Source: an uncultured Oscillospiraceae bacterium (lineage in GTDB: Bacteria > Bacillota > Clostridia > Oscillospirales > Acutalibacteraceae). Taken from it: a stretch of DNA of 43,481 nt. Below, piece after piece: positions 1-43,481 of the stretch (its first letter is position 1; every line of letters begins with the position of its first letter). The position numbers were made by a program, and so were the translations under genes. The stretch is taken from positions 1-43,481 of the forward strand of contig CASDTR010000061.1 of the NCBI GenBank assembly GCA_949283785.1, in the 5' to 3' direction. The notes under the pieces were generated by a model, which was given only the letters and a program-made list of their open reading frames with translations, had not been told where the DNA came from and made no database searches.

Positions 1-173
1 TGAAAAGGCTGCTGCTCGCAAAGGAGTACATTCTGTCGGGAACAGCTGCGGCGAGGGCTGCAGAGGCGGCGGGATTCAGCGATTATTCAGCCTTTTACAG
101 GCAGTTTGTAAAGGAATTCGGCTGTCCGCCCACGTCCGCCGACAAAAGGGAATACAGGGGGAATGTAAAATGA
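1..173 (+). CDS. AraC-family transcriptional regulator, C-terminal end (partial)
   Basis: The reading frame enters from outside the window and ends at the TGA at 171-173. The 56 visible residues match the second helix-turn-helix of the AraC/XylS DNA-binding domain: a RLLLAKEYILSG helix, then AARAAEAAGFSDYSAFYRQF and KEFGCPP, where the family usually has GF.d.syFsr.FKk..G.sP. The stop overlaps the start of the GH2 gene (ATGA at 170-173), so the two are translationally coupled. By analogy with other AraC-glycosidase pairs it probably activates the downstream glycosidase operon in response to a sugar. The sensor domain is outside the window, so the ligand cannot be judged. Confidence 0.88.
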   Translation, partial: KRLLLAKEYILSGTAAARAAEAAGFSDYSAFYRQFVKEFGCPPTSADKREYRGNVK

Positions 174-2341
174 GAAAGACGACGTTAATAAACGAGGGCT
201 GGAGCTTTTTTCTCGGCGGCGAGGAGAAAAAAGTGAACCTGCCCCACTGCTGGAACGCTTCCGACGGCTGCACTAAGGATTATCTCAGAGCCGAGGCCCG
301 TTATTCCAAGACCCTTGAGCCTTCCGATAAAACCGTGTTCCTGCTCGTAGAGGGGGCGAACTCCGTAGCCCGCGTCGTTGCCGACGGTAAGGAGAAGGCG
401 CGCCACAAAGGGGGATACGGGGCTTTTGCGGCGGATATCACTGACTGCATAAAAAACGGCTGCCGAATAGATATATATGTGGATAACAGGGATTTTGAGG
501 ACGTATTTCCCACAAGGGCGGACTTTACCTTCTGGGGAGGCTTATACCGAAACGTAAAGCTTATAGAGACGGAAAGCTGTCATTTCTCCTTCAGGGACCA
601 CGGCTCCTGCGGGGTATATGCCCGGGCGGTCAAATCGGAGGAGGGCTGGCGTATGAGCGTAAAAGCGCTCATAGATTCCCCCCGTGAGGATTATAAGCTC
701 AGATGCACCCTCCTTGACCGTGAGGGAAAGGTTTTTGCCCAAGGCGAGGCAAAGGCGGAATATGTGACTGAGCTTTCTTTTAAATGCGAAAATCCGATTT
801 TGTGGGACGGCGTAAAAAATCCGTATCTTTATACTCTCAGATGCGAGATAAAGGACGGGGAGCGCACAGCAGACAATATTGATATAAAAACAGGGTTCAG
901 GACATTTTGCATAGACAGCGAAAAGGGCTTCTTTTTAAACGGCAGGCACATGAAGCTCAAGGGAGTTTCCCGTCATCAGGACAGGCAGGGAATGGGAAAC
1001 GCCGTGACCGAAAAGGAGCACAGGGAGGACATCGAGCTGATACTCGAAGCGGGAGCCGATTCCGTAAGGCTTGCCCACTACCAGCAGAGCGAATATTTCT
1101 ACGACCTTTGCGACGAGAAGGGACTGCTTGTATGGGCGGAGGCCCCTGTAATTTCCGCCTTTGCCCCTGCCAAAAGGGAAAACGGAAAGAGCCAGCTCAC
1201 GGAGCTTATAAAGCAGAATTTCAACCACCCCTCCATATTTTGCTGGGGCATCGAAAACGAGATAACCCAGGAGCTCAGCGGGGCTAAGGATAAAAGGCTT
1301 CTGCCATATCTCAGGGAGCTTGGCGGAATTGTGAGAAAACTTGACCCGTCGCGGTATTCTTCCTGCGCGCAGCTTTCGATACTTGAAGGAAAATCTCCCC
1401 TTAACTCAGTGACTGATATACTTGGCTATAACCACTACTTCGGCTGGTATGACTTCAGCTTCGACTATCTGAGCAAATGGCTCGACCGCTTCCATGAATC
1501 CTTCCCCGAAAGGAAGCTCTGCCTTTCGGAATACGGCGCGGAGGGACTTTTGAACATACATTCCAAAGAGCCCGTACAGGGAGACTACTCCGAGGAATAT
1601 CAGTGTGTTTTCCATGAAAATTACCTCAGGGAGATAAACAGCCGTCCGTGGCTTTGGGGTTCCTATGTGTGGAATATGTTTGATTTCGGAGCCGCCAACC
1701 GTCACGAGGGCGGGATGACGGGCAGGAACAACAAGGGCCTCGTCACCTATGACAGAAAGATAAAGAAGGACTCCTTTTATCTCTGCAAGGCGTTTTGGTC
1801 AGAGAAAAAATTTGTGCATATCTGTTCGGGAAGGTACAAAAACCGCGAGGCGGGCAGGTACGATATAAAGGTGTATTCGAACCTCGGACGGGTAAAGCTC
1901 ACTGTAAACGAAAGGGAATATGAACTTGAAGGCGAAAGAATTTTTCTTTTCAAGGATGTGCCAATAGGAAAGGGCGAAAACCGCATTTTCGCGCAGGCTG
2001 AGGACTGCTCAGACGGAATTGCGGTGTTCGGCGCAGAGAAGGACGACCCGTCCTATTCCCTCAAAGAGGGGGAATCCCTCGTTCGCAACTGGGCGAAAAA
2101 AAGCGGGGAGGAAGCGAAAAATTATCTCTCTCCCTCGAGTACGATCAGGGATCTTGTAAAGAGCCGCGACGCTCATAATCTGGTTAAGGGCAAGCTGGGC
2201 AGGGATTATCTCAATATCCCTCTTTTGAAGCTTTTGTATCCCGTGAAGCTGAGCACGGCTGTCAGGACGGCTGGATTTTTCGGCCTTTCGGAAAACCACT
2301 GCGCCCTGCTTACGCAATACACCTATTCAATAAAGAAATAG
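170..2341 (+). CDS. Glycoside hydrolase family 2 (beta-galactosidase/beta-glucuronidase-like)
   Basis: This 723-residue protein has GH2 architecture: an N-terminal jelly-roll sugar-binding domain (about 1-130), an immunoglobulin-like domain (about 135-245) and a TIM barrel (about 250-545). The barrel opens with FFLNGRHMKLKGVSRHQD, and SVRLAHYQQ follows near 298-306. The predicted acid/base Glu is E364 in WGIENE and the nucleophile is E454 in LSEYG, as in the family. There is no signal peptide, so it is probably cytoplasmic and acts on imported oligosaccharides. The start overlaps the AraC stop, and the GH78-like gene follows after 20 nt. GH2 covers several exo-specificities (galactose, glucuronic acid, mannose), and the sequence alone does not decide between them. 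Confidence 0.9.
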   Translation: MRKTTLINEGWSFFLGGEEKKVNLPHCWNASDGCTKDYLRAEARYSKTLEPSDKTVFLLVEGANSVARVVADGKEKARHKGGYGAFAADITDCIKNGCRIDIYVDNRDFEDVFPTRADFTFWGGLYRNVKLIETESCHFSFRDHGSCGVYARAVKSEEGWRMSVKALIDSPREDYKLRCTLLDREGKVFAQGEAKAEYVTELSFKCENPILWDGVKNPYLYTLRCEIKDGERTADNIDIKTGFRTFCIDSEKGFFLNGRHMKLKGVSRHQDRQGMGNAVTEKEHREDIELILEAGADSVRLAHYQQSEYFYDLCDEKGLLVWAEAPVISAFAPAKRENGKSQLTELIKQNFNHPSIFCWGIENEITQELSGAKDKRLLPYLRELGGIVRKLDPSRYSSCAQLSILEGKSPLNSVTDILGYNHYFGWYDFSFDYLSKWLDRFHESFPERKLCLSEYGAEGLLNIHSKEPVQGDYSEEYQCVFHENYLREINSRPWLWGSYVWNMFDFGAANRHEGGMTGRNNKGLVTYDRKIKKDSFYLCKAFWSEKKFVHICSGRYKNREAGRYDIKVYSNLGRVKLTVNEREYELEGERIFLFKDVPIGKGENRIFAQAEDCSDGIAVFGAEKDDPSYSLKEGESLVRNWAKKSGEEAKNYLSPSSTIRDLVKSRDAHNLVKGKLGRDYLNIPLLKLLYPVKLSTAVRTAGFFGLSENHCALLTQYTYSIKK

Positions 2342-2361
2342 TCTGATGAGGATAGAAAAAT

Positions 2362-4377
2362 ATGGGAGAACACATTTTTAAGGGAAAGTGGATAACCTCC
2401 CGTGAATTTGCGGGACTTGAGGAAATCAATGTTTTTCACAGGTATCTCGACGAAACGAAGGTTAAGGACAGCGCCCTTCAGAACAGGCAAATCCTTTTCA
2501 GGAAAAAGATATGGCTGGAAAGTACGGGAGAGGCGAAAGCGTACATTTCCGCCGACGACTGCTATATCCTGTACATAAACGGGGAGCTTGCGGGGGCGGG
2601 GCCGTCGCCGTGCTATCCGTTCGGATATAATTACAACTGTATCGACGTGACGCCGTTTCTGAAAGCGGGGGAAAACACCGTAGCGGTTCACACCCTTTAT
2701 CAGGGGCTCATTAACAGAGTTTGGGTGAGCGGGGATAACAGGCACGGGCTCATTATGGATCTCGAAAGCTGCGGAAAAACGGTTCTGTGCAGCGACGAAA
2801 CCTTTCTCTGCAAGGTCCACGGAGGATATAAGGCAATCGGGACCTACGGCTACAATACGGGCTTTCTCGAGCGCTGTGACGCTTCTGCGAAGGAAGCGGG
2901 ATTTGAGAGAGCGGATTTTGACGACTCGGACTGGGAAAGAGCCGTACTTTCCGATAAGGCGTGGACTTTGCGGGAGCAGCAGACGAAAATGCCGGTCTTT
3001 GAAAACATACTCCCTTCGGAGATACGGAAAACCTCCTTCGGATATTTTATTGATTTCGGAAAAAATTATGTGGGGAATCTGAAATTTTCCGCATGCGGCA
3101 AACGGGGAGAAAAGCTTACGATACTCTGCGGTCAGGAAATCGGAGACGATGGCAGGGTGAAATATCACATGCGCTCAAACTGCACTTACCGCGACGAAAT
3201 GATACTTTCGGGGAAAGAGGATGAGCTGCGTCTCTTTGACTTCAAAGCCTTCAGGTATGCGGAGCTGGTGCTGGGAGAGGAAACAAAAGTAAACGAAGAC
3301 TCAATTTTTTTGGCAGCGTGTCATTATCCCTTTGAGCTTAAAGCAAAGCCGAAAACGGAAAATGCAGCTTTTAAAAAAATTTGGGAGATGTGCGTTCACA
3401 CTCTTAAATACGGCATACTGCATTCACCCGTTGACTGTCCCGACCGTGAAAAGGGACAATATCTCGGGGACGGCTGCTATATAGCTCTTACCTTCGGGGC
3501 TTTGACGGGTGACTGGTCACTGTTCAAGGCGACCGTAAGGGACGCTCTTTCAACTGCCTTTGTGACAAAGTCCCTCCTTGCCTGCCTCAACTGCTCATTT
3601 ATTCAGGAGATAGCGGAATTTCCGCTAATAATGATAATCTGTACGGAGATTTACTTTTCCCTTACGGGGGACGGAAAGTTTGTCGGCGAGGTAAAGGCGG
3701 AAACGGAAGCCCTTCTGGATTACTTCGGGAAAGCATATACCGACGGGAGCGGGCTCATATGCAGAACGGATAAATGGTGCGTCGCCGAGTGGCCCGAAAA
3801 TTTCAGGGACGGCTATGATATGGATTTGCCCCAGGGAAAGGAGATAAAGGGCGTACACTGCGTTATTAACGCTTATTATTTCGCCGCGTGCGAAGCTGTG
3901 AACCGTCTGACAGGATGCAGCCGATACGATACGGCGGCTTTGAAGGAAGCATATATAGAGAGCTTTTATGACCGCGAAAAACTTTGTTTCAGGGACAGAC
4001 CCGAGAGCAGCCATTCGAGCTTTATTTCGAACGCCTTTTCCTATTCCTTCGGACTGAGCCCCGACGATAAATTTGAGGAAAAATTTCTGAGCGAGCTTTC
4101 AGAAAAGGGGATTTACAAGCTCAACATATTCGGCAGCTTTCGTCTTCTTTATAAGCTCAAAACCGACGGACATTGCAGATTGCCGGAAGAGCAGCTCACG
4201 AGACGAGACGCTTGGCTCAATATGACGGCCGAGGGCGCTTCGACGACCTTTGAGACCTGGGGAAAGGAGCTTAAATGGAATACGTCCCTTTTCCGCCTTA
4301 CACTTTCCTACGCCGCATTTTTCATTGCGGATACGGATTTTGAAACGGATAAAAGCGAGTCTACGGCAAAAGGGTGA
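2362..4377 (+). CDS. GH78-like alpha-L-rhamnosidase (short form)
   Basis: This 671-residue protein has an N-terminal beta domain and an alpha/alpha-barrel. The GH78 acidic signature DCPDREKGQYLGD runs from D358 to D370, so D358, E363 and D370 have the same spacing as the acidic residues of characterised bacterial rhamnosidases. E631 in TTFETWGKE fits the second catalytic Glu. The chain ends about 40 residues after that motif, so the C-terminal beta-sandwich of full-length enzymes (often 900 or more residues) is absent. There is no signal peptide. It lies 20 nt after the GH2 gene, which suggests that together they trim a rhamnose-containing oligosaccharide in the cytoplasm. Activity on rhamnose is inferred from family motifs only. 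Confidence 0.82.
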   Translation: MGEHIFKGKWITSREFAGLEEINVFHRYLDETKVKDSALQNRQILFRKKIWLESTGEAKAYISADDCYILYINGELAGAGPSPCYPFGYNYNCIDVTPFLKAGENTVAVHTLYQGLINRVWVSGDNRHGLIMDLESCGKTVLCSDETFLCKVHGGYKAIGTYGYNTGFLERCDASAKEAGFERADFDDSDWERAVLSDKAWTLREQQTKMPVFENILPSEIRKTSFGYFIDFGKNYVGNLKFSACGKRGEKLTILCGQEIGDDGRVKYHMRSNCTYRDEMILSGKEDELRLFDFKAFRYAELVLGEETKVNEDSIFLAACHYPFELKAKPKTENAAFKKIWEMCVHTLKYGILHSPVDCPDREKGQYLGDGCYIALTFGALTGDWSLFKATVRDALSTAFVTKSLLACLNCSFIQEIAEFPLIMIICTEIYFSLTGDGKFVGEVKAETEALLDYFGKAYTDGSGLICRTDKWCVAEWPENFRDGYDMDLPQGKEIKGVHCVINAYYFAACEAVNRLTGCSRYDTAALKEAYIESFYDREKLCFRDRPESSHSSFISNAFSYSFGLSPDDKFEEKFLSELSEKGIYKLNIFGSFRLLYKLKTDGHCRLPEEQLTRRDAWLNMTAEGASTTFETWGKELKWNTSLFRLTLSYAAFFIADTDFETDKSESTAKG

Positions 4378-4391
4378 AGGCAAAAAGAGAG

Positions 4392-4423
4392 CGGCAGCTT
4401 CCCGTTACCGCTTGAGGCTGCCG
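4392..4423. terminator. Hairpin after the GH2-GH78 operon
   Basis: Arms CGGCAGCTTC (4392-4401) and GAGGCTGCCG (4414-4423) pair over 10 bp with one G-U. The plus-strand tail is A-rich (AAAAATATTT), so it is a poor terminator in that direction. The sequence starting at 4382 is repeated at 4703 in the next, stronger terminator (17 of 19 bases), and repeat copy A lies between them. Confidence 0.5.
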
Positions 4424-4702
4424 AAAAATATTTAATTCAGCACTCACCCTGTCTCCATTGTGTAAAGCAGGCTAAGCCTGCACCCAATTCGCGGCAAGCT
4501 ATGCTTGCAGGCCTGTCGCACACCGAATTGCGATTAAAACAAACTGTACCCGCCCGCAAGACGGCTTTCATATTGACAGAGGGATTGTATATGAAGAAGC
4601 TATGATACAGCGCCGTTTTCCGATGCCCCTTGGCACAAAACGGCACTGTAAATAATTATGAGGATAAAACTATGAGGATAAAAAAACTCTATCGGTATAC
4701 TT
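4401..4702. repeat. Dispersed repeat, copy A (about 300 bp, non-coding)
   Basis: This is the only content of the 391-nt gap between the GH78 gene and birA. It shares blocks in the same order with the copy at 24243-24542: TTCAGCACTCACCC (4436-4449), GCCTG-ACCCAATTCG (4476-4491), a TGTACC-GCCCGC block (4544-4557) followed by ACGGCTTTCATATTGACA (4560-4577), and AAGCTATGATACAGCGCCG near 4596. With the copy near 21.8 kb it shares GCTTGCAGGCCTGTCGC (4503-4519). It is bracketed by direct repeats at 4382-4400 and 4703-4721, identical at 17 of 19 positions. A short tandem duplication (TATGAGGATAAAA, near 4658 and 4671) lies at its right end. No plausible gene is seen on either strand. Confidence 0.75.
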
Positions 4703-4740
4703 AAAAAGAGAGTGACAGCTTTCCGCTGCCCCTCTCTTTT
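4703..4740. terminator. Bidirectional intrinsic terminator
   Basis: AAAAGAGAGTGACAGC pairs with GCTGCCCCTCTCTTTT around a TTTCC loop, with two mismatches. A-rich and T-rich flanks make it work in both directions. It lies between the 3' end of the plus-strand glycosidase region and the 3' end of minus-strand birA. Confidence 0.8.
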
Positions 4741-4768
4741 CATTTTGTGATTTATCTCTTTTTTTGCC

Positions 4769-5761
4769 TTATCTCTTTCTTATTGAAACCTCGCCCGATG
4801 AAATTACGGCGGTTTCGCCTGAATCGTCATATCTCACTATGAGCCCGCCCTTTTCGTCAACGTCAAGGGCTTTGGCGTTTTTTTTCTCACTGCCCCTTAT
4901 GACGTATACATCGCTGCCGATTATCATGGAGTGCTCCCTGTATTCGTCAATGAAGGCGGCGGGGTCGGGCTTTCGGCAAAGCTCGAAGGTTTCGAGGATT
5001 ATCTGCGCCAGCAGCTCGTTTCTCGTAACGGGAGGAGTCTCGTTTTCATAAAGTGAGCCCGCCCTGTTTTCGCTTTCGGGCACAAGGGAGGAAATGTCCG
5101 AGGAAAAATTTACCCCTATTCCGGGAATAACACATTCAACGTTTCCGCTCTCAAAGTCGGTGACGGCCTCGGTGAGTATGCCGCACACCTTTTTGTCCCC
5201 GAGATAGATGTCGTTGACCCATTTTATGGAGGTCTGTTTGCCCGTGCATTTTTTTATGGCTCTCATAACAGCCACCGATACTGCCGTGGTCACAAGCACG
5301 CAGTCCTCAGCGTATATGCCGGGGCGCAGGATGACGGAAACGTAAATTCCGCCCTCGGCGGGAGACTTGAAGGTGCGGCCCATTCGTCCTCTGCCCCCCG
5401 TCTGCTCCAAAGCGATAACGACAGTGCCGTCCTCACAGCCCGCTGCGGCCAGCTCCTTGGCGGTGGTGTTGGTGGACTGAAGGGATTTGTATAAATTTAT
5501 ATCGGCCTTGTATTTGTCAAAAAATCCGTTTTTTTCGAGGAAGAGGGTTACGCCCTCCTTCGATATTACGTCGCAGTCGGCTTTCAGGGTATAGCCAGTC
5601 CCGCGGTCTGAGATAATGTCGTAGCCCTCTTCTTTCAGTTCGGTTACGGCTTTCCAGACGGCGTTGCGTGAAATGCCGAGCATACCCGCTATTTCGTTTC
5701 CGCCTACGGGCTTGCCTCTGTTTTCCTCTAAAATAGTTATGATTTTGCTTTTGGACGGCAT
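4769..5761 (-). CDS. birA: Bifunctional biotin-protein ligase / biotin operon repressor BirA
   Basis: The protein has 330 residues. It combines an N-terminal winged helix (about 1-60, with GMLGISRNAVWKAVTEL as the DNA-recognition region) with a biotin-protein ligase domain. The biotinyl-AMP loop GGRGRMGR is at about 122-129, KWVNDIYL near 180 stands where the family usually has KWPNDI, and KKVCGIL follows. It attaches biotin to acyl carrier subunits and in Firmicutes represses biotin synthesis or uptake genes. I chose the ATG at 5761: the upstream in-frame GTG at 5776 is part of the SD (GTGAGGTG), which sits 7 nt before this ATG. No biotin genes are nearby, so its operators must lie elsewhere. 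It is divergent from uvrC. Confidence 0.95.
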   Translation of the reverse strand: MPSKSKIITILEENRGKPVGGNEIAGMLGISRNAVWKAVTELKEEGYDIISDRGTGYTLKADCDVISKEGVTLFLEKNGFFDKYKADINLYKSLQSTNTTAKELAAAGCEDGTVVIALEQTGGRGRMGRTFKSPAEGGIYVSVILRPGIYAEDCVLVTTAVSVAVMRAIKKCTGKQTSIKWVNDIYLGDKKVCGILTEAVTDFESGNVECVIPGIGVNFSSDISSLVPESENRAGSLYENETPPVTRNELLAQIILETFELCRKPDPAAFIDEYREHSMIIGSDVYVIRGSEKKNAKALDVDEKGGLIVRYDDSGETAVISSGEVSIRKR

Positions 5762-5788
5762 TTTAAAACACCTCACTTTGATTTAAAC

Positions 5789-5817
5789 AGTATACCAAAG
5801 ATACGTCGGCGGGTCAA
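5789..5817 (-). promoter_or_regulatory. Sigma-A promoter of birA
   Basis: On the minus strand TTGACC and TATACT are separated by 17 nt, about 28 nt upstream of the chosen birA start. Confidence 0.82.
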
Positions 5818-5885
5818 ACCTGCAAACGGCTTTAAAACGGCAGCAAAAGGAAAATTTTTCCGCAGGGTTTGCGCCTTACCCGTCA

Positions 5886-5914
5886 TTGACTAAAAAAACC
5901 TTTTATTGTAAAAT
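5886..5914 (+). promoter_or_regulatory. Sigma-A promoter of uvrC
   Basis: TTGACT and TAAAAT are separated by exactly 17 nt. The predicted transcript begins near 5921 and has a leader of about 100 nt before the uvrC start. Confidence 0.82.
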
Positions 5915-5932
5915 CGAATACGGATATTTTAA

Positions 5933-6001
5933 CGGGCGGTGCAAGTCAAAAGCCCGATCATTCATCCCCTTTTTCCGCTTGCGAAAAGGAGAAAAGGGGA
6001 T
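5933..6001 (+). other. Two hairpins in the uvrC 5' leader
   Basis: CGGGC (5933-5937) can pair with GCCCG (5952-5956). ATCCCCTTTT (from 5964) pairs with AAAAGGGGAT ending at 6001. The second hairpin ends 8 nt before the uvrC SD. There is no U-tract, so it is not an ordinary terminator, and I recognise no riboswitch family. Confidence 0.55.
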
Positions 6002-6019
6002 TTAAGGCAGGTGAGAAAA

Positions 6020-7858
6020 ATGAACGAAAGACTCGGATATCTGAGAAAGAAATCAATGGCTCTGCCCCTTAACCCCGGGGTATATATAATGAAGAACAAA
6101 AAGAACGAGATAATATATATCGGTAAGGCCAAGCTCCTGAAAAACCGCGTGAGCCAGTATTTCGGCTCTCAGGCGAGGCATACGGTGAAGGTTCTGAAAA
6201 TGGTGGAAAACGTCTACGATTTTGACTATATCCTTACCGACAGCGAATTTGAGGCTCTCGTTCTGGAATGCAGCCTTATAAAGCAGCACATGCCGAAATA
6301 CAACATCCTTTTAAAGGACGACAAGGGCTATCACTATATAAAGATAACAAAAGAGCAGTGGCCGAGGATAACCGCCGAAAAGCAGATGCTCGATGACGGT
6401 GCCGAATATATAGGACCCTATACGGGGGCCTTTTCGGTAAATCAGGCCGTAGAGGAGGCGACGAAGATTTTCCGCCTTCCCGTCTGCGGAAAGCAGTTCC
6501 CGAGGGACATAAACAGAAGCTCGAGGCCGTGCCTTAACTATTTTATAAAAAGGTGCTCCGCTCCCTGCGCGGGAAAGATCACATGCGGTGAGTATAACGA
6601 ATCGGTGCGTCAGGCGGTGGATTTTCTTAAGGGCGGAAGCCGCAAGGCGTTAAGGCGCATGAATGAGGAAATGGAAAAGGCGGCGGAAAACCTGGAGTTT
6701 GAGAAGGCCGCATCTTTAAGGGACAGAATAAGGGCCATAGAAAAAATAAACGAAAAGCAGAAGGTTGTGGCCAATAACGTTGAAGAGCAGGATGTATTCG
6801 CGGTTGTGCAGAGCGAAAAGACCTTCTGCCTTATGGTTCTGCGCTTTACGGGGGGCAGGCTCAGCGACAGCGAGCATTTCTTCCTGGAGCCCGATAAGGA
6901 CCTTCCCCAGCTCCGCCATGAGTTCCTTATGGGCTATTACTCCATGCACGACAGGGTGCCGCGCCGTGTGACCGTGGACGGCGAGGTAAGCGACATAGAT
7001 CTCATAACCCGCTGGCTCAGCGAGAAGGCGGGGCGCAAGGTCACGGTGGCAGTGCCCGAAAGGGGCGAGCAGGCGCATATTCTCGAAATGTGCCGCAGCA
7101 ATGCCGCCGAAAAGCTGGCTCAGAAGCTGGGACGCGGAGGCAGGGAGACCTCGGCTCTTGACGAGCTTGCGCGTTTACTGGGTCTTGATAAAATTCCCCG
7201 CTACATTGAGGCCTACGATATTTCCCACACGGCGGGAAGCGACAACGTAGGGGGAATGGTGGTGTTCCTCGACGGGCAGCCCTATAAAAAGGCCTACAAG
7301 CGCTTTTCGATAAAGGGCTTCGAGGGTCAGGACGACTGCGCCTCCATGGCGGAGGTGCTTATGCGCCGTTTTAAGCATTACTACGAGGAAGCGCCCCATT
7401 CAAACGAAGGCTTCGGCAGACTTCCCGACCTTATTCTCCTTGACGGCGGACAGGGTCAGGTCAACGCCGTCATGCCCGTTTTAAAATATTATAACCTTGA
7501 TGTTCCCGTTTTCGGCATGGTAAAGGACGACCGTCACCGCACCAGGGCCATAGCTCAGAACGGCGGGGAGATAGCCATAAATTCAAAGCGTCAGGTGTTT
7601 ACCCTTGTCTCCGATATTCAGGAGGAGGTCCACCGCTGGGCTATAGGCTATCACAGAAAGAAGCACACAAAAAAGCTGCTCACCTACGGCCTTACGGATA
7701 TTAAGGGCATAGGGGAAAAAACTGCGGCTAATCTGCTTAAATCCATGAAAACTATAGATAATATAATGAACGCCGACGAAGAGGCCCTTAAGGGTGTAAA
7801 GGGCGTCACTGAACCCCAGGCAAAGGCCGTTTATGAATATTTTCATCCCCATAGTTAA
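6020..7858 (+). CDS. uvrC: Excinuclease ABC subunit C, UvrC
   Basis: UvrC (612 residues) makes the two incisions around bulky DNA lesions once UvrB is loaded. The N-terminal GIY-YIG nuclease is visible (GVYIM at 20-24, YIGKAK at 33-38, SEFEAL near 75). A UVR/UvrB-binding helix lies at about 208-243 (EKAAENLEFEKAASLRDR). The RNase H-like 5' nuclease has EAYDISH and LILLDGGQGQ, and a C-terminal helix-hairpin-helix (DIKGIGEKTAANLL) is present. An in-frame GTG at 5939 would add 27 residues but falls in the leader hairpins. The ATG at 6020 follows an AGGCAGGTGAG SD and gives the usual UvrC N-terminus. uvrA and uvrB are not in the window. Confidence 0.97.
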   Translation: MNERLGYLRKKSMALPLNPGVYIMKNKKNEIIYIGKAKLLKNRVSQYFGSQARHTVKVLKMVENVYDFDYILTDSEFEALVLECSLIKQHMPKYNILLKDDKGYHYIKITKEQWPRITAEKQMLDDGAEYIGPYTGAFSVNQAVEEATKIFRLPVCGKQFPRDINRSSRPCLNYFIKRCSAPCAGKITCGEYNESVRQAVDFLKGGSRKALRRMNEEMEKAAENLEFEKAASLRDRIRAIEKINEKQKVVANNVEEQDVFAVVQSEKTFCLMVLRFTGGRLSDSEHFFLEPDKDLPQLRHEFLMGYYSMHDRVPRRVTVDGEVSDIDLITRWLSEKAGRKVTVAVPERGEQAHILEMCRSNAAEKLAQKLGRGGRETSALDELARLLGLDKIPRYIEAYDISHTAGSDNVGGMVVFLDGQPYKKAYKRFSIKGFEGQDDCASMAEVLMRRFKHYYEEAPHSNEGFGRLPDLILLDGGQGQVNAVMPVLKYYNLDVPVFGMVKDDRHRTRAIAQNGGEIAINSKRQVFTLVSDIQEEVHRWAIGYHRKKHTKKLLTYGLTDIKGIGEKTAANLLKSMKTIDNIMNADEEALKGVKGVTEPQAKAVYEYFHPHS

Positions 7859-7894
7859 ATTTTGCCCTCAAATTGTTAAATTTAATGTTGCATA

Positions 7895-7924
7895 TTGACA
7901 AAAAGACGTGAAAAGTGTGATAAT
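7895..7924 (+). promoter_or_regulatory. Promoter of rsmD-coaD operon
   Basis: Consensus TTGACA is followed after 18 nt by GATAAT, in the 94-nt gap between uvrC and rsmD. Confidence 0.78.
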
Positions 7925-7952
7925 AAAAGGACAAAATATTATTGGAGAATAA

Positions 7953-8504
7953 GTGCGTATGCGTGTTATAACAGGAACTGCCGGAGGCAGAAAATTGATA
8001 ACCCTGGAGGGGGAGGACGTGCGTCCCACCACCGACAGAGTAAAGGAAGCCATGTTCAGCATTATTCAGTTTGAGCTTGAGGGCAGAAGGGTGCTGGATA
8101 TGTTTGCGGGCAGCGGACAGCTGGGAATAGAGGCTTTGAGCAGGGGCGCCGAATCGGCGCTTTTTGCCGATGCAGACAGCCGCGCCGTGGAAATAGTAAA
8201 GAAAAACCTTGCCTCCTGCGGCTTAAAGGACAGGGCTGTCGTAGTCAATACCGACAGCTTTGCTGCCATAGCCTCGGGCGGCTTTGACATTGCATTTTTG
8301 GACCCGCCCTACGGCAAGGGCATTTTGCAGAGGGCTGTTTTGGCAGTTGCGGATAAAATGAATCCGGGCGGAGTTATAATATGCGAATCTCCCTACGGAG
8401 AGGAGATGCCCGAAAATGCGGGACGCTTTTCGAAGTACAGGACGTATAAATACGGTAAAACAGAGGTTACCGTTTACAGAGAGAGTGAGGCGGAGGGTAT
8501 ATGA
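7953..8504 (+). CDS. rsmD: 16S rRNA (guanine966-N2)-methyltransferase RsmD
   Basis: This 183-residue Rossmann-fold SAM methyltransferase has the RsmD N-terminus MRVITGTAGGRKL, the SAM-binding motif DMFAGSGQLGIEALSRGA (about 49-66) and the catalytic LDPPYG (about 117-122) of amino-group methyltransferases. It methylates G966 of 16S rRNA during 30S assembly. A GTG at 7953 and an ATG at 7959 are both possible starts after the GGAG at 7944; MRVI at 7959 matches the family best, while SD spacing fits the GTG better. Its last bases overlap coaD (ATGA), a common rsmD-coaD pairing in Firmicutes. Confidence 0.95.
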   Translation: MRMRVITGTAGGRKLITLEGEDVRPTTDRVKEAMFSIIQFELEGRRVLDMFAGSGQLGIEALSRGAESALFADADSRAVEIVKKNLASCGLKDRAVVVNTDSFAAIASGGFDIAFLDPPYGKGILQRAVLAVADKMNPGGVIICESPYGEEMPENAGRFSKYRTYKYGKTEVTVYRESEAEGI

Positions 8505-8983
8505 AAATCGCGGTTTGCCCGGGAAGCTTTGACCCTGTGACTTTGGGGCATCTCGATATAATTACGAGAAGCGCGAAAATATTCGATAAAGTAATAGTGG
8601 TTGTCATGAAGAATTTTCAGAAGACCCCTATGTTTACGGCGGAGGAGCGCGTGGATTTTCTCAGACGCTGTACCTTCCACCTTTCGAATGTGGAAATAGA
8701 CGCCTATTCGGGACTCCTTGCCGATTACGCGAGTCAGCACGGGGCGGTTGCCATAGTCAAGGGACTCAGGGCGGTATCAGACTTCGAGTATGAATTCCAG
8801 CAGGCGCTTACAAATAAGAAGCTCAATCCCGAGCTTGAAACCGTATTTATCACCACCAGCTCCGAGCATATGTTTTTAAGTTCAAGCGTGGTAAAGCAGG
8901 TGTGCCATCTGGGAGGGGATATCTCTACCTTTGTGCCTCCCGAGATACAGTACGACATTATAAAACGCATTCAGAAGGCTTAA
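8501..8983 (+). CDS. coaD: Phosphopantetheine adenylyltransferase (PPAT)
   Basis: This 160-residue enzyme catalyses the penultimate step of coenzyme A synthesis, transferring AMP from ATP to 4'-phosphopantetheine. It shows the nucleotidyltransferase signature PGSFDPVTLGHLDII (TxGH at about 14-17), GLRAVSDFEYEFQ (about 86-98) and the C-terminal FLSSSVVKQV that contacts ATP. The length is typical of the hexameric bacterial enzyme. It overlaps rsmD by 4 nt, with its SD (GGCGGAGGG) inside rsmD, so translation is coupled. Confidence 0.97.
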   Translation: MKIAVCPGSFDPVTLGHLDIITRSAKIFDKVIVVVMKNFQKTPMFTAEERVDFLRRCTFHLSNVEIDAYSGLLADYASQHGAVAIVKGLRAVSDFEYEFQQALTNKKLNPELETVFITTSSEHMFLSSSVVKQVCHLGGDISTFVPPEIQYDIIKRIQKA

Positions 8984-9005
8984 ACAGAAAGGACGGCGTG
9001 CGCTT

Positions 9006-9605
9006 ATGGCCAAACACAGCGACGGTATACCGAAGAATATAGAAAACATTATTACGGAGCTCGAGGAGCTTGTGGATAAGGGAACGACAATAGCTTTTAC
9101 TTCAAAGGTTGTTGTGGATGTGGATGATCTTAAACACATAATCGAGGATCTGAACCTTAATATTCCCGAAGAGGTGAAGCAGGCGAGGGCCATAGTAGTT
9201 GACAGAATGGAGATTCTCAACGCCGCCAAGAAGGAAGGGGAAAAGATAATCGCAAAAGCCAAGGAGCAGGCGGCAAGGCTTGTTGAGGAGCATGAGATTA
9301 TGCAGACAGCAAAAGCTCAGGCCAATGACCTGCTTTCAAAGGCTAAGGCCCAGGCAAATCTCACCGTAGCCACGGCTCAGGAAAAGGCGGACGGAATTAT
9401 CCGTGACGCCAAGGAGTATTCTGATGAGACGACCGCTCAGGCTGACCGCTGGTCAAAGGAGATGCGCACGGCAGCCGGCGATTTTGTTGACAGCGTAATG
9501 CGCGACTCGGAGGAAGTGTTTACAAGAGGCCTTAAGGACATAAAGCGCGTTCGTGCAAATCTTGCGGCGGCAGGGGTACACGGCTCCGACGAGGAGAAAA
9601 AGTAA
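9006..9605 (+). CDS. Coiled-coil protein of unknown function, DivIVA/ATP-synthase-b-like
   Basis: The protein has 199 residues, no signal peptide and no membrane segment. After a short helical start (about 10-60), residues 70-170 are a long charged helix rich in Ala, Lys, Glu and Gln (for example IAKAKEQAARLVEEHE and AKAQANDLLSKAKAQA), typical of a coiled coil. Such sequences are often labelled 'ATPase' or DivIVA-like on composition alone, and I see no nucleotide-binding motif. The gene is 22 nt after coaD behind an AAAGGACGG SD and ends at a strong terminator, so it is probably the third gene of the rsmD-coaD operon. A structural or cell-division role is possible but unproven. Confidence 0.8.
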   Translation: MAKHSDGIPKNIENIITELEELVDKGTTIAFTSKVVVDVDDLKHIIEDLNLNIPEEVKQARAIVVDRMEILNAAKKEGEKIIAKAKEQAARLVEEHEIMQTAKAQANDLLSKAKAQANLTVATAQEKADGIIRDAKEYSDETTAQADRWSKEMRTAAGDFVDSVMRDSEEVFTRGLKDIKRVRANLAAAGVHGSDEEKK

Positions 9606-9620
9606 ACTTAAATATAAAAA

Positions 9621-9657
9621 TAAAAGACGCGGCGATAAACGCTGCGTCTTTTATTTA
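9621..9657. terminator. Bidirectional terminator
   Basis: A 14-bp stem (TAAAAGACGCGGCG with CGCTGCGTCTTTTA, one G-U pair, loop ATAAA) has A-rich and T-rich flanks. It separates the convergent coaD-linked operon and the ROK regulator gene. Confidence 0.9.
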
Positions 9658-9680
9658 TCAATGTTATGTTATGTGCCGAT

Positions 9681-10829
9681 TTACAGGCAGTGCTCAATGG
9701 CCGTTGCTGCGCTTGCTCTGAGCGAAGAGCTTGAGGAACCTGTAAAGGCGGCTATCTCTATTTTAACGGGATGTATCTGCGAGATGATTGAGCGTTTTGT
9801 AAGCTCTTCATGCAGTACGCTTATAAGCTTTTCGGATTTATGGGCGAAATCGCGGGAGAGGATTATGCCGTCAAGGTCATATGAGTTTGCGGCGTTTGCA
9901 AGGGCTGAGGAAAGATATTTAACCTCATGGCGGAAAATCTCAGTGCAGTTTTCGTCGCCGCTGTCTACTCCGTCCATGACCTTATCCCAGATGCCGGGCC
10001 ATTTGTCGGCAAATATGTACTCGAGTGATTTAAGAGAGGCGTACATTTCGAGGCAGCCCCTGTTTCCGCAGGTACACTTTTCTCCGTTAACGTCTACGCA
10101 GCTGTGGCCGAGCTCAGCTCCGAAGCCTGCCGAGCCTCTGAAAATCTTTCCGTTTACGATAACTGCTGAGCCTATGCCCGAAGCAGCTTCAATGAAGAGA
10201 GAACTTCTGAAAATGTTGCTTATTCCGTATCTGTATTCCGCAATTGCAAGGGCTACGGAAATGTTTTCTATGTAGGCAGGAACACCGAGGACCCTTGAAA
10301 GAAGATCTGTTACGGGAACACGGTGCCACATTTCAAAATCGGGAGGATTCAGAATTACGCCTGATTTATAATCAACAGGGCCGGGAGAGCTTATTCCCAC
10401 TGCAAGAAGCATATCCTTTGTAAGTCCCGCATTTTCGAGAAGCCTGTCTATGGCGACGGCGATATGATCAATGGTCATCATTACGTTGGGACTTTCGGAG
10501 GAATCTATGGTGGTTTCCGCAACAACGTTGCACTTGAAATCCGCGATGCATACACAGCAGCAGTGCCTTTCGAGAAGGACGCCCGCAACATATCCGTATT
10601 TGGCGTTTATGTCCAGAATGGTAGGATAGCGTCCTATGCTGGATTTAACTACCTCTCTGTCGTACACCATACCTTTGTCTATAAGCTCATTGATGATGAA
10701 AGTGATTGCCGCACGAGTCAAGCCCGTCTTCTCGGCAAGTGTTGCACGGGAAGAAGGCGTTGAACGAATTATATTAAGGATATTTTTCCTGTTCAGCTCC
10801 TTAATATATTCGGCGTTATTCGGCTTCAT
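9681..10829 (-). CDS. ROK-family transcriptional repressor (XylR/NagC-like)
   Basis: The 382-residue protein has an N-terminal winged helix (about 8-60; ATLAEKTGLTRAAITFIINELIDKG) and a ROK sugar-kinase fold. The ROK zinc site is intact: GHSCVDVNG, then CTCGNRGCLE with C252, C254 and C259. The catalytic NDAN-type segment is not: where repressors and kinases have E-N-D-A-N, this protein has E188-N189-I190-S191-V192, so the catalytic Asp is Ile. The late LGG-type glycine motif reads ILSRD. It is therefore expected to be a regulator without kinase activity and perhaps with altered ligand specificity. The start has a GGGGG SD. It is divergent from the CLC gene, and its target is unknown. Confidence 0.9.
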   Translation of the reverse strand: MKPNNAEYIKELNRKNILNIIRSTPSSRATLAEKTGLTRAAITFIINELIDKGMVYDREVVKSSIGRYPTILDINAKYGYVAGVLLERHCCCVCIADFKCNVVAETTIDSSESPNVMMTIDHIAVAIDRLLENAGLTKDMLLAVGISSPGPVDYKSGVILNPPDFEMWHRVPVTDLLSRVLGVPAYIENISVALAIAEYRYGISNIFRSSLFIEAASGIGSAVIVNGKIFRGSAGFGAELGHSCVDVNGEKCTCGNRGCLEMYASLKSLEYIFADKWPGIWDKVMDGVDSGDENCTEIFRHEVKYLSSALANAANSYDLDGIILSRDFAHKSEKLISVLHEELTKRSIISQIHPVKIEIAAFTGSSSSSLRASAATAIEHCL

Positions 10830-10861
10830 ACATCTACCCCCATTCAGTTAGCGTACATTAA

Positions 10862-10890
10862 ATCATACTTTATTTGGATGTTTCTGTCAA
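10862..10890 (-). promoter_or_regulatory. Promoter of the ROK regulator
   Basis: On the minus strand TTGACA and TATGAT are 17 nt apart. The -10 lies about 33 nt upstream of the start codon. Confidence 0.83.
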
Positions 10891-10955
10891 TTGTAAAAGA
10901 ATAAATGTATTAAAAATTTTATCATTCTAATATTTCTTTGCGGAAAAAAGAAGAA

Positions 10956-10984
10956 TTGCCCGCCTATAAATTTTGTGTTATAAT
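10956..10984 (+). promoter_or_regulatory. Promoter of the CLC gene
   Basis: TTGCCC and a perfect TATAAT are separated by 17 nt, and transcription should start near 10991. This rules out the upstream in-frame start at 10938 and leaves a leader of about 64 nt before the TTG at 11055. Confidence 0.8.
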
Positions 10985-11054
10985 ATGCTCGGAGCAAAGC
11001 GTTAAAATGTATTTTAATTATTCGCTAAACGAAATATACAGTGGGTGGTACAGT

Positions 11055-12311
11055 TTGGAGAAAATCAAAAGTGGGGTAGTGTTTCTTAAGGATAACCTGG
11101 CTGCTTTTATTAAATGGATGCTCTGCGCGATATTCATAGGGCTTACGGTAGGAGCTGCGGGCACGGTTTTTCATTTCGGACTCGAAACGGTAAGCGGCTA
11201 TCTTGAGCAGTTCCCGTGGTTTATCTTTTTGCTGCCTGTGGGCGGCGTATGCATAGTGGGGCTCTATAAGATTTTCAACATGGAAGACGACAAGGGCACC
11301 AATTCCATTTTTATATCAATACGCTCAAACAAGCGCATAAGATTTATGACGGGCCCCCTGGTGTTTCTGGGAACCGTGGCGACCCACATGCTGGGCGGCT
11401 CGGCGGGACGTGAGGGAGCGGCCCTTCAAATGGGCGGAAGCCTTGCGTATAATATCGGCATACTTTTTAAAATGGACGATAAGGATAAAAAACTTATAAC
11501 GATGTGCGGAATGAGCGCAGCTTTTGCAGCGATGTTCGGTACGCCTATTACGGCGGCAGTTTTTTCCATTGAGGTTATAAGTGTAGGTGTAATGTATTAT
11601 TCGGCTCTGGTGCCTTGTATAGTTTCCGCCGTAGTGGGAGCGCAATTTGCCAAGGCGTGCGGAGCCATACCTACCGTTTACAGACTTTTGGAAATACCCA
11701 GTGTCAGCCTTCCTTCATTTCTAAGAATAGCCCTTCTTTCGGTGCTGACCGCTTTGCTGGGAATAGTTTTTTGCTTTATACTGGAAAATTCCAAAAAGCT
11801 GTTTTCGAGATACATAGGCAATTCTTTTATAAGAGCCGCCGTCTGCGGAGGCATCGTGATGCTCCTTACCTTGGCTGTGGGCAGCTACGACTATAACGGA
11901 GCGGGCATGAATGTTATTTCTCGAGCCTTTGCGGGCGATGTGAAGCCTGAAGCCTTTGTGCTTAAAATTATTTTTACCGCCGTAACTCTTTCGGGAGGCT
12001 TCAGAGGAGGCGAGATCGTGCCCGTATTTTTTACGGGGGCGACTTTCGGCAACACAATTTCGAGGCTTATAGGCCTAAATTCCTCTTTTGGATCAGGAAT
12101 AGGTCTTGTCTCACTCTTCTGTGCGGTGACCAATTGCCCTATTACCTCTCTTGTGCTCAGTATTGAGCTTTTCGGGGCAGAGGGACTCATATTCTTTGCC
12201 GTGTCCATAGCCATAAGCTACATGCTTTCGGGATATTCGGGACTTTATGCGGAGCAGAAAATAATGTATTCAAAGATCCGCCCTGAGTTTATAGATAAAA
12301 AGGTGGACTGA
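11055..12311 (+). CDS. CLC-family anion channel/antiporter, fluoride (CLC-F) type
   Basis: This polytopic membrane protein has 418 residues. The sequence before the pore (DDKGTNSIF, then THMLGGSAGREGAALQMGG) and SGGFRGGEIVPVFFTGATFGN follow the CLC-F subfamily of fluoride/proton exchangers rather than the GSGIP-type chloride CLCs. The gating Glu would be E120 in GREG. The C-terminal ITSLVLSIELFG and SGYSGLY are also subfamily-like. I chose a TTG at 11055: it follows GGGTGG by 6 nt, lies downstream of the predicted transcription start, and gives a family-like N-terminus. There is an ATG at 11007 but its leader would be very short. Fluoride export is inferred from subfamily motifs. It is divergent from the ROK repressor. 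Confidence 0.87.
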   Translation: MEKIKSGVVFLKDNLAAFIKWMLCAIFIGLTVGAAGTVFHFGLETVSGYLEQFPWFIFLLPVGGVCIVGLYKIFNMEDDKGTNSIFISIRSNKRIRFMTGPLVFLGTVATHMLGGSAGREGAALQMGGSLAYNIGILFKMDDKDKKLITMCGMSAAFAAMFGTPITAAVFSIEVISVGVMYYSALVPCIVSAVVGAQFAKACGAIPTVYRLLEIPSVSLPSFLRIALLSVLTALLGIVFCFILENSKKLFSRYIGNSFIRAAVCGGIVMLLTLAVGSYDYNGAGMNVISRAFAGDVKPEAFVLKIIFTAVTLSGGFRGGEIVPVFFTGATFGNTISRLIGLNSSFGSGIGLVSLFCAVTNCPITSLVLSIELFGAEGLIFFAVSIAISYMLSGYSGLYAEQKIMYSKIRPEFIDKKVD

Positions 12312-12491
12312 TTTCGGCGCTGCATGTTATTTCAAAAAGCGAAAAGAGGTTCAGGCGAATCATCAGACACGGGATGTTTGTTCGTCACTCCGATAATATC
12401 GCGGAAAATGACCTTTAATAAAATTCTGCAAAGTTAAAGAATAATATGTTTTCAGTGCGGCTTTCAGAAGCGGCGGATATAAAATTTTGAT

Positions 12492-12529
12492 AAAATAAAA
12501 GCTTTCCGAGAGGGAAGCTTTTATTTTTT
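12492..12529 (+). terminator. Intrinsic terminator after the CLC gene
   Basis: AAATAAAAGCTTTCC pairs with GGGAAGCTTTTATTT around GAGA, followed by a run of T. It lies about 180 nt after the CLC stop. The stretch between (12312-12490) holds no recognisable gene. Confidence 0.88.
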
Positions 12530-12839
12530 GTTTCTAAGATAAAACATCAAGCAAGTTGCACAGCATATCGAAAAAAGGTATCCGTGCGACGACCTTTTAT
12601 CGAGACAAACAATTATACAGTATTTTTATACAAATCTCTTAATATAAATGCATGATTATAAAAGTGCTTTCACATGTGCTCAAACAATAGATATATATAA
12701 ATTTTTACTGCGAAATATATAGATATATTTAAATGCGACTGGGCGGTCGGAACGTATTTAATAAAAAGTTTATTAAATACATACAATAAGTTTTCTGTTT
12801 TGCATAAATAAATTTATTTTTCTTTTGGAGATATTACAC
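12530..12839. other. AT-rich upstream region of the secreted protein gene
   Basis: About 310 nt without a gene. It is strongly AT-rich, with runs such as ATAGATATATATAAATTT and ATATATAGATATATTTAAATG (broken by short GC patches). It contains one perfect inverted repeat at 12754-12780. No repeat-family copy and no RNA gene are recognised here. Confidence 0.6.
12754..12780. repeat. Perfect 12-bp inverted repeat
   Basis: GTATTTAATAAA and TTTATTAAATAC are exact reverse complements separated by AAG. It lies 60 nt upstream of the -35 of the secreted-protein promoter, so it is a candidate operator. It is too AT-rich for a typical terminator and has no T-tract. Confidence 0.7.
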
Positions 12840-12868
12840 TTGATTTGTATATGTTAATTAACTATCAT
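12840..12868 (+). promoter_or_regulatory. Promoter of the secreted repeat protein gene
   Basis: TTGATT and TATCAT are 17 nt apart. The predicted transcript begins near 12875, so the start must lie downstream, as chosen (12937). Confidence 0.68.
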
Positions 12869-12936
12869 ATCAGAGCAGGCAGTTGTACGGACCTTGTACA
12901 CCGCAAAAAAATTATATTGCACAGGAGGAAAGCAAA

Positions 12937-15795
12937 ATGTCAAAAAGCAAAAAGCTGTTAAGCGTTATTCTTGCTCTGGTAATGGTATTTTCGGCAGTGT
13001 CCGCGGCTCTCGTGAGTTTTGCGGCAAGTCCCGATGATGTTACAGAGAGAATAAACGCTTTCAGTGCAACCACCGGAAAGGACGCATCGGCAGAGGATAT
13101 AGCAGAGTTCGAGTCCGTTGCTGCCGACTATAAGTCTCTTACTCAAGCACAGAAGGACGAACTTGACATAATCGCCACGGGAAAGCTCTTTAAGCTGGCC
13201 TGGGACAGGGCTTACTATGTAAAGGGCTCCGGAGCGGAAACTCCTCTTAAGGGAGAAGAGCTTTATCTTGCGGCTGATGAAATGCAGGACGACCTTCTCG
13301 GCTTTACTGATCTTATGAAAGCTGCTCAGAATTTTGCCAAGGAATTCTATGGTTATAAATTTGAAGCTGCGGAAGGCGGCAGAGAGAGAAAGCTTACTGA
13401 TCTGACTTATGTACAGTATTGGTTTGACGGAAATATCAAGGCTACTCCCGAAGAGATCGGCAAGGTATACGAGGAAATGTGCGAAAAGTATGCTGCTCTC
13501 GGCCAGGCCAAGAGATATCTTCCCATGATTTATGATTATTACAGCTGCGGCTTTGCCAGGGATGCACTCTATGACGTAGACGCCCATATCAGCAAGATCT
13601 TCAATTTGGAGCTTGCCTATCAGCAGGCATATAAAAACGCTCCCGGCTTCGATTATCCCACAGCTCCCGTATCACCCAATTATTTTGACAAAGAGAAATA
13701 TCCTTTAGGTAAAGAGTATCCTCAGTATATAGCCGATAAGAACGAATATGATGAGGTTCTCAAGCCTGCATACGACAAGGCCAAGGCCGAATACGACGGA
13801 GCGCTGGCGGAAAAGACAGCGGACTATCAGGCGGCTGCATGGGCACGGATTCTTGAGTTAGATCCGGGTCTTGTAAAGGCTTCCTATGACCTTACCAACA
13901 AGATGACCTCAGCCCTTGAGGCCTATAACGGCGACCCCACTGCCGAAAATGAAAAAGCGGTAGCCGACACCTATACAGAGTATGAAGCATTATCCGCTAC
14001 CGACAAAGCTTTCTTTGACAGCTCCTCATTTAAGTATGATTACTATGACGGAACTCAGAAAACGTCGGCAAACATTCTCAAGCTCGTAAAACCGGTTGCG
14101 GGCAAAGGAGCAACAGCGGCGTTTATCGAGACGGTGAATGCGGCGTCGGCGCCTTATTCTCAGGAGGAACTTGATAAAGCCTTAGAGGCATGGAATAAGG
14201 TATTTGCCGAATCAAAATCCGAGATACCGACGGAAGTCATAAATAAATTCAAGGAAATAATCAAGGGCGTTCCCGCTTCCGAGGAAAAGCCCGTGCTTCC
14301 CGACTGGACCCGCCCCGACCTCAATTATCCTCCCCTTACGAGCGATAAGAGTCTCGGACTTCTTGTCAAAATTCTTGACGGTGTAACGGGTCTTGCAATT
14401 AAGCAGCAGGGATATGCGAATATCAACGCTCTTCTCGAAAAGGAGGTCTATACAAACGCAGCTGTGGCGAAGGCGGTGTCGGCTCTCTATCCCGCTCTCA
14501 ACGATCTTCTCAATGACGCGGGAGCAGGAATCGCTACGGCCCTTTTGAAGATCAAACCCAATCAGGTTGCGGATCTTTTGGTTGAAGAGAAATTTGCCGT
14601 TGCCGCTTCTGCTTTCAAAGCTCTCGGCAGCAATATCGACGATTGGAAAAACCTTGATGTTTCCGCGGTTACAAACGGATATTTCGGCTTTAACGACGGT
14701 GACAGAGACGGCTTCATAAACGCCCTTGCGGCAGTGCTCAGAGGACTTACAGTTCCCCTTACAAGCACTCTCGAGGTTCAGTTTGCCAACGTCGTTGTGG
14801 AGAGCGGTTCGTATCCCACAGGCGAATATAAGCCGGGTCTCTACGATAACCTTCTTCCCGTTCTCGAGGCTCTGGGTATAGATGATCTCATGACCTCAGA
14901 AGCGTACAGCGAAGCTTGTCTTGGCGCGGCTACGGCAGGGGAAAAGGCCGACGCGGCAATTGTTCCCATAGTCAGCGCTGTATTTTCACTGGTCGATGAT
15001 ATTTCGGCAAATCCCGTATCTGCGATAGTTGACCTTCTCCCCAAGGTTGCCCGTCTGTTCTCAGACAACATCCTCAACAATCAGCTCGGAGAGATTTACA
15101 ACAACCTTCCCGCACTTCTGGGAATGTTCTTAAAGCCCGAGATGCTCGTTATTGATCCCTCCATGATCATGGGCCTTGTAAATTCTCTTGTTTCAAATAT
15201 TCAGATAGGCAGCGCCACTCTGAGCCTTAATTTCTCCGATCCCGATTGGGCGCTTCTTGCTTCAACGGCAAAGCCGGTTGTAGTGGAAAGCGTAAGCAGA
15301 TTCAACGCCTACGGTGTGGGATTTGAGACAAACAAGGGTGACTCATTCCTTGTAATATTCCGTTATCTCTTCAATAATCTTACGGAACAGAGCAATATGG
15401 CATCCATCAAGGAGGCCGTAAAAGCCCTCGTAAAGGATTTCGTACTTTCCAACGTTCTCGGTCAGATGCTCACAACTGTAGAGGGCATGGACGCCGACGA
15501 AGCCCTTGTAATGGTATGCAATATTCTTGACGTTCCGGAAATCCCCGAAGATCCTTCTACAGAGGAGCCTTCAACCCAAGAGCCTTCAACGGAAGAGCCT
15601 TCAACTGAGGCACCCTCCACAGAGGAGCCATCGACAGAAGAGCCTTCAACTGAGGCACCCTCTACAGAGGAACCCTCAACGCAAGAGCCTTCAACACAAG
15701 CTCCCTCAAACGGTGACAACCTTATGTTAGGCGCGTTTGCTGCAATGGCAGCGCTTGCAGGTGCAGCGGTTGTTATCACTAAAAAGAGGAAGTAA
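12937..15795 (+). CDS. Large secreted surface protein with Pro-Ser-Thr repeat tail
   Basis: The 952-residue protein starts with a signal peptide (KSKKLLSVILALVMVFSAV, then AALVSFAAS). The body, about 850 residues, is helical with many short Ala/Asp/Glu/Tyr-rich segments; two regions, about 35-75 and 320-360, look loosely duplicated (Y-x-x-L-x-x-x-x-K). Ten PST[EQ][EA] units follow (about 873-922), then SNGDN, a hydrophobic helix and KKRK. That end resembles a sortase sorting signal of the PxTGD type, but with Asn in place of Thr and no LPXTG, so covalent anchoring is uncertain and membrane anchoring is possible. I chose the ATG after ACAGGAGGAAAG. I recognise no enzymatic domain. It is monocistronic and ends in a terminator. 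Confidence 0.85.
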   Translation: MSKSKKLLSVILALVMVFSAVSAALVSFAASPDDVTERINAFSATTGKDASAEDIAEFESVAADYKSLTQAQKDELDIIATGKLFKLAWDRAYYVKGSGAETPLKGEELYLAADEMQDDLLGFTDLMKAAQNFAKEFYGYKFEAAEGGRERKLTDLTYVQYWFDGNIKATPEEIGKVYEEMCEKYAALGQAKRYLPMIYDYYSCGFARDALYDVDAHISKIFNLELAYQQAYKNAPGFDYPTAPVSPNYFDKEKYPLGKEYPQYIADKNEYDEVLKPAYDKAKAEYDGALAEKTADYQAAAWARILELDPGLVKASYDLTNKMTSALEAYNGDPTAENEKAVADTYTEYEALSATDKAFFDSSSFKYDYYDGTQKTSANILKLVKPVAGKGATAAFIETVNAASAPYSQEELDKALEAWNKVFAESKSEIPTEVINKFKEIIKGVPASEEKPVLPDWTRPDLNYPPLTSDKSLGLLVKILDGVTGLAIKQQGYANINALLEKEVYTNAAVAKAVSALYPALNDLLNDAGAGIATALLKIKPNQVADLLVEEKFAVAASAFKALGSNIDDWKNLDVSAVTNGYFGFNDGDRDGFINALAAVLRGLTVPLTSTLEVQFANVVVESGSYPTGEYKPGLYDNLLPVLEALGIDDLMTSEAYSEACLGAATAGEKADAAIVPIVSAVFSLVDDISANPVSAIVDLLPKVARLFSDNILNNQLGEIYNNLPALLGMFLKPEMLVIDPSMIMGLVNSLVSNIQIGSATLSLNFSDPDWALLASTAKPVVVESVSRFNAYGVGFETNKGDSFLVIFRYLFNNLTEQSNMASIKEAVKALVKDFVLSNVLGQMLTTVEGMDADEALVMVCNILDVPEIPEDPSTEEPSTQEPSTEEPSTEAPSTEEPSTEEPSTEAPSTEEPSTQEPSTQAPSNGDNLMLGAFAAMAALAGAAVVITKKRK
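15553..15702 (+). repeat. Ten tandem 15-nt units coding PST[EQ][EA]
   Basis: The units read PSTEE, PSTQE, PSTEE, PSTEA, PSTEE, PSTEE, PSTEA, PSTEE, PSTQE, PSTQA. Codons vary between units (CCT, CCC or CCA for Pro; several Thr codons), so this is a selected protein repeat rather than a freshly slipped tract. It forms a flexible linker between the body and the C-terminal anchor. Confidence 0.92.
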
Positions 15796-15825
15796 TTAAT
15801 TCTGACCTCACTCATTTTTTATAAG

Positions 15826-15872
15826 ACAAACACCCATCGCCTTGAAAGAGACGGTGGGTGTTTGTTGTGTTT
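15826..15872. terminator. Terminator between secreted protein and GNAT genes
   Basis: ACAAACACCCATCG pairs with CGGTGGGTGTTTGT (14 bp, one G-U) and is followed by TGTGTTT. It lies between two convergent genes and probably serves both. Confidence 0.85.
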
Positions 15873-15902
15873 CGAAAGTTTACTGAAAATTTGTTTCGGT
15901 CC

Positions 15903-16463
15903 TTAGAGAGATGCGTATTCCTCTCTGAGTATGGAAAAATAGCAGCAGTCCTCGTATCCCAGATAGGTTTTGTCGCGCTTTCTCAGGCATCCGTCGAAGG
16001 TAAAGCCCGAACGGAGCAGAAGATTATATGAGGGGGTGTTGCTTTTTGCGCATAAGGCGGTGATGCTGTAATAGCCGAGAGTATTGAAGCCGTATTCCAA
16101 AACGGCCCTTACCGCCTCGGCGCCGTATCCTTTTTTCCAAAACTTTGAGCCTAAGCAATAGGAGAGAAAGCCGATTTCCGCTTTCTTGTTTTCAGGATAC
16201 AGATATATTGTCCCTATCAGGACGCCGCTGTCTGACAGAAATATACCCCAATAACACTCGGATGGGTCCTTGTAATACTCCTGCCAACGGATAAGATATT
16301 CCCTTGTCTGCGAAGGGGATGCGTGTCTGTTCCATGACATATAGCGGGAGACCTTTTCGTCGGAATAGACGTTTTCGTAAAGCTGAATGAAATCCTCGGC
16401 TTCAAGCTTTCGCAAAAAGCATCGCTGTGTTTTAATGGGAAGCGCTGAGCAAAAGTTCATCAT
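15903..16463 (-). CDS. GNAT N-acetyltransferase, RimJ/RimL type
   Basis: This 186-residue protein is of the Acetyltransf_3 type. It opens with the strand TQRCFLRKLEAEDF, has GTIYLYPENKKAEIGFLSYCLG as the central beta region, KKGYGAEAVRAVLEYGF (about 115-131) as the acetyl-CoA pyrophosphate loop, and NTPSYNLLLRSGFTFDG near the end, where the family has N..S.rllEklGF. The substrate is unknown; relatives acetylate ribosomal protein N-termini or small molecules. The start is ambiguous between ATGs at 16463 and 16460, and the AGAGGA SD fits the second better. It lies downstream of cca on the same strand. Confidence 0.87.
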   Translation of the reverse strand: MMNFCSALPIKTQRCFLRKLEAEDFIQLYENVYSDEKVSRYMSWNRHASPSQTREYLIRWQEYYKDPSECYWGIFLSDSGVLIGTIYLYPENKKAEIGFLSYCLGSKFWKKGYGAEAVRAVLEYGFNTLGYYSITALCAKSNTPSYNLLLRSGFTFDGCLRKRDKTYLGYEDCCYFSILREEYASL

Positions 16464-16514
16464 TGAATCCTCTTTTCTCCGTTGAATTAAGAATGAGACG
16501 GGAAGTCAACGGTA

Positions 16515-17855
16515 TCAGCATTTTCTGAAATTCTCCGCCGCCTTTAAAAGGGCCTCTTTTTCGTTTTCGTATTTTCCGTCGATAACTCCCTCGAGGAGGT
16601 GTCTGAGGATTTTTCCTATTTCCCGTCCTTCGGGAAACCCCGCTTCTGTAAGGTCCCTGCCGTTGACGCTCAGTGACCTGAGGCTTATGCAGCTGCTCTC
16701 CTCCCGCGCCTTTGCGGCTATCTCCTCTATTTTTTTAAAATCCTCCCTGCGGTTTCGCACTATGGGGGATTGAGCCGCGTTGTCGGCGTACTTTACCGCC
16801 ATGAGCCTTTGAAAATTTTCGTCTCCCATTTTTCCGAGCCTTCTGAGTACGGGCTTTTTCTCGGGGACGATTTCCACATCGTGAAGTGCTATAAGCTCAG
16901 TCACGGCTTTAATTGTTTTGTTATCAAACTTCAATCGGCGCAGTATCCTTTCGGCGGTTTCCGCGCTTTTTTTGGCGTGGCCGTAAAAATGATCCTGGCC
17001 GTCCTCTCCCATGAAGAAGCAGGAGGGCTTTTCTATGTCGTGAAAGAGCATTGTAAGGCGCAGGACAGGGTCGGCGGGGATTGCCTCGGCCGCTCTTACG
17101 CTGTGCTCCCATGCGTCGTATATGTGGTGGATATTCTTCTGGTCAAAATTTACGCAGGGCGTTATTTCGGGAATAAACACTTCGATTATATCCGTAAAAT
17201 TCAAAAGCACATGAGCGAAATCCTTTCCGCAGATAAGCTTTGAAAATTCCGCGTTTATTCTCTCTGCGGCGATATCCTTTAAAAGCTCACTGTTTTTTCT
17301 CAGGCTTTTTTGAAGGTCAGGGGCGATGCTGAAGCCCAGCACCGCGGAAAATCTCAGAGCCCTCATAATTCGCAGGGCGTCCTCGCCGAGGCGCTTATCG
17401 GGGTCACCTATGGCTCTTATGACCTTTTTCTCAATATCATCAATGCCGCCGAAAAAGTCTGTGACTTTGCCGTCACAGTTCGCTGTGATTGCGTTTATTG
17501 TAAAGTCACGGCGTTTAAGATCCTCCTCAAGTCTCGGGGTAAAGAACACCCCGTCGGGTCTGCGGCGGTCGGTGTACTTCCCGTCGATTCTGAAAGTCGT
17601 CACTTCAAAGGCCTCATAATTTTTAAGGACCGTAACGGTGCCGTGCTTTATTCCCGTTTTAATCACTCTGCATCCCTGCTCTTCAAAAATTTCCCCGGTC
17701 TGTTCGGGAAGGGCGGAGGTGGTTATGTCCCAGTCACAGGGCTCCTTTCCCATGAGTGAGTCCCTTACGCAGCCGCCTACGGCATAGCTTTCAAAGCCCT
17801 TATCCCTAAGGGCTTTCATGATATATTCGGCGTTTTCGGGAATGTTTATCGTCAT
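16515..17855 (-). CDS. cca: CCA tRNA nucleotidyltransferase
   Basis: This 446-residue class II enzyme adds or repairs the CCA end of tRNA. The nucleotidyltransferase motifs are clear: GGCVRDSLMG (27-36), the metal-binding DWD at 41-43, RRDFTINAI near 120 and the RNA-binding head (GEDALRIMRALRF). An HD domain follows (HHIYDAWEHSV, LTMLFHDIEKPSCF, YGHAKKSAE), as in many Gram-positive CCA enzymes with 2',3'-cyclic phosphodiesterase-like domains. The ATG at 17855 follows AAGAGGAGTTC; an upstream in-frame extension to 17912 has no SD. Confidence 0.95.
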   Translation of the reverse strand: MTINIPENAEYIMKALRDKGFESYAVGGCVRDSLMGKEPCDWDITTSALPEQTGEIFEEQGCRVIKTGIKHGTVTVLKNYEAFEVTTFRIDGKYTDRRRPDGVFFTPRLEEDLKRRDFTINAITANCDGKVTDFFGGIDDIEKKVIRAIGDPDKRLGEDALRIMRALRFSAVLGFSIAPDLQKSLRKNSELLKDIAAERINAEFSKLICGKDFAHVLLNFTDIIEVFIPEITPCVNFDQKNIHHIYDAWEHSVRAAEAIPADPVLRLTMLFHDIEKPSCFFMGEDGQDHFYGHAKKSAETAERILRRLKFDNKTIKAVTELIALHDVEIVPEKKPVLRRLGKMGDENFQRLMAVKYADNAAQSPIVRNRREDFKKIEEIAAKAREESSCISLRSLSVNGRDLTEAGFPEGREIGKILRHLLEGVIDGKYENEKEALLKAAENFRKC

Positions 17856-17883
17856 TTTTGAACTCCTCTTTTCAGATGCTTTT

Positions 17884-17912
17884 AAATTAACATAAATCTC
17901 TCTTAAATACAA
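17884..17912 (-). promoter_or_regulatory. Possible cca promoter
   Basis: On the minus strand TTGTAT and TAATTT are 17 nt apart, ahead of the chosen cca start. Both boxes are imperfect. Confidence 0.4.
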
Positions 17913-17916
17913 CCTC

Positions 17917-17946
17917 TTGAAGAAACACCCGTATATGTGATAAACT
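17917..17946 (+). promoter_or_regulatory. Possible promoter of the DUF896-DUF1653-ppa operon
   Basis: TTGAAG is followed after 18 nt by TAAACT, about 48 nt before the first start codon. Confidence 0.5.
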
Positions 17947-17993
17947 AATTATGACGTAAAAAGGGAGATATTCCCGCTGCGAAAGGAAACAAA

Positions 17994-18215
17994 ATGGATC
18001 AGAAGAAAATTGACAGAATAAGCGAGCTTACACGCATTTCGAGAGAGCGCGAGCTCACCCCCGAGGAGCAGCAGGAAAGGGCGATTCTCAGAGGGGAATA
18101 CATCGCGGCTTTTAAGCAGAGCCTTGTTTCGAGCCTTGACAATACATATATTGTGGACGAAAAGGGAAACAAGCGCAAAGTGGAGAGAAAGGCGAAGAAA
18201 AATGGACTGCATTAA
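17994..18215 (+). CDS. DUF896 (YnzC/UPF0291) family small protein
   Basis: This 73-residue basic protein matches the DUF896 pattern: IDRISELTRISRERELTPEE (residues 6-25), then EQQERAILRGEYIAAFKQSL, where the family has a three-helix bundle. The function is not established; Bacillus members are small cytoplasmic proteins of the SOS-linked YneA locus. The SD GAAAGGAAAC precedes the ATG. The 3' end overlaps the next gene by 14 nt in another frame. Confidence 0.9.
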   Translation: MDQKKIDRISELTRISRERELTPEEQQERAILRGEYIAAFKQSLVSSLDNTYIVDEKGNKRKVERKAKKNGLH

Positions 18216-18420
18216 AAAAGGCAAATACCGTCACTTTAAGGGCGGGGAATACCGTGTTATCGGGATTGCCCGACACAGCGAGACCCTTGAGGAGATGGTG
18301 GTATATGAAGCCCTTTACGGTGAGGGCGGATTATGGGTGCGCCCTGCCTCCATGTGGAACGAGGAAACGGAGCGGGACGGCAAAAAATTTAAGCGTTTTG
18401 AATTTATAGGGGAGGAATAA
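18202..18420 (+). CDS. DUF1653 family small protein
   Basis: A 72-residue gene starting at an ATG inside the end of the DUF896 gene. The protein begins [19 protein letters not shown] and continues with [16 protein letters not shown] and [11 protein letters not shown], the hallmark of DUF1653 (K-G-x-Y-x-H-F-K-G-x-x-Y). The fold is a small beta-barrel and the function is unknown. The stop is 4 nt before ppa, whose SD (GGGGAGGAA) lies within this gene, so all three are probably translated from one message. Confidence 0.88.
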
Positions 18421-18424
18421 TAAA

Positions 18425-18958
18425 ATGAGCAACATCTGGCACGACATAAGTCCCAAAAGGATTTCACCTGAGGATTTCATATCGGTAATCGAGATTCCCA
18501 AGGGCAGCAAGAAAAAGTATGAGCTTGACAAGGAGACGGGTCTTATAATCCTTGACCGAATCCTTTATACTTCCACGCACTATCCCGCCAACTACGGATT
18601 TATACCGAGAACTCTGGGCGACGACGGAGACCCGCTGGATATTCTCCTTCTCTGCTCCGAGACACTGGAACCCCTTACCCTTGTAAGGTGCTATCCTATA
18701 GGTCTTATAAAGATGCTTGACGGCGGCAGAAGCGACGAGAAAATCATAGCGATTCCCTATAACGACCCCACATACAATCAGTATAACGACATCTCCGAGC
18801 TGCCCAAGCATATTTTTGATGAGATGTGCCATTTCTTTACGGTTTACAAGGCCCTCGAGGGCAAGGAGACCGTAGTTGATGAAACAGGGGGCAGGGATGA
18901 GGCTCTGAGTGTAATTTCGGGAGCCATTGATAACTATATCGAGGAATACTGCAAGTGA
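18425..18958 (+). CDS. ppa: Inorganic pyrophosphatase, family I
   Basis: This 177-residue soluble pyrophosphatase hydrolyses PPi to two phosphates and drives biosynthetic reactions. Diagnostic pieces are [16 protein letters not shown], the [22 protein letters not shown] stretch with its Mg-binding D-G-D-P-L-D (near 66-71), and the late [11 protein letters not shown]. It is slightly longer at the C-terminus than the E. coli enzyme core, with a short helical tail. It is the last gene of the DUF896-DUF1653-ppa operon, followed by a terminator. Confidence 0.95.
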
Positions 18959-18987
18959 TAAACTGCGGGAATCATATTCATAAAGGT

Positions 18988-19028
18988 GCAGCTGTTGCAT
19001 TTTATGTGCAATAGCTGTAATTTAAATT
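18988..19028 (+). terminator. Terminator after ppa
   Basis: GCAGCTGTTGCA pairs with TGCAATAGCTGT (12 bp with G-U pairs) and is followed by AATTTAAATTT. Confidence 0.7.
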
Positions 19029-19130
19029 TCGGCACTTTGCGGTGCTTTGTATTTTATTTACCGTAAACGGCAGGGCGCCTGCGGCAAAGAGCGCTGTGTT
19101 TTTCGGTGAAGAAGAAAGTAGGGAAAAGGC

Positions 19131-21659
19131 TTGTTGTTTGAAAAAAGCGGTACATATAAAGTCTATTCAAATAAATATACTCAGGTGGAGGCAAAGGGAC
19201 AGAGGAAAAAGAAGGTGCGCCTCTGGAGAGAAGGCTTTATGACGGGCAACGGAGAAAACGGCGTCATAAATGCGGGTTCTCCCTATGACGATACGCTCAT
19301 CTATCAGAACATAAATTTTATAATGCCCTGCGACACCATACGCGACTCCTTTGATATATCAGAGCGTCTGTCCGAAGCGAGGCAGACGATTATAAAGGGC
19401 GAGTCCTACGTTACCGAGGACGGAAGGTGGTATTCCAATTACTGTTTTCATCCCGGCGGACAGTTAAGACTCACTCAGAAGAAGCAAAGGCTTTCCGATT
19501 ATGTGCGCTGGTGCGACTATGAGACAGGCGAGGCCGTGATAAAATACGAGGATAAAAGGGGCGTCTGGGAAAGGCGTACCTTCACCTCCCGCACCGATAA
19601 CGTGACGGTGACGAAAATCGGTTCCTCGTCAAAGGGTGAAAAGGTGAATCTGATTATTTCCTTTGACGACATCGCCAAAATGTATAAAAACCGCGAGGCG
19701 GGGCAGGAAGAGCTTTTAAGGTATAAAAAGCTTGTTGGCGATAAGGGCGAGTACATTGCCGAAATTGCCCACTATCCGAGCTATGAGGGCTCAGAGCTTA
19801 AAGACGCGGGCTATGCCACCTTGGTGATGATATATACGCAAGGGGGCAAAAGGGAAAAGCTCCTTCTTAAGGACAGTGGAGACAGGACGAATGCGGGCAG
19901 GGAGCCGAATCCTGCCGTAAAGGTCTCCGACGCCGAGGCGGTGTATCTCATAGCCGTTTCCGACAGGGATTTGAATATGGGAGCTTTTGATGAGTTTGAA
20001 AAGGAGCAGGAGTATCTCCTTATAAAAAGTCTTCTGGCAAGGTGCGGGAAGGTCTTTGAAAAATATGCCGACGGCGGCTGTTTCAGCTTTGAAAAAGCAC
20101 TCGAACCCAGCGCCGCAGAGCAGAGCGCCCTTTTTAACGCCGTTAAATTTAAACTGGGAACGGGGGAGGAACGTGACCTTCCCAATGAAAAGCTTCTCTC
20201 CCTTCAAAGAAAGAGCAAAGCTCTTAATGCCGAAATGGTGGAGAGGGCGTACAATACTGGCAGATACGCTATGATATGCTGCAGCGGACATGATTCAATC
20301 AGCCGCCTTTACGGCATCTGGACGGGGGAATGGGCTCCCCGGTGGAACGGAAGCTACACAATGGACGCCAACGTAAACCTGCAATGCTCGGCTATGAACA
20401 GCGCCGACTGTGTTTCTTACGGAGAAAGCTATATACGCTTTGTCTTGAAGCAGATTGAACACTGGAAGATAAACGCCCTGCGCTGTTACGGCTTTAAAAA
20501 CGCTATTTTGGCTCCCGCCAATACGGACGGAACAAATGCGCTTATAGTGGAATACAATACTGTCTATCCCTTTGAATACTGGAACCACGGAGCAGCGTGG
20601 ATGCTTCAGCCCATATATGAATTTTACCTTTCCTACGGAAACAGAACCGTCAGCGTGGACGGAGAAGAAAAAAGGCTTTTGGAGGATATCCTCCTGCCTC
20701 TCCTTCAGCTGAACGTCAATTTCTGGGTCCAGATGCTCACCCCCGAATACTATACCGATTCAAAGGGCGATATGCATTATGAAGAGGGCAAGAGCGTTTT
20801 GGCCGACGGCGAATATTACTGTATCGTCCCGGGAAATTCCCCCGAGAATATGCCGAAAAATCTTACATCCGCAAGGGCGGCCAACTGTGCGGCGGATATA
20901 AGCGCGGCGAGAAAGAGCTTTGAGATGCTCATAAATGCGCAAAAGGATATTGACGAAGAGAAGTACAGGGAGGATATTGAGGTCTGGGAGCAGTTTATAA
21001 AGAAGCTTCCCCCTTATCTTTACGACGAAACGGGAGCTATCAAGGAGTGGGCGGCAAGCTGTTTTGAGGAAAACAACAAGCACCGCCATATAAGCCACCT
21101 GTACTGCGCGTGGCCTCCAAACGAGACGCAGAATAACGAGGAGCTTGCGAAGGCCTGCTTACAGGCTCTCAAAAACAGGAACAGCGCGGGAAAAAAGAGC
21201 GAGGAAACCCAGACCCATGGCTGGCTTCATAAGGGACTCGTAGCTGCAAGGCTCAAGGACCGTGAGCAGGTGGAGAAATGTCTCCGGGTACTTCTCACTA
21301 CAAAGGTTTACTATAATTCCATGCTCACTGACCACAATACGAACCGCGGCTCAGACTGCTTCTGCACCGACACCTCTCTGGGAATTTTAGGCGTCATAGA
21401 CGAAATGCTCATGTATTCAAACAGGGGAGTTATAGAGGTAATGCCCGCCCTTATAAAGGATTTGAGGGAAGGCAGCGTCGAGGGGCTTATGGCAAACACT
21501 CAGGCCGCGGTTTCAATCAAATGGAAGGATACAGCGGTAAAGGTGGCCGTTACTAGCGGCGCCGAACAGACCATAGCCGTTTCCTGCGCAGGACGCGGCG
21601 GCAAGAAAGAGAGCTTTGAAAAGGGAGAGACGAAGGTCTTTGACTTTACATTAAGCTGA
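19131..21659 (+). CDS. GH95-like glycosidase (alpha-L-fucosidase / alpha-L-galactosidase type)
   Basis: This 842-residue protein has the GH95 layout: an N-terminal beta domain (GFMTGNGENGVINAG near 35-49, usually LPIGNGRLGA), a linker, an (alpha/alpha)6 barrel and a short beta tail. Family blocks are YGIWTGEWAPRWNGSY (about 394-409) with N414 and N416 in DANVNLQ, WNHGAAWMLQPIYEFYL, NSPEN with E572, and HRHISHLY (651-658). These match the Asn pair and Glu of characterised fucosidases, though the sequence is divergent. There is no signal peptide. The start is a TTG at 19131 or 19134 after AGTAGGGAAAAGG; no ATG fits. It stands alone, so its glycan partner enzymes are elsewhere. Confidence 0.82.
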   Translation: MLFEKSGTYKVYSNKYTQVEAKGQRKKKVRLWREGFMTGNGENGVINAGSPYDDTLIYQNINFIMPCDTIRDSFDISERLSEARQTIIKGESYVTEDGRWYSNYCFHPGGQLRLTQKKQRLSDYVRWCDYETGEAVIKYEDKRGVWERRTFTSRTDNVTVTKIGSSSKGEKVNLIISFDDIAKMYKNREAGQEELLRYKKLVGDKGEYIAEIAHYPSYEGSELKDAGYATLVMIYTQGGKREKLLLKDSGDRTNAGREPNPAVKVSDAEAVYLIAVSDRDLNMGAFDEFEKEQEYLLIKSLLARCGKVFEKYADGGCFSFEKALEPSAAEQSALFNAVKFKLGTGEERDLPNEKLLSLQRKSKALNAEMVERAYNTGRYAMICCSGHDSISRLYGIWTGEWAPRWNGSYTMDANVNLQCSAMNSADCVSYGESYIRFVLKQIEHWKINALRCYGFKNAILAPANTDGTNALIVEYNTVYPFEYWNHGAAWMLQPIYEFYLSYGNRTVSVDGEEKRLLEDILLPLLQLNVNFWVQMLTPEYYTDSKGDMHYEEGKSVLADGEYYCIVPGNSPENMPKNLTSARAANCAADISAARKSFEMLINAQKDIDEEKYREDIEVWEQFIKKLPPYLYDETGAIKEWAASCFEENNKHRHISHLYCAWPPNETQNNEELAKACLQALKNRNSAGKKSEETQTHGWLHKGLVAARLKDREQVEKCLRVLLTTKVYYNSMLTDHNTNRGSDCFCTDTSLGILGVIDEMLMYSNRGVIEVMPALIKDLREGSVEGLMANTQAAVSIKWKDTAVKVAVTSGAEQTIAVSCAGRGGKKESFEKGETKVFDFTLS

Positions 21660-21698
21660 GTCCGCATAATAAAGAGACGATAAAAGCAATAAATAAAA

Positions 21699-21730
21699 GA
21701 ATCACCCGAGGCAAAAGCTTCGGGTGATTC
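21699..21730 (-). terminator. Terminator serving the minus-strand GNAT gene
   Basis: A 13-bp stem (GAATCACCCGAGG with CTTCGGGTGATTC, one G-U). Read on the minus strand it is followed by TTTTATTTATTG; on the plus strand there is no T-tract, so GH95 is poorly served. Repeat copy B begins about 3 nt to its right. Confidence 0.75.
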
Positions 21731-21732
21731 AG

Positions 21733-21926
21733 CTTGTTTGAAAACTGAAATTCCGCACTTACTCTTGTCTCCCTTGTGTAAAGGGAGATGTAAAGGCATG
21801 AGCCTTGACAGAGGGATTGGTAAGCTGAGCTTGCAGGCATGTCGCGCAGCAGGCTGAGCCTGGACTCAATGCGCGAACTCTGGTTGCTGTAAAAATTAAC
21901 TATACCTGCCCGCAAAAGGCTGTCTT
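21733..21926. repeat. Dispersed repeat, copy B (shorter)
   Basis: It aligns with copy C from CTGAAATTC (21745) through GTCTCCCTTGTGTAAAGGGAGATGT, which forms the hairpin TCTCCCTT/AAGGGAGA at 21768-21788, and again at TATACCTGCCCGC (21901-21913). With copy A it shares AAGCTGAGCTTGCAGGCATG-TCGC near 21822. It carries GACAGAGGGATTG at 21808, as copy A does at 4575. The right-hand part seen in copies A and C is missing: it stops against the end of the GNAT gene. Confidence 0.72.
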
Positions 21927-21944
21927 GAAAAGGACGGAGGAATA

Positions 21945-22370
21945 TTACACAAACGCAATCATATCAATATGTGGGATGTGCTCGTCCATGTATTCCTCTC
22001 CCACGGTTTTGAATCCGAATTTCTCATAAAAGCCCACGGCGTAGGTCTGTGCGCCGATGTGCAGCTCCTTAGCGCCCATTTCCTTTGCTTTTTCGATAAT
22101 CAGAGTAAGGAGCTCTGCACCGATATTCTTGCCCCTGTATTCCTTTAACACTGCAATTCTGCCGGGCTTGTAAACTCCCTCCGAGAGCTTTATAACGCGT
22201 GCGGTGGCTACGGCTTTGCTTTCGTCTGTGAGCACAAGATGCCAGCAGTCCTTGTCGGCCTCGTCAAATTCCAGCTCAATGGGATATTCCTGTTCCCTTA
22301 CAAAAACTTCTATTCTTATTTCTCTGGAAAGGGGATAGTCCTCTCCGGGAGCGTACCAGACAGTATTCAA
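21945..22370 (-). CDS. GNAT N-acetyltransferase, ElaA-like
   Basis: This 141-residue protein has REIRIEVFVREQEYPIELEFDEADKD near its start, the ElaA-type R.xVFvvEQ..py.E.D..D pattern. The acetyl-CoA loop is YRGKNIGAELL (about 85-95), then GAQTYAVGFYEKFGF near the end. Substrates of this group are mostly unknown. An in-frame GTG at 22385 lies in GTGGGAGGA, which is the SD itself; the TTG at 22370 is 7 nt further on and is the likelier start. Confidence 0.87.
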   Translation of the reverse strand: MNTVWYAPGEDYPLSREIRIEVFVREQEYPIELEFDEADKDCWHLVLTDESKAVATARVIKLSEGVYKPGRIAVLKEYRGKNIGAELLTLIIEKAKEMGAKELHIGAQTYAVGFYEKFGFKTVGEEYMDEHIPHIDMIAFV

Positions 22371-22478
22371 AAAAATTCCTCCCACTCTGCGTATTTTACT
22401 TGAAATATAGTAACATAAAAAAAGATGTGGGTAAATGAGAAAAATTTAAAAAATATTATGCAGGGTTCCATTTTTTTA

Positions 22479-22506
22479 TTGCAAAAACAAAGGGTGGTGA
22501 TATAAT
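22479..22506 (+). promoter_or_regulatory. Promoter of ilvE
   Basis: TTGCAA and TATAAT are 16 nt apart, with an extended -10 TG (TGATATAAT). Confidence 0.8.
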
Positions 22507-22554
22507 TAAAAACAGAAAGCCTTATATGGCATAATTTTTCAGAGGTGTTCATTT

Positions 22555-23625
22555 ATGCAGGAAATCAAAGTTGAACTTACAAAAAATCCCAAGGAGAAGC
22601 CTCAGGACCAGAGCAAGTTGGGCTTCGGCAACTATTACACCGACCATATGTTCCTTATGAATTACGATGAGGGACAGGGCTGGCATGACCCGAGAATAGT
22701 CCCCTACGCTCCCATCCCCCTTGACCCGGCCGCCATGTGCCTTCACTACGGTCAGGAAGTTTTTGAGGGACTCAAGGCTTACAGAACTGCCGACGGCAGA
22801 ATCCTTCTTTTCCGCCCCGACAGAAACATGGCGAGACTTAACGTCTCCAACGACCGCCTTTGCATTCCTCCCATCGACGAAGAGTTTGCAATCGAAGCGG
22901 TCAAAAAGCTCGTACTTGTTGATAAGGACTGGATTCCCACAGAAGAGGGAACCTCACTTTATATAAGACCCTACATTTTCGCCGTTGACGCTCATGTTGG
23001 CGTACATCCCGCTCATCACCTTATTTTCGCCATTATCCTTTCACCTGTAGGCGCTTACTATCCCGAGGGACTTAACCCCGTTAAGATCTATGTTGAGGAT
23101 GAGTATGTCCGCGCAGTCAAGGGCGGAATGGGCTTTACAAAGACAGGCGGCAACTATGCAGCATCCCTGAAGGCTCAGGCAGAGGCCGAGAAGAAGGGCT
23201 ACACTCAGGTGCTTTGGCTTGACGGCGTTGAGCGCAAGTATATTGAGGAAGTCGGTACAATGAACGTGTTCTTTGTAATCGACGACGAGGTTATCACTCC
23301 CGAGCTCAGAGGCAGCATCCTTTCAGGCGTTACTCGTATGTCATGCATCGACATTCTCCGCTCATGGGGCATGAAGGTCAGCGAGCGCAGGCTTTCTATT
23401 CAGGAAGTTGCAAAGGCTGCCGAAGAGGGCAGACTTAAAGAGGCCTTCGGAAGCGGTACGGCTGCCGTTATCTCTCCCATCGGCGAGCTTCGCTGGGGCG
23501 ATGACGTAATGGTTATCAACGACGGCAAGATCGGCGAAATTTCCGCAAAGCTTTACGACAACCTTACGGGAATTCAATGGGGAAAGCTTCCCGATGAATT
23601 CGGCTGGACAGTTGAGGTAAAATAA
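22555..23625 (+). CDS. ilvE: Branched-chain amino acid aminotransferase
   Basis: This 356-residue class IV PLP aminotransferase interconverts leucine, isoleucine and valine with their 2-oxo acids. Visible landmarks are HYGQEVFEGLKAYR (64-77), FRPDRNMARLN, YIRPYIFA, the PLP lysine K196 in GFTKTGGNYAASLKAQ, IEEVGTMNVFFV, and GSGTAAVISPIG near the C-terminus. It is the long, BCAT-like form, not the short E. coli type. The SD AGAGGTG is well placed. It is monocistronic, with its own promoter and terminator. Confidence 0.96.
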   Translation: MQEIKVELTKNPKEKPQDQSKLGFGNYYTDHMFLMNYDEGQGWHDPRIVPYAPIPLDPAAMCLHYGQEVFEGLKAYRTADGRILLFRPDRNMARLNVSNDRLCIPPIDEEFAIEAVKKLVLVDKDWIPTEEGTSLYIRPYIFAVDAHVGVHPAHHLIFAIILSPVGAYYPEGLNPVKIYVEDEYVRAVKGGMGFTKTGGNYAASLKAQAEAEKKGYTQVLWLDGVERKYIEEVGTMNVFFVIDDEVITPELRGSILSGVTRMSCIDILRSWGMKVSERRLSIQEVAKAAEEGRLKEAFGSGTAAVISPIGELRWGDDVMVINDGKIGEISAKLYDNLTGIQWGKLPDEFGWTVEVK

Positions 23626-23643
23626 TCACAGGGCTTTTATCAG

Positions 23644-23677
23644 AATCCCGTATACCAAAAGGTATATGGGATTTTTT
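23644..23677 (+). terminator. Terminator after ilvE
   Basis: AATCCCGTATACC pairs with GGTATATGGGATT around AAAA, followed by a T-tract. Confidence 0.92.
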
Positions 23678-23717
23678 AAAGCCGTGACAATTATCTTATG
23701 AAAGGCGGTTGGAATTT

Positions 23718-24194
23718 ATGGCGGAGGTTAAGACCAACGCTATGCGTATTCTCGAAAAAAACAAAGTGCCCTATAAAATGTATACCTATGAAACCGACGG
23801 GAATATCGACGGGGTAAGCGTCGCCAAAAAGCTGGGGCAGGATGTTGAAGCCGTATACAAAACCCTTGTGACGGTGGGCAAAAGCGGCGGATACTATGTT
23901 TTTGTAATTCCCGTCGAAAAGGAGCTGAGCCTTAAAAAGGCGGCCAAGGCGGCGGGGGAAAAGTCCGTGGAAATGATACACGTCAAGGATATCAACAAGG
24001 TGACGGGATATATAAGGGGAGGCTGCTCTCCCGTTGGAATGAAAAAGCTGTATCCGACCTTTATCAGCGATACCGCTTCCGAACGTGAAACCATAATCGT
24101 AAGCGGCGGCAAGATAGGCTTTCAGGTAGAGCTTTCCCCGCAGGCTTTGGCAGACGCAGTAAAGGCGAAATTTGCCGATATTATTATGGACTGA
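23718..24194 (+). CDS. ybaK: Cys-tRNA(Pro)/Cys-tRNA(Cys) deacylase, YbaK/EbsC family
   Basis: This 158-residue editing enzyme hydrolyses mischarged Cys-tRNA(Pro). It shows KTNAMRILEKNKVPYKMYTYE at the N-terminus, AVYKTLVTVGKSGGYYVFVIPVEKELSLKKAAKAAGEK (catalytic Lys within VYKTL), and VTGYIRGGCSPVGMKK, the G-G-x-S-P-x-G loop. The ATG at 23718 follows AAAGGCGG; an upstream TTG at 23709 overlaps the SD. Its aminoacyl-tRNA partner (proS) is not in the window. Confidence 0.94.
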   Translation: MAEVKTNAMRILEKNKVPYKMYTYETDGNIDGVSVAKKLGQDVEAVYKTLVTVGKSGGYYVFVIPVEKELSLKKAAKAAGEKSVEMIHVKDINKVTGYIRGGCSPVGMKKLYPTFISDTASERETIIVSGGKIGFQVELSPQALADAVKAKFADIIMD

Positions 24195-24217
24195 GAAAAG
24201 AAAACATGATATTTACC

Positions 24218-24246
24218 GCCCGTTTAAAGAGCTTCTTTAAGCTGGG
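24218..24246. terminator. Hairpin left of repeat copy C
   Basis: CCCGTTTAAAGA can pair with TTCTTTAAGCTGGG with one bulge. It is almost the same sequence as the terminator at 24543, identical at 24 of 25 bases over 24218-24242. No T-tract follows it, so by itself it would terminate weakly. Confidence 0.5.
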
Positions 24247-24542
24247 AGAGACTGTCGAAAAGCTGAAATTCAGCACTCACCCCAGTCTCCCTTGTGAAAA
24301 GGGAGATGTCAAAACGCAGTTTTGACATCAGGTATTGACAGGCTGAGCCTGTACCCAATTCGTGCCCTGAGTTACGGTAAAAACTCATTGTACCTGCCCG
24401 CGAGACGACTTTCATATAGACATAAGGATTTTATACGGAAAAAGCTTTGATGCTGCGCTGTTTTCTGTGCCGTATCGGATTTTATCTTAATTGTGCAAAA
24501 CAGCGAATCATAAACATCAAAATAACTTTAGCGACAAACTGA
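24243..24542. repeat. Dispersed repeat, copy C (about 300 bp, non-coding)
   Basis: The 486-nt gap between ybaK and the alcohol dehydrogenase gene consists of this element, its flanking hairpins and a promoter. It contains a hairpin TCTCCCTT/AAGGGAGA (24286-24306), a perfect 11-bp inverted repeat GATGTCAAAAC/GTTTTGACATC (24305-24329) and ACAGGC/GCCTGT just after. The blocks CAGGCTGAGCCTGTACCCAA (24340-24359) and ATTGTACCTGCCCGCGAGAC (24387-24406) match copy A. The bracketing direct repeats at 24218-24242 and 24543-24567 differ at one position and begin 325 nt apart, against 321 nt in copy A. It encodes nothing recognisable. Confidence 0.78.
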
Positions 24543-24578
24543 GCCCGTTTGAAGAGCTTCTTTAAGCGGGCAATTTTT
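24543..24578 (+). terminator. Terminator right of repeat copy C
   Basis: GCCCGTTTGAAGA pairs with TTCTTTAAGCGGGC (about 13 bp with G-U pairs) and is followed by AATTTTT. It is the complete form of the hairpin at 24218. Confidence 0.85.
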
Positions 24579-24614
24579 GCAGGGAAAAAAATTCAAATAT
24601 TTCTTTACAGACTA

Positions 24615-24645
24615 TTGACGTAAAGTCAGGTTCAGGGTGTACAAT
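24615..24645 (+). promoter_or_regulatory. Probable promoter of the alcohol dehydrogenase gene
   Basis: TTGACG and TACAAT are separated by 19 nt, longer than ideal. The start codon is 35 nt further, after AAAGGGAGG. Confidence 0.55.
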
Positions 24646-24680
24646 ATAGACGAACCGAAAATTAAAGGGAGGTTTTCAAA

Positions 24681-25853
24681 ATGAGTTTCAAAATGTATGT
24701 ACCTACAAAGCTTTTGTTCGGCGTCGGAAGGCTCAATGATTTGAGCAAGGAAAAAATGCCCGGCAAAAAAGCGATGATTGTAATTTCAAACGGCAAATCG
24801 ACCCGTGCGAACGGATATCTTGACCGTACTCAGGAGCAGCTGAAGAAAGCGGGAGCGGAGTTTGCCGTATTCGATAAGGTCGAGCCGAATCCCTTGCACA
24901 CAACCGTAATGACAGGCGCTGCCTTTGCAAGAGAAAACTGCTGTGATTTTATCGTAGCTCTGGGCGGCGGCAGCGTAATGGACGCCTCAAAGGCGATGGC
25001 TGCAATGGCCACCAATGAGGGCGACCTCTGGGACTATGTAGTCGGCGGAACGGGCAAGGGCAAGGACCTTGTAAATAAGCCCCTTCCTCTTATTGCCATT
25101 ACAACGACGGCAGGCACGGGCAGTGAGGTCGACGAGTATGGCGTTGTGACAAACAGCGAGACAAAGGAGAAGATAGGCTTCGGCGGTATGGATGAGCTTT
25201 TCCCCGTTCTTGCAATTGTTGATCCTGAGCTTATGACAACCGTACCACCGAAATATACGGCGTATCAAGGCTTTGACGCTCTTTTCCACAGCACCGAAAC
25301 ATATATTGCAAGCTGTGCGAGCCTTGTAAGCGATATGGTTGCCCTTACGGCCATTGAAAATGTGGCGAAATATCTTCCCAGAGCCGTTAAGGACGGCAAA
25401 GATATCGAGGCAAGAGAGCATGTGGCCTTCGGCAATACCATGTCGGGCTATTCAATGGTTACGGGCTCATGCACGAGCGAGCATTCCCTTGAGCACGCCA
25501 TGAGCGCCTATCATCAGGAACTGCCCCACGGAGCGGGACTTATTATGATATCCCTTGCATATTATGAGCATTTTATCGGCGCCCACGTCTGCGACGACCG
25601 CTTTGTGAAGATGGCTCAGGTCATGGGCATGGAGGACGCCTCAAAGCCCGAGGATTTTCTGACAGCCCTTGCGAAGCTCCAAAAGGACTGCGGCGTCGAC
25701 GACCTTAAAATGTCCGATTACGGCATCGTCCCCGAGGAATTCAAGACCCTTGCGGAAAACGCAAAGTATACAATGGGCGGCCTTTTCGAGTCCGACAGAT
25801 GCGACCTTTCCGTTGAGGACTGCGTTGCGATTTACGAGAAATCCTATAAATAA
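24681..25853 (+). CDS. Iron-containing (group III) alcohol dehydrogenase
   Basis: This 390-residue NAD(P)-dependent dehydrogenase resembles clostridial butanol/1,3-propanediol dehydrogenases. Residues KLLFGVGRL open it, GGGSVMDASKA (95-105) binds the cofactor, and TTTAGTGSEVDEY follows. The metal ligands fit D199 and H203 (GFDALFH), H272 (LEHAMSAYH) and H283 (PHG). It probably reduces aldehydes to alcohols at the end of fermentation. The substrate is not readable from sequence. The gene stands alone, with its own promoter and a strong terminator. Confidence 0.95.
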   Translation: MSFKMYVPTKLLFGVGRLNDLSKEKMPGKKAMIVISNGKSTRANGYLDRTQEQLKKAGAEFAVFDKVEPNPLHTTVMTGAAFARENCCDFIVALGGGSVMDASKAMAAMATNEGDLWDYVVGGTGKGKDLVNKPLPLIAITTTAGTGSEVDEYGVVTNSETKEKIGFGGMDELFPVLAIVDPELMTTVPPKYTAYQGFDALFHSTETYIASCASLVSDMVALTAIENVAKYLPRAVKDGKDIEAREHVAFGNTMSGYSMVTGSCTSEHSLEHAMSAYHQELPHGAGLIMISLAYYEHFIGAHVCDDRFVKMAQVMGMEDASKPEDFLTALAKLQKDCGVDDLKMSDYGIVPEEFKTLAENAKYTMGGLFESDRCDLSVEDCVAIYEKSYK

Positions 25854-25877
25854 GCACGGCGCAAAGTCGCAAAAATG

Positions 25878-25914
25878 AACGCCCCGACAGATTATTGAAC
25901 TGCCGGGGCGTTTT
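25878..25914. terminator. Bidirectional terminator
   Basis: AACGCCCCG pairs with CGGGGCGTT; inner bases CAG/CTG extend the stem. It is flanked by AAAAATG and TTTTAATG, between two convergent genes. Confidence 0.88.
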
Positions 25915-25921
25915 AATGTTT

Positions 25922-27250
25922 CTATTCAGCTTTAAAATAGTTTATTCCGTCTTTAAAATCAAAATCGTTGGCGAAGGCAGCACAGAGGGCGGGACATCTG
26001 CTTTCGCAGAGCTTTATGCCCAGAACTTTTGAGCTTTCGGGAAGCGTTCCGAAAGTAAATGAGTTCTCCGTGCCTGAGAGGAGCTTTTCAGGGGAATAAT
26101 TCTCAGCTTTGATTTCACCTTTGTCCGTTACGAGAGTGAGAGTATCAAGGTGATAGGGGAGAGCAAAGCCGTAGTTTTTGAGAGTGACGGCGGCAGAATT
26201 TTCCGTAAGGGAAAAATCCTCGGCGCAAAGCTGATAGCCCAAATGGTCGGCGAGGAAATCGAAGGTGGAGCGGACAAACTCATTGCCGTCCCTGTCGCGG
26301 AAGTAGTTGGGATTATAGCTGCATCCCATTTCGTCAAGCTCTGCGGGGGTGATGTATTCGCCTCTCCAGCGCTCCATGTTGTAGGGGCCTCCCGCTTCCT
26401 TGTAGTTGTGGGTTAGGCTCAGGGTGGAAAGGGACTGCTCATTGCACATAAATATCATTTTCTCCCCGTGGATGTACCCTTTGTTGTAGGTGCTGTCACG
26501 GCCCCAGGGCATTTCACCGTCGTTATATGTATGAGCTGCACGCTCTGTAAGCTCTTTGTATTTATCGCTGTCGGGTTTGCTTTCCATATAGCTCCACTTG
26601 AAAAATTCGCCTACGAGAAAATCGTCGTGATGTCCGACTCTTTTATTTTTAAAGAGAGCATTGTCCTTTCTCACAAGGGATTCCGTGCGCACCTGAAGGG
26701 TAAGGTAATCGGGAACCATGTCGAAAATGACTTTGAGTGTTTTCTTCGGGTTATGCCTGTGTTTTGACGAGTGCCATTCGCCCCAGGCGCCTACCATTCC
26801 CGCCTGAATTACGGCAACGGTTTCAGAAACGAGCTCCCTGTGCTCACCGAGCCACTGCTTTATCTGCTTTGTATGCTTTATGAGCATATTGTTTTTCGGG
26901 CCCTCTTTTCTGTCCATTTCAGTTTCATAGGCAAAGCGCAGGACGGCTCTCAAGCCCATGTTTTTGAGTTCCGTCAGGTATTCCTCCAGCTGTCCGAAGG
27001 CTTTTTCGTCAAGCTCCCTGCCGCAGTATTCAGTAAGATAAACGTAGACCTGGGCCAGATGAAAGACGTCGTCGCGGTAAAGCTCACGCTGCTCTCTCAG
27101 ATAATCGAGGGCGTCCTTATCCTCGCCGCCGAAAACCGCGTGATGACTGCCCAGCATCATATAGACTTCCATGCGAAAGCCTCTGTCGGGGTTAGTGCGC
27201 AGAGCCGAGTATTCCTCGGCGTAAATGGGGCAAAAGCCGTTGGAATTCAT
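25922..27250 (-). CDS. DUF4874/DUF4832 domain protein (glycosidase-like TIM barrel)
   Basis: This 442-residue protein begins with a DUF4874-type region: LRTNPDRGFRMEVYMML, then QVYVYLTEYCGRELDEK and LRAVLRFAYE. The segment AVIQAGMVGAWGEWHSS (about 150-166) is the recognisable core, followed by LQVRTESLV and RVGHHDDFLV. The C-terminal third (about 300-442, including YNPNYFRDRDGNE) fits DUF4832, an all-beta region. These domains resemble glycosidase barrels with accessory beta domains, but no activity is proven. There is no signal peptide. The start ATG at 27250 follows AGGAGGAAC. It lies 28 nt after a DUF4250 gene on the same strand, probably in one transcript. Confidence 0.85.
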   Translation of the reverse strand: MNSNGFCPIYAEEYSALRTNPDRGFRMEVYMMLGSHHAVFGGEDKDALDYLREQRELYRDDVFHLAQVYVYLTEYCGRELDEKAFGQLEEYLTELKNMGLRAVLRFAYETEMDRKEGPKNNMLIKHTKQIKQWLGEHRELVSETVAVIQAGMVGAWGEWHSSKHRHNPKKTLKVIFDMVPDYLTLQVRTESLVRKDNALFKNKRVGHHDDFLVGEFFKWSYMESKPDSDKYKELTERAAHTYNDGEMPWGRDSTYNKGYIHGEKMIFMCNEQSLSTLSLTHNYKEAGGPYNMERWRGEYITPAELDEMGCSYNPNYFRDRDGNEFVRSTFDFLADHLGYQLCAEDFSLTENSAAVTLKNYGFALPYHLDTLTLVTDKGEIKAENYSPEKLLSGTENSFTFGTLPESSKVLGIKLCESRCPALCAAFANDFDFKDGINYFKAE

Positions 27251-27278
27251 TTTTGTTCCTCCTGAAGAAATAAAATTG

Positions 27279-27455
27279 TTATACAAAGCTGTTGAGCTCT
27301 TCATTGTATTCGTAGCCGACGGCGGAGAGCTTTTCCGTAATCTCATTCATATCGGCGTTTTTATCCTCGCAGAAGCTTTCGAGGGACGGGTAAAAATCTC
27401 TCAGCTGAGCGTTTATATAGCTTAAAAGTATAAAAGGGTCGTTGGGTATCGCCAT
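27279..27455 (-). CDS. DUF4250 family small protein
   Basis: The 58-residue protein starts MAIPNDPFILLSYINAQLRD and continues FYPSLESFCEDKNAD and EKLSAVGYEYNEELN, the whole length of DUF4250 (start M-x-[IL]-P-x-D-P, end Y-x-Y-x-x-x-x-N). Its function is unknown. The start codon lies 10 nt after the recG terminator on the minus strand. No SD is visible upstream (GGGCTTTTTAATACGATTT precedes the ATG), which is unusual here. Expression may rely on read-through from recG. Confidence 0.88.
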   Translation of the reverse strand: MAIPNDPFILLSYINAQLRDFYPSLESFCEDKNADMNEITEKLSAVGYEYNEELNSFV

Positions 27456-27465
27456 AAATCGTATT

Positions 27466-27484
27466 AAAAAGCCCGAAGGCTTTT
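27466..27484. terminator. Terminator after recG, directly before DUF4250
   Basis: AAAAAGCC-CGAA-GGCTTTT on the plus strand; on the minus strand AAAAGCC-TTCG-GGCTTTTT, a UUCG tetraloop with a T-tract. It is short (7 bp) but well formed, and lies in the 55-nt gap between recG and the DUF4250 gene. Confidence 0.8.
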
Positions 27485-27510
27485 GTCCTCTCTTTCCGCT
27501 GTTTTGTCAA

Positions 27511-29565
27511 TTAATTGAAAATGTTGTTTCCCGCAGATTTAAAAAGAGCGTCCACGGCTCTTTTTATGCCGCTGTGCTCCGGCTTTTCCAGAAGGGGATC
27601 CCATCTCCAGATCTCTTCGGCGGCGTCGCGGGTAATTGCGAGAAAGCCCGTATCCGTCAGGGTTGAGGCGAGCTTTAATCCCGGCAGGCCGTGCTGGCGG
27701 CTTCCGAAAAAGTCTCCCGGACCTCTCAGGCGCAGATCCTCGTCGGCTATTTTGAAGCCGTCGCAGGTTTTGCACATTACCTTGAGCCGTTCCCTTGTGT
27801 CGAGGTTTTGAGCGTCGGAAATGAGTATGCAGGTGGATTTATGCTTTCCTCTGCCGATTCTTCCCCTGAGCTGGTGAAGCTGCGAGAGGCCGAACCTTTC
27901 GGCGTTTTCTATTACCATTACGGCGGCGTTGGGCACGTCCACGCCTACCTCGATAACCGTTGTGGCCACCAGAAGCTGTATTTTTCCCGCCGCAAATTCC
28001 TTCATGACCTCATCCTTTTGCGCGGCCTTCATTTGTCCGTGAATAAGCCCTACGGAATAATTCCTGAACTCACCCTCGGCGAGCTTTCGGGCGTATTCCT
28101 CGGCGGAAATAAGGTTCGTGTCCCCCTCCTCCACAAGGGGGCACACGGCGTAGGCCTGCCGCCCCTCGTCAAGGTGTTTTTTTATAAAATTATATACCCT
28201 TTTGCGAAGTTTTCCCTGTACGCAGTAGGTCTCCACGGGCTGTCTGCCCGGGGGAAGCTCATCCAAAACGGAAATGTCCAGGTCGCCGTAAATAATGAGG
28301 GCGAGGGTACGGGGGATGGGTGTAGCCGACATGACAAGGGTGTGGGGATTCTTTCCCTTTTCGGCAAGGGCGCTTCTCTGCTCAACGCCGAAGCGGTGCT
28401 GTTCGTCGGTGATGACAAGACCTAAATTTTTGAATCTGACGTCCGACTGGATAAGGGCGTGGGTGCCGACGGCAACCTGAATTTCTCCGCTTTCAAGTTT
28501 AGATTTTATTTCGTCCTTTTCTCTTTTGGTCATGGAGCCTGTGAGAAGTCCGCATTTGACGTCGGTTCCCTCGAAAAATTCGGTGAGGGATTTATAGTGC
28601 TGACGGGCCAAAATCTCCGTAGGCGCCATCATGGAGCTTTGCAGGGAGTTTTTTGCCGCCGTGTATATGACCGCTGCGGCAACGGCAGTTTTGCCCGAGC
28701 CTACGTCGCCCTGAATGAGCCTGCTCATGGGTACGGATAAGAACATATCCCTGACCGCGTCCTGGACCGCCCGCCTCTGGGCTCCAGTGGGAGAAAAGGG
28801 AAGCAGGGAGAAAAATTCCTCGGAAAAATCACTTTCTACGGTGCATGAGGTCTGCTGTCTGTTTCTGCCTTTAAGGCGTATCATTCCCAGCTGCAAGGTA
28901 AAGAGCTCGTTGAAAATAAGACGCCTGCGTGCTTCTTCAATATCCTCGAAGGAGGCGGGGAAATGTATTTTTTTAAGAGCCTCGCCGTAGGGAATAAGCT
29001 CATATTTTTCTCTTATATACGCCGGCAGAAAGTCGTGCATGTTGTCCTTTATGCAGTTCACCGCCTGCGCCGTGAGCTTTTCCGTAAGAGCTGAGGAAAT
29101 GCCCTCTGTCTGCCTGTAAATGGGGCGGATTTTTTCTCCCGAAACCGCCTTTGCTATGAGTGGGGAATTCATTTCCCGCTTTAAGAAGGTGCCGCCTACT
29201 TTTCCGAAAAATAATAGCTCTTCTCCCGTTTTAAGCCTTGCGGCGGCGTATTTGTTGTTAAAAATGGTTATGTGCATAACGCTCTGACCATCGGTCGCGC
29301 TCGTCTTATAAAGAGTCATGCCCTTTCTGATTCTGTGCTCGACGGCGTCGTGAGCCACAATTGCTTTGATGCAGCACTTTTCGTCGAAGGGAGCTTCGGC
29401 TATGGAAACGGTGCGGCTCCAGTCCTCGTATTCGCGGGGATAAAAATGCAAAAGAGCGCTTACAGTGTCTATGCCGAGCTTATGGTAAAGCTCGGCACGC
29501 TTGCTGCCAACGCCCTTTAAATATTTTATATCTGTTGAAAAGCCGATAGCCTTTGATGAATCCAT
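27511..29565 (-). CDS. recG: ATP-dependent DNA helicase RecG
   Basis: RecG (684 residues) remodels stalled forks and Holliday junctions. It has an N-terminal wedge/OB region (DIKYLKGVGSKRAELYHKLG, FYPREYEDWS), then the helicase motifs GDVGSGKT (286-293), APTEILARQHY, DEQH (387-390) with DEQHRFG, MSATPIPRTLAL, ATTVIEVGVDVPNA and HQLRGRIGRG. The ATG at 29565 has a GGCGGC SD 7-8 nt upstream; a TTG at 29586 has none. It is 29 nt after fakA, the yloU-fakA-recG order also known from Firmicutes. Confidence 0.97.
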   Translation of the reverse strand: MDSSKAIGFSTDIKYLKGVGSKRAELYHKLGIDTVSALLHFYPREYEDWSRTVSIAEAPFDEKCCIKAIVAHDAVEHRIRKGMTLYKTSATDGQSVMHITIFNNKYAAARLKTGEELLFFGKVGGTFLKREMNSPLIAKAVSGEKIRPIYRQTEGISSALTEKLTAQAVNCIKDNMHDFLPAYIREKYELIPYGEALKKIHFPASFEDIEEARRRLIFNELFTLQLGMIRLKGRNRQQTSCTVESDFSEEFFSLLPFSPTGAQRRAVQDAVRDMFLSVPMSRLIQGDVGSGKTAVAAAVIYTAAKNSLQSSMMAPTEILARQHYKSLTEFFEGTDVKCGLLTGSMTKREKDEIKSKLESGEIQVAVGTHALIQSDVRFKNLGLVITDEQHRFGVEQRSALAEKGKNPHTLVMSATPIPRTLALIIYGDLDISVLDELPPGRQPVETYCVQGKLRKRVYNFIKKHLDEGRQAYAVCPLVEEGDTNLISAEEYARKLAEGEFRNYSVGLIHGQMKAAQKDEVMKEFAAGKIQLLVATTVIEVGVDVPNAAVMVIENAERFGLSQLHQLRGRIGRGKHKSTCILISDAQNLDTRERLKVMCKTCDGFKIADEDLRLRGPGDFFGSRQHGLPGLKLASTLTDTGFLAITRDAAEEIWRWDPLLEKPEHSGIKRAVDALFKSAGNNIFN

Positions 29566-29594
29566 TTGAATGCCGCCGAAAACCAAAGGTGGGA

Positions 29595-31229
29595 TTATTC
29601 CACCGATATTATGAAGTAATAGACGGGCTGACCGCCGTCGATGACGGAAACTTCCGCATCCGAAAACTTATCGCTGAGCTGCTGTACCAGCTTATCCGTA
29701 TCCTCGTCGGAGACGTCTTCACCCTTGATTATTGTGATAAGGGACGAGCCACGCTTATACATGCGCTTTGTTATCTTGAAGGCAGCGGTTACGAAATCCT
29801 TTTCAATAACGGTGATTTTGCCGTTTTCCATTCCGAGGATCTGTCCCTGCTGGACGCGCTGTCCGTCTACCTCGCTGTCTCGGGCGGCAAAGGTGACAAG
29901 TCCTGTAGAGACCTTTTCCGCCGCCTTGGCCATGGCATTGAGGTTTTCGTCCGCCGACAGAGTGTCGTCAAAATTGAGCATGGCGGTAATTCCCTGAGGA
30001 ATGGTGCGAGTGGGAAGGACGCTGACCTTTTTTTCCGAAAGGGGAATGGTCTGCTCCGCTGCCATAATTATGTTTTTATTGTTTGGCAGTACGATAACAT
30101 GTTCCGCCGGAACAGTTTCAACGGCCTTTAATATGTCTTCGGTGCTTGGGTTCATGGTTTGTCCGCCGCTTACTACGGCGTCGGCGCCGAGATCCCTGAA
30201 GAGCTGCTCAAGGCCGCTACCCGCCGCCACGGCTGTGAAGCCTATCGGCTTTACGGGGACTACCTTTACCGGTTCGGAAGAGCCTGTTCCCAAAGCTGCG
30301 TTCTGGTGCTGATAACGCATGTTGTCGATTTTGATATTGACTAAAGGTCCGTATTTTAATGCGGCCTGAATCACATTGCCGGGTTCATTTGAGTGTACAT
30401 GGACTTTTATTATCGAATCATCCTCCACGACCACAACGCAGTCGCCTATGGACTCAAGATAAGCTCTGAGCCTCAGGGGATTAAGTGTGCATCCCGGATT
30501 TTTATTTATGATAAACTCGCTGCAATATCCGAATTTAATGTCGCCGCTGGCGGAAGCAACCACATTTTTGGGCTCTGCCGCAGCAGCTGTTGTCGCCTGA
30601 TTTTCGCCGGGGATAATCGTGTTGTCCTCAAAAACGCTCTGCATACCTAAAAGAATAAGTAAAAGCCCTTGACCGCCGGCGTCTACAACTCCGGCAGTTT
30701 TCAGAACGGGAAGCTGTTCAGGGGTACGCATAAGAGCATCCTGTGCGCCCTCGCAAGCCGCAGACCATACCTTTACTGGATCGTTATCCTCGTCTGCCAG
30801 TTTACGGGCCTGCTGAGCGGCACATCTTATGACCGTAAGGATTGTTCCCTCAGTAGGCTTCATAACCGCCTTGTAGGCAGCGTCAACACCGTTTTGAAGC
30901 GCGGCGGCAATCTGTTTGCCGTCAGCCTCATGAACCCCTTTGAGACCTTTTGAGAAGCCCCTGAAAATAAGGGAAAGGATAACTCCCGAGTTGCCCCTCG
31001 CGCCTCTGAGAAGGGCGGAAGCAGCTGTTTCCGCAACGGATCCCGCAGGTTCGTCATCACTGAGAACCGAAACGGCCTTTGCGGCGTTTGTTATTGTCAT
31101 GGACATATTTGTTCCCGTGTCTCCGTCAGGGACGGGAAAGATGTTAAGCTCGTCAACAGCCTGACGGTTGTTGTTGATGTTGTTAGCACCTGAAATAAAT
31201 GCGCTTTTAAGCAAAGCTCCGGTAATCAA
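29595..31229 (-). CDS. fakA: Fatty acid kinase, ATP-binding subunit FakA (DAK2/YloV)
   Basis: This 544-residue protein has an N-terminal DhaL-type kinase domain (about 1-190): FPVPDGDTGTNMSMT at 31-45 binds Mg-ATP, ARGNSGVILSLIFRGF and KPTEGTILTVIR follow, and VVDAGGQGLLLIL ends it. The remaining part is the FakA middle and C-terminal region (GYCSEFII, HVHSNEPG, then VVSGGQTMNPSTEDIL). With a FakB fatty-acid binding partner it phosphorylates exogenous fatty acids; no fakB is in the window. An in-frame GTG at 31238 falls within the SD (GAGGTG), so the TTG at 31229, 6 nt further, is the likelier start. It is 18 nt after yloU. Confidence 0.92.
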   Translation of the reverse strand: MITGALLKSAFISGANNINNNRQAVDELNIFPVPDGDTGTNMSMTITNAAKAVSVLSDDEPAGSVAETAASALLRGARGNSGVILSLIFRGFSKGLKGVHEADGKQIAAALQNGVDAAYKAVMKPTEGTILTVIRCAAQQARKLADEDNDPVKVWSAACEGAQDALMRTPEQLPVLKTAGVVDAGGQGLLLILLGMQSVFEDNTIIPGENQATTAAAAEPKNVVASASGDIKFGYCSEFIINKNPGCTLNPLRLRAYLESIGDCVVVVEDDSIIKVHVHSNEPGNVIQAALKYGPLVNIKIDNMRYQHQNAALGTGSSEPVKVVPVKPIGFTAVAAGSGLEQLFRDLGADAVVSGGQTMNPSTEDILKAVETVPAEHVIVLPNNKNIIMAAEQTIPLSEKKVSVLPTRTIPQGITAMLNFDDTLSADENLNAMAKAAEKVSTGLVTFAARDSEVDGQRVQQGQILGMENGKITVIEKDFVTAAFKITKRMYKRGSSLITIIKGEDVSDEDTDKLVQQLSDKFSDAEVSVIDGGQPVYYFIISVE

Positions 31230-31247
31230 ATTCAGCACCTCATATAG

Positions 31248-31604
31248 TTATTCGGATTTCATTGAGTCAATGTAGACATTGACTTTTTTAACTTCAAGAC
31301 CTGTGGCTTCCTCTACGGTATAGCGCACCTTGTTTACGATGCTTTTTACCGTGGCTGAGAGGTTAAGACCGTAAATTACTATTATATGCAGGTCTACAAC
31401 AAGGGAATTCCCGCTCATGCGCACAAGGACTCCTTTGTCTATAAAGTTTTTATTTTTGAAAAAGAAAGAGCGGATACCCTGGCGCGCGTTTCCGTTTGCC
31501 ATACCGGCAACACCGAAGCATGTGGTGACGGCATTGCCTACCAGAGTTGAAAAATAATCCTGAGAAACGCAGACGGTTCCAAGATAATTTTCTATTTTAA
31601 CCAT
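31248..31604 (-). CDS. Asp23/Gls24 family protein (YloU)
   Basis: This 118-residue alkaline-shock (Asp23) family protein has the usual pattern: VKIENYLGTVCVSQDYFSTLVGNAV, then CFGVAGMAN, and a C-terminal IYGLNLSATVKSIVNKVRYTVEEATGLEVKKVNVYID. Proteins of this family associate with the envelope in some Firmicutes and affect cell-wall stress, but the molecular role is unsettled. It starts after AAGGAGGATGAG and leads the yloU-fakA-recG operon from a near-consensus promoter. Confidence 0.93.
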   Translation of the reverse strand: MVKIENYLGTVCVSQDYFSTLVGNAVTTCFGVAGMANGNARQGIRSFFFKNKNFIDKGVLVRMSGNSLVVDLHIIVIYGLNLSATVKSIVNKVRYTVEEATGLEVKKVNVYIDSMKSE

Positions 31605-31625
31605 AGCTCATCCTCCTTTTTAGGA

Positions 31626-31643
31626 AGCGATACATATATCGCT
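31626..31643. repeat. Short perfect inverted repeat at the yloU transcription start
   Basis: AGCGATA and TATCGCT are exact reverse complements around CATA. It directly follows the -10 box on the minus strand, so it could be an operator or the first hairpin of the message. Confidence 0.55.
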
Positions 31644-31672
31644 ATTATATTACGTTATCGGTAAAATATCAA
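31644..31672 (-). promoter_or_regulatory. Promoter of yloU-fakA-recG
   Basis: On the minus strand TTGATA and a perfect TATAAT are exactly 17 nt apart. The -35 begins 4 nt after the stop of the solute-binding protein gene. Confidence 0.88.
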
Positions 31673-31676
31673 GGGC

Positions 31677-33215
31677 TTAACTCCACTGCTCTATATTATA
31701 AAATTTGTCAGAGTCGTAAGAGATGACCTCTGATGAAATGTCGCCGCTGTAAGCGCACACTCCGTTTCTGAAACACAGGGGGATAAAGGGTAAAGAGGAG
31801 GAAAAGGTATCGCAGAACTGAGCCAGAGTTGTTTCCGAGGAGCGGAAGCTTTCATATGCGGAAATTGCGGCGTTGTCGGTTTTCACTCCGTAGAATGCGG
31901 CGCCGCCCTTTTTGAGCAGGGGATTGAGGTCCATGTTGTCGGAAAGCTTGATTTCTCCGAGGTAGAGGTCGTACTGTCCCTTCTCAATGGCCGCCAGATA
32001 ATTCGCGTTGCTGAGGACGGAAACCGTGACGTCGAAGCCGATTTTTTCGAGCTGCTGGGAAACGAGAGCGGCGGCTTCGTTTCTGAAGGAATTGTTTTCG
32101 TTGACAATAAGCTTGAGAGTTACGGGCTTTTTGTCGTAGAGGAGGATACCTTTGTTATTTTTCTCGGTGAGGCCCGCTTCCTTGAGAATGGTCTCCGCTT
32201 CGGTCTTGTCGTAATCAGGCAGGGGGTTAACGGAAGCCGCCGAAAGCTCTTTCCAGCTTGGGTGGAAGGGGAGAGCACAGGCGACGCCGTGTCCCTGATA
32301 GGCGGTGGTGGCGATTGCGCTTCTGTCTATTGCCGCCGAAATTGCCTGTCTTACAGCGTCTATTTCGAGGAATTCGTTTAATGATGAGTTAACGCCTAAA
32401 AATACCATATTGTTGAGACTTACCTCTTTGACGGTGGCGTTTATGCGCTTGTAGCTTCCGGAGCTTAAATCGTCAAAGATAAAGTCGGTGTTTCCGATTT
32501 GAAGGGAATTGATAAGGGCGTCGCTGTCGGGAAGATTTATAAGAGCAAGAGTTTTAAAATGGGCGGAAGCGCCTGCGGAATTATTTGTATTTACCGAGAA
32601 AAACGGATTTTGATCAGTGCCTTCAAGCTTGTATCTTCCGCTGCCGACAGGTTTGGAATCCTTGTCGTCGGCGGTTCCGGATTTTACAATGGGGAAGGTC
32701 AGTACGCTTTCGGCATATTTATCAGGCTGAGTAAGGGTGAAAACAACTTTTGAGCCTGATACGCTTGCCGAGGCTACATTTGACAGTGTGGAGCTGTAAG
32801 CCGTAGATTTTTTGGCCAGGTCAAAGGAATATTTTACGTCCGAGGCAGATACGGAAGAACCGTCTGAGAATTTAACGCTTTTAAGGGTGACCGTGACGCG
32901 CTTGTCATTTATTTCGGCGCTTTCGGCAATAACCGCCGCAGGGGTAAAGGTGTTATCCACTTTGAAAAGCGGGTCGCAGAAGACGTAAGCCAGCATCTGG
33001 TTTGTTATGCCTTGGGAAAAAAACGGGTTAAGACTGTCAGACTTTGAGTAGCAAAGTGTTATCTCGCCGTTTGAAGATGTGCCGGAGGAGCTTTGTCCTT
33101 CCTGAACTTCGGCTTCTTCCGAGGGGTCGGTCTCCGCGTCTGAACAGGCGGAAAAAGTCCCCGCCAGAAGGGCGATTATCAGAAGAAAGGCAAGCAAAAT
33201 TTTTGTTTTTTTCAT
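31677..33215 (-). CDS. ABC-type oligopeptide/nickel family substrate-binding lipoprotein
   Basis: This 512-residue family 5 extracellular solute-binding protein starts with a lipoprotein signal (KTKILLAFLLIIALLAG, C24 in FSAC) and a Ser/Glu-rich linker. The SBP_bac_5 fold is visible in SLNPFFSQGITNQMLAYVF, VTLKSVKFSDGSSVSASDVKYSFD (the F.DG.p..A.DV.yS pattern), QPVGSGRY-like KPVGSGRYKLEG, and AVRQAISAAIDRSAIA. It should bind peptides or a similar ligand on the outer face of the membrane. No permease or ATPase gene is adjacent, so its transporter is elsewhere. It begins 13 nt after ymdB, in the same transcript. Confidence 0.9.
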   Translation of the reverse strand: MKKTKILLAFLLIIALLAGTFSACSDAETDPSEEAEVQEGQSSSGTSSNGEITLCYSKSDSLNPFFSQGITNQMLAYVFCDPLFKVDNTFTPAAVIAESAEINDKRVTVTLKSVKFSDGSSVSASDVKYSFDLAKKSTAYSSTLSNVASASVSGSKVVFTLTQPDKYAESVLTFPIVKSGTADDKDSKPVGSGRYKLEGTDQNPFFSVNTNNSAGASAHFKTLALINLPDSDALINSLQIGNTDFIFDDLSSGSYKRINATVKEVSLNNMVFLGVNSSLNEFLEIDAVRQAISAAIDRSAIATTAYQGHGVACALPFHPSWKELSAASVNPLPDYDKTEAETILKEAGLTEKNNKGILLYDKKPVTLKLIVNENNSFRNEAAALVSQQLEKIGFDVTVSVLSNANYLAAIEKGQYDLYLGEIKLSDNMDLNPLLKKGGAAFYGVKTDNAAISAYESFRSSETTLAQFCDTFSSSLPFIPLCFRNGVCAYSGDISSEVISYDSDKFYNIEQWS

Positions 33216-33228
33216 ATCTCTCAGCTCC

Positions 33229-34005
33229 TTATTCTATGGAAACGCTTTCTGCGGAAAGGGCTTTGCCTGTTTTTTCGTCAATGCTGAATATGCATCCGCA
33301 CATATAGCAGGGCGCATCGGGATTTTCAAATCTTACGGGCATATTGGTTTTCATTTTTTCTATGGCGAGGGCGGGGGTGACTCCGAGGACGGAGTGCTTA
33401 GGTCCCGTCATGCCGATGTCGGTGATGTATCCAGTGCCGTCGGGCAGCACTTGGGCGTCGGCGGTGAGCACATGGGTGTGGGTACCGAAAATGGCGGAGA
33501 CCCTTCCGTCAAGATAAAAGCCCATGGCTCTTTTTTCGGCCGTGGCCTCGGCGTGGAAATCCACTATGATGATTTTGAAGCCTTTATCCTTGGCTTTCTT
33601 TACCATTTCGTCGGCGCAGCTGAAGGGGTTGCCGAGAGGCTCCATGTAAACGGTGCCCATAATATTTATGACCGCCGCCTGACAGCGGCCCAGGTCGGCT
33701 GCGGCCATGCCTGAACCGGGGCAGGAAGAGGGGAAATTGGCGGGTCTTATTATGCAGTCGCTTTCGTCTATAAATTCGTAAAATTCCTTTCGCCTGTAGA
33801 CGTGGTTGCCTGTGGTGATGATATCGGCGCCGCTTGTGAGCAGATGGTTTGCGGAATAGGGGGTTATGCCGTTTCCCTGAGCGGAGTTTTCACCGTTAAC
33901 TATGCACAGATCTATATTTTTGAGCTTTTTGAATCCGGGAAGCTTTGAGCGTAAAAACTCACATCCTCTGTCGCCTACAACGTCTCCGATTGCAAGTATG
34001 TTCAA
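33229..34005 (-). CDS. ymdB: YmdB-family metallophosphoesterase
   Basis: This 258-residue cytoplasmic phosphodiesterase shows the YmdB motifs: MNILAIGDVVGDRG (D8), VNGENSAQGNGIT, TTGNHVYRRKEF, VDFHAEATAEKRAMG and FGTHTHVLTADAQVLP, with the metal-binding D, E, N and H residues. In Bacillus the protein cleaves 2',3'-cyclic nucleotides and influences biofilm and motility gene expression. The TTG start at 34005 follows AAGAAGGG. It lies just 18 nt after the rny terminator, without room for a promoter of its own. Confidence 0.95.
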   Translation of the reverse strand: MNILAIGDVVGDRGCEFLRSKLPGFKKLKNIDLCIVNGENSAQGNGITPYSANHLLTSGADIITTGNHVYRRKEFYEFIDESDCIIRPANFPSSCPGSGMAAADLGRCQAAVINIMGTVYMEPLGNPFSCADEMVKKAKDKGFKIIIVDFHAEATAEKRAMGFYLDGRVSAIFGTHTHVLTADAQVLPDGTGYITDIGMTGPKHSVLGVTPALAIEKMKTNMPVRFENPDAPCYMCGCIFSIDEKTGKALSAESVSIE

Positions 34006-34023
34006 ATTAAAGCCCTTCTTTCC

Positions 34024-34060
34024 TTAAAAAATAAAAGGGTATACTTATTAAAGTATACCC
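34024..34060 (-). terminator. Terminator after rny, directly before ymdB
   Basis: On the minus strand a perfect 10-bp stem GGGTATACTT/AAGTATACCC with loop TAAT is followed by TTTTATTTTTT. It ends about 18 nt before the ymdB start. Confidence 0.88.
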
Positions 34061-34083
34061 TCTCGCTGCGAAATTGTAAACAG

Positions 34084-35634
34084 TTACTTTGCGTAATCGG
34101 TGGCTCTCGTCTCTCTGATAATGTTGACCTTAATCTGTCCCGGATACTCAAGCTCATTTTCGATTTTCTGAACTATATCGCGGGCAACAAGAACCATTTT
34201 GTCATCGGAGATGACATCGGGCTTGACCATGATGCGCACTTCACGGCCTGCCTGAATGGCGTAGGAGCGCTCGACGCCCTCAAAGGATGAGGAGATTTCC
34301 TCGAGCATTTCAAGACGCTTGATGTAGTTCTGAACGTTTTCGCGTCTTGCGCCGGGCCTTGCCGCAGAAATGGCGTCTGCCGCCTGAACAAGGCAGGCAA
34401 CGATAGTTTTGGGCTCAACGTCGCCGTGGTGAGCCTGGATGGCGTGGATAACGCCTTCATTTTCCCTGTACTTTTTAGCCGCCTCAACGCCCAGCTCAAC
34501 GTGGGAGCCGTCGACCTCGTGGTCAATGGCCTTGCCTATATCGTGGAGCAGGCCCGCGCGCTTGGCGAGCTTGACGTCGGCTCCGATTTCGGCAGCCATG
34601 AGTCCGGCTATGTATGATACTTCAAGGGAGTGGTTGAGTACGTTCTGACCGTAGCTGGTGCGGTATTTAAGCTTACCTAGGAGCTTTACAAGCTCAGGGT
34701 GAACGGAGTTTACGCCGGAATCAATAACGGCGCGCTCACCGGTCTGCTTTATGGTCATATCCACCTCACGGCGGGCTCTGTCAACCATCTCCTCGATTCT
34801 TGCGGGGTGGATTCTTCCGTCGGCAATGAGTTTTTCGAGGGCGACCCTTGCGATTTCACGTCTTACGGGGTCAAAGCTCGAAAGGGTGATAGCCTCCGGT
34901 GTGTCGTCAATAATAATATCGACGCCTGTGCTTGTCTCAAGGGCACGGATATTTCTTCCCTCACGGCCGATAATGCGGCCTTTCATTTCGTCGCTGGGGA
35001 GAGCCACAACTGAAACAGTGGCCTCTGCCGAATGGTCGGCTGCGCAGCGCTGAATTGCTGTTGAAATAACCTCACGGGCAAGAGTTTCGGCCTCATCCCG
35101 TGTCTTTTGCTCATATTCCATGATTTTGACGGCCTTTTCATGGTCAAGGCTCTCTTCAAGGTTGCTGAGCAAATATTCCTTCGCCTGTTCTTTGGAGAAG
35201 CCTGAGATTTTCTCAAGCACTTCAAGTTGACTTCTTTTGATGCTCTCTACTTCGGAAAGCTGTTTTTCAGCGTTCTTGATTTTTTCATCGAGTGTGTTTT
35301 CTTTTTTCTCAAGATTTTCAGCTTTTTTGTCGAGTGTTTCTTCTTTCTGGTTGTTGCGGCGTTCCTGACGCATTACCTCGCTGCGTCTCTCGCGCAGTTC
35401 TCGCTCTGTTTCTGTACGAAGCTTGTGGATTTCGTCTTTCGCTTCGATAACGGCTTCTTTTTTCTTAGACTCGGCCTGAGCAATGGCGTCATTGACGATT
35501 CTTGTGGCCTCTTCGGTAGCGGAACCGATAGCGGCTTCCGCAACTTTTTTCCGGTGTATCTGACCGAGTACAAATCCTAAAACTCCTGCCACAACGGCAG
35601 CAACCGCAATCAAAATAATATAAACAGGTTCCAA
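34084..35634 (-). CDS. rny: Ribonuclease Y
   Basis: RNase Y (516 residues) is the membrane-bound endoribonuclease that initiates mRNA decay in many Firmicutes. It has one N-terminal membrane helix ([20 protein letters not shown]), a long coiled coil (about 28-190), a KH domain ([15 protein letters not shown] from 219) and an HD domain with H364-D365 in [12 protein letters not shown]. The start is a TTG at 35634, 10 nt after AAGGAGGTG. Reading further upstream would add 20 residues that include the SD. Its own promoter lies about 125 nt upstream. Confidence 0.97.
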
Positions 35635-35757
35635 TGTAAAGCAGCACCTCCTTCTTTTAAAATTAATTTCGCAATCAAAAGTTAAATCATCCAAAGAAAG
35701 AGTCCTGAAATAAATAACAAATGTGCGGCTTGAGCATATTACCGCATCATCTATTGT

Positions 35758-35786
35758 ATTTTATAACTATATACGCAACATGTCAA
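35758..35786 (-). promoter_or_regulatory. Promoter of rny
   Basis: On the minus strand TTGACA and TAAAAT are exactly 17 nt apart. Confidence 0.85.
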
Positions 35787-35861
35787 GTGTCTGTTATGTT
35801 ACTGTTGCATGACAGAAGGGGCTCAAAGGACAAAAAGATATATAAAATAGATAAAGATTAA

Positions 35862-35954
35862 AATATCCTGCCTAATCGGAACAGACTGAGAAAAATGCGG
35901 GATATAAGTCAGGAAAAGTTAAATACTACAAAATTTCAGCCATATGTATTGTAA
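35862..35954 (+). pseudogene. Possible remnant of an XRE/Cro-type regulator
   Basis: The frame reads NILPNRNRLRKMRDISQEKL and then NTTKFQPYVL before a stop. The NRLR-x-x-R-x-x-x-x-SQE-x-L pattern is that of the first helices of XRE helix-turn-helix domains. There is no start codon or SD, and the rest of the domain is missing. It lies in the 394-nt gap between rny and the phosphatase gene, whose remaining content is the two promoters; the end of the remnant overlaps the -35 box. This may be chance similarity. Confidence 0.33.
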
Positions 35955-35976
35955 TATATAAGCAATGTGATAAAAT
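35949..35976 (+). promoter_or_regulatory. Promoter of the phosphatase lipoprotein gene
   Basis: TTGTAA and TAAAAT are 16 nt apart, with an extended -10 TG (TGATAAAAT). Confidence 0.7.
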
Positions 35977-36028
35977 ATGCGCACAGGCATTTGATCGCAG
36001 TAAAAAATTAAGAGCGGAGGGAACGGAG

Positions 36029-37543
36029 ATGAAAAAACGAATATCGGCTTTTGTGATGTGTCTGATTCTTGTGCTGTCTGTGAGTGCATGTTCAAATTCA
36101 GGTGCGGATGCTCAAAAACCCAGAATAATTTCAGAAGGCAGCGTTCAGGTTCAGGTTGTGCAGGGAGTACTGAAGGCTCATGTGCCGGAAGGCGAATACA
36201 TATCGGATATAACGGTTGATTCACGGCGTATCTGGCTTACGGATGGACAGTATACTCTGGAAGACTGTACAGGTAAAACGAAAATTGAAATAACGTCGGT
36301 CACCGAAGAGGAAACCTCTGCCCAAAAGGCGGAAAGCGTCATTCTTTCGCTTTACGACAGCGGCACAAACTCTTACAGCATTACATGGAGAACAGAAACA
36401 TCCGATTATCCTGTGGTGAAATTCAAAGCGGAATCCGCCTCAAAGGAGAAAGAGGTTAGCGCGTACTGTGATGAATGTGATACCGGGTATGTAAACAGAG
36501 CCGTATTCTACAATTTAGATTATAATACGGAATATACATATGCAATATTTAATTCCCGCGGAGATAAGCTTTACGAGAATAAGTTCACAACGGCCGATGA
36601 AGTTCCCGAAAGTGTTACGTTTATGCATGTTTCCGATACTCAGGACGAGGATTACAACGGCAGGGTTTGGGCAAAGCTTATGGATTACGCTTACGGCAGC
36701 AGCGACGGCCTCGACCTTATACTTCATACGGGAGATATGGTGCAGTACGGCGGCAGGGAAGAGCTTTGGAGTCAGATGATAGGCAGCGTTCAGAATTACG
36801 TTTCCTCGGTTCCGCTTATGCTCACAAGCGGGAATCACTCCTACTGGTCAGATTATCTTGACGGCGCGTCCGATATAGAATATAATCACACCACCGTCAA
36901 TCTTCCGAAGCAGGACACTGAAAACGGACAGTATTATTCCTTTGATTACGGCGATATTCATTTTGCAGTGCTTTCTTCAGGTGATTCAGACAGCAGCGGA
37001 GTAGGATATTCTCAGCGAAAATGGCTTGAGGATGATCTCGCCTCTACTGATAAGACTTGGAAAATAGTGGCTATTCATAATCCACTTTATTCAACCGGCA
37101 AGTATGGCTCAGATAAGGATAGAAACAAAGTTGCTCGTTCACAGCAGAAAAAGCTGGGAAAAATTTTCAATGAATACGGCGTCGACCTTGTTCTTCAGGG
37201 GCATGATCATGTTTTCTGTCTCACACCTCCGATGGATGAAAACAGAAATGTAGTAAAATGCGAAACAAAGACGGAAAGCGGCAACGGCTTTAATACGACA
37301 TATTATGTAAATCCGCAGGCTCCCGTTTATCTTATGTCGGGAGCGGCAGGCAGCCAGAACAGAGAAGCCTTTGAAGAATATGAGGAATCATGGTTTTCGA
37401 AGGCCATGGATGTCCCTGATAACACAGCGGGATATTCCGTTGTGACAATAAGCGGCAAAAAGCTTACTGCAACTTATTACCAATATGATTATTCTGCAAA
37501 TGAAGGCGGCGTATCTTACAGCTGGGGCATAGAAAAGGAATAA
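36029..37543 (+). CDS. Metallophosphoesterase lipoprotein, purple acid phosphatase-like
   Basis: The 504-residue protein has a lipoprotein signal (C21 in VSAC). A fibronectin-like N-terminal domain (about 100-190; SVILSLYDSGTNSYSITWRT) precedes a calcineurin-type phosphoesterase domain, as in purple acid phosphatases. Metal ligands read D203 (HVSDTQ), D236 (HTGDMVQYGG), N269-H270 (SGNH), H350 (AIHNPLY), and H392 and H394 (GHDH). Y240 comes one residue later than in the usual GDxxY motif, so a tyrosine metal ligand is uncertain. It probably releases phosphate from organic esters outside the cell. The SD GGAGGG and its own promoter make it an independent unit. Confidence 0.88.
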   Translation: MKKRISAFVMCLILVLSVSACSNSGADAQKPRIISEGSVQVQVVQGVLKAHVPEGEYISDITVDSRRIWLTDGQYTLEDCTGKTKIEITSVTEEETSAQKAESVILSLYDSGTNSYSITWRTETSDYPVVKFKAESASKEKEVSAYCDECDTGYVNRAVFYNLDYNTEYTYAIFNSRGDKLYENKFTTADEVPESVTFMHVSDTQDEDYNGRVWAKLMDYAYGSSDGLDLILHTGDMVQYGGREELWSQMIGSVQNYVSSVPLMLTSGNHSYWSDYLDGASDIEYNHTTVNLPKQDTENGQYYSFDYGDIHFAVLSSGDSDSSGVGYSQRKWLEDDLASTDKTWKIVAIHNPLYSTGKYGSDKDRNKVARSQQKKLGKIFNEYGVDLVLQGHDHVFCLTPPMDENRNVVKCETKTESGNGFNTTYYVNPQAPVYLMSGAAGSQNREAFEEYEESWFSKAMDVPDNTAGYSVVTISGKKLTATYYQYDYSANEGGVSYSWGIEKE

Positions 37544-37583
37544 TTTTAAAATTATAATGTAAAAAACAACCTCTTCACGGGTG

Positions 37584-37612
37584 TTGACAAGGAGAAAAGT
37601 TGGTGCTAATAT
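37584..37612 (+). promoter_or_regulatory. Promoter of the thrS leader
   Basis: Consensus TTGACA is followed after 17 nt by TAATAT with an extended -10 TG. Transcription should begin near 37619. Confidence 0.85.
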
Positions 37613-37618
37613 TATCTC

Positions 37619-37901
37619 GAAAATATGTTAACTCGTTGAGGGAGAGAGCGGTATTCACCGTTTGCTTTTCAGAGAGCGGGCGCGTTTTGCTGAAAGCGTC
37701 CGTATTGCAAAGAATCCGCAACCACTCCCGAGAGCGGTACGAAGCGTTTTGATTGTGAGCTGCAAAACGATAAGTTCCGCCGTTTCGTCCCCGTTACAGG
37801 ACCTGAAAGCGGCAGCTTTTGTTTTTTTTAGTTATAAGCTGCAACATGGGTGGAACCGTGGAGTATTTATGCTTCATCCCTTTTCGGGATGGGGCATTTT
37901 T
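37619..37901 (+). promoter_or_regulatory. T-box riboswitch of thrS, specifier ACC (Thr)
   Basis: Stem I closes with GGGAG (37640-37644) and CTCCC (37725-37729). AGAG, the specifier-loop 5' side, follows the first arm; the specifier ACC plus A (37721-37724) precedes the second. Stem III pairs GCAGCTT (37812) with AAGCTGC (37836). The T-box sequence GGGTGGAACCGTGG is at 37848-37861. Uncharged tRNA(Thr) should stabilise the antiterminator and allow thrS transcription. This fills most of the 414-nt gap before thrS. Confidence 0.93.
37869..37901 (+). terminator. T-box regulated terminator
   Basis: ATGCTTCATCCC pairs with GGGATGGGGCAT (12 bp, two G-U pairs), loop TTTTC, followed by TTTT. It is the off state of the thrS T-box. 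Confidence 0.9.
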
Positions 37902-37957
37902 GATTTTGCGGTATATTTTCAATAACGAAGATATTTAATTTTAAGGAGTGAAATAAA

Positions 37958-39901
37958 ATGATCAAGGTAACTCTTAAGGGCGGAGAGGTACGCGAATATG
38001 AAAACGGCGTATCCGTTGCCGACGTTGCCAAAAGTCTCGGCATGGGGCTTTACAAGGCTGCCTGTGCCTGCAAAATTAACGGTGAGGTAAAGGATCTTCG
38101 CACCGTGCTTACAGATGACTGCGAGGTAGCTATACTTACCTTTGACGATGAGGACGGTAAAAAGACATTTCGTCACAGCGCATCCCATGTGCTTGCTCAG
38201 GCGGTAAAAAGACTTTATCCCGAGGCAAAGCTTACTATCGGACCTGCCGTTGACAACGGCTTTTATTACGATTTTGATTCCGACGTTACCTTTACCCCTG
38301 AGGTTCTCGAAAAGCTTGAGGGTGAGATGAAGAAGATAATCAAGGAAAATCCTCCCATTGAGAGATTTGAGCTTTCTCCCGAGGATGCAATTGCCCTTAT
38401 GGAGCAAAAAGGCGAGACGTATAAGGTTGAGCTTATAAAGGAGCACGCCGATAAGGGAGAGCCCATTTCCTTTTACAGGCAGGGCGAGTTCACTGAGCTG
38501 TGCGCAGGACCTCACCTTATGGACCTTTCGAAGATAAAGGCCTTCAAGCTTACAAGCTGTACGGGAGCTTACTGGAGAGGCGATTCAAAGAACAAGATGC
38601 TCCGGCGTATTTACGGTACCGCCTTCCCGAAGCAGGCGGAGCTTGAGGCTCATCTTGCAGCCATTGAAGAGGCCAAAAAGCGCGACCACAATAAGCTGGG
38701 CAGAGAGCTTGAGCTCTTTACGACCTCCGAGGTTATCGGTCAGGGCCTTCCCATCATGCTTCCCAAGGGCGCAAGGGTCATCCAGCTGCTCCAGCGCTTT
38801 GTTGAGGATGAGGAGCAGAAGAGAGGCTGGCTTCTTACGAAAACCCCCTTTATGGCCAAGAGCGACCTTTACAAGATCTCGGGACACTGGGATCACTATA
38901 AGGACGGTATGTTTGTACTGGGCGACGAGGAAAAGGACGACGAGGTATTTGCGCTGCGTCCCATGACCTGCCCCTTCCAGTATCAGGCGTATCTCAATAA
39001 GAGCCGCTCATACCGCGACCTTCCCCTGAGATATAACGAGACCTCCACTCTTTTCAGAAACGAGGCCTCAGGCGAGATGCACGGACTGATAAGAGTGCGT
39101 CAGTTCACAATTTCCGAGGGACATCTCATGTGTACTCCCGAGCAGCTTGAGGGTGAATTCAAAAACTGCCTTGAGCTTGCAATCTTCATGCTTAAAACTC
39201 TCGGACTTTATGAGGATGTCTCATACCGCTTCTCCCAGTGGGACCCCGATGACCGCGAAAAGTATATCGGCACACCCGAGCAGTGGGATGAGGCTCAGGG
39301 AGCGATGAAGAGGATACTTGACCACCTTGAGATTCCCTATGCCATCGGCGTAGGCGAGGCGGCTTTCTACGGACCGAAGCTTGACATACAGATAAAGAAT
39401 GTCCACGGCAAAGAGGACACCCTCATCACAATCCAGATAGACCAGATGCTTGCGGAGAAGTTCGGTATGGAATACGTTGACCGCGACGGCGTAAAGAAGA
39501 ATCCCTATATCATCCACCGTACATCTATCGGCTGCTATGAGAGAACGCTGGCTCTGCTTATCGAAAAATATGCAGGTGCATTCCCCCTGTGGCTTGCTCC
39601 CGAGCAGGTGCGCATACTTCCCGTTTCCGAGAAGTATAACGACTATGCCGAGAAAGTCAAGAAAGAGCTTTTCGACAGAGGTCTCAGAGTGGAGGCCGAT
39701 TACAGGCCCGAGAAGATAGGCTACAAAATCCGCGAGGCACAGCTCCAGAAGATCCCCTACATGCTCATTGTGGGCGAGAAGGAAGAGGCGGCGGGAACAG
39801 TTTCAGTTCGCAAGAGAGGACAGGGCGATAAGGGTGCAGTGGCCGTAGAAGAGCTTCTGAAGGCACTCAAGGAAGAAATAGATACAAAGTCGAGAGACTG
39901 A
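37958..39901 (+). CDS. thrS: Threonyl-tRNA synthetase
   Basis: This 647-residue class II synthetase is full length. A TGS domain (1-60), the N2 editing domain (HSASH at 73-77, C182 and H186 in ELCAGPH), the catalytic core (MTCPFQ with zinc ligand C338; GEMHGLIRVRQF for motif 2) and the anticodon domain (LPVSEKYNDYAEKVKKEL, then KIGYKIREAQLQKIPYML) are all present. It charges tRNA(Thr) and removes Ser-tRNA(Thr). The SD AAGGAGTG precedes the ATG. It is controlled by the T-box just upstream. Confidence 0.98.
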   Translation: MIKVTLKGGEVREYENGVSVADVAKSLGMGLYKAACACKINGEVKDLRTVLTDDCEVAILTFDDEDGKKTFRHSASHVLAQAVKRLYPEAKLTIGPAVDNGFYYDFDSDVTFTPEVLEKLEGEMKKIIKENPPIERFELSPEDAIALMEQKGETYKVELIKEHADKGEPISFYRQGEFTELCAGPHLMDLSKIKAFKLTSCTGAYWRGDSKNKMLRRIYGTAFPKQAELEAHLAAIEEAKKRDHNKLGRELELFTTSEVIGQGLPIMLPKGARVIQLLQRFVEDEEQKRGWLLTKTPFMAKSDLYKISGHWDHYKDGMFVLGDEEKDDEVFALRPMTCPFQYQAYLNKSRSYRDLPLRYNETSTLFRNEASGEMHGLIRVRQFTISEGHLMCTPEQLEGEFKNCLELAIFMLKTLGLYEDVSYRFSQWDPDDREKYIGTPEQWDEAQGAMKRILDHLEIPYAIGVGEAAFYGPKLDIQIKNVHGKEDTLITIQIDQMLAEKFGMEYVDRDGVKKNPYIIHRTSIGCYERTLALLIEKYAGAFPLWLAPEQVRILPVSEKYNDYAEKVKKELFDRGLRVEADYRPEKIGYKIREAQLQKIPYMLIVGEKEEAAGTVSVRKRGQGDKGAVAVEELLKALKEEIDTKSRD

Positions 39902-39958
39902 AAATAACGAAATTTGTCTATTTTGTAACCGTTTTGAAACGATTTTTGACGTATGCAG

Positions 39959-39967
39959 TGATATAAT
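39959..39967 (+). promoter_or_regulatory. Extended -10 promoter of the DUF4358 gene
   Basis: TGATATAAT is a perfect extended -10. No -35 stands at the right distance. Confidence 0.6.
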
Positions 39968-40005
39968 TACTTTGAAGTTTGCGTTTATGGAGTGAGTTAC
40001 AGACT

Positions 40006-40551
40006 ATGAACAAAAAGGCTGTAATAGCCTGTTTTGTCGCGGTTCCGGCTTTGATAGGCTGCGCGCTTATTGCGTTTATCAATTTCGGCGACCTTTTTGG
40101 CAGAATAGGCGAAGCTCATGTTGACGGTTCTCAGGTAATTATAGCCGACAATACAGCTGAAATAGCGGAGGCCATAAGAGAGTCGATCGGAATGAACGAT
40201 TATGCATCTCTTGACAACACTCAGGTGCTCACGCATTTCGGTTTTAATCCAGATCTTATTGCCGATTCGACTGTTTACACAAGTACAAAACAGAATGATG
40301 CCGATGAGATAGCGGTTTTCAGACTTGCGGATACAAGCAAATCCGACGAGGTTATGGTTGCCATAGGCGACAGGCTGGATTTGAAGCTTAAAACATTTGA
40401 AGTGCTCAACAGCTATGAGTATGACAAGGTTGAAAATACAATATTTCTCAATAAAGATCAGTATATAATACTGGTTACAACATCAAAACCCGATTCTGCG
40501 TGGACCGCTATTGAAAGCTTTTATCAGCAGGAGACAGAGACAGGGAATTGA
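40006..40551 (+). CDS. DUF4358 family protein with N-terminal membrane anchor
   Basis: This 181-residue protein begins with KKAVIACFVAVPALIGCALI, a membrane anchor or signal, and then an exported domain. FGFNPDLIADSTVYTST, ADEIAVFRLAD and VAIGDRLDLKLKTF, then NSYEYDKVENTIFLNKDQYI, correspond to the DUF4358 layout found in many Clostridia. The function is unknown; members are usually small envelope proteins. The ATG at 40006 follows GGAGTGAG at a 9-nt spacing. It is monocistronic, with a strong terminator. Confidence 0.85.
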   Translation: MNKKAVIACFVAVPALIGCALIAFINFGDLFGRIGEAHVDGSQVIIADNTAEIAEAIRESIGMNDYASLDNTQVLTHFGFNPDLIADSTVYTSTKQNDADEIAVFRLADTSKSDEVMVAIGDRLDLKLKTFEVLNSYEYDKVENTIFLNKDQYIILVTTSKPDSAWTAIESFYQQETETGN

Positions 40552-40586
40552 AACGGTATTCGGCTTTAAAAATCGTGTAAAAAGTG

Positions 40587-40628
40587 AAAAAAGGACCTGT
40601 TTGATTGGTTTAAACAGGTCCTTTTGAT
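40587..40628 (+). terminator. Terminator after the DUF4358 gene
   Basis: A perfect 14-bp stem AAAAGGACCTGTTT/AAACAGGTCCTTTT is flanked by A- and T-rich sequence. Confidence 0.93.
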
Positions 40629-40664
40629 TTGGAAAAACAGATATAAACGAAAAGGAAAACGGCC

Positions 40665-40979
40665 ATGAAATATAAAAAATTAGTGAGGGATAACATTCCC
40701 GATATGATTGAAAAAGAGGGGTATGTTCCAAAAACGCAGATACTCAGCGATGAGGAATATTTGCGCGCCCTTGATAAAAAGCTCTGCGAAGAAGTGCGGG
40801 AATACCGTCGGAGCGGGGAAATTGAAGAGCTGGCCGATATTTTAGAGGTGGTGTATGCAGCCGCTCAGGCGAGGGGATATTCCGCCGAGGAGCTGATGAG
40901 GATAAAAACCGAAAAGCAGGCGGAGCGCGGAGGATTTTCAAAGAAGATCTTTCTAATATCAAAGTTGAAAAAAGGATAG
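40665..40979 (+). CDS. MazG/HisE-like nucleoside triphosphate pyrophosphohydrolase
   Basis: This 104-residue all-alpha protein has KLVRDNIPDMIEKEG at its start and LDKKLCEEVREYRRSG followed by EELADILEVVYAAAQARGY, giving the E-E-x-x-E / E-x-x-D metal motif of the MazG-type pyrophosphatases. Close relatives are commonly labelled phosphoribosyl-ATP pyrophosphohydrolase, but no his genes are adjacent, so it is more likely a house-cleaning NTPase. The real substrate is unknown. Confidence 0.88.
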   Translation: MKYKKLVRDNIPDMIEKEGYVPKTQILSDEEYLRALDKKLCEEVREYRRSGEIEELADILEVVYAAAQARGYSAEELMRIKTEKQAERGGFSKKIFLISKLKKG

Positions 40980-41030
40980 TACCGATATGTTTTCATTATA
41001 TATAGTATAACATAACGGAAAAGAAAAACG

Positions 41031-41068
41031 GCAAAATCCTGTCGGGCAGCTGCCCGACAGGATTTTGC
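41031..41068. terminator. Long perfect palindrome, bidirectional terminator
   Basis: Arms of 18 bp (41031-41048 and 41051-41068) are exact reverse complements, with only GC between them. The arms start GCAAAATCC and are GC-rich in the middle (GTCGGGCA). It lies between the convergent pyrophosphohydrolase and zinc-ribbon genes. Confidence 0.9.
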
Positions 41069-41086
41069 TTGCTGAATAGTTTAAAA

Positions 41087-41473
41087 TTACATGACCACTG
41101 AAAATGCCTGAGCTACCACGGACACAATACCGGTTGCGAAGAGTATTCCCAAAATGACGAAAAGAACGGAAAGGATAAGTGAAGCGGCAATGCCTATCAG
41201 CGCCCATTTGCCCACTTCGGACGCTTTCTTTGGGTGGTCAGGTTTATATACCACATAGAATACAAGGGCGATAATGGCAGAGATAAATCCTGTGGGTATG
41301 GCAAAAAGACCGAGTACGAAGCTGCCGATCTTATAGACGGGATCTACTTTTTCCTGTACGGGAGCGTTATAGTAGGGCGGGGGATTTACGCCGGAATCTC
41401 CCTGAGGTGCACCGCAGTGCATACAAAAAAGGGAACCGTCGTCGATGTGTGCTTTACAGTTTCTGCAGAACAT
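41087..41473 (-). CDS. Zinc-ribbon membrane protein
   Basis: This 128-residue protein begins with a rubredoxin-like zinc ribbon: C3-x-x-C6 and C17-x-x-C20 (MFCRNCKAHID, LFCMHCGAP). A Pro-rich linker (NPPPYYNAPV) leads to two hydrophobic segments, IGSFVLGLFAIPTGFISAIIALVFYVV (48-74) and the C-terminal WALIGIAASLILSVLFVILGILFATGI. This resembles zinc-ribbon proteins carrying a DUF4190-like membrane region. The function is unknown. The SD AAGGAGGTC is strong. Confidence 0.85.
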   Translation of the reverse strand: MFCRNCKAHIDDGSLFCMHCGAPQGDSGVNPPPYYNAPVQEKVDPVYKIGSFVLGLFAIPTGFISAIIALVFYVVYKPDHPKKASEVGKWALIGIAASLILSVLFVILGILFATGIVSVVAQAFSVVM

Positions 41474-41525
41474 AGAAATGACCTCCTTAGAGTCTGTTTT
41501 TTAATGTGTTATTTTGTATTTGAAT

Positions 41526-42257
41526 TTAAGTACTTGAATTTGTTTCGCCCCAGCGGTCAATATCCGCAAAGGTCATTGCTGAAACAATTTTCTCCTGAAT
41601 ACCAGGATAATCCTTTTCCATTGATACTAAAAAATCCTTCATTTTCTGGCGGTGTGTAACGCCATCGGCAGGGCAGCGGCTTTTTACTACGGGCAGATTA
41701 TTTCTCTCTGCTGCTGAGGTGATTATGCTTTCCCTTGCGAGAACAAGGGGCCGTATCATATAAAGGTCTTTGCGCGACAGATATGAAACGGGTGAAAAGC
41801 AGGAAATCCTTCCGCCGCTGAAAAGGTTCATCATAAAGGTCTCCGCCGCGTCGTCAAGGTGATGCCCGAGGGCTATTTTGTTGCAGCCCGTTTCCTTTGC
41901 CGTATCGTGCAGTAATCCGCGGCGCATCCTTGCGCACAGGCTGCACGGATTCTTTTCTTTTCTCGTTTCAAATATAATTGTGCCGAGTTCGGTCCTTTTG
42001 ATTATGTAGGGGATCTCCATATCCTTACACAGATTTTCAATGGGGGAATAATCCGTTTCAGTTCCGCCGAAGCAGGGATCTATTGTTATTGCGGTCAGTG
42101 TGAAGTGAACGGGATAGAAACGCCTTATCATTCCTAAAGCAGCAAGGAGCGCGACGCTGTCCTTGCCCCCCGAAACAGCTACGGCGATACGGTCGCCTTC
42201 TTCTATCATTTTATATTTATCAAGGGCACATCGAACGTAGCCCAGAAGCTTCTGCAT
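41526..42257 (-). CDS. PP-loop ATPase, TtcA-like tRNA 2-thiolation enzyme
   Basis: This 243-residue N-type ATP pyrophosphatase has the PP-loop SGGKDS (29-34) and the Fe-S/thiolation cysteines C105-x-x-C108 in CSLCARMRRG, followed by GHHLDDAAETFMMNLF and a C-terminal VKSRCPADGVTHRQKM. TtcA makes 2-thiocytidine at position 32 of tRNA. Clostridial homologues of this short type are not all proven to do so, so TtcA-like is safer. The ATG at 42257 follows GGAAGGG; an in-frame ATG at 42308 would add 17 residues without an SD. Confidence 0.87.
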   Translation of the reverse strand: MQKLLGYVRCALDKYKMIEEGDRIAVAVSGGKDSVALLAALGMIRRFYPVHFTLTAITIDPCFGGTETDYSPIENLCKDMEIPYIIKRTELGTIIFETRKEKNPCSLCARMRRGLLHDTAKETGCNKIALGHHLDDAAETFMMNLFSGGRISCFSPVSYLSRKDLYMIRPLVLARESIITSAAERNNLPVVKSRCPADGVTHRQKMKDFLVSMEKDYPGIQEKIVSAMTFADIDRWGETNSST

Positions 42258-42333
42258 ATGATCAACCCTTCCGTAAAAATAGGATACCATAAAAGGGCTT
42301 AAATTCATATGGATAAAGTGTTAAAATTTTTTT

Positions 42334-42368
42334 CGTTTTTCATTAACGAGTATTTGATATGAAAAACG
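42334..42368. repeat. 10-bp perfect inverted repeat upstream of rplM
   Basis: CGTTTTTCAT and ATGAAAAACG are exact reverse complements separated by 15 nt. It lies between the ttcA-like gene and the rplM promoter. It is AT-rich and has no T-tract, so it may be an operator rather than a terminator. Confidence 0.55.
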
Positions 42369-42428
42369 GAGAAAACGAGAGAAAACAAGAGCATTTAAAA
42401 TCTAAATTAAAAAATCAAAAATTTGGTG

Positions 42429-42457
42429 TTGACATGTGCTTTGCACTGTGGTAATAT
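42429..42457 (+). promoter_or_regulatory. Promoter of rplM-rpsI
   Basis: Consensus TTGACA is followed by TAATAT after 17 nt, with an extended -10 TG. The overlapping TATAAT at 42455 would need a 20-nt spacer. Confidence 0.8.
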
Positions 42458-42503
42458 AATCGGGCAACGAAAAAAGTTATTAGAAATATTGGAGGTTAAG
42501 TTT

Positions 42504-42932
42504 ATGTCAACTTATATGCCTAAAGCGGGCGAAATCACCCGTAAATGGTATGTGCTTGATGCAGCTGATAAGCCCCTCGGCCGCGTAGCAGCTCAGGCTG
42601 CCGCTCTTCTTCGCGGAAAGCACAAGCCGACATTTGCTCCCAACGTTGACTGCGGAGATTCCGTTATTATCATCAACGCTGAGAAGGTTGTCCTTACAGG
42701 CAACAAATTAGAGCAGAAAATGTATTACCGTCACACCGGATATATCGGCAACCTCAAAGAGGTCAAGTACGGTACTCTTATGAAGACAAAGCCCGAGTTC
42801 GCTGTTGAGAAGGCCGTTAAGGGAATGCTTCCCGCCAACACAATCGGCCGCAATGCAATGCGCAGACTCAGAGTATACAAGGGCGCTGAGCACACTCAGG
42901 CAGCCCAGAAGCCCGAAGAGTGGGCATTTTAA
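42504..42932 (+). CDS. rplM: Ribosomal protein L13
   Basis: L13 (142 residues) is an early-assembling 50S protein. [21 protein letters not shown] (14-34) and [17 protein letters not shown], then [14 protein letters not shown] and [21 protein letters not shown], are all family-typical. I chose the ATG at 42504, after TTGGAGGTTAAG; an upstream in-frame start at 42423 precedes the promoter and is not credible. It forms the usual operon with rpsI. Confidence 0.98.
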
Positions 42933-42950
42933 TGAATGGAGGCAGATGAA

Positions 42951-43349
42951 ATGTACGATACAAATCCCTATTTCTACGGTACAGGCCGCAGAAAGAAATC
43001 TGTCGCAAGAGTTCGTGTTTATCCCGGAACAGGTAACATAACAATCAACGACAGAAATATCGACGATTATTTCGGACTTGAAACCCTTAAGCTTATTGTT
43101 CGTCAGCCTCTTGCCCTCACAGGCACAACTGAGAAGTTTGACATTGTTTGCCGTGTAAACGGCGGCGGAGTTACAGGCCAGGCAGGCGCAATCCGTCACG
43201 GTCTTTCCCGTGCCCTTCTTCAGTACGACGAGGCTCTTCGCCCCGCTCTCAAGAAGGCCGGCTTCCTTACTCGTGACCCGAGAATGAAGGAAAGAAAGAA
43301 ATACGGCCTCAAGGCAGCCCGTCGCGCTCCGCAGTTCAGCAAGCGATAA
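42951..43349 (+). CDS. rpsI: Ribosomal protein S9
   Basis: S9 (132 residues) is a 30S head protein whose C-terminal tail reaches the P site. [20 protein letters not shown] (7-26), [36 protein letters not shown] and the basic C-terminus RRAPQFSKR are diagnostic. The ATG at 42951 is 8 nt after GGAGG; an in-frame ATG at 42936 would contain that SD. It lies 18 nt after rplM. Confidence 0.98.
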
Positions 43350-43368
43350 TTTTAGTTCAAAACAGCTC

Positions 43369-43403
43369 AAAAACCCCGAAACCATGCGGTTTTCGGGGTT
43401 TTT
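43369..43403 (+). terminator. Terminator after rplM-rpsI
   Basis: AAAACCCCGAAACC pairs with GGTTTTCGGGGTTTT and is followed by a T-tract. The last 78 nt of the window hold nothing recognisable. Confidence 0.92.
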
Positions 43404-43481
43404 CCTTTTCAGATTGTTTGCCCTGTTTTGGCATAGTCTGACCCGTTTTGAACCATTTTTTATGGGTTAAATTAAGGACAA

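Follow-up and report, generated by a model that had tools for sequence, protein, structure and literature searches.

According to the available text of two reports (PMC4923244, PMC5678879), the staphylococcal elements IS1272 and TnSha1, of the IS1182 family, have as targets stem-loops of differing sequence, several of which are confirmed terminators. In the case of IS1272, the best-studied member of the family, insertion replaces the hairpin or removes part of it, and the target is not duplicated; duplication of the whole hairpin appears in Wan et al. (2017) as pathway b of a model only (PMC4923244, PMC5678879). A Vsr-like endonuclease, VsrA of Caulobacter, has been linked to the DNA-damage response (PMC12907096, in the text available). 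Here, we analyzed a dispersed repeat in a 43,481-nt contig (hereafter, the window) of an uncultured Oscillospiraceae bacterium. The repeat is a MITE and not primarily an RNA element; very probably, it is a transposase-less MITE that is mobilized in trans by an IS1182-family enzyme and duplicates terminator-like stem-loops at its target. The features of the three copies in the window are as follows.

4382..4412, + strand: copy 1, decayed left duplicate of the target hairpin (suffix-prefix overlap score against the right copy, 19; mismatched-pair maximum 13, n = 1190)
4414..4702, + strand: copy 1, long-form MITE whose inner core has decayed; its left end is GAGGCTGCCGAAAAA (nhmmer E = 1.2e-21, alignment)
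4703..4740, + strand: copy 1, right duplicate of the target hairpin, ending in TCTCTTTT (fold, -15.8 kcal/mol)
21700..21729, + strand: copy 2, left-end hairpin AATCACCCGAGG..CTTCGGGTGATT, resembling a terminator (single hairpin at the matching site of sister species G002)
21730..21942, + strand: copy 2, MITE without its right third, right end and right hairpin gone (nhmmer E = 1.5e-34; right limit placed by eye against the G002 site, nhmmer envelope 21730-21939)
21768..21819, + strand: copy 2, double-hairpin core (sequence)
24217..24247, + strand: copy 3, left direct repeat, a whole stem-loop with no T tract after it (27 of 31 aligned columns identical to the right repeat)
24248..24541, + strand: copy 3, complete long-form MITE (nhmmer E = 5e-64)
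24248..24264, + strand: copy 3, left terminal inverted repeat GAGACTGTCGAAAAGCT (end comparison)
24525..24541, - strand: copy 3, right terminal inverted repeat, reading inward CAGTTTGTCGCTAAAGT; family consensus CAGCTTGTCGATAAAGT (end comparison)
24286..24337, + strand: copy 3, double-hairpin core, TCTCCC..GGGAGA, TGTCAAAACGCAGTTTTGACA and tail GGTATTG (sequence; homologous to the ends of DUF559 elements)
24542..24572, + strand: copy 3, right direct repeat, a whole stem-loop that resembles a terminator, with a T-rich tract after it (repeat pairing, terminator scan)

All three copies were recovered (E-values from 1e-21 to 5e-64) with an nhmmer profile derived from 29 copies that lie outside the window, and 20 block-shuffled windows gave no match at E-values up to 10. 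Pairwise blastn connected copies 1 and 3 (best piece, E = 8e-17) and copies 2 and 3 (E = 1e-13). The preliminary description of three intergenic copies with shared ordered blocks is thus borne out, and its boundaries were roughly right, with ends shifted by at most about 16 bases. The family is much bigger than these three copies: the same genome contains at least 65 blastn pieces (40 of 109 candidates scored), and in the fetched stretches both ends could be paired for 35 copies. The elements are mostly ~190–320 bp long (171–465 bp for copies with direct repeats) and vary in both length and interior. The family was not found in phage and plasmid collections searched at distant sensitivity, and an exact-pattern scan of a named genome collection returned a single match, a Clostridia MAG from buffalo reticulum.

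The most telling feature of copies 1 and 3, overlooked in the earlier description, is the duplicated hairpin on their flanks. Flanking direct repeats of 20–43 bp are present in 30 of the 35 paired copies, and in each case the repeat is an entire stem-loop whose sequence differs by site. The repeat scores exceed the 99th percentile of mismatched pairs (n = 1190) in these 30 copies and the maximum in 27. Repeat length follows that of the hairpin identified from the right flank by itself (r = 0.895; Spearman 0.85; n = 30); in 27 of the 30 cases, the score of this hairpin exceeds those of 99% of shuffled sequences. A T tract (at least five T in eight positions; 10% at nearby positions) follows the right hairpin in 25 of 30 copies and the left hairpin in 2 of 30; an A tract lies ahead of the left hairpin in 27 of 30 (11% at nearby positions). 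These counts over 30 copies are a better test than a simple promoter/terminator scan, which found 17 terminator-like sites against a shuffle mean of 11.5 and whose single entries are weak. The copies lie at gene 3′ ends: where both flanking ORFs were available (31 copies), neighbors were convergent in 19 cases, tandem in 12 and divergent in none, and the right hairpin of copy 1 itself sits between convergent genes. Five of the 35 paired copies have no direct repeat. For two of these, inspection by eye indicates that the right end was probably miscalled.

Sites matching copies 2 and 3 are short in G002 and carry a single hairpin, related in sequence at the site of copy 2 and different at that of copy 3; around copy 1, synteny is restricted to the right neighbor gene. 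Together with the inverted ends, target duplication and high copy number, these empty sites support the earlier suggestion of a non-autonomous mobile element.

We next compared the MITE with IS1182-family elements. Its left end is identical at 16 of 17 positions to that of the IS in L198, and its right end at 15 of 17 to those of L094, L193 and others; a MITE variant from the sister species (L130) matches at 16 of 17. By chance, 20,000 random 17-mers, compared with the left consensus only, reached 14. The CAG-type subclade cannot be told apart by its ends alone, since L099, an IS without hairpins, still shares 14 of 17 positions with the left end of the MITE. Of 56 IS1182 loci fetched (L089–L118 and L191–L216), the 35 fuller matches were examined and the 21 shorter ones left out; six of the 35 were then dropped because they ran into contig ends (L090, L202), had no end pair (L192) or had ends that were not credible (L091, L097, L215). 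Among the remaining 29 copies with both ends defined, which represent 27 different ISs (L094/L118 and L203/L213 being duplicates), hairpin repeats occur at 10 of 16 CAG-type copies and at none of 13 with other ends. Nine of the ten are perfect repeats of 19–34 bp, and the tenth is 35 bp long with two differences; 810 mismatched pairs scored at most 9. For L193 and L199, palindromic repeats had misled the end search, and the ends were reset by eye. With a hairpin present on each side, 30 of 35 MITEs and these 10 of 16 CAG-type ISs differ from IS1272, whose target hairpin is deleted without duplication.

A tree of 28 transposases places the 13 from hairpin-ended ISs on one branch (support 92/91), 12 of them with support of 100/100, and the 15 others outside it. 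We assigned the group labels ourselves (L094 via its twin L118, L091 by eye); because the label test contrasts just the two labeled groups with each other, the grouping rests on the branch supports. Three of the six CAG-type copies without a hairpin repeat (L092, L099, L100) lie outside the hairpin branch. The other three (L093, L094, L191) have a hairpin on either side, but the two do not match, which we read as probable recombination between copies. The twin ISs differ in this respect, L118 having the repeat and L094 lacking it.

No IS1182 transposase (NF033551) was detected in the genome that carries the window (E up to 1e-3) or in three genomes of its genus, this one included (E up to 1e-10); a match was present in 29 of 250 genomes of the family. 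Hence, no mobilizer is seen in the same cell. MITEs commonly, but not necessarily, share a genome with an autonomous partner; here, the counts are 0 of 1 and 0 of 3 genomes, respectively. In other respects the repeat has what is expected of a MITE of the CAG-type IS1182 subclade: inverted ends like those of an IS of the family, the type of target and of duplication seen with the transposase-bearing elements, and short length without a transposase of its own.

In ordinary DDE transposons, the distance between the two cuts fixes how many target bases are duplicated. In the present case, the length of the duplication depends on that of the stem-loop, so the enzyme appears to sense the structure of its target and not a distance. 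The putative mobilizer, acting in trans, would be a DDE transposase of the IS1182 family, from the subclade with ends (C/G)AGNCTGTCGAWAA or close to it. It would recognize a target stem-loop, nearly always of intrinsic-terminator layout and probably extruded as a cruciform, and insert the element at the hairpin foot, with duplication of the whole hairpin. As a likely consequence, the T tract would be lost from the left hairpin and retained by the right one; transcription of the left gene would still terminate, with the MITE added to its message as a structured 3′ UTR. The element may in this way occupy a harmless niche, an intergenic place where a terminator can be left behind. The data fit the path of whole stem-loop duplication drawn as a possibility by Wan et al. 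(2017), and the nine perfect IS1182 hairpin pairs provide concrete natural cases for a pathway only sketched at that time. Points that count against this model are the negative searches for a mobilizer in this genome and genus, the paired MITEs and CAG-type ISs that carry no hairpin repeat, the different G002 hairpin at copy 3, the one-sided synteny at copy 1 and the removal of the hairpin by IS1272.

The preliminary description had also considered a structural RNA. A 3′-UTR regulator, attenuator or small RNA, functionally kept and dispersed secondarily, would account for the position at gene 3′ ends and for the folding of copy 3, which together with its hairpins is far more stable than shuffles (z -5.6; pairing between the two flanking hairpins contributes). 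It would also account for the second inner hairpin: when matched arms were compared with chimeras, 69 of 72 distinct hairpins folded better than the median chimera, i.e., complementarity is higher within than between copies. We nevertheless consider this reading very unlikely. Strand relative to the genes ending alongside shows no clear preference (28 same, 24 opposite), an Rfam scan of the window gave no match at the gathering threshold, and length and interior are variable, while only a DNA element accounts for the ends, the duplicated target and the empty sites. The covarying inner hairpins are, moreover, homologous to the ends of other elements, which weighs against structural RNA as the main reading. 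A permissive Rfam run returned a sub-threshold T-box elsewhere and three weak matches, which we took as chance.

That 30 of 35 paired copies are flanked left and right by the same hairpin could in principle mean that the hairpins belong to the element and travel along with it, or that they stem from gene conversion, instead of being a duplicated target. This is very hard to reconcile with hairpin sequences that match within a copy and differ between copies (median score 21 versus 3), with perfect IS1182 pairs at unrelated sites, or with the one hairpin of related sequence at the G002 site of copy 2. Equally improbable is another terminator-seeking element, either a remnant of a group IIC intron or a MITE of a different DDE family with long target duplications. 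In its favor, group IIC introns insert after terminator stems. To our knowledge, however, group II introns leave no duplication, and no intron family appeared in the Rfam scan at the gathering threshold; the nine perfect hairpin duplications of IS1182 elements and the match of 15–16 of 17 positions to their ends also speak against this reading.

The inner GGGAGA double hairpin of the MITE resembles the inverted ends of ~450-bp elements with a DUF559 nuclease in other genera. Matches confined to this core were found in 19 genomes of the family besides the present one and its sister, which supports the statement, in the preliminary description, that similar GGGAGA repeats occur in other Clostridia. 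Core-like ends flank DUF559 ORFs in inverted orientation; the direct-orientation control had a median of 28.5 and one value of 149, put down to tandem repeats. As to a REP/RAYT or IS200-type origin, the L127 ORF, the sole ORF scanned, had no HUH (Y1) family among its five hits, the best being DUF559. Two derivatives of DUF559 elements are 206/208 identical in unrelated flanks, which speaks more for transposition than for homing; a role of DUF559 as homing endonuclease thus seems the less favored option. Miniatures of 116–119 bp with two ends in G225 at first suggested numerous independent insertions but were set aside as proof of mobility because four of five lie, as judged by eye, within one larger repeated context. 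A search of four genomes of its genus (own included) found no empty site for one DUF559 element.

Tentatively, and with rather less than even confidence, we propose that the core is the end of an undescribed autonomous element of ~450 bp, moved by its DUF559 nuclease alone or with host repair, and that the MITE is a chimera carrying one such end. The element would encode only a Vsr-like nuclease of ~120–140 aa, carry double hairpins at its two ends in inverted orientation, usually one of each of two types, and give rise to ORF-less derivatives. If so, it would be among the smallest autonomous mobile elements and have no known transposase fold. The link suggests a large, apparently unrecognized family of mobile elements in these Clostridia-like genomes and makes DNA mobilization by a Vsr-like nuclease directly testable.

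With respect to known systems, the L127 ORF, in an element with ends like the MITE core, scores against PF04480 with E = 3e-31, as expected of DUF559/Vsr-like genes, whereas the available text on Caulobacter VsrA mentions no inverted hairpin ends (PMC12907096). Bacterial MITEs in general are likewise short, non-coding, intergenic and hairpin-rich, with inverted ends; the available text of a review names the terminator-like SPRITE, but no terminator-duplicating MITE (PMC10969869). IS1272/TnSha1 resemble the proposed mobilizer in transposase family and in stem-loop targets, but, as far as the available accounts go, IS1272 removes the hairpin that the MITE described here duplicates whole. CAG-type IS1182 elements, which are ~1.5–1.6 kb long, contain a transposase gene and were found neither in this genome nor in its genus, differ from the MITE in these respects; those of the same order (L089, L095, L096, L118, L193–L195, L197–L199) share with it both the ends and the duplication of a whole hairpin.

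The repeat in the window is a real MITE family (short, transposase-less elements) of IS1182 type whose target duplication, unusually, has the size of a structure. The preliminary description proposed three intergenic copies of about 300 bp, and a profile made from 29 copies outside the window recovered all three; 20 block-shuffled windows gave no match up to E = 10. The features are as follows.

4414-4702: MITE copy 1 (profile E = 1.2e-21), between alpha-L-rhamnosidase and biotin ligase genes
15532-15722: 15-bp tandem repeat, nine overlapping copies, within ORF 12883-15795, for which Pfam gives no match at 1e-5
21730-21939: MITE copy 2 (E = 1.5e-34), without the right third, between genes for a GH95 enzyme and a GNAT acetyltransferase
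24248-24541: MITE copy 3 (E = 5e-64), between genes for a tRNA-editing-domain protein and an iron alcohol dehydrogenase
37627-37884 (+): T-box leader match below gathering (76 bits, cut-off 93), immediately upstream of a threonyl-tRNA synthetase-like gene, 37958-39901
43303-43428: a fourth region, matched weakly by the MITE profile (E = 0.006), close to the end of the contig

The genome (2.41 Mb in 71 contigs, the window being contig 61) contains many further copies: blastn with copy 3 returned 65 pieces and 109 candidate places, 40 of which were scored. Among the matches listed, the window contig contributed copy 3 alone, so copies 1 and 2 are supported by other comparisons, including the profile. 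Patterns for the left end (consensus GAGACTGTCGAAAAACTAAAATTC) and the right end (CAGCTTGTCGATAAAGTTGTTTTT, read inward) gave 29 matches versus 0 for a reversed control and 42 versus 1 for a control, respectively. A short form (~190-210 bp) and a long form (~290-320 bp) differ, by eye, by an insert between copies of GACAGAGGGATTG; the short form may therefore be a deletion between these repeats.

Both ends were paired for 35 copies, sampled from stretches chosen for matching the MITE, and the bases immediately left and right of each were compared. The median overlap score was 21 in true pairs versus 3 in 1190 mismatched pairs; 30/35 copies exceeded the 99th percentile of the latter and 27/35 their maximum. 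The direct repeats flanking these 30 copies are 20-43 bp long and are essentially stem-loops. When a hairpin was sought in the right flank alone, it surpassed 99% of shuffles in 27/30 and began 0-3 bases from the MITE end in 28/30 (in the other two, the search picked a neighbouring hairpin); its length predicted repeat length (r = 0.895, Spearman 0.85, n = 30). The repeat was missing in five paired copies (C29:34407, C71:6202, C1:57150, C18:68652 and C55:4278, by contig and position); the right ends of C18:68652 and C55:4278 look wrongly called.

The flanking stem-loops are arranged like intrinsic terminators, in many cases in both directions. A T tract (5 or more T in a stretch of 8) ends the right-hand stem-loop in 25/30 copies, compared with 10% of nearby positions, and the equivalent A tract precedes the left-hand one in 27/30 (11% of nearby positions); a T tract follows the left-hand stem-loop in only 2/30. 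Within the window, the repeats around copy 3 occupy 24217-24247 and 24542-24572 and agree in 27/31 aligned columns. The right hairpin of copy 3 (24543-24571) is terminator-like with a T tract and was listed by a terminator scan that as a whole was only weakly above shuffles; the left one is absent from that list. Copy 1 is flanked by two decayed copies of one hairpin (overlap score 19), and copy 2 retains the left hairpin only.

The sister-species genome G002 is syntenic with the window around copies 2 and 3. There, 53 bp stand in place of 287 bp at copy 2 (21655-21941), and 56 bp in place of 385 bp at copy 3 (24204-24588). The G002 site for copy 2 holds a single hairpin, AATCACCTGAAG..CTTCAGGTGATT, evidently the counterpart of the hairpin left of copy 2; that for copy 3 holds a single hairpin in the same place with a different sequence. 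The copy 1 site is weak evidence because the right neighbour gene alone is conserved. When neighbours were picked mechanically (ORFs of at least 80 codons), both could be assigned for 31/35 copies: 19 lay between convergent genes, 12 between tandem and none between divergent genes. Where a gene's 3' end pointed at the element, the MITE lay on that gene's strand 28 times and on the opposite strand 24 times.

The IS1182 transposase (NF033551), proposed as the mobilizer, was not found in this genome, nor in any of three genomes of the genus, this one among them; matches occurred in 29/250 genomes of the family and, at a stricter cut-off, in 25/295 of the order. Repeat lengths in the IS1182 family span a wide range in ISfinder. 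Of 56 loci fetched, 35 were tried, and both ends were defined for 29 copies representing 27 different ISs. Palindromic direct repeats of 19-35 bp flank 10 of these copies, perfectly in nine; mismatched flank pairs (n = 810) scored at most 9 points. All ten belong to the 16 copies with CAG-type ends, compared with 0/13 for GGGG, GGGA, GGAG or GGCG ends. Among the remaining CAG-type copies, L093, L094 and L191 carry a hairpin on either side, but two different ones, and may have arisen by recombination between IS copies; L092, L099 and L100 have no hairpin repeat. A tree of 28 transposases places the 13 ISs with terminal hairpins (including L091, judged by eye) on one branch (support 92/91; 100/100 for 12 of them), and the other 15, L092, L099 and L100 included, outside it. 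The MITE left end matches the L198 IS in 16/17 bases and the right end matches L094, L193 and other ISs in 15/17; a G002 MITE variant (L130) matches the same group in 16/17. Random 17-mers (n = 20,000) reached at most 14 against the left consensus, as did hairpin-less L099, so the subclade assignment rests on ends and target behavior jointly.

The inner double hairpin, or core (TCTCCCTTGTGTAAAGGGAGATGTC-stem-GACAGAGGGATTG), is distributed far more widely than the MITE, with matches in 21/250 family genomes (up to three candidates scored per genome). In the 19 beyond this genome and G002, the match is confined to the core and its surroundings (query 36-110 of 219), where by eye the core often bounds small elements as a pair of inverted ends. 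Some of these elements carry a DUF559 gene (PF04480, E = 3e-31 for the one in G002), others a collapsed gene or none. DUF559, found in a Vsr-like nuclease of Caulobacter according to the accessible text of PMC12907096, is encoded in 33/120 family genomes; at the cut-off of that survey our genome has no such gene. At 28 of the 30 DUF559 loci fetched, upstream and downstream flanks were compared with 336 placements at other positions of these loci, a background that itself includes element-type hairpins. In 19 the flanks formed an inverted repeat scoring above the 99th percentile of this control; in nine they did not. Of 21 end pairs listed, 14 spanned 445-482 bp; the others were tandem, ORF-less or deleted forms.

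In G018, two 208-bp DUF559-element derivatives in which the gene is shortened (L133 1501-1709 and 1807-2015) are 206/208 identical, while their flanks are unrelated (best alignments 29/62 and 32/64), which argues for movement. An empty site was not found for the one DUF559 locus sought in four genomes. The first-hairpin closing pair and one tail base agree in 101/112 distinct ends (GC with T, 38; CG with G, 38; TA with A, 25), and 12/15 elements for which both ends could be classified (of 20 examined) pair a CG end with a GC end. The pattern may reflect a structural rule or simply three lineages. The second-hairpin stems show covariation: the median chimera folds less well than 69/72 distinct hairpins (15/16 in this genome). 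A complete DUF559 element in G002 (L127 1098-1553) has an outer flank resembling the MITE start (TTATTTCAGCACTCACCCC), suggesting how MITE and DUF559 end may have been joined. Next to another DUF559 element, L165 1346-1500 consists of ~51-bp tandem repeats of single element ends; L236-L239 (G225) are 116-117 bp elements in which just a short spacer separates the two ends, inside a larger repeated sequence. Titles of open literature using the word DUF559 indicate no mobile element, and combined searches found no closer paper, as judged from titles and abstract openings. The attached DUF559 elements, putative mobile elements, are a more novel lead than the MITE family.

The simplest account of the MITE target duplication is structure-directed insertion. 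The transposase would join the element to the 5' foot of the stem-loop on each strand, which would leave the entire hairpin as a single-stranded gap on both sides, to be filled by repair. No MITE that duplicates a whole hairpin turned up in the titles and abstract openings of the open papers searched, nor in the accessible text of PMC10969869. Palindromic targets of some IS1182 members were mentioned by Siguier et al. without detailed data, as cited in the accessible part of Wan et al. (PMC5678879). TnSha1/IS1272 uses hairpin targets, several of them confirmed terminators, with partial deletion and no duplication in the portion available (PMC4923244). In the accessible part of the Wan et al. 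model for IS1272, the hairpin-gap-and-repair route is pathway b, and IS1272 itself deletes the hairpin; in contrast, the MITE described here duplicates the whole hairpin, as in pathway b (PMC5678879).
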